A stretch of 64,000 nt of DNA from an uncultured Roseateles sp. (GTDB lineage: Bacteria; Pseudomonadota; Gammaproteobacteria; Burkholderiales; Burkholderiaceae_C): assembly GCF_945956965.1 (NCBI RefSeq), contig NZ_CAMFJS010000008.1, forward strand, positions 62,001-126,000, in the 5' to 3' direction. Shown in pieces: positions 1 to 64,000 of the stretch. Under the pieces are notes generated by a model. It did no database searches, had not been told where the DNA came from, and saw nothing but the letters and a program-made list of their open reading frames with translations. The position numbers were made by a program, and so were the translations under genes. Each line of letters begins with the position of its first letter. The stretch's first letter is position 1.

Positions 1-640
1 AGGCATCAATCGTGTAGCTGCCGACATTGCTGCCGGGCGCGCGGCTCAGCGCGCCGGACAACTTGTCCTCACCCACCAGATTGCCCGCAGTGACGGTGTA
101 GCTCAGCGTCGGGTCCACATTGCCGTAGACCTTGCTCAGGGCGTCCGCCGTCACCGTGATCGGGCGCGGGGTGATGCTCAGCGTGCCGTTCTTGGCGGTG
201 ACCAGGTAGTTGCCGTTGGCCAGGGCCGAGGCATCAATCGTGTAGCTGCCGACATTGCTGCCGGGCGCGCGGCTCAGCGCGCCGGACAACTTGTCCTCAC
301 CGACCAGATTGCCCGCAGTGACGGTGTAGCTCAGCGCCGGGTCCACATTGCCGTAGACCTTGCTCAGGGCGTCCGCCGTGACCGTGATCGGGCGCGGGGT
401 GATGCTCAGGGTGCCGTTATTGGCGGTGACCAGGTAGTTGCCGTTGGCCAGGGCCGAGGCGTCGATGGTGTAGCTGCCGACATTGCTGCCGGGCGCACGG
501 CTCAGTGCGCCGGACAAGCTGTCGCCATTGACCAAGTTGCCCGCAGTGACGGCGTAGCTCAGCGCCGGGTCGGCGTTGCCGTAGACCTTGCTCTGCGTAT
601 TGGCCGTCACCGTGATCGGGCGCGGCGTGATCGTCAGCGT
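1..640 (-). repeat. Tandem 228-bp (76-aa) MBG-domain repeats
   Basis: Nearly identical units begin at about 3, 231 and 459, so the period is 228 bp or 76 residues. Each encodes ITPRPITVTA...KVYGN.DP.LSY...NL..GD.LSGALSR.PGSNVGSYTID. The unit at 459 has diverged slightly, and a more distant copy follows at about 640-880. The array runs off the window edge, so the copy number is unknown. Such MBG-type stalk repeats vary in number by recombination. Confidence 0.9.
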
Positions 641-3600
641 GCCGTTGACGACATTGCTGAAATCGTAGTTGTCAGCCACCAGGCTGCCAACGCCGGCCGT
701 GATGGCCACCGTGCCCACGCCGGTGTTGCTGCCAGCGCTGCTGGTGTAGCTGGCCTGGCCACCAAAACCAGCCGCCGTGCCGGCGTTTTCACCGTTCACA
801 AAGCCGCTGATCACACCGCCAAAATTGGGCACGGCGTTGCCGTAAACCTTGTTGCTGTTATTGGCGGTGACGGTCAGCGGCGCTTTGGCGATGCTGAAGC
901 TACCGTTGGTGTTGCCGCTGGCAGCCACCGTGAAGCCCGACTTGAGGATGGTGACGCTCAGCCCGGTATACACCCCGGCATTGGTGAAGCCGGTGACGGT
1001 GCTGCCGTTGAACTGGAAGCTGTAGTCGGTGCCCGCCACCCAGCTGCTGTAGTTGGCGCCGAAGATGCTGCTGCTGCTCCACAAATCGCCCAGCGCGTAG
1101 GCGCCGCCGCTGTAGACATAGTTGCCGCTCAGCGTCCCCAGGGTGTAGCTCAAGCTCAGCACCGATGGCTTGATGTGCCACACCGGCCCGCTGCTACCCA
1201 TGGTCAAGCGCGGGTAGAAGTTGTCGCCGCTCAGCTCGCTGTTGGTCGCGATGTTCCAGCCGGCGTTTTGGTAGAGCGCAATATCGTTCAGCTGCGCCGT
1301 GGTCTTGCCCACGCCGCCGCCGCTGAACGTGGTACCGCTGGTCTCGGTGTTCCAGAAGCTATTGGTGACCGTACCCCCTTGGTTACCCACCAGGCCGGCC
1401 GCGCCGGCGGGCACCTGGCCGCTGGCAAAGCTGTTGCTGACGGTGCCGGTGAAGAGGCCGACCAGCCCACCGATGTTTGCCAAGTACGTTCCGGTAGTGC
1501 TCAGATTGCCGCTGGCATAGCTGTTGTCGATGGCGATGTCGAGGGAGTAGCCGACCAAGCCGCCCAACTGCGCGCGCTCGCCCCCGCCCACATTGCCGGT
1601 GGCATAGGACTGTGAAATGACGCCGCCGCCGGCGGAAAACCCGACCAAGCCGCCGGCAGCCACGGCGTCACCGCCCGTCACCGCCCCGGTGGCATAGGAC
1701 TGCGAAATGCTGCCAGCAGCCTGCACCCCCACCAGGCCACCGGCCATCAACGCGCTGTCCCCGCTGTTGTCGAGGCCAGCCACGGTCACCGCGCCACTGG
1801 CATGGCTGTTGGCGATGCTGCTCGATCCGGCGAAGCCGATGAGCCCGCCGGCGATGCTGGCGACCCCACCCTGCACATTGCCGCTGGCCGACACGCCGCT
1901 GTAATGGCCGTTGGTATCGGAACCCACCAGGCCACCGACCATGGCGCTGGTCCCGCCCCTGACACGGCTGCCGGAACTGGACTCGGACACGGTGATGTCC
2001 TTGGCCTCGCCCACCAGGCCGCCGGCGAACGCGCTATTGTCCGCGTCAAGCCAGTTGCTTACCGACACCGCGCCACGGGCTTGGCTGCCGACGATGCTGC
2101 TGCCACTGGCCGAGCCGATCAGCCCGCCGACATGGCTGCCAAGACCACCTTGCACAGTGCCGTTGTAGGACAGCAAGCTGTAGCTGCCGTTGGTGTCGGA
2201 ACCCACCAAGCCGCCGATTCGGGCACCGTCTTCGCCCGTGACAGCGCTCCAGGAACTGGACTCGGACAGGGTGATGAAGTAGGCCTCACCCACCAGGCCG
2301 CCGGCGAAGGCGCGGTTGTCCGCGTCAATCGAGCTGCCCACCGACACCTCGCGACCGGCTTCGCTGCCGACGATGCTGCTGCGATCGGCATAGCCGATCA
2401 GCCCGCCGGCGCGGCCGCCTTCACCAGCATGCACCATGCCGCCGCTGGCCGACACGTTGCTGTAATTGCCCTGCTGATCGTAGCCAACCAGGCCGCCGAC
2501 GTAGGAGATATCTCCGCCCGTGACAGAACTTGAGGAACTGGCATCGGACACGGTGACGAAGTAGGCGTAGCCCACCAGGCCGCCCACACTGGCATATTGG
2601 CCCAAGCCGGTCACCGCGCCACTGGATTGGCTGCGGGTGATGCTGCTGCGCGACGCCTCGCCGATGAGGCCGCCGGCAGTGCTTTCATTACCGACGGCGG
2701 TGACATCGCCAATGGCACTGGAGTCGCTGACGTTGCTGGGAGTGTTTTGCTCGCCCGACAGCTTGCCCACCAGGCCGCCGACCTTGGTGTAGCCTGTTAC
2801 TGAGCCGGTGGCCGTCGCGTTGGTGAGGGTCAAGTTGTGGGCGCCGCCGATCAGGCCGCCCACAGAGTCTCCTTCGCCGGTCACGTTGCCGGTCACGTTG
2901 CCGGTCACGTTGCCGGTGGCATGGACGTCGTTGAGGCTCGCTTTTTCGACGTAGCCGATCAGGCCACCCACGTTGTATCCCGCGCCGGTCACCGCGCCGC
3001 TGGCACGGCCGCCTTGGAGGGTCGACATCGTGGCGTAGCCGAGGTAGCCGATCAAACCGCCCACATTGTCGCCCGTACCGGTCACCGCGCCGCTGGCTTG
3101 CACATTGCTTAAGCTGACGCCGTCAAAGGCCTTGCCGACCAAGCCCCCCACATATTCGGACCCCGAGACCGTGATAGCGGCCGACGAATTGCTGAGCGAG
3201 CCGCCGGTCATGGTGCCGACCAGGCCGCCCGTGGAGAAGTCCTGGTTCTCGACCGTGCTCTCGACCTTGCCCCCGCTGACCTTCACATTGCTGATGATGG
3301 TGTTGTTATAGGCATTGCCCACCAGCGCGCCGGTTCGACCAGCGCCGGTGATGTAGGCATCCACGAGGCTCAGATTGGAAATCCGAGCGCCGTTGGTGCC
3401 GGCGAACAGGCCCACAGCGAGTTGATCCGGGTGATTGATGGTCATCCCGCTGATGCTGTGGCCCAGGCCGTCAAACTGCAGGCCCGCGCTGTTGATCTGC
3501 AGGGGGCTGAAGTCAGGGGTGTGCGAGGCGTCGATGTCGGCCCCCAGCACATAGCGCGCGTTGGCGACATCGGGCAAGGCTTGCAGGGCCTCAATGCTGG

Positions 3601-5010
3601 TCAGCACCGTCCAGGCCTTCAGCATATCGCTGCCGCCCGCGTGGGTGAAGTAGTTGTCGCCGGCCTGCAAGTTGATCTTGCCGGCTGCGCCGTACTGGAT
3701 GCTGGGCGTGTAGCCGCCGCCATCGCTGCCCTGGCCGTAAAATAGCGCCACTTGGCCGTTGGCGTGTTGGGCAGTGATGGGGGCGTTGATGTGAATGTCG
3801 CGATCGGCGAGGAGTCCCAGCATGGTGTTGGCATTCCAGCTGACCGCGTCGCTCACAAAGATGTCGCCGTGGCCACCGGACGTGCCCTGGTTGGCGGTAT
3901 CGATTTGGACGGTGTTGTTGGCCAGCTGGCTGCTGAGTTGGGCGCCGGTGATGTCCCCGCCGCTGGCGGCGATGGTGAAGTCATTGGGGTCGATCAGCCA
4001 GCGGCCGGTCTTGCCTTGGGCGGCCTTGGTCGTGACCGCCAGACTGTCCTGAAATTTGACCTTGGCCGCGCTGGTTTCGATGAAGCCGCCGTCGCCGCCC
4101 AGTGGCGCGCTGGCGTCGAGCCGGCCGCCGACCGAGATCGCGTCATGCGCCAGGTCGCCCAGCAGCAGGATCTGGCCCTTCTCGCCGCTGGCCAGGGTTT
4201 GCGCCTCGATCACGCCGCTGTGGTTGATGACCGTGGCGCCCAGGTCGCCAGCGGCCTTGGCGGTTAGCAGCACCAGGCCGCCGTTGGCGCGAATGGCACC
4301 GCCGTTGTCGATCAGCGCGTTCAGCGCGCCTTCATCCACCTCCAGCTTGACCTTGCCGCCCAGGTCCAGCGTGACGCGGCGCCCGGCGCCCAGCAGCACC
4401 TGGCCGCCATCGGCCTGCAGCGTGCCGCTGTTGCTGATCTTGGCGGCGATCAGCGCAATCGCGCCGCCGCCGCTGGCCGTGATCTGGCCCTGGTTGACGA
4501 CCGCCTGCGTGCTATCGCCCTCAAACTTGTAGCGGCCGGCCAAGAATTCGGCGTTGCTGAGGTTCAAGGTGGAGGCCACCAGGCCGCCCACATTGACCTG
4601 CGCCGTGGGCGTGAACAGCACGCCGTTGGGGTTGAGCAAGAAGACCTGGCCGTTGGCGGTGAGCGCGCCCTGGATGCGCGAGACATCCGAGCCCAGCACC
4701 CGGTTCAGCGCCACCGCGCTGGACGAGGGCTGCACAAAGTTCACCGCCTGGCCCGCGCCGATGGAAAAGCTTTGCCAGTCGGTGGCGAGCTTGGCGCTGG
4801 ATTGGTTGATGGTCAAGGTGTTGCCGCTTTGGCTGATGGTGGCCGAGCCGGCCACCACTTGGCCGCCGGTGGGCAGGCCGGCCGCGCTGAGCGCCTGCAG
4901 CAGCCCGGTCAAGCGGGTGTTGAGCGCCGAGCTGCCGCCGCCTGCGCTGCCGCTGCTCTTGCCTGCACCCCTGGCCAGTTCGGAAACGGCTTGCCAGGTG
5001 CCGGTGCTGG
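1..5010 (-). CDS. Filamentous haemagglutinin-like two-partner-secretion exoprotein, partial and 5'-truncated
   Basis: One minus-strand frame stays open from about 5010 to the window edge, so at least 1650 residues are visible and the C-terminus lies outside. The N-terminal part carries the end of an ESPR-type extended signal (TGTWQAVSELARGAGKSS, about 4950-5000), followed by a TPS secretion domain with the typical DW.SF.IG, LNRV.G and NPNG motifs (about 4600-4900). Then come beta-helix sequence, many GLUG-type GGLVG repeats (about 1400-3200) and MBG repeats (1-880). Proteins of this family are exported by a TpsB pore and act as large surface adhesins. No TpsB gene is in view. The start of the ESPR (the usual Met-Asn-Lys segment) is absent: upstream the sequence runs into a histidine kinase gene, so the gene has no credible start codon as it stands. 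Confidence 0.85.
2877..2912 (-). repeat. Three perfect 12-bp direct repeats within the exoprotein
   Basis: The 12-mer CCGGTCACGTTG occurs three times back to back (2877, 2889, 2901), which adds the tetrapeptide NVTG in tandem. It is probably a slipped-strand length polymorphism inside the GLUG region. It keeps the reading frame. Confidence 0.75.
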
Positions 5011-6441
5011 CGCAGCAGCAGCCTGGCTCGCAGCTTGCACCGCAGCAGCTGATGTTGCGCGCGCCAGATTGCTCAGCGCGCCGTCCAGCGTTGCCACCGG
5101 GCCGCGCAACTCATGCGAAAGAAGCGTCATGAATTGGCGCTGCTCCAGCAGCAGGGCCTCGCCTGCCTGGGCCTGCGTCTGCGCAATGATCTGCTGCTGG
5201 CGCAAGCTCCGCTGTTGGCGTGACACCAGCAAAAAGTACAACAAGCCATGCAGCATGAGGCCGGCGTGCAAGCTGCCATCCAGCCAAGCGGTGCTATCGA
5301 GTAAGCCCAGATTGCGGATCATGCGCATGATGGCGGGCAGCAGCACCGGCAAGATTGCCAGCAAGACCCAGCGCGCCTGCGGCTCACGCTGCCACAGCCA
5401 CAAACTCAGGCCCAAGGCCAACATCAGCAGCAAGCACAGCAGCCCGGTCGCCGACAAGAAAGGAATCAGGCGCTCAAACTGCCCGCCCAGCAAGCTCAGC
5501 ACGCTGAGGCCAAAGATCGCCCAGGCCAGCATCTCAAAGCCCCGCGCCAAGCGCGGCAGATGCTGTGGCGCTTGCATCAAGCTCAGGTTCACACGCACGA
5601 ACAGGGCCAGCGAGAGCGAAATCGACAGGCCGATCAGAAAGTCCTGCTGCTGATTGCGTACGGCCACGACATAAAGGCCCAACCAGCCGTCGCCGGCCGC
5701 GCGGTTAAGGGTGGCCATCAGCAGATAGGCGCCACAAGAAAAGTGCAGCCAATACGGTGTCAACAGCCCCAGCACCAGCGAAGCGAGTGCCAGGCAAACC
5801 ATGCCGCCGATGAACAAGCCCGCCAACATCGTCTTGGTCTGAATTTCCTGCTGCAAGGCCGGCAATTGCCAGAACACGGGGCGCACGATCTTGGCGTTAT
5901 TGGTGTCGACCCGCAGCCAGAGGGTCTGCACTTGCTCGCCCTGGAGTTCGATATGGAACAGGCTGTGGCGGTATGGCAGCTCGGTGCTTGCGGGGGGCAA
6001 TACCGTGCCGCCGTGGCGCGCTGCTGGCTCGGCGGCCGGCGCTAGCGCGCCATCAAGGCGCTGCTGCGGCTCCACCCACAGCGTCAGCTCATCCAGAAAA
6101 CCCGGCGCGACTTCCAGCCACCAATCGGCAGGCGCGCCGGCACCACCTTGCACCTGCATACGGAGCCAGACCACTCCCGGCCGAAAGCCCAGATTGACAT
6201 CGCCGGGCAGGGCCTCAAAGCGCTGCTGGCGGGCCTGTGCCAGATCGGCCCGGCCACTTTCATCCACCCAAATTTGCAAATGCCCTGAAGGCAGAACTTT
6301 CTGCCCAGACAATAGCAGGGGCGCGGGCTGCGGCTCGGCCCGGCTTGGCTGAGGCCCGAGCACAAGCAGCACGATCAGAAGTGTCAGAAATCTCAGAGAT
6401 GGGCCCCAAGCCCTCAACAACAAAGAAGTAAATAAATTCAT
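4909..6441 (-). pseudogene. 7TM-DISM-type sensor histidine kinase, truncated after the H-box
   Basis: The frame starts at ATG 6441 with a signal peptide (MNLFTSLLL...PSRAEP). It continues with a 7TMR-DISM extracellular domain (about residues 40-190), seven hydrophobic segments (about 195-400) and a HisKA start with the H-box LLSHELRG (about residue 430). After ARATSAAA the sequence turns into low-complexity Ala/Pro and then into out-of-frame sequence of the adjacent exoprotein, and stops at 4909. The rest of HisKA and the whole ATPase domain are missing, so the product should not phosphorylate. The partner response regulator is divergent and intact. Either a genomic deletion or an assembly join explains this. 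M30 of the longer open frame was chosen as start because the signal peptide begins there. Confidence 0.75.
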
Positions 6442-7111
6442 GCGAAACGCCAGCGTGCTATTGCTTGAGGACGATGCCGACCTGCGACAAGAGGTCAAGG
6501 AATATCTGGAGATGGAGGGCTGCCACATTGTTGAGGCCGGTAGTCTGGACGAAGCGCGGGCCTTGCTGCGCCGTCAGTCGGTGCACGCGATTGTGTTGGA
6601 TGTTGGCCTGCCCGACGGCAGCGGCCTCGAGGCCCTGCCCGAATTACGCCGCCTGGGCGCTTGCCCGGTCGTGATGATGACGGCCTGGGGCCAGTTGCCT
6701 CAGCGCTTGCAAGGCCTGGACAAGGGCGCCGACTATTACCTGGTCAAGCCGGTGGCCTTGGCCGAACTGGCCGCCGTGTTGAAGCGCCTGCTGTCGCGCA
6801 GCCCGATTTGCGATGGCTGGAGCGCAGACGCGAACACCCGCAATTTGACCTCCCCGGAGGGCGTACAACTGCAGCTGACCATGTCCGAATGGCAGTTTGT
6901 GCAAGCCTTGCGCGATGCCGGCGGCCAAGTCGTGGAACGCGAACAGTTGGTGCTGGCCCTGAACCAGCAGCCGGCCGATTACGACGCGCGCCGCATGCAC
7001 AGCCTGGTGCAACGCCTGCGCGGCAAGGCGCGGGCGGTCGGCATTGAGACCCTGCCCGTCCCTTCGCGCCATGGCGAGGGCTATGTCTGGTTGGACGCGG
7101 CAAGGATTTGA
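6440..7111 (+). CDS. OmpR/PhoB-family response regulator
   Basis: This 223-residue two-domain regulator has a receiver domain (about 1-115) with Asp11, Asp12, the phospho-acceptor Asp54, Thr81 and Lys103. A C-terminal winged helix (about 130-220) ends with RHGEGYVWL. It would bind DNA after phosphorylation by the neighbouring 7TM-DISM kinase, which is truncated here. Its ATG overlaps the ATG of that kinase in a shared CATG on opposite strands. The C-terminal domain is shorter and less canonical than in PhoB. Targets cannot be read from the sequence. Confidence 0.88.
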   Translation: MRNASVLLLEDDADLRQEVKEYLEMEGCHIVEAGSLDEARALLRRQSVHAIVLDVGLPDGSGLEALPELRRLGACPVVMMTAWGQLPQRLQGLDKGADYYLVKPVALAELAAVLKRLLSRSPICDGWSADANTRNLTSPEGVQLQLTMSEWQFVQALRDAGGQVVEREQLVLALNQQPADYDARRMHSLVQRLRGKARAVGIETLPVPSRHGEGYVWLDAARI

Positions 7112-7552
7112 GCGGCTGAGTTTGCTCAGTAAAGCGGGGGCAAAACCGGAGCCCCTGAACCCACTGCCAGTTGCCGACTGGGTAAACACACTTGGGCAAG
7201 GTGTATGTACGCAAGGGGCATTTGCTGTTGAGAAATCGTTGGGCACATTCTGAGGCGAATTCTCAGGGATGCGTTGCCCCTTGCCATTACCGAGATCGGC
7301 GCTCCTGCGTCGATTTGGGATGTCGACTTTTTGCCGCGCTACTACCACCGCCAGTTTGACTGCCTTTTTCAACAGAATTGGCATGATCCCGACTGTGGAG
7401 AGCTTTGCTCGATGCGAGTTGCCGAGGCCAGACGCTTGCGTCATTTGAACCAGCTCTGGTCCACTGAGTCTATGTTTTCAGCCTTGCTGCTCGTCTTACA
7501 TTGGGCGACGCAGCCAAGGGAACAAGGCGCCAAGAATTCGCAATCCACAACG
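7112..7552. other. Intergenic stretch with a long-range inverted repeat
   Basis: This lies between two genes that end towards each other, and no convincing coding frame is present. It contains a perfect 10-bp inverted repeat, GCAAGGGGCA at 7211-7220 and TGCCCCTTGC at 7275-7284. A smaller CTGAG/CTCAG stem (7250-7254 and 7262-7266) sits inside it. A structured transcript is possible but unproven. Confidence 0.4.
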
Positions 7553-7582
7553 AAAAAGGGGCGGCCTGTTACCAAGCCGCCC
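7553..7582 (-). terminator. Rho-independent terminator of the DUF1302 gene
   Basis: Read on the minus strand, GGGCGGC (7576-7582) pairs with GCCGCCC (7559-7565) over a 10-nt loop. A C and then a run of five T follow (7553-7557). It lies 46 bp past the stop codon of the DUF1302 gene. Confidence 0.75.
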
Positions 7583-7627
7583 TGAAAAGCTGGGGCCCCT
7601 TGGGACCGCCTTGCTAAAAATGGATCG

Positions 7628-9349
7628 TTAGAGCGCGTACTTCATGACCAGAGACAACTGATTGCGATCGGTGAAGGGACGGTAAGTCAACAAGTCCACC
7701 GAGGGCGAGCCGAGGAAGCCCTGATAGGTCAAGCCCACCGAGAAGTTGCCGTTCCTGGTGAAGGTGGCACCCAGGGAGTAACGCGTGTCACCTTCGCCAC
7801 CGACGCCACCCAGAATGGTGCGGCCCTTCAGTTGCCGAGAAGCGCTGATCGGCACGCCCAGATCCCAGCCTTCAAAGACGCCGGGATAGCTCAACGACAA
7901 GGTGCCCGAGATGGCCAGCCCTCGATTGGTCTTGAAGGACAGCTGATCGCTCTCCGCAAAGCCAAAGTTGGCTGGGAAGGCTTCAGCGCCAGGCGCTTTG
8001 CGCGCCGTCACATTGCCCACCTTCACGTAGGCAATTTCACCCAGCAACAATGCACTATCGGCCAAAGGCGTACGCCCGGCGTTGTAGAAGGCGTTGAGGT
8101 TGAGCTGAGTCACATCGGCCCGCGTAGGGCTAGGCATGGTGGCGTTGGTGGCCGGGTTCACAACCGTATTGACCAGCGCCGGGGCGCCCCGCTTGTGCGA
8201 CAACTCACCCGCAAAGGCCACTGCACCCACCGTAGTGTTGAATGAGGCGCCGAGGAGTGGGATGTTGTCGAAGTAGCGGATGCGATAGCTGCCGTTGCCA
8301 ATCTGCTTGATGCCGCCGAAGGCAGCCTGCAGCGGCGCAGGAATCGCCGTTCCAGGTGTGAAAGCATTGATCTCGGGCAGCGGCGTGCGGTCGTGATAGT
8401 TCAGGTAGTAAAAGCCTAACTCGGTGTCATCGCTGACCCGAACCCGCGTACCCAAGCCCCATTGCCCGGTCTTGCTCGGCGTGATGTCCGCGCCACGAAC
8501 GCCGAAGGAGCAGCCATTGAAGCCTGCAAACAAGGGCGGCACCTGCGGGATGGCGGTGTAGGGGCCGAGGCAGTTAGCACCCGGGCCAGTGGCGTCGGAC
8601 GCACTCATGAAGCTGCCCGGTGCGGCGGCCAGAGTTTCCTGCCAGTTGAACTGCGCATGGGCCATCAGTGACCAGTTCGGGTTTACCTCAAGAATGGCGG
8701 AGATCTGATCTTCCGGCAGCAACTGGTCTTTGGTTTCGGTGCCCGGCACACCGGTCTTTGTGCCATCCGCAGGGCCTTGCGCCAGGGAAATGCCTGGGAA
8801 GAACAGTGCCTCACCCCAGGACACCACATGCCGGCCGCCACGCAGGGTCAGGCGCCCGACACTTCGAGTGTCAACAGATGTGTAGCCATAGGCGTCCAGG
8901 ATGCGGCTAAAGCCGCCGTGGTAGCGCTTGGCTTCAGGCGTGAATTCATTGAACGGTGCGGGCTTGTTCACCCCACCTGGATTGTTGGCAGCCGGATTGT
9001 TGTCGTTGCTGCGCCGATAGGCGGCGTCGTAGAAGCTGCTGGCAGACAACACAACACCGGTATCGCCCCTGAACACCTTGGCATCAAGGTTGAGAGCCAG
9101 TCGATTGGCTGTGTTGGCGTGATAGGCGAAATTGCTGTCACCGTCATTGCCACCTGAGTTGCTGACACGGCTGGTCAAGAGTGGATCGGGTTTGGACATG
9201 CGCATCGAGTTGGTATAGGTGCCAGTCAGGCGCCAATCCAGCTTCACGCCGTCGCTCAACTCAATGGTTTCACCCGCCTGCGAGGCAGCGCACAAACTCA
9301 AGGCCAGGGTCGCGGCCGCCAGCGCTGGCAGCGTTTTTTTCATATGCAT
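7628..9349 (-). CDS. DUF1302 family outer-membrane protein
   Basis: The product has 573 residues with a cleavable signal peptide (MHMKKTLPALAAATLALSLCAASQAG). It is rich in alternating beta-strand segments with many GLG, YS.GATF and SVGLTY patterns, as in a large outer-membrane barrel. DUF1302 proteins are commonly encoded beside DUF1329 proteins in steroid- and hydrocarbon-degrading proteobacteria and are suspected to help hydrophobic substrates cross the outer membrane; the molecular role is unproven. The start at 9349 is set by AGGAG nine bases upstream. It lies 22 bp downstream of the DUF1329 gene and is surely co-transcribed with it. A terminator follows at 7553-7582. Confidence 0.85.
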   Translation of the reverse strand: MHMKKTLPALAAATLALSLCAASQAGETIELSDGVKLDWRLTGTYTNSMRMSKPDPLLTSRVSNSGGNDGDSNFAYHANTANRLALNLDAKVFRGDTGVVLSASSFYDAAYRRSNDNNPAANNPGGVNKPAPFNEFTPEAKRYHGGFSRILDAYGYTSVDTRSVGRLTLRGGRHVVSWGEALFFPGISLAQGPADGTKTGVPGTETKDQLLPEDQISAILEVNPNWSLMAHAQFNWQETLAAAPGSFMSASDATGPGANCLGPYTAIPQVPPLFAGFNGCSFGVRGADITPSKTGQWGLGTRVRVSDDTELGFYYLNYHDRTPLPEINAFTPGTAIPAPLQAAFGGIKQIGNGSYRIRYFDNIPLLGASFNTTVGAVAFAGELSHKRGAPALVNTVVNPATNATMPSPTRADVTQLNLNAFYNAGRTPLADSALLLGEIAYVKVGNVTARKAPGAEAFPANFGFAESDQLSFKTNRGLAISGTLSLSYPGVFEGWDLGVPISASRQLKGRTILGGVGGEGDTRYSLGATFTRNGNFSVGLTYQGFLGSPSVDLLTYRPFTDRNQLSLVMKYAL

Positions 9350-9371
9350 GGCTGTTGTCTCCTGATTGAGG

Positions 9372-10748
9372 TCAATTGCCGGCGGCTCGGGCCGCATCTG
9401 GGGTGAACATGTCGGGCGTCAAATTGCCCTTGTTCAACAGGGGGCCGATGGGGCGCTCCTGGAACAGGTTGTAGGCCACGTAGCCACCCGAGTTCAGGTC
9501 GTAGAAGAAGCTGTTGCCGGAGTGCCAAGCCTGCGTGTCCGGCGTGTAGTAGTAGCCGGCAACGGCGTGCTGCCACAGCTGCTGGCGAGCGTCATAGATA
9601 TCGCTCATCACGGCATGCCAGGTGTCCTCGTCAAGGAACAGCACCCGCTTGCCGAAGAGATGGCGGAAGCCTTCCTTCAGCGAACCCTCCACCACCCAAA
9701 CGCGCCGCAGCTCATAACGAATCAGGTCCGGATTGGCGTGCCCGGGCTTGAGCAAATCCGCGTACTTGACAGTGTTGGCGTGCAGGCCAAAGGTGTTGGC
9801 CGGCACATAGACCTCGCGCTTGCCCACCAGCTTCCAGTTGTAGCGCTCGGGCGAGCCGTTGAAGAAGCGGTCAGCATCGGTGGTCATCTTGCCGCCTGTG
9901 CCCGGCATGGGATTGTCGAAGCCGAACAGCGGCACTTGGCGCACGCGCCGTGTGCCCGGGTCATAGGACCAAGCCAGGCGTTTGGAGACACCAAAATTGA
10001 CCGGCTCTGAGGACACGCTGACCGTGCCCTTTTCCCGCTCCGGCAACATGATCACATTGAGCGTTTGCGCCATCACACCTTCGAGCGGCTTGCCGATCTC
10101 TTCAGGCTTATTGGTGTGATCCATGCTCTTGTTCTCGGCGCGCCCGAAAGCGACGCTGCCGTTTGACAGGACATTAGCGGTGTCCCGGATGGTGTGCTCG
10201 TTGAACGCACGGAAGGGCAAGAGCATATTGAACAGGGCTTCGTTGCCACTCTTGGGCATGGGGAAGGCCACCGCGCCCTTGAATGACTTCACGCCCAGGC
10301 CGTCGGCGTTCATCTCCGACTCCAGCGCGTTCTTCTTCGCCACTGCGCACATGCTGTCCGGATAGCGGAAGTCCCGGTGCCCGGGATAGACCACGATGCG
10401 ATAGGTCTTGGGGTACTTGGCAAACATCGCCTTCTGACCGTCGGTCAGGCGTTCGGCATGCTGGGCCAGGTTCTCGCTGCTGATGGTGAACAGCGGCTTC
10501 TCGCCGGCATAGGGGTCAACAGGATGTTGGCCGACGTGAGGCGTGTACTTCATGCCCGGCGGCACGCCCTGCCATTTGCCGACGTACTCGGGCACGCCGC
10601 TGGCGCTACCGGCTTTTTCGGCACCCACGCAGGTGAGGGACTTGCCCAACTTATCCGCTTCGGCGGCAGGCACCTTGGCCAAAGCGCCAGCTGCCAGTAG
10701 CAGGCTGGCGGCAATGGCTGCCGGCACATGGATCATCGATCTCTTCAT
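9372..10748 (-). CDS. DUF1329 family (LolA-like) envelope protein
   Basis: The product has 458 residues. It begins with a signal peptide (MKRSMIHVPAAIAASLLLAAGALA) and continues with the DUF1329 fold, which resembles lipoprotein carriers such as LolA. The good ribosome site AGGAGACACAG precedes the ATG. It heads a two-gene unit with the DUF1302 gene. This pairing is typical of steroid-degradation loci and suggests periplasmic handling of a hydrophobic ligand. A degenerate copy of the regional palindrome lies about 145 bp upstream (10893-10912). Confidence 0.85.
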   Translation of the reverse strand: MKRSMIHVPAAIAASLLLAAGALAKVPAAEADKLGKSLTCVGAEKAGSASGVPEYVGKWQGVPPGMKYTPHVGQHPVDPYAGEKPLFTISSENLAQHAERLTDGQKAMFAKYPKTYRIVVYPGHRDFRYPDSMCAVAKKNALESEMNADGLGVKSFKGAVAFPMPKSGNEALFNMLLPFRAFNEHTIRDTANVLSNGSVAFGRAENKSMDHTNKPEEIGKPLEGVMAQTLNVIMLPEREKGTVSVSSEPVNFGVSKRLAWSYDPGTRRVRQVPLFGFDNPMPGTGGKMTTDADRFFNGSPERYNWKLVGKREVYVPANTFGLHANTVKYADLLKPGHANPDLIRYELRRVWVVEGSLKEGFRHLFGKRVLFLDEDTWHAVMSDIYDARQQLWQHAVAGYYYTPDTQAWHSGNSFFYDLNSGGYVAYNLFQERPIGPLLNKGNLTPDMFTPDAARAAGN

Positions 10749-11157
10749 CTGTGTCTCCTATTGGCGATCGTTCTTCAGGAATGTCAGAACTCGGGCTGAA
10801 AGGCTTCAGCACGCCCGCCTGGCCGCGCATGCGGGACATCTGGCGTTGAGCCCTCTGTGACAATTCATTGTTTGAGCGCGCGCAGCAATCTCCATCGTCT
10901 GATGGGACTACTGGCAATCCCCAAACGCGCGGGGAACGAGCACAGCGCAGCCGGCACCTGAGATGCCCGAGCTAAGCTGGTGTTTCATGGGGAGAGGAGA
11001 GAGCGAAGTCGGTGGGTTCCCGAGCAGTAGCAAGGCGCACACCACAGCCATAGCAGCAGCTAAGGCGAAGATATGCCTCCGCCGCTAGGTGAGCGGCGAA
11101 GGCAGGAATTGATGCTCCGAATAGCGTGGCGCACCACGCCCGGAAACACCCGCGCCG
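10749..11157. other. Promoter-containing intergenic region
   Basis: These 409 bp separate the DUF1329 gene from the end of the acyl-CoA synthetase gene. Apart from the palindrome-like site at 10893-10912 I see no gene or repeat. It should carry the promoter of the DUF1329/DUF1302 unit. Confidence 0.45.
10893..10912. promoter_or_regulatory. Degenerate copy of the regional palindromic operator
   Basis: CATCGTCT-GATG-GGACTACT matches the consensus CATCGTCC-N4-GGACGATG at 7 of 8 positions in the left half and only at the first four in the right half. It lies upstream of the DUF1329/DUF1302 unit. Confidence 0.4.
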
Positions 11158-12885
11158 TCAATGCACGGCGTATAGCTTCTTCAAGGCGGACTTGAGCATC
11201 TTGCCGGCGGGATTGCGCGGCAACTGTTCGGTGCGCAGGTGCACGGCAGCAGGCACTTTGTACGCAGCCAAGCGCTCGCGCACATGCTGCTGGACGCTCA
11301 CAGCATCAAGTTCCCAGCCAGGCTTGATCACCAGCACCGCAACGACCGCTTCACCGGTCAGCTCATCGGCTTGACCGAACACCGCCGCCTCTTCGATCGC
11401 CGCATGCTGCAGCAAACAGGACTCGACTTCGGCGGCGGAAATCTTCTCGCCCGCACGATTGATCACATCCTTGATGCGATCCACAACGCGCAGATAGCCG
11501 TCGGCATCGAGCACACCGATGTCCCCGGTGCGCAGCCAGCCGCCACGCAGCGCGGCCTCAGCGCCTTCGGGCTGATTCAAATACCCCTGCATCACGCTCA
11601 CGCCGCGCAGCCAGATTTCGCCTGGCTCCCCAACAGGCATAGGCTGGCCATCGAAGTCTGCAATGCGCAGGTCGATGATGGGCGAGACCAAGCCGGAAGC
11701 CTCGGGACGCGAAGCAAACAAACGGCCCGAGGCGGCGGCACCGACGCCGTTGCTTTCCGTCATGCCAAAACCAATGCCGGACATGGAGTCGCGCTGCAAA
11801 GACAGCACCGCATCGATCAGCGACTGCGGCAAGCCGGCGCCGCCAAAGCCCACGCCGCCCAAGCAGCCGTCCCGGGCCACTTCGGCAAAGCTCGGCTGAG
11901 CCAGCAGCTGCCCCACCATGGCCGGCGCGCCATTGAACTGCGTAATCTTCTCCGCCTGCATCAGGGCAAGCGCGCTGACTGGCTCCCAGCGCCGCATGAA
12001 GACCAAGCGCCGCCCGTGTCGCAGCGCGGTCAGCAACTGCGCATGCAAGCCGCTGACGTGGAACAAGGGCACGGCCGTCAGGGTGGTTGGCTGCAGGCCA
12101 CGGGCCATCATCTTCGCCACGATCTCGGGCGAGGTCATGGCCGAAATGGCACCGATGTAATCAATATTGAACAGAGCTTGGCAGACCGAGCGGTGACTGG
12201 ACAAGACACCCTTGGCCTGGCTGGAAGCCCCCGAGGTGAACAAGATCAAGGCCAAGTCATCGGGCTGGACAGCAAACGGCTGCAAGGCGGGCGCGTTGGC
12301 AGCGGCCGTCATCAGCTGCCAGTCGGTCGCACCGGCCCCTGCCGAAGCGGCAGGGGCATCCACCACCAAGGCACGGCAACGCAGCGCAGCCAGGTCCGCG
12401 CCCACATGGGCGTGGCGCTCGGCATCGCAGATGAGCCAAGCGGGCTGCACATCACGCAGATTCGCCAACAACTCGTCACGCAACCCAAAGCTATTGAGCG
12501 GCGCAGGCACCGCACCGGCCAGCACAGTGGCCACAAAAGCCACCGCCCATTCGGGGCGATTGCGCATGGCAATGGCCACACGCGCCCCGGGCACCAGACC
12601 TTGCTGCTGAAGTCGGGCAGCCAGTGCATCGGCGGCAGCGAAGAAGCGCTCAAAGGTCCAACGCTCGCCCTCATAGACGATGAACTCACGCGCGGCATGT
12701 GCACGACCGGCTTGGATCAATGCGGGCAAATCGGTGAACGCATTCTTGTAGACGGAAAAGCGCTGGCCCGCGACATCCAGTTGCTGCAGTTCGAAGGGGG
12801 CGCCGGGCCCCGTCAGCTGCGCGCGCATGCCCGCCGCCTGGGCCGCCAATGAGGTCGTGGTGGCCTGCATATTGCTATTGCTCAT
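11158..12885 (-). CDS. AMP-forming acyl-CoA synthetase (candidate steroid side-chain CoA ligase)
   Basis: This 575-residue ANL-superfamily enzyme should form an acyl-adenylate and then an acyl-CoA thioester. The core motifs are in order: the P-loop-like FTSGASSQAKG (about 215), GFGMTESNG (about 370), RTGDIG (about 450), RVVDRIKDVINRAGEKIS (about 465) and the C-terminal LPRNPAGKMLK with its catalytic Lys (about 560). The P-loop Ala-Ser-Ser replaces the usual Thr-Thr-Gly, a mild variation. It is the last gene of the side-chain operon, 3 bp after the preceding dehydrogenase. A steroid carboxylic acid is the likely substrate from context; this is inference. Confidence 0.85.
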   Translation of the reverse strand: MSNSNMQATTTSLAAQAAGMRAQLTGPGAPFELQQLDVAGQRFSVYKNAFTDLPALIQAGRAHAAREFIVYEGERWTFERFFAAADALAARLQQQGLVPGARVAIAMRNRPEWAVAFVATVLAGAVPAPLNSFGLRDELLANLRDVQPAWLICDAERHAHVGADLAALRCRALVVDAPAASAGAGATDWQLMTAAANAPALQPFAVQPDDLALILFTSGASSQAKGVLSSHRSVCQALFNIDYIGAISAMTSPEIVAKMMARGLQPTTLTAVPLFHVSGLHAQLLTALRHGRRLVFMRRWEPVSALALMQAEKITQFNGAPAMVGQLLAQPSFAEVARDGCLGGVGFGGAGLPQSLIDAVLSLQRDSMSGIGFGMTESNGVGAAASGRLFASRPEASGLVSPIIDLRIADFDGQPMPVGEPGEIWLRGVSVMQGYLNQPEGAEAALRGGWLRTGDIGVLDADGYLRVVDRIKDVINRAGEKISAAEVESCLLQHAAIEEAAVFGQADELTGEAVVAVLVIKPGWELDAVSVQQHVRERLAAYKVPAAVHLRTEQLPRNPAGKMLKSALKKLYAVH

Positions 12886-12888
12886 GAC

Positions 12889-14028
12889 TCAAAAACCCTT
12901 CAATTCGGCGTAACGCGCGCGATGGAAATGGGCGTCGCCCAGGCTGTGCTGCAGCACCCGTGCACGCTTCACGAACAAGCCGAGATCAAGCTCGTCGGTC
13001 ACGCCGATGCCGCCGTGCAGTTGAATGGCCTCATTGCACAGCTTCTCCGCGAGGTCTGCCGCACGGGCCTTGGCCAGGCTGGCCAGAAAAGGCAAGTCGG
13101 CTGCGGACTGATCAATCGCGGCGGCTGCGCCCCGCACGGCACTTTCAAGCAACTCCAGTTCGGTGAACAAGCGGGCCATGCGATGTTGCAAGGCCTGGAA
13201 GGATCCGATCACCACATCGAACTGCATGCGCTCCTTCAAGTACGCCAAGGTCGACTCGAAGACCTGGCGCAGCAACCCCAGGGTCTCGGCAGCCAGCAGG
13301 ATACGGGCGCGGTCCAGCACCTGCTCCAGCGCTTGCCCTGCATCGCCCTGAGCCAAGCGCATGTCTTCGGCCAAGCGCACGCCACGCAGCTGCAAGCGGG
13401 CGTGGTTGCGGCTGTCGGCCAAGTGCAAGGGGCTTAAGTCCACGCCTGGCCGTGCCCGCTCCACCACGAAGAGGCCAAGGCCTTCATCTTGGCCAGCGGC
13501 GTCCACTTGCCGCGCCGCCACAATCAACCACCGCGCGCCAATGCCATCGGCCACAAACCACTTGTCGCCGTCCAACACCCAGCCACCCACCTCACGCCGG
13601 GCCACGGTGTCGATGGTTTGCGGGGCGTGGCGGCCGCTGTGTTCATCCAGGGCCAAGGCAAAGCGTTCACTTCCGTCCAGCACCGCGCCCAGCCAGCGCG
13701 CCTGTTGCGTCGCGTCACCCGCGGCCAAGAGCAAGCCGCCACCCAGCACCACATGCGACAGCAGCGGCAAGGCCGCCAGGCTTCGCCCCATCTGCTCAAA
13801 CACAGACGCCAGGCCGGCAAAGCCGACGCCCAAGCCACCCTGGGCCTCCGGGATCACGGCCGCCGTCCAGCCCAGTTCGACCGCCTGCTGCCACAGCGCG
13901 GGATCAAAGCCCAGGTCAGCACCCTCGTCGCGCAGCTTGCGCTGCAAGCTCGGTGGCGACTGCGCTTGCAAAAAATCATGCGCGCTGTCGCGCAACATGG
14001 TTTGCTCTTCGTTCAACAACATCGTCAT
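12889..14028 (-). CDS. Acyl-CoA dehydrogenase, first pair, subunit A
   Basis: The product has 379 residues with the normal FAD-dependent acyl-CoA dehydrogenase fold. The N-terminal helical part contains GWTAAVIPEAQGGLG, and the C-terminal part has HGGIGVTDELDLGLFVKRARV. It lies directly behind a second dehydrogenase gene, and such adjacent unequal pairs form alpha2beta2 steroid acyl-CoA dehydrogenases in Mycobacterium (ChsE4-ChsE5) and Pseudomonas (Scd1A/B). By analogy this pair would desaturate the longer side-chain CoA ester. The start at 14028 has GAGG about ten bases upstream; an in-frame ATG at 14022 is an alternative. Confidence 0.85.
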   Translation of the reverse strand: MTMLLNEEQTMLRDSAHDFLQAQSPPSLQRKLRDEGADLGFDPALWQQAVELGWTAAVIPEAQGGLGVGFAGLASVFEQMGRSLAALPLLSHVVLGGGLLLAAGDATQQARWLGAVLDGSERFALALDEHSGRHAPQTIDTVARREVGGWVLDGDKWFVADGIGARWLIVAARQVDAAGQDEGLGLFVVERARPGVDLSPLHLADSRNHARLQLRGVRLAEDMRLAQGDAGQALEQVLDRARILLAAETLGLLRQVFESTLAYLKERMQFDVVIGSFQALQHRMARLFTELELLESAVRGAAAAIDQSAADLPFLASLAKARAADLAEKLCNEAIQLHGGIGVTDELDLGLFVKRARVLQHSLGDAHFHRARYAELKGF

Positions 14029-14048
14029 GGTCAGTGTCCCTCGATCTC

Positions 14049-15239
14049 TCAGCCTGGCAGCCCAAGCACGCGCTTGGCAATGATGTTGAGCTGCACTTCC
14101 GAGGTGCCGCCACCGATGGTGTACGTTTTGGTATTGAGCCAGGCGCGGCACACCGCGAGCTCATCGGCGCTGAAGTCATCCCCCTCCCAGCCCAGGCCAC
14201 GCAAGCCCATGGCTTGCTGGAGCAATTCGTACTTGGCGACCTCTTGCTCGGTCTGCACCAGCTTCATGATGGCGGCCAGGCCGCTGACGTCTTGGCGCGC
14301 CATCATTTGCTCCTTCATACGCTGGCTGGTCAAGGCGAAGGCCTGCGCATCCATCAGCACCTGAGCCAGACGATCGCGCAAGGCTGGCTCACGCAGCGCG
14401 CCATCTGCGGTGTAGAGATAGGGCCGTCCCACTTCCAGCGCCTCGTGCGAAGGCGCTCCGCCCTCGGCAAATTTGGCCATCGCCGCACGTTCATGCTGCA
14501 GCAGCTTCTTAGCCACAGCCCAGCCCTCGCCCGGCTTGCCCACCAGATTGCGCACAGGCACCCGCACGTTGTCGAAGAAGACCTGGCAGAAGTGAGACTT
14601 ACCGCTGATCAGCTCGATTGGTTTGACGCTGACACCGGGGTCCTGCATGTCGATCAAAACGAAGCTGATGCCGTCTTGTTTGCGTGCGCTGCTGTCGGTG
14701 CGCACCAGGGCGTACATCCAGTCGGCCTTGTCGCCGTCCGAGGTCCAGATCTTGCCGCCGTTGATCACGTAGTGCGTGCCGTCTGCGTCCAGCTTGGCGG
14801 CCGTCTTCAGGCTCGCAAGATCGGAGCCCGCATTCGGCTCGGAAAAGCCCTGACACCAGCGCCGCTCACCGCGCATCATGGGGCGCAGATGCTCCAGCTT
14901 TTGCTCCGGTGTGCCCAGCTCCAGCAACACCGGACCCAACATCCACACGCCCAGGTTGTACTGTGGCTGGCGCCCGCCGATGCGCGCCAGCTCCTGCTCG
15001 TAGACGCGCTCCTCCTTGGGGCTGAGCCCAGCACCGCCATAGATTGCAGGCCAGCCGGGCGCGAAGAAGCCGCGTTCGCGGCAGCGCTCGAACCACAGGC
15101 GCTGATCCTCGCTATTGAAGGTCAAGCGGCTACCGCCCCAGACCATCTCATCCGGCACGATGGGCTTGCGCATGCTGGCCGGGCAGTTCGTCTCCAGCCA
15201 TTGCCGGATGTCGACGCGGAAATTCTCGATCTCACTCAC
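14049..15239 (-). CDS. Acyl-CoA dehydrogenase, first pair, subunit B
   Basis: The product has 396 residues if read from GTG 15239, which sits nine bases behind AGGAG; the TGA of the preceding gene lies at 15253, so the genes are tightly packed. It shows the family signatures WCQGFSEPNAGSDLASLKT (FAD/substrate loop), a GGKIWTS strand and the C-terminal YTIGGGTSEVQLNIIAKR. The second subunit gene follows 20 bp later. Its expected role is alpha-beta desaturation of a steroid side-chain acyl-CoA, passing electrons to the ETF encoded at 28437-30133. Confidence 0.87.
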   Translation of the reverse strand: MSEIENFRVDIRQWLETNCPASMRKPIVPDEMVWGGSRLTFNSEDQRLWFERCRERGFFAPGWPAIYGGAGLSPKEERVYEQELARIGGRQPQYNLGVWMLGPVLLELGTPEQKLEHLRPMMRGERRWCQGFSEPNAGSDLASLKTAAKLDADGTHYVINGGKIWTSDGDKADWMYALVRTDSSARKQDGISFVLIDMQDPGVSVKPIELISGKSHFCQVFFDNVRVPVRNLVGKPGEGWAVAKKLLQHERAAMAKFAEGGAPSHEALEVGRPYLYTADGALREPALRDRLAQVLMDAQAFALTSQRMKEQMMARQDVSGLAAIMKLVQTEQEVAKYELLQQAMGLRGLGWEGDDFSADELAVCRAWLNTKTYTIGGGTSEVQLNIIAKRVLGLPG

Positions 15240-15252
15240 TGAATATGTCTCC

Positions 15253-16320
15253 TCAGACCAAGCGGCTGAACCGATGGCATCCATCTTCTTCTAGAACTCG
15301 GCGCAAGCTGCCCTGGTAGCGCAGGCAGGACAGGTGCGCGATTGTCTCGCCCAGCGCCATCAAGTCATCGACCGGATGGCGACGCTTGGGGAACTGGCGC
15401 AGCATCAGCTCATAGGCCGTGGCGGCACCCAGCTCATCCAGCGCCGCCAAGAGCAGTTGGAACTGCTGCTGGTGGTGGGCGTGCAACTCCTCCACCCTGG
15501 CATGCAAGCCTCGAAAGACACCCTGATGAGAGGGCAGCACCAAGGTGTCAGGCGCTAACTGATCCAAACGATCCAGCGAGGCCAGCCACAGGCGCAAAGG
15601 GTCGGCCTCGGGCTCGATGGGCGAGACCAAAACATTCGAGGTGATGCGCGGCAGCAGTTGGTCGCCAGCCAGCAAGATGCGCTCCTCCTCGCAATACAGG
15701 CATGCATGCTCGGGCGAATGGCCCTCACCGATCACGACTCGCCAATCTCGGGCGCCAATGCGAATCAGCTCGCCTTCGCGGATGCGCTCAAAGCTCGGCG
15801 GCACCTCGGGCATGAAGGGGTCACTGCGCAGCGCTTCGAACATGCGCGCCACCACATCGGCCGGCATGCCGGCCTGTTGGTAAAAGCGCAGATGACTGTC
15901 GGGCAGCGGCTCGGGCAAGGTCGAGACGCCGCGCATCATGAAGTACTCGCCATAGCTCATCAGCAGCGGAATCCGATAGCTCTCCATCAACCAGGCTGCC
16001 AGACCCGCATGGTCGTAATGACTATGCGTGCAGATCAGGCGTTTGAGCGGCAGCCCGCCCAGCCGGGTCGCCACAATCTCTCGCCACAGCTCCTGGCTGC
16101 GCGTCGTGTTGAGGCCGGTGTCCACCAGCGTCCAGCCCTCGCCATCGCGCAGCAGATAGACATTGATGTGGTCCAGCGACATGGGCATGGGTTGGCGCAG
16201 CCACAAGATGCCCGGTGCCACCTCGACCACCGAGCCATCCGCTGCCGGCGGCGTGAAGGGGTAGTCCAGCGCCGAGCTCGCGGCGCGGCGCGCCAGACGG
16301 GCTGGTCGCTTTTTGCTCAT
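15253..16320 (-). CDS. Metallo-beta-lactamase-fold hydrolase in the steroid operon
   Basis: This 355-residue MBL-fold protein has the metal motif THSHYDHAG (about residue 125) and the later ligands in GEGHSPEHACLY and LLAGDQLLPR. The C-terminal extension (about 270-355) resembles that of MBL proteins with an extra helical domain. The start at 16320 (MSKKRPARL) is chosen because it falls just after the stop of the upstream ligase at 16337. The position inside the operon suggests hydrolysis of a thioester or lactone of a steroid intermediate, but the substrate cannot be deduced from the sequence. Confidence 0.8.
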   Translation of the reverse strand: MSKKRPARLARRAASSALDYPFTPPAADGSVVEVAPGILWLRQPMPMSLDHINVYLLRDGEGWTLVDTGLNTTRSQELWREIVATRLGGLPLKRLICTHSHYDHAGLAAWLMESYRIPLLMSYGEYFMMRGVSTLPEPLPDSHLRFYQQAGMPADVVARMFEALRSDPFMPEVPPSFERIREGELIRIGARDWRVVIGEGHSPEHACLYCEEERILLAGDQLLPRITSNVLVSPIEPEADPLRLWLASLDRLDQLAPDTLVLPSHQGVFRGLHARVEELHAHHQQQFQLLLAALDELGAATAYELMLRQFPKRRHPVDDLMALGETIAHLSCLRYQGSLRRVLEEDGCHRFSRLV

Positions 16321-16336
16321 AGGGATGTCGCCCGCC

Positions 16337-18154
16337 TCAGACACCGATGGCCTTCGCAAGCGCTGCAGGACTGAGAGCGACATAGGTCTGCGCGCCGTCA
16401 TCGCGCACAAAGAGCGGATCCTTGACCAGGGTGGCATCAAAGCCCTCGCGCTGCAGATCAACCTTGCGCAGCTTGTAGTTGCCGGTCATATCGGCCGTGG
16501 GCGTGAGCCGAAGGAAAAGCGGCACCGCGTAGTTGGGCAGGCGCGCCATCGCCAGCCCCCAGAAGGCCTGGAGATCGAAGTGGGCGCCCTCGTTCAGCAC
16601 CAGCGCGGCCATGCCGGCTCGACCTTCACAGCCGGGAACACGCACGCCATAGACATTGATGGCATCCAGGCCCGGGAAGTCACCCAAGGCGTCTTGCACT
16701 TCGGTGGTGGAGACGTTCTCGCTCTTCCAGCGGAAAGTATCGCCAATGCGGTCAACGAACCAGATGTAGCCGTCGCCGTCACAGCGCAGCAGATCGCCTG
16801 AGGACCACCAGGCATCGCCCTTGCTGAACACATCACGCAGAATCTTTTTCTCGGAAGCCTCAGCGGAGGTGTAGCCCTCGAAGCGGCCGCCGATGATGTC
16901 GGGGTAGTTGTGAATCTGGCCGATGGCCTCGCCGGCTTCATCTTGCGCGGCAAGTTGCAAAAATCCCTGCGCATCGCGCACATGGCAGCCGTTTTCCTGG
17001 TCGTACTTGAGCAAGCGCAGATTGGTCTTTTCCCAAAACGGTACCCGCCCGCAAGCGCCGACCCGGTTCTCCAAATTGAGGGTGCTGGTGTTGGACTCGG
17101 TGGAACCCCAACCCTCGTAGATTTGCATTTCACCGAAGCGCTGCGTCCATTGCGTCCAGATCTCCGGGCTCAAGCCGGTGCCGGTCATCTTGCGCAGGCT
17201 GTGATCGCGCTCATGCGCTGCCGGTGCAGCGCTCAGCAAGAAGCGGCAGATCTCGCCGACGTATTGACACATGGTGATGCCGTAGCGGCGCACATCGGGC
17301 CAGAACTCCCTCCGGCTGAATTTTCGCCGCAGCACCAGGCTGGCACCGGCGGTAAAGGCCGTGGCTGTGGCCGACATTGAAGCCGCGCCGTGATAGAGCG
17401 GCAAGAAGCAATAGAACACCTCGTCCGGTGTGATCTCCCAAACCGTCTTCATGCTGTCGCCGGCCATCAACCAACGGCCGTGACTGATGATGGCGGCCTT
17501 GGGCAGGCCGGTGGTGCCTGAGGTAAATATGTATTGCGCCGTGGCGCCCGCATTCAAGCCAGCGCGCCAGTCAGCAGGTGGGTTGTCAGTGGCACTCTGC
17601 GCCACCAATGCGGCAAAGTCCAAGTTGCACAGGTCCCGGGCTTGGGCGTCAGCCGAGCGCTCAGGGTCAGGCCAGAGCCATAGCGCCAACTGCGGCGGCA
17701 GCTCGCCGCTGGCAGAAAAATTGGGCAGGCATTCCTCCCCAACAATCACCGTCCGGGCAGCCGTGACCTCCAGCGCATGCAGCAGAGGCTTGCCACTGAG
17801 ATGGGTATTCAAAAACGCCACCACGGCGCCAATCTTGCTCAGCCCCAACCAGGCAAAGAAGAAGGCCGGACGGTTTTCAAGAGCCAGGGCAACGACATCA
17901 CCGCAGCGCACGCCCAAGTCCTTGGCCGCATGCGCCGCTTGGTTGACGGCGGCATTGAACTCGGCATAGGTCCAGGTCTGCTCGCCATAGCGTACGCAGG
18001 GGCGTTGGCCAAACTCGCGCGCACTGGCTTCGACCCGGTCCGCCGTGGTGAAGGGGCTGGAGGCCCGGTAGCTCGCGGCAATCGCAGCGCGTCGGTCCAG
18101 CTTGGCTTGGGTCACTTCCCGCGGCACGATGGCCATTGTCTCGCTAGTTCTCAC
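16337..18154 (-). CDS. FATP-type long-chain/steroid acyl-CoA synthetase
   Basis: The product has 605 residues from GTG 18154, which lies five bases behind AAGGAG; ATG 18136 is an alternative without a good ribosome site. Motifs are YIFTSGTTGLPKAAIISH (about 218), YEGWGSTESN (about 350), WSSGDLLRCDGDGYIWFVDR and DTFRWKSENVSTTEV (about 465-505). The last motif marks the FATP/FadD6-FadD17-FadD19 group rather than ordinary FadD. Members of this group activate very-long-chain or sterol side-chain carboxylates in actinobacteria. It is the second CoA ligase of the operon, consistent with two activation steps when a side chain is shortened through an aldehyde and acid intermediate. Confidence 0.85.
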   Translation of the reverse strand: MRTSETMAIVPREVTQAKLDRRAAIAASYRASSPFTTADRVEASAREFGQRPCVRYGEQTWTYAEFNAAVNQAAHAAKDLGVRCGDVVALALENRPAFFFAWLGLSKIGAVVAFLNTHLSGKPLLHALEVTAARTVIVGEECLPNFSASGELPPQLALWLWPDPERSADAQARDLCNLDFAALVAQSATDNPPADWRAGLNAGATAQYIFTSGTTGLPKAAIISHGRWLMAGDSMKTVWEITPDEVFYCFLPLYHGAASMSATATAFTAGASLVLRRKFSRREFWPDVRRYGITMCQYVGEICRFLLSAAPAAHERDHSLRKMTGTGLSPEIWTQWTQRFGEMQIYEGWGSTESNTSTLNLENRVGACGRVPFWEKTNLRLLKYDQENGCHVRDAQGFLQLAAQDEAGEAIGQIHNYPDIIGGRFEGYTSAEASEKKILRDVFSKGDAWWSSGDLLRCDGDGYIWFVDRIGDTFRWKSENVSTTEVQDALGDFPGLDAINVYGVRVPGCEGRAGMAALVLNEGAHFDLQAFWGLAMARLPNYAVPLFLRLTPTADMTGNYKLRKVDLQREGFDATLVKDPLFVRDDGAQTYVALSPAALAKAIGV

Positions 18155-18199
18155 GCAAGCTCCTTGTTCAGGCAGTTTTTGCAGCAAGGTAGTGGCCGC

Positions 18200-19381
18200 T
18201 CAACGCACCGGCCGCGGCATGCCGAGGCCGAATTGCGCGATCAGTTCGCGCTGGATCTCATTCACGCCACCACCAAAGGTGTTGATGGTTGCGGCGCGCA
18301 GTTCGAACTCCAGCTCACCCATCAGGAAGGCCGCACTGCTGCCCGAGCGCACCAAGGCGCTGGGGCCAACGATGTCCATCAAGCGGCGCAGAATTTCCAC
18401 CACGCTCTCGGAGCCATAGACCTTGGTGGTCGAGGCCAGGGCCACATCCATGCCGCCTGCTTCCAAATCAGCGGCGATGCGGAAGTTGGTGATGCGCATG
18501 GCTTCCAGCCGCACATAACACTCGGCCAGAGCGCGCCGCACCCAGGCCTGGTCAACAGCGCGACGGCCTTGCTCGTCCCGCGCCTTGGCCCATAGCAAGA
18601 CCTTGCGGAAGGGTCCGAACACCTTGTCGGCCCAGGAGCCCAAGCCCAGCCGCTCATGGTTGAGCTGAGCGGTGATCAGCTTCCAGCCACCGTGCAGCTC
18701 GCCGATCAGATTACCGGCGGGCACTTCGACGTTGTCGTAGTAGGTGGCGGCGGTGAAGTTACCCACCGTCTCGATCAAGGTGTGGGAGAAGCCGGCGGCG
18801 GCCGTGTCCATCACCATGATGGAAATGCCTTTGTGGCGCGCCAACTCGGGGCTGGTGCGCGCTGCCAGCCAGAGGTAGTCAGCAGCCTCGATGCCGGAGG
18901 TCCAGAGCTTGGCGCCATTGACGACAAAGTGCCCGCTCTGCAAATCGCCTTCCAGCCGCGCAGTGGTTTTCAGCGTCGCCAAATCAGAGCCGGCTTGCTG
19001 CTCGGAGTAGCCAATCGCGAAGATGATCTCGCCGCTGGCAATGCCAGGCAGATAGGCCGCCTTTTGGGCCTCGGTGCCATGCGCCATCAAGGCCGGCCCG
19101 ACGGTGCTGATGGTCACAAAGGGCAGCGGCGCGCCGGCGATATTGGCCTCTTCAAAAAAGATCAGCTGCTCGGTCGGGCCAAAACCCTGCCCGCCATGCT
19201 CCTTAGGCCAGCCTACGGCCAACCAGCCATCCCGCCCCATCTTGCGAATGGTGTCGCGAAACTCTGTGCCGCTCTCTGCGCCGCGCAGCTTGACGCGCAG
19301 CTCAGGCGTCATCAATTCATTGAAATAGTCACGCACCCGCAGGCGCAGGGCGTGTTGCTCAGGGCTCAGGTCGATATACAT
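18200..19381 (-). CDS. Acyl-CoA dehydrogenase, ChsE2/FadE29-like
   Basis: The 393-residue enzyme has GWLAVGWPKEHGGQGFGPTEQ, the FAD loop IGYSEQQAGSDLATLKT and the C-terminal NTFGGGVNEIQRELIAQFGLG. The last segment is characteristic of FadE29/ChsE2, the FAD-binding partner in the heteromeric dehydrogenase that acts on the three-carbon steroid side chain. Its probable partner is encoded at 21056-22162, and the lyase and hydratase genes lie between them. AGGAG sits seven bases before the ATG. Confidence 0.87.
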   Translation of the reverse strand: MYIDLSPEQHALRLRVRDYFNELMTPELRVKLRGAESGTEFRDTIRKMGRDGWLAVGWPKEHGGQGFGPTEQLIFFEEANIAGAPLPFVTISTVGPALMAHGTEAQKAAYLPGIASGEIIFAIGYSEQQAGSDLATLKTTARLEGDLQSGHFVVNGAKLWTSGIEAADYLWLAARTSPELARHKGISIMVMDTAAAGFSHTLIETVGNFTAATYYDNVEVPAGNLIGELHGGWKLITAQLNHERLGLGSWADKVFGPFRKVLLWAKARDEQGRRAVDQAWVRRALAECYVRLEAMRITNFRIAADLEAGGMDVALASTTKVYGSESVVEILRRLMDIVGPSALVRSGSSAAFLMGELEFELRAATINTFGGGVNEIQRELIAQFGLGMPRPVR

Positions 19382-19404
19382 CTGCAGTGCTCCTGTTGCG
19401 GCGC

Positions 19405-20583
19405 TCAGGCCTGGCCCAGAATCAGGCCGCTGGTAGGCACGCCGGTGCCGGCAGTGACCACCACATTGCGAACATCGGCCACCTGATTGACGGCCGATCC
19501 ACGCACCTGACGCACAGCTTCGGCGATGCCATTCATGCCGTGGATATAGGCCTCGCCGAGTTGGCCGCCATGGGTGTTGATGGGCAATCGGCCGCCACGG
19601 GCGTGATGACCGGCGCGGACAAAGTCCTTGGCCTCGCCTCGCTTGCAGAAGCCGAATTCCTCCAATTGAGGCAGGACAAAAGGCGTGAAGTGGTCGTAAA
19701 TCACCGCAGTCTGCACATCCTCAGGCGCCAGACCACTCTGAGCCCATAGCTGCTTGGCCACCAAACCCATCTCGGGCAAGCCGGTAATCTCGGGGCGGTA
19801 GAACGAGGTCATGCTCTGCTGGCCATCGCTGATGCCTTGAGCTGCGCCCTTGATCAGCACCGGTTTGCGCTTCAGGTCCCGTGCACGCTCGACCGAGGTG
19901 ATCACCATGGCCACCGCCCCATCGCTCTCCTGGCAGCAGTCCAAGAGATGCAGCGGCTCACAGATCCAGCGGCTGGCCTGATGCTCTTCGAGCGTGATCG
20001 GCTTGCCGTAAAAGAATGCGGCAGGGTTGGTGGCAGCGAAGTCACGCGCGGCCACGGCCACACGGCCGAAGTCCTCGCTGGTCGCGCCGAACTCATGCAT
20101 ATAGCGCCGGCCGAACATGCCGACCCAGGCCGCAGGCGTATGAAAGCCGTGCGGCATATACCAGCCGTAATTGACGTTATCAAACAGAGGCGTAGCGCCG
20201 AAACCATAGCTGCCGGTGCCGAAGCGGTACCAGCTGCGCTCGTTCATGGCGCGGTAGACCACCACGGTCTTGGCGATGCCGCTGGCCACCGCCATCGCCG
20301 CATGCAAGACGGGCCCGCAGGCCGCGCCGCCGCCATGCGGCACCTGGGAAAAGAATTTGACGTCGCGGGCGCCGAGCAGGCGGGCAATCTCGTACTCGGG
20401 CACTTTGTCGACGCTGTAAGACGAGAAGCCGTCCACGTCCTTGGGGTCAATGCCGGCATCGGCCAAGGCCTGCAGCGTGGCTTCCATGGCCAGGCGCAGC
20501 TCAGTTCGGCCGGAGTTCTTGGAGAACTCAGTGGCGCCCAGGCCAACAATGGCCGTGCGGCCGGAAATATTGAAGTCAGTCAT
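19405..20583 (-). CDS. Thiolase-like lipid-transfer protein, Ltp2-type steroid aldol lyase
   Basis: This 392-residue SCP2/thiolase-fold protein begins GRTAIVGLGATEFSKNSGRTE and ends with NTHGGQLGEAYIHGMNG. The classical thiolase nucleophile context CxSG is not evident, which suits the Ltp2 group that catalyses a retro-aldol cleavage and not Claisen thiolysis. In Mycobacterium, Ltp2 needs the DUF35 domain of ChsH2 to release propionyl-CoA and a 17-keto steroid. A ChsH2-like gene is present three genes upstream. Assignment rests on operon context plus sequence pattern. The start is set by AAGGA nine bases upstream. Confidence 0.85.
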   Translation of the reverse strand: MTDFNISGRTAIVGLGATEFSKNSGRTELRLAMEATLQALADAGIDPKDVDGFSSYSVDKVPEYEIARLLGARDVKFFSQVPHGGGAACGPVLHAAMAVASGIAKTVVVYRAMNERSWYRFGTGSYGFGATPLFDNVNYGWYMPHGFHTPAAWVGMFGRRYMHEFGATSEDFGRVAVAARDFAATNPAAFFYGKPITLEEHQASRWICEPLHLLDCCQESDGAVAMVITSVERARDLKRKPVLIKGAAQGISDGQQSMTSFYRPEITGLPEMGLVAKQLWAQSGLAPEDVQTAVIYDHFTPFVLPQLEEFGFCKRGEAKDFVRAGHHARGGRLPINTHGGQLGEAYIHGMNGIAEAVRQVRGSAVNQVADVRNVVVTAGTGVPTSGLILGQA

Positions 20584-20601
20584 GGTCGAGATTCCTTCGC
20601 T

Positions 20602-21033
20602 TCAAGGCAGGGCCACACGTACCGTGCCGGTGACGTGGCTGCCCATGGAGTTTTTGCCCTTGAGCGTGATGTCGACGCTGCGGTCGCTGGCGCGCTTGTC
20701 GGTGATGGCGCCGCTGAAGCTCATGGTGTCGCCCGGATAGTTGGGCGCACCCAGCTTGATCTTCAGATCCAAGAGCCTGGCCTGAGGGCCTGCCCAGGAC
20801 TCAATGAAACGCTGAACCAAGCCGTTAGTGGTCAGGATGTTCATGAAGATGTGGGGCGAACCCAGGGCACGGGCGGCCTCCAGGTCGTGATGGCCGGGAA
20901 AGTAGTCGCGCGTCGCGATGGCGCCACCGGCGATCAGGGGCACCGTGATTGGCACGGCCAGGCCGGGCAGCTCATCGCCGAGCTGGACGGCATCGAAGCG
21001 AGGCGTTGCGGAGTTTTGATTCTTAGTCGTCAT
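20602..21033 (-). CDS. MaoC-like hydratase, ChsH1-type
   Basis: This 143-residue single hot-dog-fold protein resembles the MaoC-like subunit ChsH1. DYFPGHHD (about 50) and the segment LLDLKIKLGAPNYPGDTM (about 95) fit the family. Together with the MaoC-like half of the ChsH2-like protein it should hydrate the steroid enoyl-CoA before aldol cleavage. A GTG at 21051, three bases past the preceding stop, would add six residues; neither start has a strong ribosome site. Confidence 0.82.
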   Translation of the reverse strand: MTTKNQNSATPRFDAVQLGDELPGLAVPITVPLIAGGAIATRDYFPGHHDLEAARALGSPHIFMNILTTNGLVQRFIESWAGPQARLLDLKIKLGAPNYPGDTMSFSGAITDKRASDRSVDITLKGKNSMGSHVTGTVRVALP

Positions 21034-21055
21034 GGTTGCTTGCTCGCTCACTTAC

Positions 21056-22162
21056 TCAGCAGTCTTCGGGCAGGTCGTACTTCCAGCCCAGCGTGTCGTT
21101 GTCGGCCAACCAGTCGCCCAGAATGGCCAGATGGTGTTCACTGCCACCCAGCAGAACGCCGAGCGCGCGACTCCAATACAAATAGCGGTGCATGGGATAG
21201 GTCACGTCAACACCGATGCCGCCGTGAACGTGCTGGGCCATATGGCCGGTACGGTGGCCGAGTTCATTGGCCAGGGCCCGCGTCGCATGAGCCTGCGGTG
21301 CGCTGGGGCGCCCCTGATCCAGACGCCAGACCAATTGCCACAGCGATGCCCGCAGTGCCTCGGTGGCGATATGCCCATCGGCCATCTGCCCCGCCACCAA
21401 TTGAAAGCTGCCGATGGCGCGACCGAACTGCTGACGCTCGCTGACATAGGCCACGGTGGCGCGCAGCTGCTGCTGGGTCACGCCCAACTGCAGCGCTGCG
21501 GCGCAAGCAATAGCACGCTGCTCTACCCAGGCACAGGCCTCCGCAGGCAAGAGGGCCAGCACCGGCACGCCGGCGAAGCTCAAATCGGCCAGGCCCTGGT
21601 GATGTTGACTCAAGCCGGGATCGCGGGTGACACCTGGCTGCGTCAAATCAACCAGCGCCAAGCGGTACTGGCCGCGCGCCTCAACGGCCAGCAAAGCATG
21701 GCCCGCCAGATCACCCAGAGGCACAGCCAGAGTGCTGCCATGCAAGACACCGTCCTGAACGCGCAGGCTGGGGCCATGGCTTGCCATCAACGCTGTCAGC
21801 GACAGCGCCATCACCTCGCCCTGGATGGCACGTTCCAGCACCGCAGCCGACGCCTCCGGCACATAACGCGCCAAGGCCGCGCACACCAGTTGCTGCTCCC
21901 ACAGCGGCAGCAAGGCCAGGGCCCGACCCTGCTGCTCCAGCACCGCCATCAACTCGGTCATGCCCAGGCCGAGACCGCCCAAGGCTTCCGGGACAAGAAT
22001 GCTGTGCAGGCCTGAGGTTACGCATTGCTGCCACAGCGCGCTCATGAAGGGGCTGCCGCCGAGGTCATGCGCACGTAGCTGCTCGTCGCCGCAATAGTCG
22101 GCAAACAGACCTTGCGCCATATCGGCAAATGCCCGCTGGTCTTCGCTCAATTGGAAATCCAT
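21056..22162 (-). CDS. Acyl-CoA dehydrogenase, ChsE1/FadE28-like
   Basis: The 368-residue protein is somewhat short and Ala/Leu rich. It has SILVPEALGGLGLGMTEL in the N-terminal domain and HVHGGIGVDVTYPMHRYLYWSRAL near the C-terminus, as in FadE28/ChsE1. With the ChsE2-like subunit (18200-19381) it should form the heterotetramer that desaturates the C22 steroid CoA ester. AAGGG precedes the ATG. It lies 22 bp upstream of the ChsH1-like gene. Confidence 0.85.
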   Translation of the reverse strand: MDFQLSEDQRAFADMAQGLFADYCGDEQLRAHDLGGSPFMSALWQQCVTSGLHSILVPEALGGLGLGMTELMAVLEQQGRALALLPLWEQQLVCAALARYVPEASAAVLERAIQGEVMALSLTALMASHGPSLRVQDGVLHGSTLAVPLGDLAGHALLAVEARGQYRLALVDLTQPGVTRDPGLSQHHQGLADLSFAGVPVLALLPAEACAWVEQRAIACAAALQLGVTQQQLRATVAYVSERQQFGRAIGSFQLVAGQMADGHIATEALRASLWQLVWRLDQGRPSAPQAHATRALANELGHRTGHMAQHVHGGIGVDVTYPMHRYLYWSRALGVLLGGSEHHLAILGDWLADNDTLGWKYDLPEDC

Positions 22163-22180
22163 GGCTCTACCCTTTTTCGC

Positions 22181-23149
22181 TCAGGCCGGCACGGGCCGGA
22201 ATTGCGGCAGCACAAGCTCACCGTCATTGAAGGCGTTGAACTCGACCTGCACGCGCTGGCCGATCTGCACCTCGCTCGGCTTGATGCCCACCAACTGCGC
22301 CACCAGGCGGGTGCCCTCGTCCAGCTCGATCAGGCCGATCGGGTTGGGATGATCAAAGGGCGGCACCTCGGGGTAGTGCATCACCACGAAGGAATAGACA
22401 GTGCCGCCGCCGCTGGCCTGCAGCGTGTCCCACTCGAAGGAATGGCAGCTCGGGCAGACCGGGCCTGGCGGGTGGCGCAAGCTGCCGCAACTCTTGCAGC
22501 GTTGAATCAGCAACCGCCCTTCACGCACGCCGTCCCAGAAGAATCGGTTGTCATCGCTGATGCCGGGGGCCGAGCGCTTGATCTTGGGCGGGCCGGCTGG
22601 CAAATCTGCCTTGCTGCCGCTGCTGCTATCAGCAGGCTTGACCGGATTGGCCGGCCGAAACTTGAAGACGCGGAACAGCAACTCGCCGACCTTCTCGTCC
22701 CCAGCACTCTGCTCGGCGAAAAAAGTCATCACCAGGGTGACGAAGAATCCTGTACCCAAGGCGGTGGTTTTCTCTTCGCCCACCGAATCGAGTCGGGTGG
22801 TGTAGTAGAGCTTTTCACCCTCACGCACCATGCGCTCGAAGCTGAGCTCGGAGTTCACCGCCACCACCGACGCGAAGCCCTCGGTCTCCATGAGCTTGAG
22901 GACTTCGTAGGGGTTCTCGGTGGTCGAACCCGGCGGGTAGTTGTTCGCCACCGGTCCTTCCATGCACCAGACTTGCAGCATGGCGGCGGGCGCCAGTACC
23001 GTGCCGTCGGCATCCACCGGCACGGCCACACCCATGAGCTCGCACCATTGGCGAATCATCGGCGCATTGACCTTGTCCCAGGCATAGACACGTCCGTACT
23101 GCTTGCCCACCAGGGCTCGCGCCCGCTTCATCCAATCTTGTTCGGCCAA
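22181..23149 (-). CDS. ChsH2-like MaoC-DUF35 fusion protein
   Basis: The 322-residue protein has two parts. Residues about 10-165 form a MaoC-like half, and residues about 200-320 form a DUF35 domain with a rubredoxin-type zinc ribbon CKSCGSLRHPPGPVCPSC followed by an OB-fold. This exact fusion defines ChsH2, which hydrates the side-chain enoyl-CoA with ChsH1 and activates Ltp2 through DUF35. The start is TTG at 23149, supported by AAGGAG six bases upstream. All partner genes lie just downstream. Confidence 0.88.
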   Translation of the reverse strand: MAEQDWMKRARALVGKQYGRVYAWDKVNAPMIRQWCELMGVAVPVDADGTVLAPAAMLQVWCMEGPVANNYPPGSTTENPYEVLKLMETEGFASVVAVNSELSFERMVREGEKLYYTTRLDSVGEEKTTALGTGFFVTLVMTFFAEQSAGDEKVGELLFRVFKFRPANPVKPADSSSGSKADLPAGPPKIKRSAPGISDDNRFFWDGVREGRLLIQRCKSCGSLRHPPGPVCPSCHSFEWDTLQASGGGTVYSFVVMHYPEVPPFDHPNPIGLIELDEGTRLVAQLVGIKPSEVQIGQRVQVEFNAFNDGELVLPQFRPVPA

Positions 23150-23188
23150 GAGATGCTCCTTGTTATTGCGTAGCGAGCCGCGCCGGGC

Positions 23189-23986
23189 TCAAGACTTGTC
23201 CGTGGGCTTGGCCGCGGACATGAATGCAGGCCGTTCACCGCCGCCATGCAGCAGCAGATTGCTGCCGCTCATATAGGACGCTCGCGGCGAGGCCACGTAG
23301 AGGCAGGCTTGGGCGATGTCGGCCGGCTCGGCCAAGCGGCCAGCGGGAATGGAGGCGGCCACCGCAGTGATGCCAGCCTCATTGCCAAAGTGCAGATGCG
23401 ACTGCTCGGTTCGCACCAGGCCCGGGCTCACCGCCACGACGCGCACCTTAGGTGCCCACTCCACCGCTAGCGAGCCGGTCAGGCTCAGCACAGCCGCCTT
23501 CGCCGCGCCATAGGCTGCCGTTCCTGGCGAAGGCCGCAGCGCGCTGATGCTGCCGATATTGACGATCACGCCGCCCTCGTCTTGCTGCTGCATGACCGCA
23601 TTGGCGGCTTGAGCAGCATGCAAGGTGGCGAAGAGATTCAGACGCAGCACGCCTTCATGGAAGCGCGGCGACACCGTGGCCGCTTCCACCTCGGGCGCAC
23701 CACCGGCGTTATTGACCAGTACATCCAGCCGGCCATGTCGACGCACAACCTCCGCCACCATGGCACGCACGGCCTCGGCCTCGCGCACATCACAGCTCAG
23801 AAACTCGGCCTGGCGCATCACGCCGGCATCCATCACCGCAGGCAGCTCCAGCGGGGCATTGCGGCCGCACACGACGACGGTGGCACCTGCTGCGAGGAAG
23901 TGCTCGGCAATACCGCGACCAATGCCTTTGGTGCCGCCGGTGACCAGCACCACACGTTGCGCATACTCTTGAAAATTCGGGTTCAT
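23189..23986 (-). CDS. Short-chain dehydrogenase/reductase
   Basis: This 265-residue classical SDR has the cofactor motif TGGTKGIG (about 17), NNAGG (about 95), the catalytic Ser in GSIS and YGAAK (about 160). The start at 23986 (MNPNFQEYAQ) was preferred over an upstream frame extension that overlaps the promoter palindrome. It is the first gene of the long side-chain operon, close behind the operator-like site at 24020-24039. A hydroxysteroid or 3-hydroxyacyl-CoA substrate is likely from context, but which one is open. Confidence 0.83.
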   Translation of the reverse strand: MNPNFQEYAQRVVLVTGGTKGIGRGIAEHFLAAGATVVVCGRNAPLELPAVMDAGVMRQAEFLSCDVREAEAVRAMVAEVVRRHGRLDVLVNNAGGAPEVEAATVSPRFHEGVLRLNLFATLHAAQAANAVMQQQDEGGVIVNIGSISALRPSPGTAAYGAAKAAVLSLTGSLAVEWAPKVRVVAVSPGLVRTEQSHLHFGNEAGITAVAASIPAGRLAEPADIAQACLYVASPRASYMSGSNLLLHGGGERPAFMSAAKPTDKS

Positions 23987-24019
23987 GCCCTGGAATCTAG
24001 AGAAGCCCCGCCGGCGCAG

Positions 24020-24039
24020 ATACGTCCAAAAGGACGATG
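24020..24039. promoter_or_regulatory. Copy of the regional palindromic operator, divergent promoter
   Basis: ATACGTCC-AAAA-GGACGATG has a perfect right half and five of eight matches on the left. It sits between the minus-strand side-chain operon and the plus-strand enoyl-CoA hydratase gene and could control both. Confidence 0.6.
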
Positions 24040-24116
24040 TTGTCGAAGGCTGCGGCGCCGACGATGGACACCGCCCCAACGCAGGGCCCTACCGAACGAG
24101 AGCGAACGAGAGCACT

Positions 24117-24908
24117 ATGACCCCAGCTACTGCCTGCACCGACGAGCTGCTCCTCGAAACCCCTGAAGAGGGCGTCGCCCTCGTGCGCCTGAATCGCCCC
24201 GCTGCCACCAATGCCCTGAGCCTGTCACTGCAGCAAGCCTTGTCGCACACCTTCGACGCACTCAGCCAAGACCCGGCGGTGCGCGCCATCGTGCTGACCG
24301 GCGGCGACAAAGTATTCGCGGCCGGCGGCGATATCAAAAGCATGGACGACTGCGGCCCGATCGAGATCATGCAGCGCCACACCGAACGCGTCTGGGCACC
24401 GATCGAGCGCTGCCCCAAGCCCATCATCGCGGCCGTCTGCGGCTATGCCTTCGGCGGCGGCGCGGAACTGGCCATGCATGCCGACATCATCATTGCCGGC
24501 ACCAGCGCGAGCTTTGCCCAGCCCGAGATCCGCATTGGCATCATGCCCGGCATCGGCGGCACCCAGCGCCTGGTTCGCGCGGTGGGCAAGTTCAACGCCA
24601 TGCGAATCCTGCTAACTGGCAAACCCATCGGCGCCGAAGAAGCGCGGCTGATGGGCTTGGTCAGCCAGGTGGTGGCGGATGATCAGGTGGTGGATGAAGC
24701 CATCAAGATGGCCGCGCTGATCGCCGCCATGCCACCCCTCGCCGCCCAGCAGATCAAGGAAGTGGTGCTGGCCGGCGTTGACGCTTCACTGGAAACCGCC
24801 TTGATGCTGGAGCGCAAAGCCAACCAGCTGCTGTTCGCAACCCGCGATCAGAAAGAGGGCATGCAAGCCTTCATCGAAAAGCGCCGCCCCAAGTTCGAGG
24901 GGCGCTGA
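24117..24908 (+). CDS. Enoyl-CoA hydratase
   Basis: This 263-residue crotonase-fold enzyme has both catalytic glutamates: GYAFGGGAE (about 118) and SFAQPE (about 138), followed by IGIMPGIGGTQRL. The C-terminus RDQKEGMQAFIEKRRPKF is typical of a true hydratase. It should hydrate 2-enoyl-CoA intermediates in side-chain or ring-propionate oxidation. It is transcribed away from the side-chain operon from the shared palindrome. The upstream direct repeat CGAACGAGAG (twice, about 24093-24112) has unknown meaning. It converges with ksi, with 15 bp between the stops. Confidence 0.9.
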   Translation: MTPATACTDELLLETPEEGVALVRLNRPAATNALSLSLQQALSHTFDALSQDPAVRAIVLTGGDKVFAAGGDIKSMDDCGPIEIMQRHTERVWAPIERCPKPIIAAVCGYAFGGGAELAMHADIIIAGTSASFAQPEIRIGIMPGIGGTQRLVRAVGKFNAMRILLTGKPIGAEEARLMGLVSQVVADDQVVDEAIKMAALIAAMPPLAAQQIKEVVLAGVDASLETALMLERKANQLLFATRDQKEGMQAFIEKRRPKFEGR

Positions 24909-24923
24909 ACGACATCAGCAGGC

Positions 24924-25301
24924 TCAAGAGCCTGTGCCGATATTGGCTGGGCCAAAGAAGGCCCGCATGGACACCACTTTGCCGGCCTCATTGAAGCGAA
25001 ACACATCGATGGGCCGGATCACCATCTGCTGGCCTTCATGCTGCAAGCTCACGCTAAATGCAAACGCGGCCTCCTTGTCTGCCACGCGCACCTGCCCCTC
25101 CAGCGCTAAGGTCAGCTTCATGCTCAGCGAGGCGGCGTAGAAGGCGCGGATCTCGGCATGCCCGCGCTTGGGCGGGCTGCCCACGGGATCTTCCACGCTG
25201 GCATCGGCATCGAACAAGGCCAGCACCGCATCAAGGTCTGCGGCATTGAGTGCGCGCAGGTACTCATGCACCGCGGCTTCCATCTGAGCGGGATCTGGCA
25301 T
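24924..25301 (-). CDS. ksi: Delta5-3-ketosteroid isomerase
   Basis: The 125-residue protein has exactly the length of the Comamonas testosteroni enzyme and aligns without gaps over the N-terminal half. The catalytic set is complete: Tyr14, Asp38 in VEDPVGS and Asp99 in RPIDVFRF. It moves the C5-C6 double bond of 3-keto-delta5 steroids to C4-C5 through a dienolate. AGGAG six bases before ATG 25301 sets the start. It is co-directional with, and 17 bp downstream of, hsdA, an arrangement also known near hsdA in Comamonas. This is the firmest evidence that the region degrades steroids. Confidence 0.96.
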   Translation of the reverse strand: MPDPAQMEAAVHEYLRALNAADLDAVLALFDADASVEDPVGSPPKRGHAEIRAFYAASLSMKLTLALEGQVRVADKEAAFAFSVSLQHEGQQMVIRPIDVFRFNEAGKVVSMRAFFGPANIGTGS

Positions 25302-25318
25302 CGCTAGCTCCTGGCGCA

Positions 25319-26092
25319 TCAGAACTGAGTCGGCCGGCCGGCCGCGTCAATGCCGCCGTCAACGACGATTTGCGCGCCATGCACATAGCTTGCAGCCGGG
25401 CTGAACAGGAAGGACACGACCGCCGCAATCTCCTGCGCCTCGGCGCGGCGGCCCAGTGGCGGGACGAAGTTCTTGATGGCCTCGCCGAAGCGTGGATCCT
25501 TCAGGCCCTCTTGCAGCAGCGGGGTTTCGGTGGCGCCCGGCGCTACCGTATTCAAGCGCACGCCGGCCTGCCCCCAGGCCTGGGCACGCTTGCGCACCGC
25601 CACGGTCACGGCATTCTTGGAGCCCGCATAAGCCAGGTGGCCGCCGGCGGGGCCGGCTCCCATCACGATGGCATGCGCATGGGCTTCATCGCCGGCTTCC
25701 AGCGCGGCCGCGAGCGGGTTCTTGTCCCAAGGCAGATGGGCCGAGGCCACCGAGGAAATCACCACCGCCGAGGGCTGGCTGCCGCGCCGTAGCGCCGGCA
25801 GCAGCGCGTCCAGCAACTCGACCGCGCCAAAGTAGTTGACCGACACGGTCAGCGAGGCCGGATTGACCTGCGCCCCCAAGCCCGCGCACAAAAGCACCCC
25901 GTCCAGCTGACCTTCGCAGCGCGCCAGAATCTGCTCGATGGCGCTCGCGCGGCCTTGCCGGGTGGCGAGGTCGCCAATGATGTCGGCATTGCGCAGGTCA
26001 AGGCCGATGACTTGATGGCCCGCAGCCTTCAATGCCGCGGCGCAGGCCGCGCCGATGCCCGAGGCCGATCCGGTGATGAGAGTAGTTGGCAT
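25319..26092 (-). CDS. hsdA: 3alpha-hydroxysteroid dehydrogenase/carbonyl reductase
   Basis: The 257-residue SDR matches the Comamonas HsdA pattern throughout: TGSASGIG (7-14), LCAGLG (68-73), SVNYFGA, SSVASAHL with Ser114, and Tyr155-x3-Lys159. It also has the unusual 30-residue insertion before the active-site Tyr (DKNPLA...) and the ending GGIDAAGRPTQF. It interconverts 3alpha-hydroxy and 3-keto groups with NAD(H) and opens the attack on bile acids and androsterone-type steroids. ATG 26092 gives the family's exact length and has an AGGA ribosome site. Confidence 0.95.
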   Translation of the reverse strand: MPTTLITGSASGIGAACAAALKAAGHQVIGLDLRNADIIGDLATRQGRASAIEQILARCEGQLDGVLLCAGLGAQVNPASLTVSVNYFGAVELLDALLPALRRGSQPSAVVISSVASAHLPWDKNPLAAALEAGDEAHAHAIVMGAGPAGGHLAYAGSKNAVTVAVRKRAQAWGQAGVRLNTVAPGATETPLLQEGLKDPRFGEAIKNFVPPLGRRAEAQEIAAVVSFLFSPAASYVHGAQIVVDGGIDAAGRPTQF

Positions 26093-26235
26093 AGTGTTCT
26101 GGTCCTGTGGCAATTCAGTGCTTTCATGGGTGTGATGTGAGCTTGGCTGGCATCCGATCCGCCCTTGCATCCGCGCTTTGCGCACTGCTCACTCGTATTT
26201 CACTCGTCTATCTGACCCGAGAGCCCATGTCCGCA

Positions 26236-26255
26236 CCACATGCAAACGGACGATG
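26236..26255. promoter_or_regulatory. Copy of the regional palindromic operator, divergent promoter
   Basis: CCACATGC-AAAC-GGACGATG has a perfect right half but a poor left half. It lies between hsdA (minus) and fadH (plus), about 145 bp and 64 bp from their starts. Confidence 0.5.
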
Positions 26256-26318
26256 CCGTATGCCCCCGCCTCGTTAGTCTGCCGCATCGGACCAGCGAGG
26301 TCCCCTTCATGATGGACG

Positions 26319-28400
26319 ATGAGATTGCGCACAAACCCCAAGCCCGCTGAAGCCAGCTCTCAATTTCCGCATCTGCTGGCCCCCTACCAACTGGGACGCC
26401 TCACCCTGAGAAACCGCTGCATCATGGGCTCCATGCACACCGGCCTGGAAGAGCAGGCCGACGGCATGGCGAGGTTGGCCGCCTTCTACGCGGCGCGGGC
26501 CCGCGGCGGTGCGGCCATGATCATCACCGGCGGCCTGGGCATCAGCCCCGAGGCCCTGGGCATGCCCCAGCATGCCGAACACTCGACGCTGTGCACCCCG
26601 GCACAGGCCCAAGGCCATCGCCTCTTGACCGAGGCCGTGCATCGTGAAGGCAGCCATGTGCTGGCACAGCTGCTGCATGTGGGTCGCTATGACCATGCCA
26701 GTGGTGGTGTCTCGGCCTCGGCCTTGCGTTCGACCTTGTCCGCGCATACGCCGCGCGAACTCAGCGAGGCCGAGATTGAGGCGCTGGTTCAGGCCTATGC
26801 CGACAGCGCCGCGCTGGCGCGCCTGGCCGGCTATGACGGCGTTGAGGTGATGGGCGGTGAGGGCTATTTGATCAACCAATTCCTGGCGCCGCGTAGCAAC
26901 CAGCGCCGCGACCGCTGGGGCGGCAGCCCCGAGGGGCGCTGGCGCTTCGCGCTCAGCATCATCGGGCGCATCCGCGACCGCCTCGGCCCAGACTTCCTGC
27001 TGATGTTTCGCCTCTCGCTGCTGGACCTGGTGGAGGACGGCAGTTGCCGCGATGAGGTGCTGGAATGCGCCCGGGCCCTGCAGCACGCCGGTGTGGATGT
27101 GCTCAACGGCGGCTTCGGTTGGCATGAGGCGCGGGTCCCCACCATTGCCACCCTGGTGCCGCGCGCCGCCTTCAGCTGGGCGACCCGCCAGCTGCGCGAG
27201 GCTGTCAGCATTCCAGTGGTGGCCAGCAACCGCATCAACCGGCCGGAAGTGGCCGAGCTCATCCTGGCACGTGGCGACGCAGACCTGATCTCGATGGCGC
27301 GGCCCTTTCTGGCCGACCCCGAGCTGATGCGCAAGGCCGCCACCGGCCAGGCCGAGCAGATCAACACCTGCATCGCCTGCAACCAAAGCTGCCTGGATGC
27401 CGCCTTCGAGCAGCGCGCCGTTTCTTGCCTGGTCAACCCACTGGCTTGCCGCGAAACAGAATGGCAGCTCGTGCCCGCACAGCAGCCGCGGCGCATCGCG
27501 GTTGTGGGCGCGGGCCCTGCCGGCCTGGCCTGCGCCACACAAGCGGCGGCACGCGGCCACTTGGTGACCCTGTTCGAAGCCGGTGATGAGATCGGCGGCC
27601 AGTTCCAACTGGCCCGGCGCATTCCCGGCAAGGAGGAATTTGCCGAGACCCTGAACTACTGGCGCGGCCAGCTGCTGCGCCACGGCGTCCGTTTGCACCT
27701 GCGCACCCGCGCGGGCCTGGCTGAGCTGGCAGGCTTCGACCACATCGTATTGGCCACGGGCGTGCAAGCTCGCACGCCAGAGGTTCCCGGCATCGCCCAC
27801 GCCAAAGTGCGCAGCTATGCGCAGGCCATCATGGCGCCGCACGCCCTGGGCAAGCGGGTGGCGGTGATCGGCGCTGGCGGCATCGGCTTCGATGTGGCGG
27901 AACTGCTCAGTGAAGCCGAAGGCTGCGGCCATAGCACGCCCGCAGGCAATGAAGCCGAGGTCGACGCTTATCTTGAGGAATGGGGCATAGACCGCGGCAC
28001 CGGCAGCGCGGGCGGCCTCAAGCCGCCGGCTGCGCGGCCATCCAGCCGAGAGGTATGGCTGCTGCAGCGCAGCCCCGGCAAGCCCGGCCGGCGCCTGGCC
28101 CGCAGCACCGGCTGGATCCGCCGGCTGCGCCTGGAGCGGCGCGGCGTGCAGATGCAAGGCGGCGTCGAGTACTTGCGCATCGACGATGCCGGACTGCATC
28201 TGCTCAAGGACGGACAAGCGCTTTGCCTGCCTGTCGACCATGTGGTGGTGTGCGCCGGCCAGGACAGTGTGCGCGGGCTGGCTGCGCCCTTGCGCGCCAG
28301 CGGCGCGCTTGTCAGCGTCATCGGCGGCGCCGATGTGGCGCAGGAAATCGACGCCCGCCGCGCCATCGAGCAAGGCACCCAGCTGGCTTTGAGCCTGTAG
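26319..28400 (+). CDS. fadH: 2,4-dienoyl-CoA reductase, FadH type
   Basis: The 693-residue protein follows E. coli FadH closely. An FMN TIM barrel (about 15-340) has EVMGGEGYLINQFL with the active Tyr, GWHEARVPTIA with the active His, and RINRPEVAE. A 4Fe-4S site CIACNQSCLDAAFEQRAVSC (C-x2-C-x3-C-x11-C, about 350-370) follows, then two Rossmann parts with VGAGPAGLACA and VIGAGGIGFD. It reduces conjugated dienoyl-CoA with NADPH. In a steroid locus it could serve unsaturated sterol side chains or ring intermediates; that part is inference. It is transcribed divergently from hsdA. Confidence 0.9.
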   Translation: MRLRTNPKPAEASSQFPHLLAPYQLGRLTLRNRCIMGSMHTGLEEQADGMARLAAFYAARARGGAAMIITGGLGISPEALGMPQHAEHSTLCTPAQAQGHRLLTEAVHREGSHVLAQLLHVGRYDHASGGVSASALRSTLSAHTPRELSEAEIEALVQAYADSAALARLAGYDGVEVMGGEGYLINQFLAPRSNQRRDRWGGSPEGRWRFALSIIGRIRDRLGPDFLLMFRLSLLDLVEDGSCRDEVLECARALQHAGVDVLNGGFGWHEARVPTIATLVPRAAFSWATRQLREAVSIPVVASNRINRPEVAELILARGDADLISMARPFLADPELMRKAATGQAEQINTCIACNQSCLDAAFEQRAVSCLVNPLACRETEWQLVPAQQPRRIAVVGAGPAGLACATQAAARGHLVTLFEAGDEIGGQFQLARRIPGKEEFAETLNYWRGQLLRHGVRLHLRTRAGLAELAGFDHIVLATGVQARTPEVPGIAHAKVRSYAQAIMAPHALGKRVAVIGAGGIGFDVAELLSEAEGCGHSTPAGNEAEVDAYLEEWGIDRGTGSAGGLKPPAARPSSREVWLLQRSPGKPGRRLARSTGWIRRLRLERRGVQMQGGVEYLRIDDAGLHLLKDGQALCLPVDHVVVCAGQDSVRGLAAPLRASGALVSVIGGADVAQEIDARRAIEQGTQLALSL

Positions 28401-28407
28401 ACCGGCA

Positions 28408-28425
28408 GGGCTGGCGCGCCAGCCC
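28408..28425. terminator. Perfect 18-bp palindrome between convergent genes
   Basis: GGGCTGG-CGCG-CCAGCCC forms a 7-bp stem with a tetraloop, between the ends of fadH (28400) and etfA (28437). No T-run follows on either strand, so termination would be weak or Rho-assisted. Confidence 0.35.
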
Positions 28426-28436
28426 AGGCGCAATCC

Positions 28437-29381
28437 TTAACCCGCCACGCCCAGTGCGCTCGCCAGTTCAGGCACGGCGGTGAACAGATCGGCCTCCAGG
28501 CCGTAGTCGGCCACCGCGAAGATCGGCGCTTCCGCGTCCTTGTTGATGGCCACGATCACCTTGGAGTCCTTCATGCCCGCCAGATGCTGGATGGCGCCAG
28601 AGATGCCGCAGGCCACATAAAGCTGCGGCGCCACGATCTTGCCGGTCTGCCCCACCTGCCAGTCGTTGGGCGCATAGCCCGCATCGACGGCGGCACGGCT
28701 TGCGCCCAAGGCGGCGCCGAGCTGATCGGCCAGCGGCGTCAGCACTTCAGCGAACTTCTCGCTGGAGCCCAGGGCTCGTCCGCCTGAAACGATGATCTTG
28801 GCGGCGGTCAACTCCGGCCTGTCACTGCGGCTGATTTCACGGCTCACAAAGCGGCTGGCGGCGCTGGCGCTCACCGCCGCAATCGCCTCAATGACGGCGG
28901 ATCCGCCGCTCGCCGGCGCGGCATCAAAGCCGGTGCTGCGCACGGTGATGACGCGAATCGCGTCGCTGCTTTGCACCGTGGCCACCGCATTACCGGCGTA
29001 GATTGGCCGCTCGAAGGTGTCGGCGCTGATGACGCGGCTGACATCGCTGAGCTGCGCCACATCCAGCAAGGCCGCGACACGCGGCGCCACGTTCTTGCCC
29101 GCAGCCGTGGCTGGGAACAGGATGTGCTGGTAGCTGCCCGCCAGCGCCACCACTTGCGCCGCCAGGCATTCGGCCAAGCCGTCAGCCAAGGCGGGGTCGT
29201 CGGCGTGCAGAACCTTGCTCACACCGGCGATCTGCGCCGCAGCAGCCGCTGCAGCACCTGCATGGTGGCCGGCCACCAGCACATGGACGTCGCCACCACA
29301 GGCGGCCGCCGCGCTGACAGTATTCAGGGTTGCGCCCTTGAGGGTCGCGTTGTCATGTTCGGCAATAACGAGTGCGCTCAT
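28437..29381 (-). CDS. etfA: Electron transfer flavoprotein, alpha subunit
   Basis: The 314-residue protein has the FAD-binding C-terminal domain signatures [12 protein letters not shown] (about 198-209) and [27 protein letters not shown] (about 245-270), then [15 protein letters not shown]. With EtfB it accepts electrons from the acyl-CoA dehydrogenases and passes them to ETF-ubiquinone oxidoreductase. It starts 2 bp after the etfB stop. A dedicated etf copy beside four dehydrogenase genes suggests local supply for the steroid pathway. Confidence 0.95.
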
Positions 29382-29383
29382 GC

Positions 29384-30133
29384 TCAGATCACCTTTGCTT
29401 CAAGTTTGAGTTTCTGCACCAGCGTGGCCACATCGGCCACCTTGATGCCAGCGCCACGCTTGGCCGGCTCCAGCACGCTCAGGGTCTTGATGCGCGGCGT
29501 TACGTCCACGCCCAGTTCAGCGGGCGTGCACAGAGCCAAGGGCTTTTTCTTGGCCTTCATGATGTTGGGCAGCGTCACATAGCGCGGCTCATTCAGGCGC
29601 AGGTCGGTGGTGATGACGGCCGGCAGGCTCAGGCTCAGGGTCTCGAGCCCGCCATCCACTTCGCGCGTCACGGCAACACGGCCATCGGCCACATCGACCT
29701 TGGAGGCAAATGTCGCCTGCGGCAAATGGCCCAAGGCGGCCAACATCTGGCCGGTCTGGTTGCAGTCATCATCAATGGCCTGCTTGCCCAGAATGATGAG
29801 CTGGGGTTGCTCCTTGTCGACCAGGGCCTTGAGCAGCTTGGCCACAGCCAGCGGCTGCAACTCAGCCTCGGTTTCCACCAAGATGGCGCGGTCCGCCCCC
29901 AAAGCCAAGGCCGTGCGCAAGGTCTCCTGGCACTGGGCCGGGCCGCAGGAAACGGCGATCACCTCGCTGAGCACGCCCTTCTCCTTCAAGCGAACCGCCT
30001 CTTCGACGGCGATTTCATCGAAGGGGTTCATGCTCATCTTCACATTGGCCAGATCAACGCCAGAGCCGTCGCTCTTGACGCGCACCTTGACGTTGTAATC
30101 AATCACCCGCTTCACAGCGACGAGTGCTTTCAT
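29384..30133 (-). CDS. etfB: Electron transfer flavoprotein, beta subunit
   Basis: The 249-residue EtfB starts [27 protein letters not shown] and has [16 protein letters not shown]. The AMP-binding region includes [21 protein letters not shown], and the recognition-loop region includes [28 protein letters not shown]. It is the first gene of the etfBA unit. GGAG lies six bases before the ATG. A terminator-like hairpin precedes the gene (30146-30177). Confidence 0.95.
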
Positions 30134-30145
30134 CGGTAACTCCAG

Positions 30146-30177
30146 AAAAAATGCCCCCCGGCCGGGCTGCCGGGGGC
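30146..30177 (-). promoter_or_regulatory. Terminator-like hairpin in the etfBA leader
   Basis: On the minus strand a G/C stem (GCCCCCGG pairing with CCGGGGGGC, one bulge) is followed by AT and a run of six T (30146-30151), immediately before the GGAG and start codon of etfB. Transcripts from the promoter near 30219 must pass through it, so it may attenuate. Confidence 0.4.
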
Positions 30178-30218
30178 GCTTGTTTGCTGTGCACTGTCAA
30201 GCATCAAGGCCGCGCGGT

Positions 30219-30238
30219 CAGCGTCCGAACGGACGATG
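30219..30238. promoter_or_regulatory. Copy of the regional palindromic operator, divergent promoter
   Basis: CAGCGTCC-GAAC-GGACGATG matches 14 of 16 consensus positions. It lies between etfB (minus) and the flavin oxidoreductase gene at 30296 (plus). Confidence 0.6.
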
Positions 30239-30295
30239 CCCGCCGGCGCACGCCCCACACAATCAAGGCCTTGTTTCGCTAGGACACTTCCGCTC

Positions 30296-32434
30296 ATGGC
30301 CAACCCCTACTCTCCGCTCTTGCAACCGGGCCGCATCGGCACGCTGGCACTGCGCAACCGCATCGTCATGGCGCCCATGGGCTCCAACTTCGCGGAAAGC
30401 GACGGCAGCTGCGGCGAGCGCATCCAGGCCTATTACGAGGCCCGCGCCATGGGTGGTGCCGGCCTGCTGATCATGGGCGTCTGCGGTGTGGCCTTTCCGC
30501 TCGGCAGCTGCGAGCCCTACCAAGTGGGCGTGTCCGAAGACCGCTTCATCCCCGGCCTGGCCCGCCTGGCCGAGCGCGCCCATGCGCATGGCGCCAAGAT
30601 CGCCATGCAGCTCCAACATGCAGGCAAGAACGCCGTCACCTGCCTGGCGCAAGGGCGCGAGATCTGGGTGCCCTCCATCCCGAAGGCGCCACCGCCGAAT
30701 GAAGCCATGACGGCCGTTACCCGCGAGGAGCTGGCTACCTTTGTCGGCGTCGGCCCACACAAGCCGCGCTTGCGTGTGATGGACCAGGCCGATATCGCCC
30801 AGATGATCGAGTGGTTCGCGGCCGCGGCGGAGCGCGCCTTCAAGGCCGGTTTCGACGGCTTGGAGCTTCACGCCGCGCACAACTACATCCTCGCGGGCTT
30901 CCTCTCCCCCTACTACAACCAGCGTGAGGACGAGTACGGCGGCAGCTACGAGAACCGCGTGCGGCTGCTGCTAGAGGTGCTGCGCGCTGTGCGCCAGCGC
31001 GTCGGGTCGGCGTTCCCGCTTTGGGTGCGCCTGGACGCGGCCGAACTGCACACCCAGGGCGGCATCAGCATGGACGAAGCGCTGCGCACGGCCAAACTCT
31101 GCGAAGAGGCCGGTGCCGACGCCATCAGCGTCTCGGCCTATGCCCAAATGGTCAATGGCTCGGCCTTCACCGAAGCGCCCATCCCGCAAGCGCCGGGCGC
31201 ATTTCTGAGCTATGCCGCCGCCTTCAAGCAGGCCGTGAACTTGCCCATCATCACCACCGGCCGCATCGAGCCGGAGGCCGGCGCCCGCGCCATCGCGGCA
31301 GGTGAGTTGGACTTCGTGGCCATGGCACGCAAGATGTTGGCCGACCCTGAGATCCCGCTCAAACTCAGCGAGAACCGCCCCCAGGACATCCGCCCTTGCA
31401 TCTACTGCTACGCCTGCGTCAGTGAAATTTTCGTCAGCCGCCGCGTCAAATGCGCGGTCAACGCCATGACCGGGCATGAGTACGAGTACCCGCTCGTTCG
31501 CGCGCAAAGCCCGCGCCATGTGCTGATCGTCGGCGGCGGCCCCGCGGGCATGGAGGCGGCACGGGTCGCGGCCCTGCGCGGCCATCACGTCACGCTGGTG
31601 GAACGCAGCGACCGGCTAGGCGGCACCTTGTTCTTTGCCGCCCTGGCCTATCCCGAGAACGGCCGCCTGCTCGACTATCTGCTGGGGCAGGTCAAGCATC
31701 CCAACATCAGCGTGCGACTCAACTGTGCGGCCGATGCCGCACTGGTCGCCGAACTCAAGCCCGACGAAATCATTGTCGCGACAGGCGCCAGACGTGCGGC
31801 ACCGGCCATCCCGGGGGCCGAGCAAAGCCATGTCTGGAGCGGCGACGAATTGCGCCGCCTGATGACCGGCGACCGCGCCGATGAAATCGCCAAGGCCAAG
31901 CTGAACCTGCCCGAGCGCGCCATGTTCAAAGCGGGCGGCATGCTCAAGGTGACCGATAGCACCCAGGCGATCCAGAGCCTGTCCAAGCTGTGGATGCCGC
32001 TGGGCAAACGCGTGGTGGTCGTGGGTGGCGGCCTGGTGGGCCTGGAACTGGCCGAATTCCTGCTGGCACGCGGCCGCGAAGTGACGGTGCTGGAGCCCGG
32101 CAGCCACGCCGGCCGCGAACTGGCCATCGTGCGCCGCTGGCGCGTGCTGGAGGCCGTCAAGGCCCATGGCACGCTGCATCTGAAAGCACAAACCGAGGCC
32201 ATCACCGCCAAAGCGGTGGTCTGGACCGATAAGGGCGGAGTTCAGCACAGCAGCCCGGCCGACTCGGTGGTGCTGGCCATCGGCGCCGAGGCCGATGACA
32301 GCGTGGCGCAAGCCCTGGCCGACTGCGGCCTGCCTTTGCAACGCATCGGCGACTGCGCCAGCGTCAGCTATATCGAAGGGGCCATGCACGCGGGGAATGG
32401 CGCGGGCCGCAGCTCGGGCAACTGCCTGCGCTGA
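30296..32434 (+). CDS. Old-Yellow-family NADH:flavin oxidoreductase with Fe-S site (candidate steroid enone reductase)
   Basis: The 712-residue protein has the same architecture as FadH and BaiCD/BaiH. An FMN barrel (about 5-370) contains LHAAHNYILAGFLSPYYNQREDEYGGSYENR. Next is a Cys cluster CIYCYACVSEIFVSRRVKCAVN (about 390-412), then FAD- and NAD-binding halves with VGGGPAGMEAAR and VVGGGLVGLELAE. It differs from FadH in the active-site loop, so another conjugated enone or dienoyl substrate is expected. In gut bacteria BaiCD and BaiH reduce 3-oxo-delta4 and delta6 bile acids; a comparable role here is only suggested by context. The start at 30296 has AGGA 11 bases upstream. Confidence 0.82.
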   Translation: MANPYSPLLQPGRIGTLALRNRIVMAPMGSNFAESDGSCGERIQAYYEARAMGGAGLLIMGVCGVAFPLGSCEPYQVGVSEDRFIPGLARLAERAHAHGAKIAMQLQHAGKNAVTCLAQGREIWVPSIPKAPPPNEAMTAVTREELATFVGVGPHKPRLRVMDQADIAQMIEWFAAAAERAFKAGFDGLELHAAHNYILAGFLSPYYNQREDEYGGSYENRVRLLLEVLRAVRQRVGSAFPLWVRLDAAELHTQGGISMDEALRTAKLCEEAGADAISVSAYAQMVNGSAFTEAPIPQAPGAFLSYAAAFKQAVNLPIITTGRIEPEAGARAIAAGELDFVAMARKMLADPEIPLKLSENRPQDIRPCIYCYACVSEIFVSRRVKCAVNAMTGHEYEYPLVRAQSPRHVLIVGGGPAGMEAARVAALRGHHVTLVERSDRLGGTLFFAALAYPENGRLLDYLLGQVKHPNISVRLNCAADAALVAELKPDEIIVATGARRAAPAIPGAEQSHVWSGDELRRLMTGDRADEIAKAKLNLPERAMFKAGGMLKVTDSTQAIQSLSKLWMPLGKRVVVVGGGLVGLELAEFLLARGREVTVLEPGSHAGRELAIVRRWRVLEAVKAHGTLHLKAQTEAITAKAVVWTDKGGVQHSSPADSVVLAIGAEADDSVAQALADCGLPLQRIGDCASVSYIEGAMHAGNGAGRSSGNCLR

Positions 32435-33593
32435 GTGCACTTTGCTTCAAACTCTTGGCCCGGGCGCGGCCAGCCACGCCAGCAAGGCCGGTTCTTCCAT
32501 GGGCCGGCCAAAATGAAAGCCCTGCGCCTCTTCACAGCCCATATCGCGCAGCGCCTGGGCCTGCTCGGGTGTCTCGACGCCTTCCGCCGTCACGCTCATG
32601 CCCAGGGTGTGGCCAAGCCCGATCACCATGCGCGCAATGCTATCGTCCTGCGCCATCTCACTGATGAAGCTGCGATCGATCTTGAGGCGCTGGGCTTGCA
32701 GATGACGCAGCACACTCAGGGAGGAAAAGCCGGTGCCGAAATCGTCAATGGCCACCTTGACCCCCAGCGCCGCAATCTCGCCCAGCAGGTGGCGCAGCAG
32801 CGCCAGATCGTCGGCAGCCATGGACTCGGTGATTTCAAGCTCAAGCTGCCCCGGGGGCAAGCCACTATCTTCGATGGACTTGCGCAGAACGACAATGAAA
32901 TCGGGCTCTCGGAGCTGGGCTTGCGACACATTGACGGCCATAGAAAGCTGCACGTAGCCTGCCACGCGCAGCCGCGCCAGTTGCTGGCAGGCAGAGCGAA
33001 GCACATAGGTGCCCAGCGTAGCCATCATGCCGGCCTGTTCGGCCAGTGGAATGAAGCGGTCGGGCGAGACATATTGCCCGTTGTCCTTGCGCCAGCGCAT
33101 CAGAGCCTCGATGCCGCTCGGTGAGCCATCCGACAGCTTCACCTTGGGCTGATAGACGAGGAATAGGTGATGCGCCCCGATGGCATCCCGCAGTCCCGTC
33201 AGCATGTGCGTGCGCTCTCGCACATCCTGCCCCATGCTTTGCGAGTAGAAGACCGCACTACCGCGCTGATGCAGCTTGGCCTGTTTGAGCGCCACTTGGG
33301 CATTCGACAAGAACTCGTTACCACGCCGCGTGCTGCCAGCCAGCGCGACGAGCCCAAGGCAAGCCGTCAGCCGTACCGGTTGGCTTTCAATCTCGAAGTT
33401 CTCGACCAGCAACTGGGTGAGCGCATCCGCATGCACCTGAGTGCCTGGGCCGAGCACCCCAAACACGTCATTGCCGATGCGCGCGACCGTGCAGCCCGGC
33501 AAGCCCTTGAGCAGTCGGGCCGCAATCGCTCGCAGCACCATGTCGCCATAAGCATGGCCTAGCGTGTCATTGATAGCCGAAAACTGATCCACG

Positions 33594-35187
33594 GGGGATG
33601 CGGACGATTTCTTGGACTACCTGGAGGTAGTTCATGTACACATACGAAGATCGGCTTCGAGCAGTGCAGCTGTACATCAAGCTGGGCAAGCGAGTCGGCT
33701 TGACCATTCGGCAGCTGGGATATCCGACGAAGAACGCGCTCAAGAACTGGTACCGCGAGTACGAACAGAGCCAAGACCTACGCGCCGGCTACAAGAGGAC
33801 TGCAAAGTTTTCTCAGGGGGATAGGCTGCGCGCTGTCGAGCATTACCTTGAGCACGGCCGGTGCATCGCTGTGACCGTCAAGGCTCTGGGCTATCCCTGC
33901 CGGTCATTGCTACACGCGTGGCTGCAAGAGCTTCACCCCCAGCCAACGCGCGTCGTCGGTCGAATGCAGGAACTGGCGCCGGAAGCCAAGCAGTCTGCAG
34001 TGATTGCCTTGTGCACGCGCCCGGCCAGCGCGCAGGCAGTCGCCGACGAGGTCGGCGTGTCGCGGGGCTCGCTGTACAAGTGGAAGAATCAATTACTCGG
34101 CCACGACGCACCCGCATCCATGAAGCTCAAGCAACGCGCCCTTGATAGCCCAGACCGGGCAGACTTGGCACAACAGCTCGAAACGCTGCAACACGACATT
34201 CGCCGGCTGCAGCTCGAGAAGGACGTGCTGAAGAAGGCGAATGAGCTCTTAAAAAAAGAGCTGGGCATCGATCAGCAGCGCCTGACGAACCGGGAGAAGA
34301 CGCTGCTGGTTGATGCCCTGAGGTCCACCTACACGGTGACCGAACTGCTGTGCGAAGTGGACCTGCCGCGCAGTTCCTACTTCTACCATCGGGCACGGCT
34401 GGGGGTGGATGACAAGTACGCGGACGTGCGTCAGGCGATGACCAACATCTTCGAGCAGAACTATGGCTGCTACGGCTACCGGCGGCTCCACGCGTCGTTG
34501 AGCGATCAGTGCGTGCGTATCTCGGAGAAGGTCGTGCGCCGCCTGATGAAGCAGGAGTGCTTGATCGCAGCGACAAGCAAACGCCGTCGGTATGGCTCCT
34601 ACATGGGCGAGATCAGTCCAGCGCCCGACAACGTGCTGAACCGAGACTTCAATGCCGGCGCGCCGAATGAGAAGTGGCTCACCGACATCACGGAGTTCCA
34701 AATTCCGGCCGGCAAGGTATATCTATCTCCGATGATTGATTGCTTCGACGGCATGGTCGTGAGTTGGTCGATAGGCACTCGGCCGAACGCGGAGTTGGTC
34801 AATACGATGCTGGACGCTGCGATCGAGAAGGTCGCAGCAAGTGGCGAGAGGCCGGTGGTGCATTCCGATCGGGGCGGCCACTATCGATGGCCAGGCTGGC
34901 TAGCTCGAATCTCTGACGCCAAGCTGGTCCGCTCGATGTCACGCAAGGGATGCTCGCCGGACAACGCGGCATGCGAGGGCTTCTCCGGTCGGCTCAAGAC
35001 CGAGATGTTCTTCGCTCGCAACTGGCTCTCGACAAGCATCGAGGAGTTCATTGCTGCGTTGGATGCATACATTCGCTGGTACAACGAGGTCCGGATTAAG
35101 AGTTCACTTGGCTTTCGCAGTCCGGCACAGCACCGTCGGCAAGTTGGCATCGCCGCATAACCAGTCCAAGTTTTTGTCCGCATCCCC
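33594..35187 (+). mobile_element. IS3-family insertion sequence, 1594 bp
   Basis: The ends are imperfect inverted repeats: GGGGATGCGGAC at 33594 and its complement ending at 35187, with a further shared CTTGGACT; 21 of 25 terminal bases match. The flanking triplet ACG (33591-33593 and 35188-35190) is a 3-bp target duplication, as usual for IS3. A single transposase gene fills the element. It has inserted into a response regulator gene of opposite orientation. Confidence 0.93.
33634..35160 (+). CDS. IS3-family transposase, single reading frame
   Basis: The 508-residue protein combines what IS3 elements usually encode as OrfA and OrfB. Two N-terminal helix-turn-helix segments (about 5-55 and 65-105) are followed by a third (about 125-155), a leucine-rich coiled coil (about 180-215) and an rve integrase core. 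The DDE residues are visible in WLTDITEF, HSDRGGHY and ACEGFSGRLKTEMFF. No frameshift is needed, which is less common in this family. The frame is complete, so the element may be active. It ends 27 bp before the right inverted repeat. Confidence 0.93.
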   Translation: MYTYEDRLRAVQLYIKLGKRVGLTIRQLGYPTKNALKNWYREYEQSQDLRAGYKRTAKFSQGDRLRAVEHYLEHGRCIAVTVKALGYPCRSLLHAWLQELHPQPTRVVGRMQELAPEAKQSAVIALCTRPASAQAVADEVGVSRGSLYKWKNQLLGHDAPASMKLKQRALDSPDRADLAQQLETLQHDIRRLQLEKDVLKKANELLKKELGIDQQRLTNREKTLLVDALRSTYTVTELLCEVDLPRSSYFYHRARLGVDDKYADVRQAMTNIFEQNYGCYGYRRLHASLSDQCVRISEKVVRRLMKQECLIAATSKRRRYGSYMGEISPAPDNVLNRDFNAGAPNEKWLTDITEFQIPAGKVYLSPMIDCFDGMVVSWSIGTRPNAELVNTMLDAAIEKVAASGERPVVHSDRGGHYRWPGWLARISDAKLVRSMSRKGCSPDNAACEGFSGRLKTEMFFARNWLSTSIEEFIAALDAYIRWYNEVRIKSSLGFRSPAQHRRQVGIAA

Positions 35188-36258
35188 ACGTCCAGAAGTG
35201 CCAGCGTCAAATCCCCGCTCGCGGACTGCGCCTGATCCAGGACTTCGAGCAGCCGATTAAGATTGGGCACCTTCAGCAGTGGGTCAACATAGGCCTGATC
35301 GACCAGGCGCGCATACAGCTGAACGTTCTCGAAGCCTACGGCCATTGAGGCGCAAAAAACCTCCAACAAATGCCGATCAAGCTCATCGAGCTCACGCTGC
35401 ACTTCCACGTAGGCGGCCAAACCGCAGCCTGATTCGGAGGCAAAATAGAGCGTCAGCGTCGGTCCGAAGTGGCTGCGGCGCTCCGCGAGGCAAGCCTTGA
35501 GGGATCGCTGGATCTCAGCCACCTCAAGCTCTTCCAACGGACGCTGGATCAAGTGTTGAAAGTGCCCCGCTGCGGCAATCACCCGCGCCGACATCAAGTC
35601 GCCGGGATGCGCTTCCTGCGCGCAAATCAATCCTGCGGGCTTCACATCAAGCAAGGCACAAAGCTGCCCGACCACGCCTTGCGCGAACAACTGCATGCCG
35701 CGCAACTTGGTCAGCTCAGTGCTGGCCCGCACCACTGTTTCCAAGCCCCTGCGCATGTCTTCATGTGCGCGCATCTGCCGGTAGGCGCGCACCGCCGTTG
35801 TCAGCATTGTGTACAGGCGAATGCGGGTCAGCTCTGACTTGGTCTTGTAGTCGTTAATGTCGTAATCACGAATAGTCTCTTGCTCGGGGGCATAGCCAGG
35901 CTGCCCGGTACGCAACACGATGCGCAGGGCCTTGCGCCTGAGATCGCGCCGCACATGCTCCACTAGCTTGAGCCCCGCGTCTTCGGACTCCATCACCACA
36001 TCCAGCAGCAAGACGGCGAGGTCGTCGATTTCAACGATGCACTGCCTGGCCTCAGCAGCGGAGTGCGCATGCAGCAGTCGCAAGGATCGCCCCTCGACTT
36101 CCATTCCGCGCAAAGCAAACTCGGTGGACTGATGGACGTCCGGGTCATCATCCACCACCAGGACCAACCATTCTCTTTCACCCTGGAGTGGCAACAGGAC
36201 CGTCGCTTCGTCCTCGATGAGGATGTAGTCGTCGTCGATTGAAGGCTTGGACGTTTCG

Positions 36259-38919
36259 TCATTGCCACTCATTGGAGACCCCTTGTTGATGACTTTCCGG
36301 CGCGCCGGGTGCAACCCTTGGCAATTCGAGAATCACCCGCGTGCCTTTGCCGACGCTGCTCGCGATGCGAACCGTCCCCCCAAGAAGCTCGGTCACCAGT
36401 GAATAGACGATGTGCAAACCAAGACCCGAACCGCCGCGCCCGAGCTTGGTAGTAAAAAAGGGGTCGAAGACCCGTGACAAATGCTCCGCCGGAATGCCAA
36501 CGCCATTGTCCTCAACCTCGACGCGCAGCCGATCTGCCCCCAGTGCACTAGCCACAATGCGCACCCGGCGCTCATCGGGACTGCCATCAAAGGCATGCGC
36601 CACCGAGTTATTGACCAAATTCATCAGCACCTGCGTCAAGGGTCCAGGATAGCTGTCCATGAACAATCCGGGAGCCACTTCCTCGCGAAGCACCACTTGG
36701 TTGCGCCGCAAGGTCGGGCTGAGCATCAAGCTCAATTCATGCAGCAAATCTTGCAAACCGAAGCCTCGCCTTTGGTAGCTGGATTGGTCAACAGCTACCT
36801 GCTTGAAGCTATTCACCAGCTCTGCCGCGCGCTGAAGATTGCGCTCGACAACCTCAGCCGATTCTTTAGCGTCACTGAGGAAGGCACTCAGCTGTGAGCG
36901 CCGCAGGCCCGCAGCCGTTTCCGCCTCGAAACGCTCCAGGCGCTCGCGCTGGGTGGATGCCACCATCACCGCATTCCCAATCGGTGTGTTCAGCTCATGC
37001 GAAACACCCGCCACCAAGGCACCAAGCCCGGCCAGCTTTTCCGTCCGTACCAGATCCTCCTGCGCCTGCTTGAGCACCTCGAGCGCCTCGCTAAGCTCAC
37101 GGGTTCGCTCCTTCACTCGGCCCTCCAGCCCGGTGTTGAGCTCCTCCAACTGCGCCTGGACCAGCTTTTGCTCGGTGACATCATGGAAGCTAGCGAGCAA
37201 GTCATCGCCTACCGATGCGGCGCCAATCAGCACATAGCGCCGCTCGCCACTTTTGCAGCGGACCTCGTATTCGGCCGTCTCGGGTTCTCCGCCCTCCCTC
37301 TTAACACGCGCTAACTCGGCGGCCCAACGCTCTTGCGATTTGGCCCGGTACACGGGGTCCGGGTAGGCGAGCTCCCACCATTGCTCGATAGACCCTACTT
37401 CTTGCGCCGAATAGCCCAGCAAGCTGGTCCAGACCCGGTTCACCGTGACGATGCGCCCCCCCGGCGCCACCAGGACCAGCGCCACCGGCGAATGCTCGAA
37501 CAATTGCCTGAAGCGCCGCTCGCTCGCCGCCAAGGCCTGCGCGGCGCGGCGAGTTTCGGTGATGTCACGCACGACGGCGATACACCGCTTGGCACTGACC
37601 ATGGCACCTGGCGCATCCGCTGCGCGAACCGCAACGAGTGACACTTCGGCCTCGAAGCTGCCGCCATCACCGTGCAGATGCCGCCAGACAAAGCGCTGCG
37701 GGTGCCCCTCGAAAACTGCCGACAAAAAGGCCCAGGCCAGCTCATCAGAGCGCCGGCCGTCATCCTGCAGCAGCGGCGAAAGCTCTACCGGCGAGCAGCC
37801 CAAAATGCTGGCCCGGCTTTGCCCGAAGACCCGGCCAGCCGCCTCATTGCATTCGACGATCAGGCCGTCGTCGATCAGCAGCATGGCGTCATGCGCACTC
37901 TCCACCATCTCGGCAAACTCACTGAGTCGCCGTGCCGCCCGCCGCGCCTGGGTCATGTCCTGGTAGCTGACCAGCAGTTGCCGCTGTCCCAGGCGATCGA
38001 TGCCACGGGCCGACACCACCACCGTGCGCGCCGACCCGTTGGCATGGCGAAGCTGCACCTCAGTAGCCAGCACGCTTTTGTTCTCGGCGGCGGGCTTCAG
38101 GAAGCTGCGGCGCTGCGCCTCTTCGATCCAGAAATTCAGGCTGACGCCGGTCCGGCCCTGCACGGATGCGGACTCAAAGCCGAAGGTCTCGCACCAGGCG
38201 CGGTTCCAGAAACTGGCCTCGGGCAGGCCGTCAGCGCCCAACAAGGAATAAGACATCGCCACCGGGGCACTCTCGAACAGCTCCTCAAAGCTCTTCTCGC
38301 TTTGTCGGAGTTGCTCTTCCGCCTGCTTCAAGGGGGTGATGTCGGTGCTGACAGAAATCGCCGACTTGACCCCGTCCAGCTCGATCAAGCGCGCCGAGTA
38401 CAGCGACCAGAGCACCCGGCCATCGGGCAGCTGTATGCGCGTCTGGGCACTTTCAATCTGGCCGGCAGCCTCCAACTCGCGGACCCTGAGCAGGCGCTCC
38501 GACTCCGATATCACCACGCCCACTTCACTCATGGTGTGGCCAATCAACTCGCCACGATCACGCCCCAGGCGCTTCGCTGCCGCAGGGTTAACTTCCACAT
38601 AGCGGCCCTCGGCCAGCGTGGACACCACGACCGGGTTGGGAAAGGCGTCGAAGATCAGGCGCAGGCGCTGCTCGCTGCGCGAGGCTCGATCCGCGCTTTG
38701 CCGCAAGGCCACACCGGCACGTGCCAATTGCTGGGCACCCATCAACAAGGTCAGGCAGACGCCGCCGGCTAAGCCGAGCAGCACCCGCTGGGTCGGCAGA
38801 AAATACAGGCATAACAGCGCCGCCAGCCCAGCCAACGCCGCCAGCAGGCGCAACCAGCGCACACGCCGGTCGGCACGAAAGCTCATCGACTCGTTCACCT
38901 GCAAGGGCACTTCGGCCAT
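36259..38919 (-). CDS. Membrane-anchored multi-PAS sensor histidine kinase
   Basis: The 886-residue kinase has two N-terminal membrane segments (about 22-62) and four PAS domains (about 85-200, 205-330, 335-465 and 470-595). A coiled coil, the H-box AGVSHELNTPIGN (about 650) and an HATPase domain with N, G1 and G2 boxes (NLVNNSVAHAF, DNGVGIP, GRGGSGLGLHIVYSLV) follow. The H-box and ATPase resemble the HisKA group that lacks a fused receiver. Its 3' end overlaps the start of the response regulator gene by 14 bp, so the two form a two-component pair, now broken by the IS insertion. GGAG lies seven bases before the ATG. Confidence 0.92.
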   Translation of the reverse strand: MAEVPLQVNESMSFRADRRVRWLRLLAALAGLAALLCLYFLPTQRVLLGLAGGVCLTLLMGAQQLARAGVALRQSADRASRSEQRLRLIFDAFPNPVVVSTLAEGRYVEVNPAAAKRLGRDRGELIGHTMSEVGVVISESERLLRVRELEAAGQIESAQTRIQLPDGRVLWSLYSARLIELDGVKSAISVSTDITPLKQAEEQLRQSEKSFEELFESAPVAMSYSLLGADGLPEASFWNRAWCETFGFESASVQGRTGVSLNFWIEEAQRRSFLKPAAENKSVLATEVQLRHANGSARTVVVSARGIDRLGQRQLLVSYQDMTQARRAARRLSEFAEMVESAHDAMLLIDDGLIVECNEAAGRVFGQSRASILGCSPVELSPLLQDDGRRSDELAWAFLSAVFEGHPQRFVWRHLHGDGGSFEAEVSLVAVRAADAPGAMVSAKRCIAVVRDITETRRAAQALAASERRFRQLFEHSPVALVLVAPGGRIVTVNRVWTSLLGYSAQEVGSIEQWWELAYPDPVYRAKSQERWAAELARVKREGGEPETAEYEVRCKSGERRYVLIGAASVGDDLLASFHDVTEQKLVQAQLEELNTGLEGRVKERTRELSEALEVLKQAQEDLVRTEKLAGLGALVAGVSHELNTPIGNAVMVASTQRERLERFEAETAAGLRRSQLSAFLSDAKESAEVVERNLQRAAELVNSFKQVAVDQSSYQRRGFGLQDLLHELSLMLSPTLRRNQVVLREEVAPGLFMDSYPGPLTQVLMNLVNNSVAHAFDGSPDERRVRIVASALGADRLRVEVEDNGVGIPAEHLSRVFDPFFTTKLGRGGSGLGLHIVYSLVTELLGGTVRIASSVGKGTRVILELPRVAPGAPESHQQGVSNEWQ

Positions 38920-39067
38920 CTGCTAACTCCCCACTCGCGAGCAACCGCATGGGGAATATACCCGGCACAGCGTCAGGGCATGGTGGGCACTAACCCCTGC
39001 GCACAAGACGGTATCGAGCGGCTACTGGCGTGGTGCCCAGCAGCCGCCCGCGCACATGCTGTTGCGC

Positions 39068-39856
39068 TCAGAAATTGGGCGCCTCAACGCCGCCGTCCAC
39101 GCCCAGCACCTTGCCGGTGATCCAAGTGGCGGCCGGGCTGACCAGGAAGAACACGGCAGCGGCAATGTCCTCTGGCTGACCCAGCCGCGCCATGGGCGTG
39201 CTACGGGTCATGCGCTCCAGGCGCTCGGCTGTCAGGAAGGGTGCGAGGGCGTCGGTCATGATGGTGCCGGGTTCGATCGCGTTGACGCGCAAGGTCGGGC
39301 CGAAGTCCTGTGCCAGGTTACGCGTCAGCTGGTTCAGCGCCGCCTTGGCCGCACCATAGGCGCTGAAGCTCTTTTGCGCATAGCGCGCGGCGACGGAGGA
39401 GACATTCACCACCGTGCCGCCGCCCGCCGCGCTCATGGCCGGCACGCACTTCTGCGTCAGGGCATAGGCTGGCACCACATTCCAGGCCAGCACCGCGCCG
39501 AGCTCAGCGCCACTCATCTTGCGGGGGTTGTTGGGCCCGGCACCGCCGGCGTTGTTGACCAAGATATTGATCCCGCCCAGTTCGGCCACGGTGCGAGCCA
39601 CCAGCTGATCCAAGGCCGCGTCGTCATTGACGTCGGTCGGCACCACGATGGCTTTGCGGCCCAGGGCTTGGATCTCGGCCGCAACGGCGTCCAAGTCTGC
39701 GGCTGTGCGGGCCGCCAGCGCCACATCGGCGCCGGCCCGGGCCAGCATCAATGCGCAAGCCCGGCCTATGCCGCGGCCGGCGCCGGTGACGATGGCCACC
39801 TGGCCTTGCAATGAAAACAAAGCGTCAAGGCCAGCGGGAAATACTTGAGAGCTCAT
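39068..39856 (-). CDS. Short-chain dehydrogenase, 7alpha-hydroxysteroid-dehydrogenase-like
   Basis: The 262-residue classical SDR has TGAGRGIG (about 24), LVNNAGGAGP (about 102), VSSVAA, YGAAK (about 170) and the C-terminal TIMTDAL...STPMARLGQPEDIA. Several segments (NNAGG.GP, PG.I.TDAL, TP..RLGQP.DIA) recall E. coli 7alpha-hydroxysteroid dehydrogenase, but the same pattern occurs in other SDRs. The start at 39856 (MSSQVFPAG) lacks a clear ribosome site and is chosen by domain length. It is divergent from a small membrane protein gene with a palindrome copy between them. Confidence 0.75.
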   Translation of the reverse strand: MSSQVFPAGLDALFSLQGQVAIVTGAGRGIGRACALMLARAGADVALAARTAADLDAVAAEIQALGRKAIVVPTDVNDDAALDQLVARTVAELGGINILVNNAGGAGPNNPRKMSGAELGAVLAWNVVPAYALTQKCVPAMSAAGGGTVVNVSSVAARYAQKSFSAYGAAKAALNQLTRNLAQDFGPTLRVNAIEPGTIMTDALAPFLTAERLERMTRSTPMARLGQPEDIAAAVFFLVSPAATWITGKVLGVDGGVEAPNF

Positions 39857-39942
39857 GGTCAGGGTGCTGATAGCAGCAAGGAGTAGGTGAACAAAGGAAT
39901 GAAGCAGCGAGCCCATATGCTCAGGCCGCGCCAAGGGTTTGA

Positions 39943-39962
39943 ACTCACCCAAACAGACGATG
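39943..39962. promoter_or_regulatory. Copy of the regional palindromic operator, divergent promoter
   Basis: ACTCACCC-AAAC-AGACGATG has 7 of 8 matches in the right half and a weak left half. It lies 58 bp before the small membrane protein gene and 86 bp from the SDR start. Confidence 0.45.
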
Positions 39963-40020
39963 GCAGCCACCGCTGGGGCGCTACCCTGCAGGTCCCTGAT
40001 CGCTTCACCCTGCCGACCGT

Positions 40021-40524
40021 ATGACGCCCTCTCGCTTTTTCCTCAGCCAGCAACTGATACCCGGCCTGATCAACGCCGCACTGAACGGCGGCATCGCCTG
40101 GGCGCAGCACGCCCAGGCGCCGGCCGTTGGGCTCTGGGATCGGGGCGCTTACGGGACGGACTTGCTGGCCACCGGCTTCTTGCTGCCGGCGATCAGCTGG
40201 CTGATCTTGCTGCCCCTGCTGCAGCACCAGCGCACACAGGGCAAGGCACCCAGCCTGGACGGCTTGCGGCGGCCACGTCTATTGGCCTGGATGCCGTCCT
40301 CGCGCTGGGGCGGCTGCCTAACGATTGGCTTGCTTGGCATGGTCTTGCTGGGCGGCACGGCTGCACTGGCAGCCAGCCTGCTCGGTCAACCAGCCTTCAC
40401 AGGCCCGGACTACGCCTGGCTGAAGGCGGCATATGCCGCCATCTTGACGCTCACACTGCAGCCGACCATGGTGTTTGCCGCGCTGCGCCCGGCCCACACC
40501 AAAGGCCAGCCGATCAGGGCGTGA
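40021..40524 (+). CDS. Small integral membrane protein of unknown function
   Basis: I do not recognise the family. The 167-residue product has about four hydrophobic stretches: residues 10-28, 50-68 (LLATGFLLPAISWLILLPLL), 98-122 (CLTIGLLGMVLLGGTAALAA) and 135-155. A basic loop lies between the second and third. It has no Shine-Dalgarno match close to the ATG. It is preceded by a palindrome copy and ends 11 bp inside the convergent aldehyde dehydrogenase gene. A transport or membrane-adaptation role in steroid use is possible but only from position. Confidence 0.65.
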   Translation: MTPSRFFLSQQLIPGLINAALNGGIAWAQHAQAPAVGLWDRGAYGTDLLATGFLLPAISWLILLPLLQHQRTQGKAPSLDGLRRPRLLAWMPSSRWGGCLTIGLLGMVLLGGTAALAASLLGQPAFTGPDYAWLKAAYAAILTLTLQPTMVFAALRPAHTKGQPIRA

Positions 40525-41938
40525 TCGTGCCGCGAATCATCTGAACAAAGTTGTCGTTATAGGGCGGCAGCATGCCCCACTCGCGGCGTGGGTCATGTGC
40601 GCAATGGCTGTAGACCGAGCGCGCATGGCTGAACTCCAGGAAGCCTTCACGGCCGTGATAGTGGCCCATGCCCGAGGCACCAACACCGCCAAAAGGCGCG
40701 TCATGCAAGGCCGCGTGCATGGTCACATCGTTGATGGCCACGCCGCCCGACAGGGTGTTATCCAGCACCCACTGCTGTTCCGCCGCATCCTGGCCAAAGT
40801 AGTACAGGGCCAACGGGCGCTCATCCTGGTTCAGTGCCGCCACGGCTTCAGCCAGTTGCCGGTAACTGCGCAGCACGATGGCCGGGCCAAACACCTCGTG
40901 GCAAGAGATCTCAGCTTCGGCTGGTGGATCCACCACAATGCGCAGCGGCATGCGCCGCTCAGCCACGGCCGCCTCACTGGGCCAGTCACCCGCGATCACT
41001 ACCCGGGCCCCGCGCGCGCCGGCATCGGCCACATAACTTTCGACGCGAGCGAAGTGGCGCTCATTCACCACCGGCGTCACATCGCCATTGCCGGCCATGC
41101 TGGGGTATTGCCCGGCATAGCAGGTCTGCAAACCGTCAATCAAGGCCTCGCGTTGCGACTCATGCACCCACACCACATCCGGCGAGACACAAAGCTGGCC
41201 GGAATTCAAAGCCTTGCCCACCGCGATGCGCTCAGCGGCGCTGTGGATATCAGCGCTTTGGCCAATCAGCACCGGTGACTTGCCGCCTAGCTCCAAGGTC
41301 ACCGGCACCAGGTTCTCGGCCGCTGCCTTCATGACCAGCTTGCCCACCGCCGTGGCCCCCGTGAAGACCAGGTGATTGAAGGGCTGGTGCGCGAAGTCGC
41401 TGGCCACCTCGGGTCCGCCAAGCACGACCGCCAATTCTTCGGGCGAAAAGCTTTCAGCCACCGCAGCCGCAACGACGGCGGCGGTACGCGGCGTGATCTC
41501 GCTGGGCTTGAGGATGGCGCGATTGCCCGCCGCCAGCACACAGGCCAAGGGCGAGAACAGGGTAAACAGCGGCGCATTCCAGGTGCCAATGATGCCCACG
41601 ACACCCTTGGGCTGGTACTTGACCCAGGCGCTGGCGCCGAAATTGTCGAAGGGCGACACGCTGGCGCGCGGCTGATCCGGCATCCAGGCCTCGAAGTGGT
41701 CGCGCGCATGCTTGAGCGAAGCCAGGGAGCCGCCCACATCGTTCATCATCGAAAACACCGTGGGCCGGCCGCCGAAGTCCTCCCCCATGGCTGCGCACAA
41801 AGCATCTCTATGGCGAACCAGCATATCGATCACGCGCTGCAAGCGATCTCGGCGGGTTTGCGCGCTGACCGGACCTTCGGCACGGAATGCGGCCTGCTGC
41901 ACATCGAGCAGGGCACGGGTGGATGCTGCTGTTGTCAT
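40514..41938 (-). CDS. Aldehyde dehydrogenase
   Basis: The 474-residue NAD(P)-dependent enzyme has GIIGTWNAPLF (about 117), VTLELGGKSPVLI with the general-base Glu (about 215) and the nucleophile in NSGQLCVSPD (about 250). The overall layout resembles coniferyl-aldehyde dehydrogenases. In cholate-degrading Pseudomonas an aldehyde dehydrogenase (Sad) oxidises the C22 steroid aldehyde made by aldol cleavage of the C5 side chain. This gene could play that role, consistent with two CoA ligases in the main operon. AAGGA precedes the ATG. It is divergent from the LysR-like gene with a palindrome between. Confidence 0.88.
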   Translation of the reverse strand: MTTAASTRALLDVQQAAFRAEGPVSAQTRRDRLQRVIDMLVRHRDALCAAMGEDFGGRPTVFSMMNDVGGSLASLKHARDHFEAWMPDQPRASVSPFDNFGASAWVKYQPKGVVGIIGTWNAPLFTLFSPLACVLAAGNRAILKPSEITPRTAAVVAAAVAESFSPEELAVVLGGPEVASDFAHQPFNHLVFTGATAVGKLVMKAAAENLVPVTLELGGKSPVLIGQSADIHSAAERIAVGKALNSGQLCVSPDVVWVHESQREALIDGLQTCYAGQYPSMAGNGDVTPVVNERHFARVESYVADAGARGARVVIAGDWPSEAAVAERRMPLRIVVDPPAEAEISCHEVFGPAIVLRSYRQLAEAVAALNQDERPLALYYFGQDAAEQQWVLDNTLSGGVAINDVTMHAALHDAPFGGVGASGMGHYHGREGFLEFSHARSVYSHCAHDPRREWGMLPPYNDNFVQMIRGTITP

Positions 41939-42033
41939 TTCTAGGTTTCCTTGGGGAGTTTGGTCTCGTCAAGCGACGTGCGGGCGCGATCTTGCCTGCT
42001 GCTGTGCACGCTACCGCTAGAGGTTTGCCCGAG

Positions 42034-42053
42034 CGTCGTCCGAAAGGACGATG
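42034..42053. promoter_or_regulatory. Copy of the regional palindromic operator, divergent promoter
   Basis: CGTCGTCC-GAAA-GGACGATG matches 14 of 16 consensus positions. It lies between the aldehyde dehydrogenase gene (minus) and the LysR-like winged-helix gene (plus), 33 bp upstream of the latter. Confidence 0.6.
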
Positions 42054-42085
42054 GCGAGAGACGACCCACCCATGAGCATGCGCAC

Positions 42086-42466
42086 ATGCCTACGCCGCCC
42101 GTCCGCAAGCCCAGAGTCACCGCAGCCCAGGCCTGCGCCAACCACCCGCCACCCGTCCCGCTGGCCCTGCTGCGAATTCAGCATCGCTCGGCGTGGCGAT
42201 GCCTGCGCACGGCGCTCGCCTTTCCAGACTTCGCCCATCTGGCGCGGCGGCTGCATCTCTCCCATACGGAATTGCGGACCCGCCTGCAGCAGCTCGATCA
42301 ACTACTAGGCCCCCAGCAGCTGTGGCTGGACGGCGGCCAGGTCCAACTCTGCGACACCTTGCGGTGCGATGCCCTGGACTTGCTCAGTCAACCCCTACTT
42401 CTTCCCGGCGCGCTCCCAGCACGCCAGCCCACCTCGCCCGAATTGGCGCCCCCATCTCCACCATGA
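42086..42466 (+). CDS. Stand-alone LysR-like winged-helix DNA-binding protein
   Basis: The 126-residue product contains one recognisable segment, about residues 35-95: DFAHLARRLHLSHTELRTRLQQLDQLLGP..LWLDGGQVQLCDT. It has the spacing of a LysR N-terminal helix-turn-helix and wing. There is no effector-binding domain, and the last 25 residues are Pro-rich. Its TGA overlaps the ATG of the next SDR (ATGA at 42463-42466), which supports translation. It lies behind one copy of the palindrome and could autoregulate. It might instead be a decayed LysR gene, though the translational coupling argues for function. Confidence 0.6.
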   Translation: MPTPPVRKPRVTAAQACANHPPPVPLALLRIQHRSAWRCLRTALAFPDFAHLARRLHLSHTELRTRLQQLDQLLGPQQLWLDGGQVQLCDTLRCDALDLLSQPLLLPGALPARQPTSPELAPPSPP

Positions 42467-43293
42467 GCTCTCCCATTGTTTTCATCACCGGTGCCAGCCG
42501 CGGCATCGGTGCAGGCACCGCCATTCACTTTGCCCGAGCGGGATGGCGCATCGCCATCAGCGCACGCACCCAGCTTGCCGGTCAGCAACTGAGCCACCAA
42601 TTGCGCCGCCCTGATGGCAGCCTGCTCGCCGGCAGCCTGGCCCAAACGGCCGAGGCAATCCGGGCTCTGGGTGCGGAGGTCCTGGCACTGCCGATGGATT
42701 TGCTGGAACCGACTTCGCTGGACGCTGCAGCCGACGCCGTGCTGGCGCATTACGGCCGAGTAGACCTGCTGATCAACAACGCGGTCTACCAAGACCGCGA
42801 GTCCAATGCCCTGCTGGCCGAGTTGGATGACGCCGCACTGATGCGCACATTGCAAGGCAATGTCGCCGCCCCCACCCGCCTGGTGCGCCGCCTGCTTCCC
42901 GCCATGCTGGCCCAGGGCAGCGGCCAGATCATCAATGTCTGCTCCGGCGCAGGCAAGTTCGATCCACCGCTGCCGGCTGACCAGGGCGGCTGGGGCTTTG
43001 CCTATGGTGCGTCCAAGGCGGCGCTGGCTCGGCTGGCCGGCGTGATCAACCGAGAGCATGGCGACAAAGGTCTGCGCGCTTACAGCGTCAACCCCGGGCT
43101 GGTGAACACCGAGGCGGTAACGGCCACGCTCGGCGACGACGGCGCGCTGGCGCGCAAGTTCGGCGCGGTCGGCCCGGAAGCGATTGCCACCGCCCTGCTG
43201 TGGCTGGCCACCGATGCCGCTGCGCCGGCCTTGGCGCGCAGCCCGGTGATGCTGGATCTGCAGGACCTGATCAAGCAGCACAGCCTCGGCTGA
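42463..43293 (+). CDS. Short-chain dehydrogenase/reductase
   Basis: The 276-residue SDR has TGASRGIG (about 8), LINNAVYQDRES (about 105), NVCSGAGKF with the catalytic Ser and YGASK (about 178). An extra segment between the second and third strands (about 38-60, Leu/Gln/Arg rich) is a little longer than usual. The start codon overlaps the stop of the LysR-like gene. A hydroxysteroid or hydroxyacyl-CoA substrate is likely from the neighbourhood. The Rieske oxygenase gene follows after 155 bp. Confidence 0.82.
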   Translation: MSSPIVFITGASRGIGAGTAIHFARAGWRIAISARTQLAGQQLSHQLRRPDGSLLAGSLAQTAEAIRALGAEVLALPMDLLEPTSLDAAADAVLAHYGRVDLLINNAVYQDRESNALLAELDDAALMRTLQGNVAAPTRLVRRLLPAMLAQGSGQIINVCSGAGKFDPPLPADQGGWGFAYGASKAALARLAGVINREHGDKGLRAYSVNPGLVNTEAVTATLGDDGALARKFGAVGPEAIATALLWLATDAAAPALARSPVMLDLQDLIKQHSLG

Positions 43294-43364
43294 ACGCCGC
43301 GCTAGCGCCAGCTTGGCAAGTCGGCAGGCAGGCGCCATTTGCGCGAGATCAAGGCCGCTGCGCC

Positions 43365-43384
43365 CATCGTCCAAACAGGGTATG
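43365..43384. promoter_or_regulatory. Copy of the regional palindromic operator upstream of the Rieske oxygenase gene
   Basis: CATCGTCC-AAAC-AGGGTATG has a perfect left half and a degenerate right half (5 of 8). It lies 64 bp before the oxygenase start and suggests a separate promoter for that gene. Confidence 0.5.
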
Positions 43385-43448
43385 CACATCAAGCCTCGGC
43401 GCCTCAGCATCACCCCATCTTGACCCCTAGGCATGGAGACAAAAAGCA

Positions 43449-44561
43449 ATGGCCACCACCAAAGACTATCGACTCGGCGAATTCACCTACCCGCGCGGCT
43501 GGTTCATGATCGCTGAAGCCTGCGAGCTGGACACGCACAAGCCCCTGGCGGTGCGCTTTTTCGGCAAAGACTTCGCGCTCTATCGCGGCCGCGCCACCGG
43601 CAAGGTCGTGCTGCTGGACGCCTACTGCCCGCATATGAAAACCCATCTGGCCGCGCCCAACACCACCAGCTATGTGGTGCTGGACGGCATGGGCACCAAT
43701 GTCGAAGGCGACGGCATTCGCTGCCCCTATCACGCCTGGCGCTTCGGCCCGGACGGCAAGTGCGATGACATCCCGTATCACGAAGGCCCCATCCCTGCCG
43801 CCGCCTGCGTGAAGAGCTGGCAAGTGGTGGAAAGCCTGGGCGCCGTCTGGGTCTGGTACGACCCCGAAGGTGGCGAGCCTGAGTGGGAGCACCCCAGCAT
43901 TCCCCAATGGAATGACCCAGCATGGGTGCACCCCAAATGGGATCACCTCGGTGTGCTGAACCAACACCCGCAGGAGTTGGTGGACAACATCTGTGACTAC
44001 GGCCATCTCAGCCCCATCCATGGCTCCACCGTGACCCGCTTCGAGAACGAGTTCAAGGGTCACTTGGCAATTCAGCGTCAGTGCGGCGGCCACCGCACGC
44101 TGGTTGGCCCCGATGGCGTGAGTGCCGACCTCCACACCATCACGATCTACCACGGCCCAGGTTGCCTGATCTCCAACCTCACCGGCATGTACGAAGGGGT
44201 GATGCTGATCACCCACACGCCCATCGACGATGGCGTGGTCAAGGTCTGGCACTCCCTGGTGGTCAAGTCGCCCAGCGGCCAGGCCGTTGCCAGCAAGACC
44301 GATACCATCGAGGCGGCGCATTTCCAGCAAATGGCCTTGACCGCATTTGTGCAAGACATGGACGTCTGGAACCACAAAGCCCCTTGCTTGAACGGCCTGT
44401 TCATTCCCAGCGATGGCGCCTTCATGAAGGCCCGCGTTTGGTACAAGCAATTCTTCAATCCGCGCGCCAAGAAGAGCGAGTATCTGGAGCAGTGCGAGGG
44501 CCTCTACGTGCCCAAGGGCATCCCGGCGTACACGCTCGAAACGGCGGACCAAGCCGGCTAA
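43449..44561 (+). CDS. Rieske non-haem iron oxygenase, KshA-like (3-ketosteroid 9alpha-hydroxylase component)
   Basis: The 370-residue protein begins with a Rieske domain: Cys60-Pro-His62 and Cys92-Pro-Tyr-His95 bind the 2Fe-2S cluster. The catalytic domain shows the facial-triad region ELVDNICDYGHLSPIHG (about 178-194). The context DAYCPHM and VWVWYDPE fits KshA, which opens ring B together with a reductase (KshB, not in the window). The gap between His62 and Cys92 is 29 residues, about 12 more than in typical KshA, because of an insertion (PNTTSYVVLDGMG). Another steroid hydroxylase of the same superfamily is therefore possible. GGAG precedes the ATG, and a strong terminator follows. Confidence 0.78.
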   Translation: MATTKDYRLGEFTYPRGWFMIAEACELDTHKPLAVRFFGKDFALYRGRATGKVVLLDAYCPHMKTHLAAPNTTSYVVLDGMGTNVEGDGIRCPYHAWRFGPDGKCDDIPYHEGPIPAAACVKSWQVVESLGAVWVWYDPEGGEPEWEHPSIPQWNDPAWVHPKWDHLGVLNQHPQELVDNICDYGHLSPIHGSTVTRFENEFKGHLAIQRQCGGHRTLVGPDGVSADLHTITIYHGPGCLISNLTGMYEGVMLITHTPIDDGVVKVWHSLVVKSPSGQAVASKTDTIEAAHFQQMALTAFVQDMDVWNHKAPCLNGLFIPSDGAFMKARVWYKQFFNPRAKKSEYLEQCEGLYVPKGIPAYTLETADQAG

Positions 44562-44614
44562 TTGATGACCGCCTGAACTGGCATGGCGCTGCGATCACAT
44601 AGCGGCGCTGCCAA

Positions 44615-44648
44615 GCAAAAAGCCCGTCCCCAGGACGGGCTTTTTTTC
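44615..44648. terminator. Strong Rho-independent terminator
   Basis: AAAAAGCCCGTCC and GGACGGGCTTTTT pair over a CCA loop, followed by further T. The A/T symmetry makes it usable from both sides. It closes the Rieske oxygenase transcript. Confidence 0.92.
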
Positions 44649-45205
44649 GCCTGCAGAAGCTGCCTGCATGAGCTGCAGGAGCACCCACAAAAGCGGGGCC
44701 TCGGCCGAGGAAATTCCTGCCCCGCGTGCATGCGCGAAAGGCGCGAATTGAAATGCACCCAAAGCCTGCCTTTGTTCCCAGCAAGGCAGTCGGTTCGATG
44801 CAACAAGCGGGCATCGGCCGCGCCTGCAGCACTGAGAACTCCGCCACAAGTAAGGCCGAAAAGTCCTGGCAATTCAGGCGAAACACGCAGGGCGTATCCC
44901 AGCGCAGCGAGCGCAAGAAAGGCGGTCACGCACGCCAGCTTCAACGCCCCTCTCCCATGAAAACAGGCCTCCGAAGTACCCGTAGCGACTGAACCCCACT
45001 GCCCTTTGCTGAGCTGGCTAACACGATCACACCGATGCGGCAATGTCCGATTACAGGTTCTCTCGGCACAAGCCCCCGCTGACCATGAGCGCACCGCAGA
45101 CGCAGTCCCCCGCGTCCTCGGCACCGCAGGTGCGCAGCCCACATGTCCACATCGAATGCGGGACACAGCGCCGAACCCAAGTCCAATAATTTCAGGAGTT
45201 AGACC
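44649..45205. other. Intergenic region upstream of the porin gene
   Basis: About 560 bp without a convincing gene, repeat or palindrome copy. It should contain the promoter of the porin/binding-protein/chemoreceptor unit. Confidence 0.35.
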
Positions 45206-46444
45206 TTGAGTAGTTTCAAGAAGACAGGCGCCGCACTCGCGAGTTGCCTTGCCATCGCCAGCCTGCCGGCAATGGCCGACAACAGCATCAAGTTCAGCGG
45301 CTTCGGCTCGTTGGCGCTGACCCATATGTCCAGCGACCAGGCTGACTTCAAAGGCGCCTTCGCTGATGTCCCCAATGGCGCCGGACGCAGCGCCGCCACC
45401 AGCGCCAAAGACAGCCGCCTGGCCTTGCAGGTCGACGCCGCCTTGAGCGAACAGCTGGACTTTGTTGGCCAGGTGATGACGCGGCAGAACCGCTTCAACA
45501 ACTACAAGCCCTCGATCGAGATGCTCAACCTGAAGTACAGCTTCAGCAAATCCACCTCGCTGCGCGTCGGCCGCATTGCCCACCCGTTCTTCTTGGCCTC
45601 CGACACGCGCCTGATCGGCTTCGCCAACACCTTTGCCCGCGGCCCCTCTGAGGTCTACAACCAATCGCAGATCTACAACTCTGACGTGGTCCAACTCTCG
45701 CACCGCATGGCGCTGGGCGGCGGCAATGCCGTGATGACAGCGGGCATGGGCGAGGCCAGCTATGGCAACCCCACCTCGAACGCCGCGCTGGCCGATGAGG
45801 ACAAGGGCAAGTACCGCAAGCTGATGTTTGCCGACATCAACTGGGAAGTCGGCGCCCTGCTGCTCAGGCTCAGCCATCACACCGGCCACAGCGACTTCAC
45901 CGCCAACGCCGCCAAGCCGCTGTACACCAATGCTGGGCTGGTCAACGCGGCCCTGGCCGATGAACTCAGCCTGACGGACAAGAAGGTCTCCTTCACCGGC
46001 CTAGGCCTGGTCTACGACCCCGGCAGTTGGCTGATTCAGGCCGAATACACGATGACCCGCTGGGGCCTGGGTGCCAAGTCGGTCGTTCCTGGCGCAGATG
46101 CGTTCTACGTGATGGGCGGCTGGCGCGCCGGCGCCCTGACGCCCTACGCCATTTATGCCAAGCGCAAGACCGACGAGCCGCGCGTCGTCAGCGAATTTGC
46201 GGTGCCCCAGCTCAATGCCGCCTTCACCGGCTATGCCGCCAACACCGCCAATGCTCAACACACCGTGTCGGCCGGCCTGCGCTGGGACTTCCAGCCCAAT
46301 ATGGCCCTCAAGCTGCAGTACGACCGGGTCACCGTGGATGCGAAATCAGGCGTCAGCTTCCTGACCAATCTGAACCCGGCCAACCGACCCAAGCAAGGCG
46401 ACAGCTTTGACGTGCTGGGCCTGAATCTGGACTTCGTGTTCTGA
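45206..46444 (+). CDS. Outer-membrane beta-barrel porin
   Basis: The 412-residue product has a signal peptide (MSSFKKTGAALASCLAIASLPAMA), then alternating strands such as SIKFSGFGSLALTH and WLIQAEYTMTRWGL, and ends ...LGLNLDFVF with the terminal Phe of a barrel protein. The start is TTG 45206, with AGGAG seven bases upstream. It resembles uncharacterised proteobacterial porins often followed by a small periplasmic binding protein. Together with the next two genes it may serve uptake and sensing of an anionic substrate; the ligand is unknown. Confidence 0.83.
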   Translation: MSSFKKTGAALASCLAIASLPAMADNSIKFSGFGSLALTHMSSDQADFKGAFADVPNGAGRSAATSAKDSRLALQVDAALSEQLDFVGQVMTRQNRFNNYKPSIEMLNLKYSFSKSTSLRVGRIAHPFFLASDTRLIGFANTFARGPSEVYNQSQIYNSDVVQLSHRMALGGGNAVMTAGMGEASYGNPTSNAALADEDKGKYRKLMFADINWEVGALLLRLSHHTGHSDFTANAAKPLYTNAGLVNAALADELSLTDKKVSFTGLGLVYDPGSWLIQAEYTMTRWGLGAKSVVPGADAFYVMGGWRAGALTPYAIYAKRKTDEPRVVSEFAVPQLNAAFTGYAANTANAQHTVSAGLRWDFQPNMALKLQYDRVTVDAKSGVSFLTNLNPANRPKQGDSFDVLGLNLDFVF

Positions 46445-46455
46445 GGAGCCATCAC

Positions 46456-46890
46456 ATGACAACCATGACTCAACTCAAACACGCCGCCGCCGCACTCGCC
46501 CTGGCTGCCCTGCCCTCGCTGGGCCTGGCACAAGTGGCCGTGATCGTGCATCCCAGCATGTCGATCAGCGGTGCCAAGGCCGAGCAGATCGCCGATGTTT
46601 TCCTCGGCAAAAGCGATGCCGTAGGCGGCGCGAGCAATCTCACCGCCATCGACCAAGCCGAAGGCAGCGCCGTGCGCGACAGCTTTTACAAAGCCGCCGC
46701 TGGCCGCGACGCCGCCCAGCTCAAAGCCTACTGGGCCCGCCTGACCTTCACCGGCAAGGCCAAGCCGCCGCAAGCCCTGGCCAATGACGCCGAGGTCAAG
46801 AAGCAAGTGGCCGCCAAGCCTGGCGCCATCGGCTACATCTCGGCCGGCTCCGCAGACAGCAGCGTCAAGGTCGTTCTGACAGTCCAGTAA
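46456..46890 (+). CDS. Small PstS-like periplasmic substrate-binding protein
   Basis: The 144-residue protein has a signal peptide (about 1-25). The sequence [29 protein letters not shown] resembles the first lobe of phosphate-binding (PBP-like) proteins, and the C-terminal [17 protein letters not shown] is typical of that family. It is only half the size of PstS. It lies 11 bp after the porin and 71 bp before the chemoreceptor gene, so it may present a ligand to one of them. Confidence 0.75.
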
Positions 46891-46896
46891 AGCCAA

Positions 46897-46936
46897 GCGG
46901 CCCCGGTCATACGCCAGCAGGCGAGACCGGGGCCGC
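46897..46936. promoter_or_regulatory. Twelve-bp perfect inverted repeat before the chemoreceptor gene
   Basis: GCGGCCCCGGTC (46897-46908) and GACCGGGGCCGC (46925-46936) enclose a 16-nt loop in the gap between the binding protein and the chemoreceptor. No T-run follows. It may stabilise the upstream mRNA end or lower downstream expression. Confidence 0.5.
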
Positions 46937-46961
46937 GCGCATCCGATTTCCAGGAGTTTCA

Positions 46962-48473
46962 ATGAACATCAAAACCCGCATCACCCTGCTGCCGGTGTTC
47001 GGTGCCATCATCTTCACCATCGGCATTGCCATCGTGCTGGGGCTGTCCAACCGAACCCTTGCGGCGATTGATGCCGTGCACAACACCGCCTACCCCTACC
47101 TCGACGATTCCACCCAGTTTGCCAACCAGCTGGAGGCGATGGGCGTGGCGATTCAGAGCGCCGTTGCCGAAGGCGAGAAAAAGCGCCTGGACGAAGTCCG
47201 CGAACGCGCTGGCGCGTTGCGCAAACTGCTGGACAGCATGGGCCGGTTCGACGCACACAAAGACTCCGTCGCCCGCCTAAGCGGCAGCTTCAGCGCCTAC
47301 GAGGCCGCCGCCATCCATGCAGCAGAACTCATTCTTGGCATCAAGCCCGGTGACGCGCAGACCGCCATCGACCCCATGCAGCGAGCCCTGAGCGCCGTGC
47401 AGGCCGATGTGAAGCAAATTCGCGAAGAAGCCTCAGCCGGCTTCGCCGGTGAGCTGAACAGCGCCCGGGCGGGCGTGACCCGCGGCTTGTGGGCCATTGT
47501 CTTGAGCGCAGTGGTGGTGATTGCCGCGCTGGGCCTGGGCTCGGTGCTGCTGATCGGCAATGTCTGGCGGCAACTCGGTGGCGAGCCGGAGTACGCGCGT
47601 GACGTGATGCGGCTGATGGCGGGTGGCGATCTGTCGCAAAGCATTCAGGTGGCGCCAGGTGCTGAAGACAGCCTGCTGTCCGCCGTGCGCGATATGAGCG
47701 CCGGCTTGTCCGCCATCGTGGCCGGGGTGCGCAGCGGCACCGATTCCATCACCCTGGCCTCGCGTGAAATTGCCTCAGGCAATCACGACCTCTCCGTGCG
47801 CACTGAGCTGCAGGCCGGCTCGCTGGAGCAGACCAGCAGCAGCATGCAGGCGCTGACCGAGGCCGTGAGCCACAGCGCAGATGCCGCCGCCCAGGCCAAG
47901 CAACTCGCCGGCTCCGCCACCGATGTGGCGCGCCGCGGTGGCGACGTGGTCGGCCGCGTGGTGACGACCATGGACGAGATCAACAGCAGTTCCAAGCAGA
48001 TCTCAGACATCATCGGCGTGATCGACGGCATCGCTTTTCAGACCAATATCCTGGCGCTCAATGCCGCCGTGGAGGCCGCCCGCGCGGGTGAACAGGGCCG
48101 CGGATTCGCCGTGGTGGCCGGCGAGGTTCGCAGCCTGGCCCAACGCTCAGCCGAAGCCGCACGCCAAATCAAAGGCCTGATCGGCAGCAGTGTGGAACGC
48201 GTCGCAGCCGGCAGTCGCTTGGTACAAGACGCCGGAAAAACCATGGACGAAATCGTCGGCAGCGTGCAGCGGGTCACCGACATCATTGGCGAAATCTCCA
48301 GCGCCACCAGCGAGCAAAGTAGCGGCCTCGTCCGCATCAGCGCTTCCGTCGTGCAACTGGATCAAATGACCCAGCAAAACGCCGCCCTGGTCGAACAGGC
48401 CGCAGCTGCGGCGAGCAGCTTGGAGCAGCAGGCGCAGCAGCTTCAGGGGGCGGTGGCAACTTTCAAGCTCTGA
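46962..48473 (+). CDS. Methyl-accepting chemotaxis protein
   Basis: The 503-residue receptor has a membrane segment at about 8-30, a periplasmic helical domain (about 35-170), a second segment (about 172-195) and a HAMP region. The hairpin tip reads [41 protein letters not shown] (about 347-387). Its layout is the Tar/Tsr class with a four-helix sensor. The neighbouring small binding protein could deliver a ligand. A good AGGAG site lies before the ATG. It would steer swimming toward a compound taken up by the porin. Confidence 0.93.
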
Positions 48474-48574
48474 CGGGAGTTGACGCCGAGAGTCGTTCCC
48501 AAGAGTGAACGTCTTGCTAGACCGTCGCGGCCATACCGAATTGCGTGTGCCAAACTCGTACACGACAATGTTGA

Positions 48575-49066
48575 CTGTTCTGCACAGACAGCTCACTTCG
48601 AGCTCGACAAGCTGGGTCGCAAACAAGCAAGGAAAAGTGGCAGCAGCAAAAGGGCTGGTCAAAAGCGATAGATAAAGCCGAAGAAGATCCCAACAGCTGT
48701 TACGAACGCCAGCGTCACCGCATCACGCAGACGATCTCACAGTTCACATTGCCATTAATGCTCGACGTCTACCACCGCTTCGATGGCGACTTGATTGCTG
48801 CAATCGTGCTGGGCGAGATCGGCGTCCGCAATGTAGGGGTCTGGCTCTCAGATAGGGACAACGACGCCAGCGCTCTGGAGGATCAAGGTCGCTACCGCGA
48901 TGTATTGCGTCCTTGTAATGCGCTGTCGATTGCAGAATCAACAGGCATACCACGCGAAACGGTACGACGCCGTGTCGAGACATTGATCGCTCGGGGCTGG
49001 GTCTACCGTGATGCGCTCGGGCATCTGTATGTGCACCCCCACGTGGCAACCGAGTTCGATGACTAG
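48575..49066 (+). pseudogene. Winged-helix regulator remnant
   Basis: An open frame runs from 48575 to TAG 49066. Its last third reads CNALSIAESTGIPRETVRRRVETLIARGWVYRDALGHLYVHP, a plausible MarR/ArsR-like recognition helix and wing. No ATG with a ribosome site is found. TTG 48749 or ATG 48758 could start a product of about 100 residues, yet the frame stays open further upstream without a good start. I therefore read it as a decayed or 5'-truncated regulator. GC content is lower than in the steroid region. Confidence 0.4.
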
Positions 49067-49318
49067 ACCAAAATGACCCAACAGCGCTTGCGCGAGACAT
49101 CAGCTAAGTTGGATTCTCTTTTGTCCAAGCCTCAAGAGGCCAGTGAATCGACTGAGAACTAACACGAGACCTAGCTTTGGTGCATGCGTCCGGCCATCCC
49201 ATCTTGAATTGACCCATCGCGACCGGAAGGATCGTGTCGTCGAAGAGAAGGTTAGACCGACGGTAGCTCATTAGGTGAGCCAGGTCGCAACGGCGCGTCA
49301 CTCCGGCGGGCATCCAAG

Positions 49319-50719
49319 TCACAGAAATTCAGGCTTTATTTTGGCCGCCTCGCCGGCGAGTTGGGTCAGGCGGGCGGCCTGTCCCATCACGAAATCACGG
49401 AGTTGACCCGCGAAGGCGCGCTCACCGGCGTCGACATAGTCGTCTGCCAAAGCCTGCGCCGGCGCGTGTTGCATGACCAGCTTCGCTAGCCGCGCGGCCT
49501 CGCGTTTGAGCAGCTTTCTGTCGATGCCGCATCGCTGTGCAAAGTCCGCCACTTGGAACGCCCCCACCTCGTCCAGCGAGAAGGCATCGCCCCAGGCCAT
49601 TGCCAGTTCGTGGTCGATGTCCGGGTACTGCACCACGCTGACCAGGTCGTACCAAGGCGCAGGGTCGAGACCCTCGCGTCGAACGAAGAACGAAAAGTTC
49701 TTGCCATGCGCGTCGCTGTTGCCGATGAGGAACTGGAACAAGGCCCACCTGACCAGGGTTATGCGTGCCACGGCCTTGTTCACGGTCTGTTCCACGCGTT
49801 CGAACAACATTTCGAAGCTCACACCGTCCCGGATATTGCGGACATGCTCTGCGCCCCCCAAGTTACGCTCGTACTTGAAGCTTTCGGGCAGGTCCGAGGC
49901 CTGGCAGGCGTCGATGATGTGCAGGCGCTGCACGGTGGGCTCGTTAGCGCCCTGTCCGACACCCTGCACGACAACCCGGTCGAATCGGCGCACGACGAGT
50001 ACCGGCCGCGGCGTCCGGTAGATGCTGACGTCTGCGACGGGCAGCCCCATGCGCCGGGCCAGGGACATGCAGAAGTGTTCGTTGATGACCAGATGGGGCG
50101 TTACCTGCCGCGCGGGGTCGGGCTTGAGGATGTGTGTCGACGCCAAGGGGGGCTCGACCAGGAACAGGCGCCCACCGTCTTCCAGCGGATGGTCCAGATA
50201 GACCATCAACTTGTCCTGCACTCCCGCGATGGACATCCTGACCTTGCCATCCCAGACCGCCAGCGGCAGCTCATCGCGGTCGGCGATTCGTTGGTCCAGT
50301 TCATCGCGGGTCACTTCACGCGGCGGCTTGGCGGCGACGGCGGGTGGCACTTCGTCCGAAGGCCAGAACCGGAATGCCCCGGTGGTCTCGGTCCCTAGCG
50401 CGCTGATGAGGGCGTAGATGTTCGATTTGGAGACCCGGTAAGTCGTGGCCGCGATGTCGAGCGCGCGGCCCTCGGGCAGCAGGTTCTCCACGAAGCGTTT
50501 CACGGCGCCGGCGGCATAGCCGTCGGCCGGGGGCTGGAAAGGCAGTGCGGGCGATAGCGGAAACGCCGCCGGCGTCGCGACCCAGTCCGCGTCGTAGTCC
50601 AGCGACCACCGGTCGTTCATGGGCTCGTAGCCCAGCGTCGCCACCTTCTGGTCGTCCGCCCAGAGCTTGAGAGCATGCGAACTCGGTGCGTCGGTCAATG
50701 TGCCGGTTGCCGAACTCAT
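49319..50719 (-). CDS. hipA: HipA-type serine/threonine kinase toxin
   Basis: The 466-residue toxin has the HipA N-terminal subdomain (about 15-115), the ATP-loop segment SIAGVQDKL (about 168) and the catalytic segment FLIGNSDAHGKNFSFF (about 335), then the metal-binding YDLVS. In E. coli HipA phosphorylates glutamyl-tRNA synthetase and blocks growth; other branches have other targets. Its ATG overlaps the hipB stop by 4 bp (ATGA). It is complete. Confidence 0.92.
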   Translation of the reverse strand: MSSATGTLTDAPSSHALKLWADDQKVATLGYEPMNDRWSLDYDADWVATPAAFPLSPALPFQPPADGYAAGAVKRFVENLLPEGRALDIAATTYRVSKSNIYALISALGTETTGAFRFWPSDEVPPAVAAKPPREVTRDELDQRIADRDELPLAVWDGKVRMSIAGVQDKLMVYLDHPLEDGGRLFLVEPPLASTHILKPDPARQVTPHLVINEHFCMSLARRMGLPVADVSIYRTPRPVLVVRRFDRVVVQGVGQGANEPTVQRLHIIDACQASDLPESFKYERNLGGAEHVRNIRDGVSFEMLFERVEQTVNKAVARITLVRWALFQFLIGNSDAHGKNFSFFVRREGLDPAPWYDLVSVVQYPDIDHELAMAWGDAFSLDEVGAFQVADFAQRCGIDRKLLKREAARLAKLVMQHAPAQALADDYVDAGERAFAGQLRDFVMGQAARLTQLAGEAAKIKPEFL

Positions 50720-51015
50720 GACTTCTCCGGGCGCGCGACGGCGGGACGCAAGGCAGCTTGCATGCTGGGATGGTCCTTGGGGCCGAGCATGAGTGCGAGC
50801 CCGAGGCTGTCCAATACTGCCAGCAGCTTGTCCAGTCGAACGGAGCCTTTGCCGTTCTCGAGGCGAGAGAGCAGGTCGACGGAGACGCCACTCAAAGAAG
50901 CTGCGTCGTCGATTCGAAGCGACTGCTCACGTCGACGAGCGCGAATGGCCGGCCCAACGGTGGCGGCGTCGGTAACGCGCAAGAGGTTGTGTAGGGCAGC
51001 AGGGGTGGAAGTCAT
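50716..51015 (-). CDS. hipB: HipB-type XRE antitoxin
   Basis: The 99-residue Cro/C1-type helix-turn-helix protein contains IRARRREQSLRIDDAASLSGVSVDLLSRLENGKGSVRLDKLLAVLDSLGL. Start 51015 (MTSTPAAL) is preferred over 51084 because the longer reading would include operator repeats. It would neutralise HipA and repress its own promoter. One of the four operator-like repeats overlaps the start codon. Confidence 0.9.
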   Translation of the reverse strand: MTSTPAALHNLLRVTDAATVGPAIRARRREQSLRIDDAASLSGVSVDLLSRLENGKGSVRLDKLLAVLDSLGLALMLGPKDHPSMQAALRPAVARPEKS

Positions 51016-51176
51016 TTCGGAATTTCCGGGATGATGGCCTTCTGTGCGTACCCAGAAGGTGGATTTCTTGAATTCCGAAATCATGCCACATCTTCGCTTT
51101 TACAAGCTGTAATTCATCAAATTCCGAAACTAACTCACTCCTAAACGCTCCAATAAAAAATCTTAAATTCCGAAAC
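51015..51176 (-). promoter_or_regulatory. Four HipB operator-like repeats
   Basis: The 10-mer AATTCCGAAA occurs at 51071-51080, 51120-51129 and 51166-51175, and its inverse TTTCGGAATT at 51015-51024. The spacing is roughly 47-50 bp, close to multiples of a helical turn. The stretch is AT-rich and lies directly upstream of hipB, as expected for a cooperative autoregulatory promoter. Confidence 0.75.
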
Positions 51177-51416
51177 GACTCGGGTCATACGTCACATCGG
51201 GCCGCACACCGATTGCCGCCGTAGAAAGGCGGTCAGAGGTTCAAGGCGCCCAAATGCGATTGAAGACGGCCGATCGAAAAGCTGATATCCGACAGAGCGA
51301 GGCCGCCCCGAGATTAGGGCCTCGCCCACTTGAGCAGCCCGTTCCACACGGGGCGAGACGAAGATGGCTATCTCGCGACTAAGTCGGGGCTACCAGGTGG
51401 ATAGGATTCAAAGGCT
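51177..51416. other. Intergenic stretch, nothing recognised
   Basis: With the hipB operator region and the small frame that follows, this forms a poorly coding accessory gap up to 51841. I see no tRNA, repeat or clear remnant. Confidence 0.3.
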
Positions 51417-51593
51417 ATGGGGACGTATTGGCTAACACATAGCGATCACATTCGTGGGCTTGGTCTCCAAGACTGCGGGAGATGCGTTTTTTCGCCAAAC
51501 TACACGGCGTTCTATTGCGACGATCTCGACGAGGTTTTTGCCGTGCTCGATGAACTGGCTGAGGAGGCAATCCCTCGGCCTGCTGAATCGTGA
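51417..51593 (+). CDS. Possible small protein of 58 residues, unrecognised
   Basis: ATG 51417 opens a frame that translates to a balanced composition, beginning MGTYWLTHSDHIRGLGLQ and ending VLDELAEEAIPRPAES. It has two clusters of Cys (LQDCGRC and FYCDD) and an acidic C-terminal helix. A weak AAAGG precedes the ATG. It matches no family I know, and it may be a fragment of a decayed accessory gene. Confidence 0.3.
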   Translation: MGTYWLTHSDHIRGLGLQDCGRCVFSPNYTAFYCDDLDEVFAVLDELAEEAIPRPAES

Positions 51594-51841
51594 AGCCGGC
51601 GGCGGGGTGTCGGGAGCTACTCGGTCGAGGTCATAGTCAGCTTGGAATGCCGATGGTGATTGCGAGGCTGGCCCTTGCAGCTCAACGCCGCGGGTTTTTC
51701 AACGGGGGCTTAGATGCGCCGATTGGAAGGCAGCTTCAGCGCAGCGAATTCAGAACAACGAAGGCCAGTTCAGGGTCGATAGAGTGAATTGATTCCTACA
51801 GGGCCAGCACCCGCTTTGGGCACGAAGCTGCCCGTTGGAAC

Positions 51842-52567
51842 TCACGGCCGCGCATGCGTCACCCGCGTCAGCATGAAGACCGAGGCGTCGGCATCCAACA
51901 GTGCCGCCAGCGCGGGCGCAAGATGGGCGCGCACGTCTTGCCCGGCCAGCGCTTGCTGTGCTTCTTCGGTGGAATCGAACCACCACTCGACCACCATGTC
52001 GTACTCGTAGCCCGCGGGCGGCGCGTCAACCACCTCGTTGACGACTAAGCGTTCGGCTTGACCCAGTGCCCCGCGCAGCAGTTGGCGGCCAGGGCCGGCG
52101 GCGCGCCAGGCCAGACGAAAGGCGTTTGAGCTCAGCGCGGGACGGCGGCGCAGAAAGCCGTGCAGCACGACGGCGCTGTGCGGCCCGTCGCGCAGCACAT
52201 GCTCGGCGCAGACGAGGCTGAACTCGCGCACATAGCGGTCGAACACACGGGGCTCATCGGGTTTCATGATGGCCAGAGTCTCCGGGTCGCTCCAGATCGC
52301 GGTGGCGGCCTCACGGTCGGCCAGCAGCAGCAGGTTGACGCCGTCATAGTGCTGGCTGATGCCGGGCTGGGCGGGCAGATCCAGCACGCGGGAGCATTGC
52401 GTAACGCGCTTGACGCGCTGGCCGACATTGCGGCATTGCCGGCCCAGCGCCGAATGCTCGCGCCAGGCCTGCGCGAAGTCCGCAGCAGCCAGGCGCGGGT
52501 TGCGGCGCGCCAGATAGATCATCTTCCAGGCGCTGGCGCGCTGGGCTTCGCTCGTCGTGATGCTCAT
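51842..52567 (-). CDS. EthD-like ferredoxin-fold protein
   Basis: The 241-residue protein appears to hold two related alpha/beta units. The first begins WKMIYLARRNPRLAAADFAQAWREHSALG (about 15-45), which is the EthD/NIPSNAP pattern, and the second ends with DMVVEWWFDSTEEAQQALAG (about 190-210). EthD-type proteins accompany degradative oxygenases and hydrolases but their reaction is often unknown. No clear Shine-Dalgarno is seen before the ATG. The neighbouring MFS gene has the same orientation, 128 bp upstream. Confidence 0.65.
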   Translation of the reverse strand: MSITTSEAQRASAWKMIYLARRNPRLAAADFAQAWREHSALGRQCRNVGQRVKRVTQCSRVLDLPAQPGISQHYDGVNLLLLADREAATAIWSDPETLAIMKPDEPRVFDRYVREFSLVCAEHVLRDGPHSAVVLHGFLRRRPALSSNAFRLAWRAAGPGRQLLRGALGQAERLVVNEVVDAPPAGYEYDMVVEWWFDSTEEAQQALAGQDVRAHLAPALAALLDADASVFMLTRVTHARP

Positions 52568-52695
52568 GATTTCGTGAGGGGTGAAGATGAAAAATTAGTG
52601 GGTGTCAGTTGTGCGCGGTCCTTGTGCCAGACCCCGACTGCGAATTCACACGCTGGCAGGCAAGGCCTAACGCAAAGGCTGTTGCTGTTGTCCGC

Positions 52696-54051
52696 TCATG
52701 CCTGCACCCGCAGCGCAGCATCTGCGCGGGCGTGCCGCAAGGCGGGCCCATAGCTACGCATTGCCATCACAAAAGCCAGCGCGCCCGGCAGCAAGGTCAG
52801 CACCATCAGCACCAAGGCCCAACGCAGGCCGTCGCCGGGGCCGCTGAGCGCCAGCGTGCGAGTGAGCATGTCGCTGAGCCAGCCGGCGGCAATTGGCCCC
52901 AGGCCATTGCCGATCAAGGCGCCAGTTAACAGAATCAGCGCGCTGGCGGTGGCGCGGCGCGCCGGCCCAACCACCAGACTCAAGGCGGCGAACACCGGCG
53001 CCACCCACCAGATCACAAAAAAGGCATAGGCCCAGATCAGCAGCCCTGCCAAGAGCAAGGGGCCGGGCGGCAGCAGCAGATAGGCCAGGCCACACGGTGT
53101 GGCCAACAACAGGCCCAGCGCCGGCACGCCGATCTGCCAGCGCGGGTCGCGGCGGGCCAGGCGGTCGGTCAGCGCGCCGGAGCACAAGCCACCCAGCACC
53201 GAGACCAAGGCCGCGCCGGCCGACACCATGCCCGCCTGCGCCAGGCTCAGGCCATGGCGGCGCACCAGCAGCGAGAAATTCCAGGTGCCGAAGCCATAGC
53301 CGGCCAGAAAGGCGCAGGCTGCGCCCAGCAATAGCCAACGCGTCAGCGGCAAGGCCAGCAGCTCGCGCACCGCGCCCGGCTGCTGGCCGGCCCGCCCTGC
53401 GTTCGACGCGTCACTAGCTGACTGCGGCTCCGCCACGCTCAAGCGCAACAAAAGCGCAAGCGCGATGGAGCTGGCACCCACAATGGCCAGGGTCCAACGC
53501 CAACCCCACTGCTGCGCAATCCAGGCGCCCAGCAACAAGGCCAAGAGCGCGCCCAGGCTGGAGCCGGTGCCAAACACACTCAGCACCCGGGAGCGCTGTT
53601 CAACCGGGTAAAGCTCGGCCAACAAAGCCATCGAAGCCGGGCCTGCGCCAGCATCGCTGACGGCGCCGCCGCAGCGCGAAAGCATCAAGCTCCAAAAGCC
53701 CATGGCGGCCGCCCCGGTGGCCGCCAACAAGCCGCCCAGGCTGCGGCAAGCGACGATCAAGCGGCGATGGCGGCCACGATCAGCCAAGCGCCCCAAGGGA
53801 ACGCCGAGCATGGCAAAGCTGAGCGCAAAGCCCAGGCCGGTGATCAGGCCAATTTGCAAATCGCTGAGGCCAAACTCCGCCTTCACCGGCTGAATCAACA
53901 CGGCCAGGATTTGACGGTCCATGAAGGCGACGGCCGACATCAAGGTCAGCAGCGCCAAGGTGTAGTGCGATTGGGCTTGCTGTTGCAGCTGCGGTCGTGG
54001 AGCTAAGTGCGCCTGGCCGTTCGGCGGGGCTGTGGGTGGCGCCTGGTTCAT
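52696..54051 (-). CDS. MFS transporter
   Basis: The 451-residue permease has twelve predicted helices after a hydrophilic N-terminal tail (about 1-28). The MFS signature after helix 2 reads LGRLADRGRHRRLIVACRSLGG. AFMDRQILAVLIQPVKAEFGLSDLQIGLITG is typical of the spinster-like branch, whose members occur often in steroid- and aromatic-degrading bacteria. It is divergent from the serine hydrolase gene, with the perfect palindrome between them. Confidence 0.88.
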   Translation of the reverse strand: MNQAPPTAPPNGQAHLAPRPQLQQQAQSHYTLALLTLMSAVAFMDRQILAVLIQPVKAEFGLSDLQIGLITGLGFALSFAMLGVPLGRLADRGRHRRLIVACRSLGGLLAATGAAAMGFWSLMLSRCGGAVSDAGAGPASMALLAELYPVEQRSRVLSVFGTGSSLGALLALLLGAWIAQQWGWRWTLAIVGASSIALALLLRLSVAEPQSASDASNAGRAGQQPGAVRELLALPLTRWLLLGAACAFLAGYGFGTWNFSLLVRRHGLSLAQAGMVSAGAALVSVLGGLCSGALTDRLARRDPRWQIGVPALGLLLATPCGLAYLLLPPGPLLLAGLLIWAYAFFVIWWVAPVFAALSLVVGPARRATASALILLTGALIGNGLGPIAAGWLSDMLTRTLALSGPGDGLRWALVLMVLTLLPGALAFVMAMRSYGPALRHARADAALRVQA

Positions 54052-54084
54052 GCGCCTATCTTGGCTGCGTCACTAAGCGCACAG

Positions 54085-54104
54085 CATCGTCCGCGCGGAC
54101 GATG
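54085..54104. promoter_or_regulatory. Perfect copy of the regional palindromic operator
   Basis: CATCGTCC-GCGC-GGACGATG is a 20-bp perfect palindrome between divergent genes: the MFS transporter (start 54051) and the serine hydrolase (start 54182). It defines the consensus of the eight sites. Confidence 0.7.
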
Positions 54105-54181
54105 CCGGGCCGAAGCCAAGACCTACAGTCGCCCGGCACGAGGCCGCAATGCCAACACAACAACAGCAAGGAGACCTGACC

Positions 54182-55507
54182 ATGACGAGCCCTTCGAATG
54201 CCCTAGCGAGGCGAGCCAGCCGGCTTGCCGGCGCCGTGACAGCTATGGCGACATTGGCCCTGGCCGTGCCCGCCTGGGCGCTGCTTGCCGCGCCCGCGCT
54301 AGATCCGAGCAAACTGATGCAGGGCTTCCCGCCACCGCCCGAGTACCGCGTGCACATTGGCAACTGGCAGCAGAACCCGCAAAAGCTCTGGTCCTTTCGC
54401 CATACCCGCGAGCTCTTTCCCACCCGCCCGCTCAAGCCCACCGGCCCGGTGCGCGAGCTGCCGCTGAGCAGCCGCGACAGCCTGGCGCAGCTGCAAGTCG
54501 GCAGCGCGGATGCGCCACTGACCTGGCCGCAGATGCTGGCCGCCACCCATGTCGATGCGGCCTTGGTGCTGCACAAGGGCCGCATCATCGACGAGCGCTA
54601 CTTCAAGGGCATGCAGGCTCATGAGCCGCATCTGATGTTCTCGGCCACCAAGAGCATGGCGGGCCTGATGGGCGCCACCTTGATTGCCGAAGGCCGCCTG
54701 GATGAGAACGCCAAGGTTGGCACCGTGCTGCCTGAGTTGGCCGATAGCGCCTGGGCCGATGCGACCGTGCGCCAGGTGCTGGACATGACCGACGGGGTGC
54801 GCTTCACCGAGGTCTACACCGACCCCAGCTCGGACATCTTTCCCTACGTCGCCGCGATGGGCTGGGTGCCGCCCGAGTTCCGCAAGCCCGGCAGTCCATT
54901 CGGCATTCAGGCCGTGCTGCCCACGCTCAAACGGGTGGAGCCCGAGGCGCGCGGCAGCGCCTTCCGCTACCGCAGCGCCGCCACCGATGTGGCGGCCTGG
55001 ATCGCGGCGCGCGCGGCGCAGCAATCCCTCAGCGACTGGCTGCAGCAACGCCTGTGGAGCCGCCTCGGCATGGAGCATGAGGGCAATGTGATGCTGGACC
55101 CGGTTGGCACCGAAGTGGCTTTCGCGGGCATGAGCGCCAGCGCCCGCGACCTCGGCCGCATCGGCCAGATGCTGCTGCAGCGCGGCCGCTGGGACGGCCA
55201 ACAAATCATTCCCGAGAAAGTCATTGAGCAACTGATTCGAGGCGGCAGCACCGAGGCCTTCAAGGCATCCGGCATGGAGAAATTTCGCCCCGGCTGGTCC
55301 TACCGCGACCAGTGGTGGGTGAACCCGCAAGCACCGCGCTCATTCGCGGCCATGGGGGCTTATGGGCAAAGGCTTTATGTCTTCCCGGACGATGAGCTGG
55401 TGGTGGTGATCTTGAGCAGCCATCCGCAGCCCGTCGCGGCCTTGGTGGATGGGCCGCAGCTGGCCGGGCTCAAGCGCCTCACTGAATCGCTGCGCGCACC
55501 GCGCTGA
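54182..55507 (+). CDS. Secreted serine hydrolase of the class C beta-lactamase fold
   Basis: The 441-residue protein has a signal peptide (to about VPAWA, residue 30) and the nucleophile motif SATKSMAG (SxxK, about residue 158). A YRSAATD segment (about 262) stands at the YxN position. The closest family type is the beta-lactamase-related esterase/amidase group that includes 6-aminohexanoate-dimer hydrolase; an antibiotic target is unlikely. Within this locus it may cleave an ester or amide of a steroid in the periplasm. GGAG eight bases before ATG 54182 sets the start. Confidence 0.82.
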   Translation: MTSPSNALARRASRLAGAVTAMATLALAVPAWALLAAPALDPSKLMQGFPPPPEYRVHIGNWQQNPQKLWSFRHTRELFPTRPLKPTGPVRELPLSSRDSLAQLQVGSADAPLTWPQMLAATHVDAALVLHKGRIIDERYFKGMQAHEPHLMFSATKSMAGLMGATLIAEGRLDENAKVGTVLPELADSAWADATVRQVLDMTDGVRFTEVYTDPSSDIFPYVAAMGWVPPEFRKPGSPFGIQAVLPTLKRVEPEARGSAFRYRSAATDVAAWIAARAAQQSLSDWLQQRLWSRLGMEHEGNVMLDPVGTEVAFAGMSASARDLGRIGQMLLQRGRWDGQQIIPEKVIEQLIRGGSTEAFKASGMEKFRPGWSYRDQWWVNPQAPRSFAAMGAYGQRLYVFPDDELVVVILSSHPQPVAALVDGPQLAGLKRLTESLRAPR

Positions 55508-55524
55508 GATTGGAGCGCGCCGCC

Positions 55525-56790
55525 ATGCATCGACATCTGACTCTGATGCTCCTGACCCTGATCGCGACGGTGCAGTTCTTTGACCGGGCGCTGATGGTGG
55601 TGGTGATGGAGCCCGTCAAGCAAGAGTTTGGCCTCAGTGATGCCCAGCTGGGCCTGCTTTCGGGCTTGAGCTATGCGGTGGCCTTCGCCTTGGCGGGTAT
55701 TCCGCTGGGGTGGTTGGCGGATCGCGTCAACCGCAAGCGCTTGCTGAGCGGGCTGCTGCTGGCCTGGAGCGCGCTGGTGGCCGCCTGCGGTCAATCGGGC
55801 AGCTTCTTGGCACTGCTGAGCATGCGTGTGGGCATAGGTGCGGCGGATGCCGGCGGGCAACCTTGCTCGGTGTCGATGATCGCCGACCACTATGCGCGCC
55901 AGCACCGGGCCGGCGCTGTGGCGGTGTTGTACGCGGGCGTGCCGCTGGGCATGGCGGGCGGCTTCATGGGCGGTGCCTTGCTGGCGGCACACTACGGCTG
56001 GCGCAGCGGCTTCATGGTGGCGACACTGCTGGGCGCGCTGCTGGCCCTGCTGCTGATGCTGCTGGTGCGTGAGCCGGTGCGCGGCGCCAGCGATGGCCAG
56101 CACCAGGTCAGCCCACTGCCCCCACCCGCATTGGCCGTGACGCTGCGCTTTATGCGCGGCCAAGCCAGCTTGATGCAGCTGTTCGCGGCCTCGGTGCTGG
56201 TGACGATCAGCTCATCGGCGGTGATGTCATGGATCGGCTCGCTGTTGATCCGCAGCCACGGCCTTGATCTGCCCAGCGTCGGCCTGCTAACGGCCATTTG
56301 CATGGGCGGCTTCGGCGCCTTTGGCACTTTGCTATTCGGCTGGGCCAGCGACCGCCTTGGCGCTGCGGACATGCGCCGCCAGCTGCATTTGATGGCAGGC
56401 CTGGCGCTGGGCGTGACGCTGGCCGGTTGCGTGGTCGCGCTGGCGCCTTCCATCATTGCCGTGGCGCTGGCCTTGGCGCTGTTTGCCGCCTGTGTGGCGG
56501 GCCTGAACGGGCCCACGTATGCGCTGTCGCAATCGCTGGTGCAACTGCGCATGCGCAGCTTGTCGATGTCGGTGCTGATCGTGCTGCTCAACTTGATTGG
56601 CGTCGGTGTCGGGCCGACGCTGGCGGGTGTGTTGAGCGACAGCTTTGCGGCGCAATTCGGTGCCGCCTCGGTGCGCTGGGCCATGGTTTCCCTGCTGCTG
56701 ATCACCCTGCCTGCCGTGCTACTGTTCGGCCGCGCCGCGCGCACGGTGCGCGACGATCTGGAACGAGCCCACGCCTCCCATGCCCGCTGA
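55525..56790 (+). CDS. MFS transporter
   Basis: The 421-residue permease has twelve hydrophobic helices. QFFDRALMVVVMEPVKQEFGLSDAQLGLLSG and the loop PLGWLADRVNRKRLL place it in the same branch as the carrier encoded at 52696. It begins 17 bp after the hydrolase stop, with GGAG before ATG 55525, and overlaps the sulfatase-maturase gene by 11 bp. Co-transcription with a secreted hydrolase suggests import of the released product. Confidence 0.88.
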   Translation: MHRHLTLMLLTLIATVQFFDRALMVVVMEPVKQEFGLSDAQLGLLSGLSYAVAFALAGIPLGWLADRVNRKRLLSGLLLAWSALVAACGQSGSFLALLSMRVGIGAADAGGQPCSVSMIADHYARQHRAGAVAVLYAGVPLGMAGGFMGGALLAAHYGWRSGFMVATLLGALLALLLMLLVREPVRGASDGQHQVSPLPPPALAVTLRFMRGQASLMQLFAASVLVTISSSAVMSWIGSLLIRSHGLDLPSVGLLTAICMGGFGAFGTLLFGWASDRLGAADMRRQLHLMAGLALGVTLAGCVVALAPSIIAVALALALFAACVAGLNGPTYALSQSLVQLRMRSLSMSVLIVLLNLIGVGVGPTLAGVLSDSFAAQFGAASVRWAMVSLLLITLPAVLLFGRAARTVRDDLERAHASHAR

Positions 56791-58039
56791 GACCCAAAGC
56801 CTGCCGAACTGCCAGTTACCCGCCCTGCCGCCAGGCCGCGCCTACCGCTTCCACACCATGGTCAAGCCGGCCGGGGCGCTGTGCAATCTGGACTGCCCCT
56901 ACTGCTTCTACCTGCACAAGACTGAGCTGCTGCGTCACACGCCCAACTCGCGCATTGATGCCGAGCTGCTGGAGCAGCACATACGGCAGTACATCGAGGC
57001 CAATACCGGCGACTCCGTCGTGTTTTCCTGGCAAGGCGGCGAGCCCACCATCATGGGCTTGGCCTTCTTCGAATTGGTGGTGACACTGCAGCGCCGCCAC
57101 GCCAAGCCAGGCCAGCGCATCGAGAACGATTTGCAGACCAATGGCCTGCTGCTGGACGAGGCCTGGGTGGCTTTCCTCAAGCGCGAGGGCTTCCATGTCG
57201 GCCTGTCGATTGACGGCCCGCGCGAGCTGCACAACAAGTACCGGCCCACCAAGGGCGGCACGCCCACGTTCGACAAGGTGATGCAGGCCGCCGCGCTGCT
57301 GCGCCAGGCGGATGTGCCTTTCGCGGCTTTGTGCGTGGTCAATCGCGATGTGGCCCGCGCGCCGCGCGAGGTTTACCGCTTTCTGGTGGACGAAGTGGGC
57401 AGCTGGCGCATCCAGTTCACGCCCTGCGTGGAGCCTCGCGTGTTCAAGGAACAAGCGCCGGCGCTGATCCCGGCCGAGCAACTGCCACAGCTGGGCAGCG
57501 AGCGGGCCCGGCCCGGCCACCCGCTGTCCATCGTCACCGACTGGTCAGTGGACCCTGAAGACTACGGGCAGTTCCTGTGCGAAGTTTGGGAAGAATGGCT
57601 GGCACAAGACTTTGGCTGCGTGCACGTCAACCTATTCGAAACCGCCGTGGCGCAGTCGCTGGGTATGCCGGCGCAGATGTGCACCTCGGGCCCGACTTGC
57701 GGCAAGGCCTTGGCGCTGGAACATGATGGCAGCCTCTACAGCTGCGATCACTTTGTCTACCCGGAATACAAGTTAGGCAATATCCGCGAGCAGCACCAGG
57801 GTGACCTGGCCTTCTCGCCCAAACAGGTGCGCTTTGGCTTGGCCAAGAGCGAGAACCTGCCGGCCTACTGCCGCCGCTGTCCGCAGCTCAAGCTGTGCTG
57901 GGGTGAATGCCCGAAGAACCGATTGCTGCGTACGCCCGATGGCGAGGCCGGCCTGAACTATCTGTGCAGCGCGCTCATGCGGTTTTATGCACGCGTCCAG
58001 GCCGATATGCCGGCCCTGCGTCAACGCCTGGGGCGTTGA
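56780..58039 (+). CDS. Anaerobic-type sulfatase-maturating radical SAM enzyme
   Basis: The 419-residue protein has the radical SAM cluster motif Cys35-x3-Cys39-x2-Cys42 (CNLDCPYC) and the SAM-binding WQGGEPT (about 84). Two SPASM Cys groups follow: CTSGPTCGKAL...LYSCDHFVYPEY and YCRRCPQLKLCWGECPKNR. These match anSME/AtsB, which oxidises an active-site Ser or Cys of sulfatases to formylglycine with three 4Fe-4S clusters. Its client is probably the Ser-type sulfatase at 61253. The start overlaps the MFS gene by 11 bp. Confidence 0.92.
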   Translation: MPAETQSLPNCQLPALPPGRAYRFHTMVKPAGALCNLDCPYCFYLHKTELLRHTPNSRIDAELLEQHIRQYIEANTGDSVVFSWQGGEPTIMGLAFFELVVTLQRRHAKPGQRIENDLQTNGLLLDEAWVAFLKREGFHVGLSIDGPRELHNKYRPTKGGTPTFDKVMQAAALLRQADVPFAALCVVNRDVARAPREVYRFLVDEVGSWRIQFTPCVEPRVFKEQAPALIPAEQLPQLGSERARPGHPLSIVTDWSVDPEDYGQFLCEVWEEWLAQDFGCVHVNLFETAVAQSLGMPAQMCTSGPTCGKALALEHDGSLYSCDHFVYPEYKLGNIREQHQGDLAFSPKQVRFGLAKSENLPAYCRRCPQLKLCWGECPKNRLLRTPDGEAGLNYLCSALMRFYARVQADMPALRQRLGR

Positions 58040-58048
58040 ACTTACAAG

Positions 58049-58378
58049 TTACTTCTTGGCTGCGCCCGTGGCCACCGAGACATAGCGCGCCACGGCCTTG
58101 ACCTCGGCATCGCTGAGCTGCTGCTTGAAGGGCGGCATTGCGCCGATACCGTCTTTGACCGCACGGCTCACGCGGGCCGCATCCGGCTTGATTTCGTCCA
58201 GAACGGGGCCGATCGCCCCCTCGGCGCCGGCGTCCTTCAGCGTGTGGCAAAGCGCACAGGCCGGCTGGGCCTGTTGGGTAAAAATCTTGCGGCCCAGGGC
58301 CAATTCAGCGTCGGCTTTGGCGGCACCAGTCAGGGCAGACAGGGACAGCAGAGCCAGGATGGAAAAGCGGTTTTTCAT
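58049..58378 (-). CDS. sorB: c-type cytochrome subunit of sulfite dehydrogenase
   Basis: The 109-residue monohaem cytochrome has a signal peptide (about 1-22), Cys41-x2-Cys44-His45 and a distal Met in GAMPPFKQQLSD (about 85). It follows the SorA-like gene by 151 bp. In SorAB systems the cytochrome takes electrons from the molybdenum centre to the respiratory chain. ATG 58378 begins the signal peptide. Confidence 0.82.
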   Translation of the reverse strand: MKNRFSILALLSLSALTGAAKADAELALGRKIFTQQAQPACALCHTLKDAGAEGAIGPVLDEIKPDAARVSRAVKDGIGAMPPFKQQLSDAEVKAVARYVSVATGAAKK

Positions 58379-58529
58379 GGTCGGAGTCATCGGGGTTTAG
58401 GCGCTGCGCGCTTTCAGGGAATAGAGAGGGAATAGATGGGCCTGGCCGTTTTCAGGCATGGCGCGGCCCTGCCCGCGCCGTTGGCGGCGCAGGGCATACG
58501 CAGACAAAAGAGTTAGGTCGTGCGGGGCT

Positions 58530-59765
58530 CTAAGCGGCGGCCACCGTGACCGTCACGCCATGGTCGGACCAGCTGTTGTTGTTGTAGCCGCTGAGGTTCT
58601 CGATACGCTGTTCGGGCTGCACGCGGCCAGCCTTGTCCACCGCACGGCTCACCAAGGCGTGGCTACCTGCCGGCAAATCCACCGCGAGCGCGAATTGGCG
58701 CCAGGCGAACTTACCCAGCTCAGGGCCGGTGAAACGAGCTTGCTTCCAGGTCTTGCCACCATCGATGGAGACCTCAACGCTGCGAATGCCTTCCGTTCCG
58801 CCAAAGGCCACACCCTGAATTTGATGGCGGCCGGCACGCAGCTCGCCCTGCTCGGGCAACGGCGTGTTGATCCAAGACTTGACGCCCATTTCCAGCACCG
58901 AGGGCTGGGCCGGATCTGCCTTGCCGCCGGGCGGCGAGATGCGATAGCCGTGGCTCATGATCTTGGCCTGAGTTTCCTCGGCGGTGAAGGCCACGCGTTT
59001 GACGTATTTGATCTGGTTAACGCCGGTGTAGCCGGGGAATACCAGGCGCAATGGGCCACCGTGGGCCAGGGTGATGGGCTCGCCATTGAGCTCCCAGGCC
59101 AGCATGGCATCACCCAGCGCCTTCAGCGGCAGGGAGCGCTCGACCATGATGCTCAGCGGGTCGATGCCCGCTGGCAGCTGCTCGCCGCCAGTCCCCGTGA
59201 TGAAGCGCATGCCATCCAGCACGCCACCCAGCGCCTCGACCACGGTGCGCAAGGGCACACCGGTCCAGACCACGCAGCCGGCCGCACCGACCTGCCAGGG
59301 CGTGCCTGCCGGCTTGGTGGGGAAGAAGCCGCGGCCATTGCCCGAGCATTGCAGCACCATGGGCAGGGTCTCGCTGCCCAGGCTCTTGAGTTCGCGCAGC
59401 GTCAGCGCCCGCGGCGACTTCACGCCTTCCAGCGTCAGGCTCCAGTCCTCGCGCTGTTCCAGAATCGTCGGCGCCGGCGCGGGCAGGTTGTTGCGCACAT
59501 AGAGCTTCTGCACCGGCGTGATCAGGCCGGCACCGAAGGCGCTGCGCTTGGTTTCGATGGTGCTGCTGCTGTGGATGATCAGCGCATTGGCGTCTTTCCA
59601 GCCCACATAGGCCGGCAGGGCTTTGGGGGCCGGCCCGCTGGGTGCAGCGCCGCTTGCCTGTGCCAAGCGGCTGAAGCCGCCGAGTCCAGCCGCGGCCAGG
59701 GCCGTGGCGCTGCCGGTGAGCAGGCGCCGCCGTGCTGGCGCAGACAGAAGTGATTTGTCAGACAT
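58530..59765 (-). CDS. sorA: Periplasmic sulfite dehydrogenase, molybdenum subunit (SorA/SOX type)
   Basis: The 411-residue protein starts with a Tat signal (RRRLLTGSATALAAAGLGG). The molybdopterin domain has the metal-ligand Cys in LQCSGNGRGFF (about 145), and the C-terminal Mo-co dimerisation domain ends NLSGYNNNSWSDH. It oxidises sulfite to sulfate. AAGGAG precedes ATG 59765. It lies downstream of the ECF sigma and anti-sigma genes; Sinorhizobium ECF factors of this kind are known to respond to sulfite. Sulfite could come from taurine of taurine-conjugated bile salts or from sulfonates; that is inference. Confidence 0.87.
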   Translation of the reverse strand: MSDKSLLSAPARRRLLTGSATALAAAGLGGFSRLAQASGAAPSGPAPKALPAYVGWKDANALIIHSSSTIETKRSAFGAGLITPVQKLYVRNNLPAPAPTILEQREDWSLTLEGVKSPRALTLRELKSLGSETLPMVLQCSGNGRGFFPTKPAGTPWQVGAAGCVVWTGVPLRTVVEALGGVLDGMRFITGTGGEQLPAGIDPLSIMVERSLPLKALGDAMLAWELNGEPITLAHGGPLRLVFPGYTGVNQIKYVKRVAFTAEETQAKIMSHGYRISPPGGKADPAQPSVLEMGVKSWINTPLPEQGELRAGRHQIQGVAFGGTEGIRSVEVSIDGGKTWKQARFTGPELGKFAWRQFALAVDLPAGSHALVSRAVDKAGRVQPEQRIENLSGYNNNSWSDHGVTVTVAAA

Positions 59766-59859
59766 CGTGTCTCCTTGTTCTACTTGGTTTGGATGAAACA
59801 GACTGCAGCAATCCCCCTGCGCCGTCTGTAACGGCGCCGATGGCAGGAACTTCGGAATT

Positions 59860-60444
59860 TCAGGAGTGCGGCGCTTGGCTTTGCTTGAATGCCAGCTGCG
59901 CGGCCTCCAGCGCCTGGCGCTTCTGGGCCACCAAAATGAGCGGCTGGCCATGGCGGGAGCGGATGACCTGCCAATGCACATTGCCCCACCAGCCCGAACC
60001 GTCGGCCAGCGTGGTGGGCTCCTTGAAAGCAAACAGCGTCACCAAGCCACCCTTCTCGAAGAAGGTGGTCAGGTGATAGGCGGCGCGCCCGGAAATCTCA
60101 CAAGGCCGCACCAGTTGCGAATAGCCAGGCAGACCAGCGGCAGGCGCCAGACCCAGCTGATCCAACAAGGGACGGGCCGACATGAACTGGCCGCGCAGGG
60201 TGCGCTCAAAGTACTCGTGCTCGATGGCGTCACGCACCAGCGCTTCGGGCCGCATCAACTCCAGCGGCAGTAACAGCGCCAGAAGCATGAATGCCACGCC
60301 GCCTAGACGGGCCGGCAGCCGGGCATGCCAAGGAATGACGCGTTGCAGCGCCTTAGGCGGCTCGCACGGCGGCGTCTGGTCGAGCAAGGCCATGCGCACG
60401 CGCAGGTCGAAGTCGTCCTCGTCTTTATTGATACTGCTGGCCAT
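59860..60444 (-). CDS. Membrane-bound anti-sigma factor
   Basis: The 194-residue protein has a short cytoplasmic part (about 1-45), one membrane helix (about 47-65, LGGVAFMLLALLLPLEL) and a periplasmic domain. The position 12 bp after an ECF sigma gene is the main evidence. It shows no zinc-binding HxxxCxxC motif. The periplasmic part may sense the state that triggers sulfite dehydrogenase expression. Confidence 0.72.
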   Translation of the reverse strand: MASSINKDEDDFDLRVRMALLDQTPPCEPPKALQRVIPWHARLPARLGGVAFMLLALLLPLELMRPEALVRDAIEHEYFERTLRGQFMSARPLLDQLGLAPAAGLPGYSQLVRPCEISGRAAYHLTTFFEKGGLVTLFAFKEPTTLADGSGWWGNVHWQVIRSRHGQPLILVAQKRQALEAAQLAFKQSQAPHS

Positions 60445-60456
60445 CGCGATTCCCTT

Positions 60457-61071
60457 TCAGACCTTTCTCAGCGCTATGACGCTCGGTGCCACGCTGGGCG
60501 CCATGATGGGTGCCGGTGCCGGCACTAGCGCACGCCCAGGCGGCGGCGGTTCCAGCACCGCACGCAAGGCATCACGTGCGCGGGCCAGGCGCGACAACAC
60601 CGTGCCCGGCGCGATCTCCAGCGCCTCGGCCATCAACTGGGTCGGCATATCGTCAAAGTAATAGAGCACCAGCACTTCGCGGTGGATGGGTGCCAGCCGC
60701 GCCATGGCGCTCAGCACATCCAGGCGCAGTTCCAGCCCATCGCAAGGGGCCGGTACGCTGGCGGCCTCCTCGCTTTCATGCAAGGGCAGTAGCTGCTCCG
60801 GTGAGCGATGGCGCTGCACTTGGCGCCGCATGATCTGGAACAGCCAGGCGCGCGCCAGTGTGGGATCACGCAGCTGTTTGCGGTGGCGCCAGGCCAGCGC
60901 AAAACAATCCTGCACCACGTCTTCCGCCACAGCGCGTGAGCCGGTCAGCGCCCATGCGCTGCGCAGCAGGAAGCGATAGTGCTCCTCCACCCATTGCTGG
61001 TAGCGGCTTTCTGCGGACTGGAATGCGGCGAACATATGCATAAGAGCAGCGGCAGATGGATTCGATTCCAT
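60457..61071 (-). CDS. ECF RNA polymerase sigma factor
   Basis: The 204-residue protein has sigma region 2 (about 30-95, with AEDVVQDCFALAWRHR) and region 4 (about 120-170, with LAPIHREVLVLYYFDDMPTQLMAEALEIAPGTVLSRLARARDALR). A Pro/Ala-rich tail follows. It should drive its own operon and probably sorAB downstream. ATG 61071 lacks a clear ribosome site, so a start a few codons later is possible. Confidence 0.87.
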   Translation of the reverse strand: MESNPSAAALMHMFAAFQSAESRYQQWVEEHYRFLLRSAWALTGSRAVAEDVVQDCFALAWRHRKQLRDPTLARAWLFQIMRRQVQRHRSPEQLLPLHESEEAASVPAPCDGLELRLDVLSAMARLAPIHREVLVLYYFDDMPTQLMAEALEIAPGTVLSRLARARDALRAVLEPPPPGRALVPAPAPIMAPSVAPSVIALRKV

Positions 61072-61118
61072 CAACACGAAAAAATATTTCGCCGCCGGGT
61101 CATCGGCTCGGGCACCGA

Positions 61119-61137
61119 ATTACCCATCTTGGGTAAT
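61119..61137. promoter_or_regulatory. Inverted repeat between the ECF sigma and sulfatase genes
   Basis: ATTACCCA-TCT-TGGGTAAT is a perfect 8-bp-arm palindrome. It lies 48 bp from the sigma gene start and 116 bp before the sulfatase, on a divergent promoter region. It differs from the steroid-region palindrome. Confidence 0.55.
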
Positions 61138-61252
61138 CTCGCGGCGGCGCTGCCCGCCCGACCCGTAGCATGGACATGACTCATGCTGTTTCGAGGTGCA
61201 GCTACGCGCCAACTAACAACAAGAACGCCCCGCCTTCCGAGGAGACACAACG

Positions 61253-62776
61253 ATGAGCAAGCATTTACACCCGACCCGCGTTGCTGCGGCCATTCTCGCC
61301 CTGACCCTGGGCGGCCTGCACGCAGCTTCGGCCCAGCAGGCCCAGCTGGCCCAAGCTTTGGGCACACGGCCGAACATCCTGGTCATCATGGCCGACGATG
61401 TGGGCCCCAGCAATGTCGGCGCCTACACGCACGGCATGATGGCGCCGACGCCCAATCTGGACCGCATCGCGCGCGAAGGCCTGCTGTTCACCGACCACTA
61501 CGCGGAACCCACCTCCACCGCCGGCCGCTCCGCCTTCATCACCGGCCAGATGCCCATCCGCACCGGCTTGACTACGGTCGGCTTGCCTGGCTCACCCATT
61601 GGCCACGACAAGCGCGATCCTTCACTGGCCGAGGTATTGAAGCCGCTGGGCTACCGCAGCGCGCACATCGGCAAGCACCATATGGGCGACCGCGACGAAC
61701 ACCTGCCCACCTCGCATGGCTTCGACTATTTCTTTGGCAACCTCTATCACCTCAATGCCGAAGAGGAACCCGAGCAGATCGACTATCCCAAGGACCCTGA
61801 ATTCCGCAAGAAGTACGGCCCACGCGGCGTGCTCGAGGCACGAGCCGGCGAGACGCCCAAAGACCTGGGCCCGCTGACAGCCAAGCGCATGCAGACCATT
61901 GATGACGAGTCGACGGCGCGCTCACTCAAGTTCCTGGAAGAGTCGGCCAAGTCCAAGCAGCCCTTCTTCCTGTGGCACAACCCGACGCGGATGCATGTCA
62001 ACACGCATCTGAAACCAGAGTCGCGCTATTTGGCAGCTCCTTACTCATCGGAAGAGGATGTTTTTGGCAGCGGCATGATGGAGATGGACGGGCATATCGG
62101 CCAGATCCTGGACAAGCTCGACCAACTGGGTTTGGCCAAGAACACCATTGTGGTCTTCACCTCGGACAACGGCCCGCAGAACTTCCACTACCCGGACAGC
62201 GGCACCACGCCATTCCGCGGCGAGAAACAATCCACCTGGGAGGGCGGTTACCGCGTGCCCATGTTGGTGCGCTGGCCAGCTGCGATCAAACCCGGCACCG
62301 TGTCCAACGCCATTCAGACCCACTACGACCTGTTCAGCACCCTGGCCCATGCCGCCGGCGCTCCTAAGGTGGATGAGCAACTGCTGCAGAGTCATAAGGT
62401 CAAGATCGACGGCATTGACCAGTTGGAACACTGGCAGGGCAAGGCCCCCGGCCCGCGCAAGCACTTCGTCTACTACAACGAGCGTGAGCTGGTGGGTGCA
62501 CGCATAGGCCCGTGGAAGGGGCTGTTCAAAGAACGTGAGGGCTTCTTCGACCCGCTCAAGCCCAGCTTCGCCTTCTTCAATCTGCGCATGGACCCCTACG
62601 AGCGCAGCGCGACTGGCAAGGACTCCAACCGCCTGGCTTTGCGTAAGGCCTGGATCGGCGGCCAGATGCAAGACCTGCTGACCGAGCACGCGATGAGCCT
62701 GCGCGCCTTCCCACCCCGACAGGTGGGCGGCAGCCTCAACCCCAGCGAGCGCGCAGGCACTGCGAACAAGCAATGA
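61253..62776 (+). CDS. Secreted Ser-type arylsulfatase-family enzyme
   Basis: The 507-residue alkaline-phosphatase-superfamily sulfatase has a signal peptide (to about residue 27), metal-binding Asp48-Asp49 and the modification site Ser88-Thr-Ala-Gly-Arg92. The latter fits the C/S-x-A/P-x-R rule and requires anSME, encoded at 56780. Further conserved parts are GKHHMG (about 143) and TSDNGP (about 303). The substrate is unknown; sulfated steroids or bile salts fit the locus. AGGAG lies before the ATG, and the gene overlaps the nitroreductase gene by 4 bp. Confidence 0.9.
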   Translation: MSKHLHPTRVAAAILALTLGGLHAASAQQAQLAQALGTRPNILVIMADDVGPSNVGAYTHGMMAPTPNLDRIAREGLLFTDHYAEPTSTAGRSAFITGQMPIRTGLTTVGLPGSPIGHDKRDPSLAEVLKPLGYRSAHIGKHHMGDRDEHLPTSHGFDYFFGNLYHLNAEEEPEQIDYPKDPEFRKKYGPRGVLEARAGETPKDLGPLTAKRMQTIDDESTARSLKFLEESAKSKQPFFLWHNPTRMHVNTHLKPESRYLAAPYSSEEDVFGSGMMEMDGHIGQILDKLDQLGLAKNTIVVFTSDNGPQNFHYPDSGTTPFRGEKQSTWEGGYRVPMLVRWPAAIKPGTVSNAIQTHYDLFSTLAHAAGAPKVDEQLLQSHKVKIDGIDQLEHWQGKAPGPRKHFVYYNERELVGARIGPWKGLFKEREGFFDPLKPSFAFFNLRMDPYERSATGKDSNRLALRKAWIGGQMQDLLTEHAMSLRAFPPRQVGGSLNPSERAGTANKQ

Positions 62777-63456
62777 GCCCAAGCATGACGCTTTTGAACA
62801 CGGCCGAGGCCATCACGCAGCGCCGCGCGGTGCGCGGCTTCCTGCCCAAAGCTGTGCCCGAATCGCTGCTGCGCGAGGTATTCGAGCTGGCGCAACGCGC
62901 ACCGTCCAACTGCAATACCCAGCCTTGGCTGGTCGAAGTGGTTTCCGGTGCGCAGTTGCAGCAACTGCGCCAGCGTCTGCAAGCCGCAGCCATTGATCCG
63001 AGCCAGCACCGCCCTGACCTGCCCTACGACGGCCGCTATGACGGCGTCTACAAAGAGCGCCAGTTCGACGCGGCCGCGCAGCTCTACGCCGCGATGCAGA
63101 TCCCACGCGAGGACAAGGCCGGCCGAGCCGCGGGTTTTCTGCGCAACTTCGCCTGCTTCGATGCGCCGCATGCGGCCTTCATCTATCTGCCGCCGGGCTT
63201 CGGCCTGCGCGAGGCCGCCGACTGCGGCATGTACGCCCAGACTTTAATGCTGGCTTTGACGGCCCATGGCCTGGCCAGTTGCCCGCAGACGGCGCTGAGT
63301 TTTCAGCCCCACATCCTGCGCGAGCTACTGGGCGTGCCAGACGGCCGGCAATTGCTGCTGGGCATTTCCTTTGGCTACGAAGACCCAGGCGTGGCTGCCA
63401 ACCAATGCCGGGTCGGCCGCGCCAGTTTGACGGACAGCGTGCGCTTTCACGGCTGA
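62773..63456 (+). CDS. Nitroreductase-family flavoprotein
   Basis: The 227-residue FMN enzyme has RRAVRGFLPKAVPE (about 17), the flavin-binding APSNCNTQPWLVEV (about 42) and GLASCPQTAL (about 165) with the C-terminal GYEDP. It would reduce nitro groups, quinones or enones with NAD(P)H. The start overlaps the sulfatase stop (ATGA), so the two are translated together. Why a nitroreductase is coupled to a sulfatase is not evident. Confidence 0.9.
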   Translation: MSPSMTLLNTAEAITQRRAVRGFLPKAVPESLLREVFELAQRAPSNCNTQPWLVEVVSGAQLQQLRQRLQAAAIDPSQHRPDLPYDGRYDGVYKERQFDAAAQLYAAMQIPREDKAGRAAGFLRNFACFDAPHAAFIYLPPGFGLREAADCGMYAQTLMLALTAHGLASCPQTALSFQPHILRELLGVPDGRQLLLGISFGYEDPGVAANQCRVGRASLTDSVRFHG

Positions 63457-63670
63457 TCCCAAGAGCGCCGACACAAGCATCCAAGTGGACAATCGGGAGA
63501 CTCAAGTGGGCGCCTTTGCCTAGCGGTCAAACTAGAAAAGTCGATCACTTACGAGGGCTCACTGGCAAAGGCCTCTGCCCGTTTGATCGTTGCACTCGTT
63601 CGCAGTGCCATCGAAGAAGCAAAGGCTGCCATGCGCAGAACGCGAGCTTTGAGGGTAAAACTCAGCCTGA
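63457..63670. other. Intergenic stretch, possible gene end remnant
   Basis: A short open frame near 63546-63674 ends LRVKLSLIN but has no start and no recognised family. It may be the tail of a deleted gene beside the antitoxin locus. Confidence 0.25.
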
Positions 63671-63712
63671 TTAATATCCGCATTACTTGAATACAAGTAA
63701 TGCGGATATTAA
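63671..63712. promoter_or_regulatory. Perfect 19-bp inverted repeat upstream of the antitoxin gene
   Basis: TTAATATCCGCATTACTTG (63671-63689) and its exact complement (63694-63712) flank an AATA loop. It ends 11 bp before the AbiEi-like start codon. AbiEi proteins bind inverted repeats in their own promoter, so this is the likely operator. Confidence 0.75.
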
Positions 63713-63723
63713 ACTTCGGTCTC

Positions 63724-64000
63724 ATGAACCAGTCTGACCGCATCCTAGAGCTAGCTCAGCACCAGCGTGTACTGCGGGCAGCGGATGTGCGTGCGCACGG
63801 TTGGTCTCCACAACTGCTGATCCGGCTGCACCAAACCGGCAAGCTACAACGCATCGCGCGTGGCTTGTATGGACTGCCCGACGCCGAAATTACCGAACAC
63901 CAGACGCTGATCGAGGTCTGCCAGCGTGTGCCCAAGAGCGTGCTGTGCCTGCTGAGTGCGCTGCAATTCAATGAGATCGGCACGCAAATTCCACACGAAG
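63724..64000 (+). CDS. AbiEi-family antitoxin, partial at the window edge
   Basis: The visible 92 residues begin MNQSDRILELAQHQRVLRAADV. They form a winged-helix unit with LIRLHQTGKLQRIARGLYGLPD, the hallmark of AbiEi-type antitoxin N-termini, then the start of the second domain (VCQRVPKSVLCLLSALQF). Type IV abiE systems pair it with an AbiEii nucleotidyltransferase toxin, expected downstream outside the window. The composition differs from the sulfatase genes and suggests an acquired module. Confidence 0.85.
   Translation, partial: MNQSDRILELAQHQRVLRAADVRAHGWSPQLLIRLHQTGKLQRIARGLYGLPDAEITEHQTLIEVCQRVPKSVLCLLSALQFNEIGTQIPHE

What the first reader, a model, noticed from the sequence alone, without database searches (positions are those of the whole stretch)
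10893..54104. A shared palindrome marks an apparently undescribed steroid regulon
Eight intergenic sites fit CATCGTCC-N4-GGACGATG: 10893, 24020, 26236, 30219, 39943, 42034, 43365 and 54085. Five are divergent promoters of steroid genes, one is upstream of the Rieske oxygenase, one is upstream of DUF1329/DUF1302, and the perfect copy is between an MFS carrier and a secreted hydrolase. The half facing the plus-strand gene is usually the better one. The motif differs from the actinobacterial KstR and KstR2 operators as I remember them. The pattern would tie side-chain, ring-entry, ETF, transport and hydrolase genes into one circuit.
Basis: partly seen in the sequence, partly recalled or inferred. 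Interest (0 to 1): 0.82.

Follow-up and report, generated by a model that had tools for sequence, protein, structure and literature searches.

The report
Shared activator site of steroid-degradation genes
A 16-letter DNA signal in front of the steroid-degradation genes of this bacterium and its steroid-eating relatives is most likely the docking site of a known but poorly understood steroid-response activator, TesR/TeiR, which makes the switch for the whole pathway directly testable.

Summary
The palindrome and the regulon are real; the regulator is probably a known one. Refined, the site is TMGTCY-N4-RGACKA, usually with an RGACGATG half next to the gene. The 4.96 Mb genome holds 13 exact copies, all on two contigs (3.9% of the bases) that carry steroid genes. 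In stretches of ten other genomes, 59 of 67 exact copies stand before orthologues of the same genes. In 69 of 72 sites a -10-like box lies at one fixed distance, give or take 1 bp, which puts the operator near -42, the place of a class II activator. The best candidate is a LuxR-type protein at C8:145567-146709, the TesR/TeiR orthologue: it occurs in the same 6 of 119 genomes (own included) as a close HsaA, and is the only regulator seen among 27 genes linked in seven clusters. Searches of open papers showed me no TesR operator; the primary TesR papers I tried are not held.

The parts
10893..10912 (-). Operator facing the DUF1329/DUF1302 pair (9372-10748, 7628-9349, minus strand)
   Evidence: Exact TCGTCTGATGGGACTA core; model score 27.0 with a -10 box at the expected spacing; a site in 6 of 6 orthologous promoters
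24020..24039 (.). Operator between divergent SDR (23189-23986, -) and enoyl-CoA hydratase (24117-24908, +) genes
   Evidence: One base off the refined consensus; same place and same odd ATACGTCC half in 4 of 5 hydratase orthologues, ACACGTCC in the fifth; -10 boxes on both sides
26236..26255 (.). Degenerate operator (one good half) between divergent SDR (25319-26092, -) and FMN oxidoreductase (26319-28400, +) genes
   Evidence: Model score only 3.0, but the 24-mer is identical in G123 and 21 of 24 in C. testosteroni; 2 of 5 SDR orthologues have this variant, 2 have a full site instead, 1 none
30219..30238 (.). Operator between divergent ETF genes (30133-28437, -) and FMN oxidoreductase (start probably 30296, to 32434, +)
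39943..39962 (+). Doubtful operator between an SDR gene (39068-39970 as called, true start probably further in, -) and a 167-aa gene (40021-40524, +)
   Evidence: 5 mismatches; score 7.4 with a -10 match at spacing -1; no counterpart in 7 SDR orthologues; the single orthologue of the 167-aa gene has a full site elsewhere in its promoter
42034..42053 (.). Operator between divergent aldehyde dehydrogenase (40514-41938, -) and SDR (42193 or 42463 to 43293, +) genes
   Evidence: Exact refined core; a site in 7 of 7 aldehyde dehydrogenase orthologous promoters
43365..43384 (+). Degenerate operator upstream of the KshA-like Rieske oxygenase (43449-44561, +)
   Evidence: CTCGTCCAAAYAGRGTATG-like sequence 69-78 bp before the start in 7 of 7 orthologues, each with a -10 box at the expected spacing
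54085..54104 (.). Perfect palindrome between divergent MFS carrier (52696-54051, -) and beta-lactamase-fold hydrolase (54149 or 54245 to 55507, +) genes
   Evidence: 0 mismatches; a site in 3 of 6 MFS and 2 of 2 hydrolase orthologous promoters
43449..44561 (+). KshA-like Rieske oxygenase, target gene
   Evidence: PF19298 E 1.4e-56 and PF00355
28437..30133 (-). ETF alpha and beta genes, target operon
   Evidence: PF01012 and PF00766
7628..10748 (-). DUF1302 and DUF1329 genes, target operon
   Evidence: PF06980 E 4.7e-116 and PF07044 E 2.6e-108

Best explanation
The palindrome is the operator of TesR/TeiR, a LuxR-type activator with a probable PAS domain, encoded about 20 kb beyond the window (C8:145567-146709, minus strand) at the end of a tesB-to-tesR-type operon. 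When a steroid or an early intermediate is sensed, a TesR dimer binds TMGTCY-N4-RGACKA centred near -42, where a -35 box would lie, with its better half towards the gene, and recruits RNA polymerase to a -10 box at a fixed distance, as a class II activator. Sites in divergent promoters can serve both genes. Shown here: the sites, their concentration on the steroid contigs, their conservation in orthologous promoters, the fixed -10 spacing, and the co-occurrence and linkage of TesR. Inferred: binding by TesR, activation, the ligand, and the transcription start.
For: 13 of 13 exact genome copies on C8 and C42. 59 of 67 copies in stretches of ten other genomes stand within 350 bp upstream of orthologues of C8/C42 genes. 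An exact site 83-190 bp before HsaA in 15 of 15 examined loci with HsaA at 69% identity or more. A -10-like A-N3-T box within 1 bp of +32 in 69 of 72 sites, against 1-15 of 72 at other places tested: activator geometry. TesR orthologue in the same 6 of 119 genomes (own included) as a close HsaA and the only regulator seen among the 27 C8/C42 genes linked in all seven clusters compared. Operon order tesB...tesR as in C. testosteroni TA441 (PMC13101464, passage). The C. testosteroni sites stand before HsaA/HsaB and tesB orthologues, that is, at the units reported to need TesR (PMC6895838, passage). HTH residues NTARAHLR invariant in 17 of 17 orthologues. In Neisseriales and Pseudomonas a drifted palindrome with the same -10 spacing stands before HsaA.
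Against: No binding or expression data. The refined pattern was first read off C8 and C42, so its count there is not fully independent. Nine of 113 genomes without a close TesR also have 7 or more exact copies, up to 13; their contexts were not examined. In C. testosteroni 5 of 12 copies lie on contigs other than the tesR contig and were not examined. 8 of 67 foreign copies have no matching gene downstream. In own DNA the only site near tesR (C8:145464) is downstream of it, before a TonB receptor; in Pelomonas an exact site is 48 bp before tesR but with its better half facing away. The GerE match of the own protein is just under the Pfam cut-off (23.1 against 23.5 bits) and the PAS match is weak. 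One cited study calls TeiR a membrane kinase (PMC6678751, passage). Regulators encoded elsewhere in the genome were not tested for co-occurrence.
Confidence: 0.84

Rival explanations
1. The operator belongs to a TetR-type repressor, as with KstR, for example the TetR gene at C8:139365-140081 inside the cluster.
For: A TetR protein is encoded within the cluster; steroid operators of actinobacteria (KstR) and of EdcR belong to TetR repressors (PMC8399759, PMC8700777, passages).
Against: Among 119 genomes only G021 has a close match (57%); G014, G016, G017 and G034 have the sites but no match at E 1e-10. It is linked in only 1 of 7 clusters compared. The operator lies at about -42, not over the -10 box.
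Confidence: 0.05
2. Another activator, encoded outside C8 and C42 or a TesR paralogue, binds the sites; TesR acts indirectly, for example as the reported sensor kinase.
For: Cited work describes TeiR as a polar membrane kinase (PMC6678751, PMC8399759, passages). The genome has 25 GerE matches, and relatives have TesR-like paralogues.
Against: TesR has a LuxR-type HTH that is its most conserved part, no obvious membrane segment (highest 19-residue hydropathy mean 1.65), and co-occurs with the sites and with HsaA. The own genome has no second match to TesR at E 1e-5.
Confidence: 0.1
3. The matches are chance or coding-bias similarities in a GC-rich genome.
For: The reversed control pattern occurs 15 times in the genome. 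The half-site plus -10 box alone has 49 matches, 35 of them off C8 and C42. The model also hits one coding place in the window.
Against: All 13 exact copies fall on 3.9% of the genome; conservation at orthologous promoters; best control score 16.3 in 400 kb, below the five strong sites.
Confidence: 0.01

Closest known systems
TesR/TeiR steroid regulon of Comamonas testosteroni
   Same: LuxR-type positive regulator at the end of the tesB operon; orthologue here 67% identical to that of C. testosteroni SWCO2; the C. testosteroni genome carries the same operator at the units reported as TesR-dependent
   Different: I found no published operator, promoter geometry or genome-wide target list; here the set also covers side-chain, ETF, DUF1329/1302, RND-transporter and hydrolase genes
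PAS-LuxR activators PimM and CfaR of Streptomyces
   Same: LuxR HTH with (here weakly supported) PAS domain; 16-bp palindrome overlapping or next to the -35 position (PMC4380410, passages)
   Different: Operator letters differ (CTVGGGAWWTCCCBAG); they control antibiotic or phytotoxin genes
KstR and KstR2 regulons of actinobacteria
   Same: One operator family across a steroid pathway
   Different: TetR repressors; operator sequences differ (recalled); reported absent from bile-acid-degrading Proteobacteria (PMC8399759, passage)
EdcR of Caenibius tardaugens
   Same: Steroid-responsive control through a palindrome in a proteobacterium
   Different: TetR repressor; operator TnnCnnTACnAnTnGTAnnGnnA overlapping the -10 box (PMC8700777, passages)

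Membership tests
TesR/TeiR regulon | TesR orthologue in the genome, linked to steroid genes | tested here: met
   C8:145567-146709, 67% identical to a C. testosteroni protein; linked in 7 of 7 clusters
TesR/TeiR regulon | Operator at the units reported to need TesR (tesB, tesA1, tesA2) | tested here: met
   C. testosteroni SWCO2 C11:11005 between HsaA and HsaB orthologues and C11:95390 before the tesB orthologue; gene equivalences partly recalled
TesR/TeiR regulon | TesR binds the site and activates | not testable with these tools
   Only the activator-like geometry was seen
PAS-LuxR activators (PimM type) | LuxR-type HTH plus PAS domain | tested here: inconclusive
   GerE in 17 of 17 members at E 0.01; PAS_8 in 7 and PAS in 6 of 17; own GerE 23.1 bits with cut-off 23.5
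PAS-LuxR activators (PimM type) | Operator CTVGGGAWWTCCCBAG | tested here: not met
   Site is TMGTCYNNNNRGACKA; consensus from PMC4380410
KstR/KstR2 regulon | Cluster-linked TetR repressor conserved together with the operator | tested here: not met
   TetR at C8:139365 absent from four of five site-bearing relatives and linked in 1 of 7 clusters
EdcR-type control | Operator TnnCnnTACnAnTnGTAnnGnnA over the -10 box | tested here: not met
   Different letters and place

The most novel reading that the evidence does not exclude
One soluble PAS-LuxR protein is a bacterial intracellular steroid receptor that directly drives the whole aerobic steroid pathway in beta- and gammaproteobacteria through one promoter geometry, operator at about -42. 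In Neisseriales and Pseudomonas the operator letters have drifted (TAATCC-AATC-AGACGATT; TACTCC-ATTC-GGATGATG) while the recognition helix and the spacing to the -10 box stayed fixed.
Probability: 0.4. Interest if true: 0.75.

Novelty: new member of a known kind. Interest (0 to 1): 0.62.

Why it matters
A review says that regulatory mechanisms in bile-acid-degrading Proteobacteria are still largely unknown (PMC8399759, passage), and cited work disagrees on whether TeiR/TesR is a DNA-binding activator or a membrane kinase. A precise operator, a fixed promoter geometry and a target list turn this into a short binding and reporter test. They also point to unknown steroid genes (transporters, the hydrolase) and give a promoter set for steroid sensors. 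A report repeated in PMC6895838, that tesR-like genes are present only in C. testosteroni strains, does not fit the 14 other genomes with a protein at 59-70% identity, only some of which are Comamonas.

Tried and rejected
TetR as regulator: rejected on distribution and promoter geometry. The 161-aa HTH protein at C8:137503-137988: linked in 1 of 7 clusters. Half-site plus -10 box as a genome-wide scanner: too unspecific, 49 matches, 10 of them at known sites. Exact-pattern counts as a classifier of genomes: rank test p 4.6e-5 but with outliers. Sites 32278, 36206 and 12663: matches in coding DNA. TesR profile against solved structures: 0 hits at E 0.01. Symmetric sites tied to divergent promoters: not seen (13 of 32 symmetric and 19 of 40 TAGTC-type sites are divergent). 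Autoregulation of tesR: suggested by a site before tesR in Pelomonas, but its better half faces away, so left open. Structure prediction of TesR was not tried, because the protein does not come from a source that the tool admits.

What was left out of counts: I examined 25 of the 79 fetched HsaA loci (L109-L127, L129-L132, L134, L169); the others were not examined. From then on, 8 of 80 exact sites without an assigned downstream gene were dropped. The -10 analysis uses the nearest gene of each site. The stretches of other genomes were chosen round known matches. The scan with the trained model covered C8, C42 and 400 kb of control, not the whole genome.
Full report
Observation. Scanning the rest of contig C8 and contig C42 showed a second form of the half-site, TAGTC in place of TCGTC. 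The combined pattern TMGTCY-N4-RGACKA has 13 exact matches in the 4,963,710-base genome, nine on C8 (171 kb, which holds the window) and four on C42 (24 kb); the reversed control pattern has 15. The pattern was first read off these two contigs, so this count alone is not independent; the tests below are.

What lies at the sites. The window encodes acyl-CoA ligases and dehydrogenases, a lipid-transfer/thiolase-type protein, a ChsH2-type protein, SDRs, two FMN oxidoreductases, ETF, an aldehyde dehydrogenase, a KshA-like Rieske oxygenase, MFS carriers, a beta-lactamase-fold hydrolase and DUF1329/DUF1302 proteins. C42 carries HsaA-, HsaB-, HsaD- and KstD-like genes. The end of C8 has an extradiol dioxygenase and further beta-oxidation genes. 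The operators therefore span side-chain and ring genes. One (C42:5908) precedes a gene pair for a BNR-repeat protein and an MMPL/Patched-like transporter with a sterol-sensing-domain match.

Conservation. Of 119 genomes (own included), six have HsaA at 73% identity or more. Their exact-site counts are 13, 14, 8, 13, 11 and 7, against a median of 2 in the other 113; nine of these 113 reach 7 or more, so counts alone do not decide. The 14 congeners without TesR have 1 to 5. Positions decide: in stretches of ten other genomes 59 of 67 exact sites lie within 350 bp upstream of an orthologue (45% identity or more) of a C8/C42 gene. All 15 examined loci with HsaA at 69% identity or more, among them Comamonas testosteroni, Rhodoferax lacus and Comamonas suwonensis, have an exact site 83 to 190 bp before HsaA; 10 examined loci with HsaA at 55% or less have none (the best segment of each).

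Site by site. 10893: a site in 6 of 6 orthologous promoters. 24020: 5 of 5 on either side. 30219: 3 of 3 ETF and 3 of 5 oxidoreductase promoters. 42034: 7 of 7 aldehyde dehydrogenase promoters. 43365: 7 of 7, in a degenerate form. 54085: 3 of 6 MFS and 2 of 2 hydrolase promoters. 26236: 2 of 5 SDR promoters have the same odd variant, 2 a full site, 1 none. 39943: no counterpart in 7 SDR orthologues. The model trained on the 59 foreign sites gives the five strong sites scores of 17 to 27. In 400 kb of control DNA there are 7 hits at 11 or more, best 16.3. The window (64 kb) has 13 such hits at 7 places, one of them in a coding gene; C8:126001-171183 has 8 hits, C42 has 6 and C8:1-62000 none.

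Promoter geometry. Turned towards the nearest gene, 72 sites show a nearly invariant GACGATG half next to the gene. Outside the palindrome, position +32 is A in 59, +35 is A in 45 and +36 is T in 58 of 72. An A-N3-T box within 1 bp of +32 is present in 69 of 72 sites, against 1 to 15 of 72 around the other positions tested. Taking one site per gene class, 13.4 of 19 classes have it exactly at +32 on average, at most 2.7 at any other offset tested; of the 13 own sites 9 have it exactly there. A -10 hexamer at +31 to +36 puts the centre of the palindrome at about -42.5. Class II activators such as LuxR bind there (recalled), and PimM and CfaR bind over or next to the -35 box (PMC4380410, passages). 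This is not the usual place of a KstR-like repressor. The divergent window sites 24020, 30219, 42034 and 54085 have -10-like matches on both sides, weakest on the minus side of 42034.

Regulator. The protein at C8:145567-146709 has a LuxR-type HTH at 313-366 (23.1 bits, cut-off 23.5) and a weak PAS match at 180-251. It closes a run of genes that begins upstream with the tesB-like dioxygenase, as tesR does in C. testosteroni TA441 (PMC13101464, passage), and it is 67% identical to a C. testosteroni protein. It occurs in exactly the six of 119 genomes that have the close HsaA. Of the C8/C42 genes, 27 have orthologues at 50% or more in all seven clusters compared; it is the only regulator seen among them, 25 having enzyme-type matches and one 258-aa protein none. 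The TetR protein and a 161-aa HTH protein are each linked in one cluster. The HTH stretch NTARAHLR is invariant in 17 of 17 orthologues, Pseudomonas and Neisseriales included. In those groups drifted palindromes with the -10 box at the same spacing stand before HsaA: 4 of 4 Neisseriales loci, 3 of 4 Pseudomonas loci by score and the fourth by eye. Regulators encoded elsewhere in the genome were not tested.

Known work. TesR/TeiR is reported as needed for induction of the tesB-tesR, tesA1-tesG and tesA2-ORF18 units (PMC6895838, passage). A study cited in PMC6678751 calls it a membrane protein with kinase activity. A TeiR-like gene of Pseudomonas stutzeri Chol1 is said to affect cholate use (PMC8399759, passage, unpublished data there). 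The C. testosteroni sites stand at the corresponding genes. In the listings of five searches of open papers and the passages opened I saw no TesR operator (passages). The primary papers of Pruneda-Paz 2004 and Horinouchi 2004 are not held and Gohler 2008 was not looked up, so the claim that the operator is new is limited.

Verdict. A real and conserved operator of a pathway-wide steroid regulon, most likely that of the known activator TesR. New, as far as I could search, are the operator, its fixed class II geometry, the wider target list and the wide distribution of TesR. The species of the window genome was not identified; its HsaA is 85% identical to that of a Rhodoferax record.

Noticed in passing
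G000:C8:150674-152722 (outside the window): An exact operator (C8:151903) lies 7 bp from the called start of an acyl-CoA dehydrogenase whose domain begins at residue 40, so the true start is probably further in; a pentapeptide-repeat gene distantly like Qnr is divergent from it.
   Followed up: partly
G000:C42:2422-5828 (outside the window): An MMPL/Patched-like transporter with a sterol-sensing-domain match and a BNR-repeat protein form a pair behind an exact operator; orthologues are linked in 6 of 7 clusters.
   Followed up: partly
L217, G014:C9:16005-17141, G124:C17 and G124:C5: TesR-like paralogues (38% in three congeners; 60% and 54% in C. testosteroni); the one in L217 has a near-operator, CATCGTTCGAACGGACTA, upstream.
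   Followed up: no
window 1-646 and 1780-2584: Large tandem repeats of period 228 and 279 bases, as of a repetitive protein gene.
   Followed up: no
window 32447-38919: An IS3-like transposase gene beside a GGDEF-EAL gene whose GGDEF match starts inside the domain, a DUF3369 protein and a multi-PAS histidine kinase, none linked in the seven clusters: probably an insertion into the steroid cluster.
   Followed up: partly
G080, G099, G068, G046: Genomes with 10-13 exact matches of the pattern; G080 has no TesR match at E 1e-5, the others none at E 1e-40; contexts unknown.
   Followed up: no
window 49319-50719: A HipA-family kinase gene between a chemotaxis receptor and the steroid genes.
   Followed up: no
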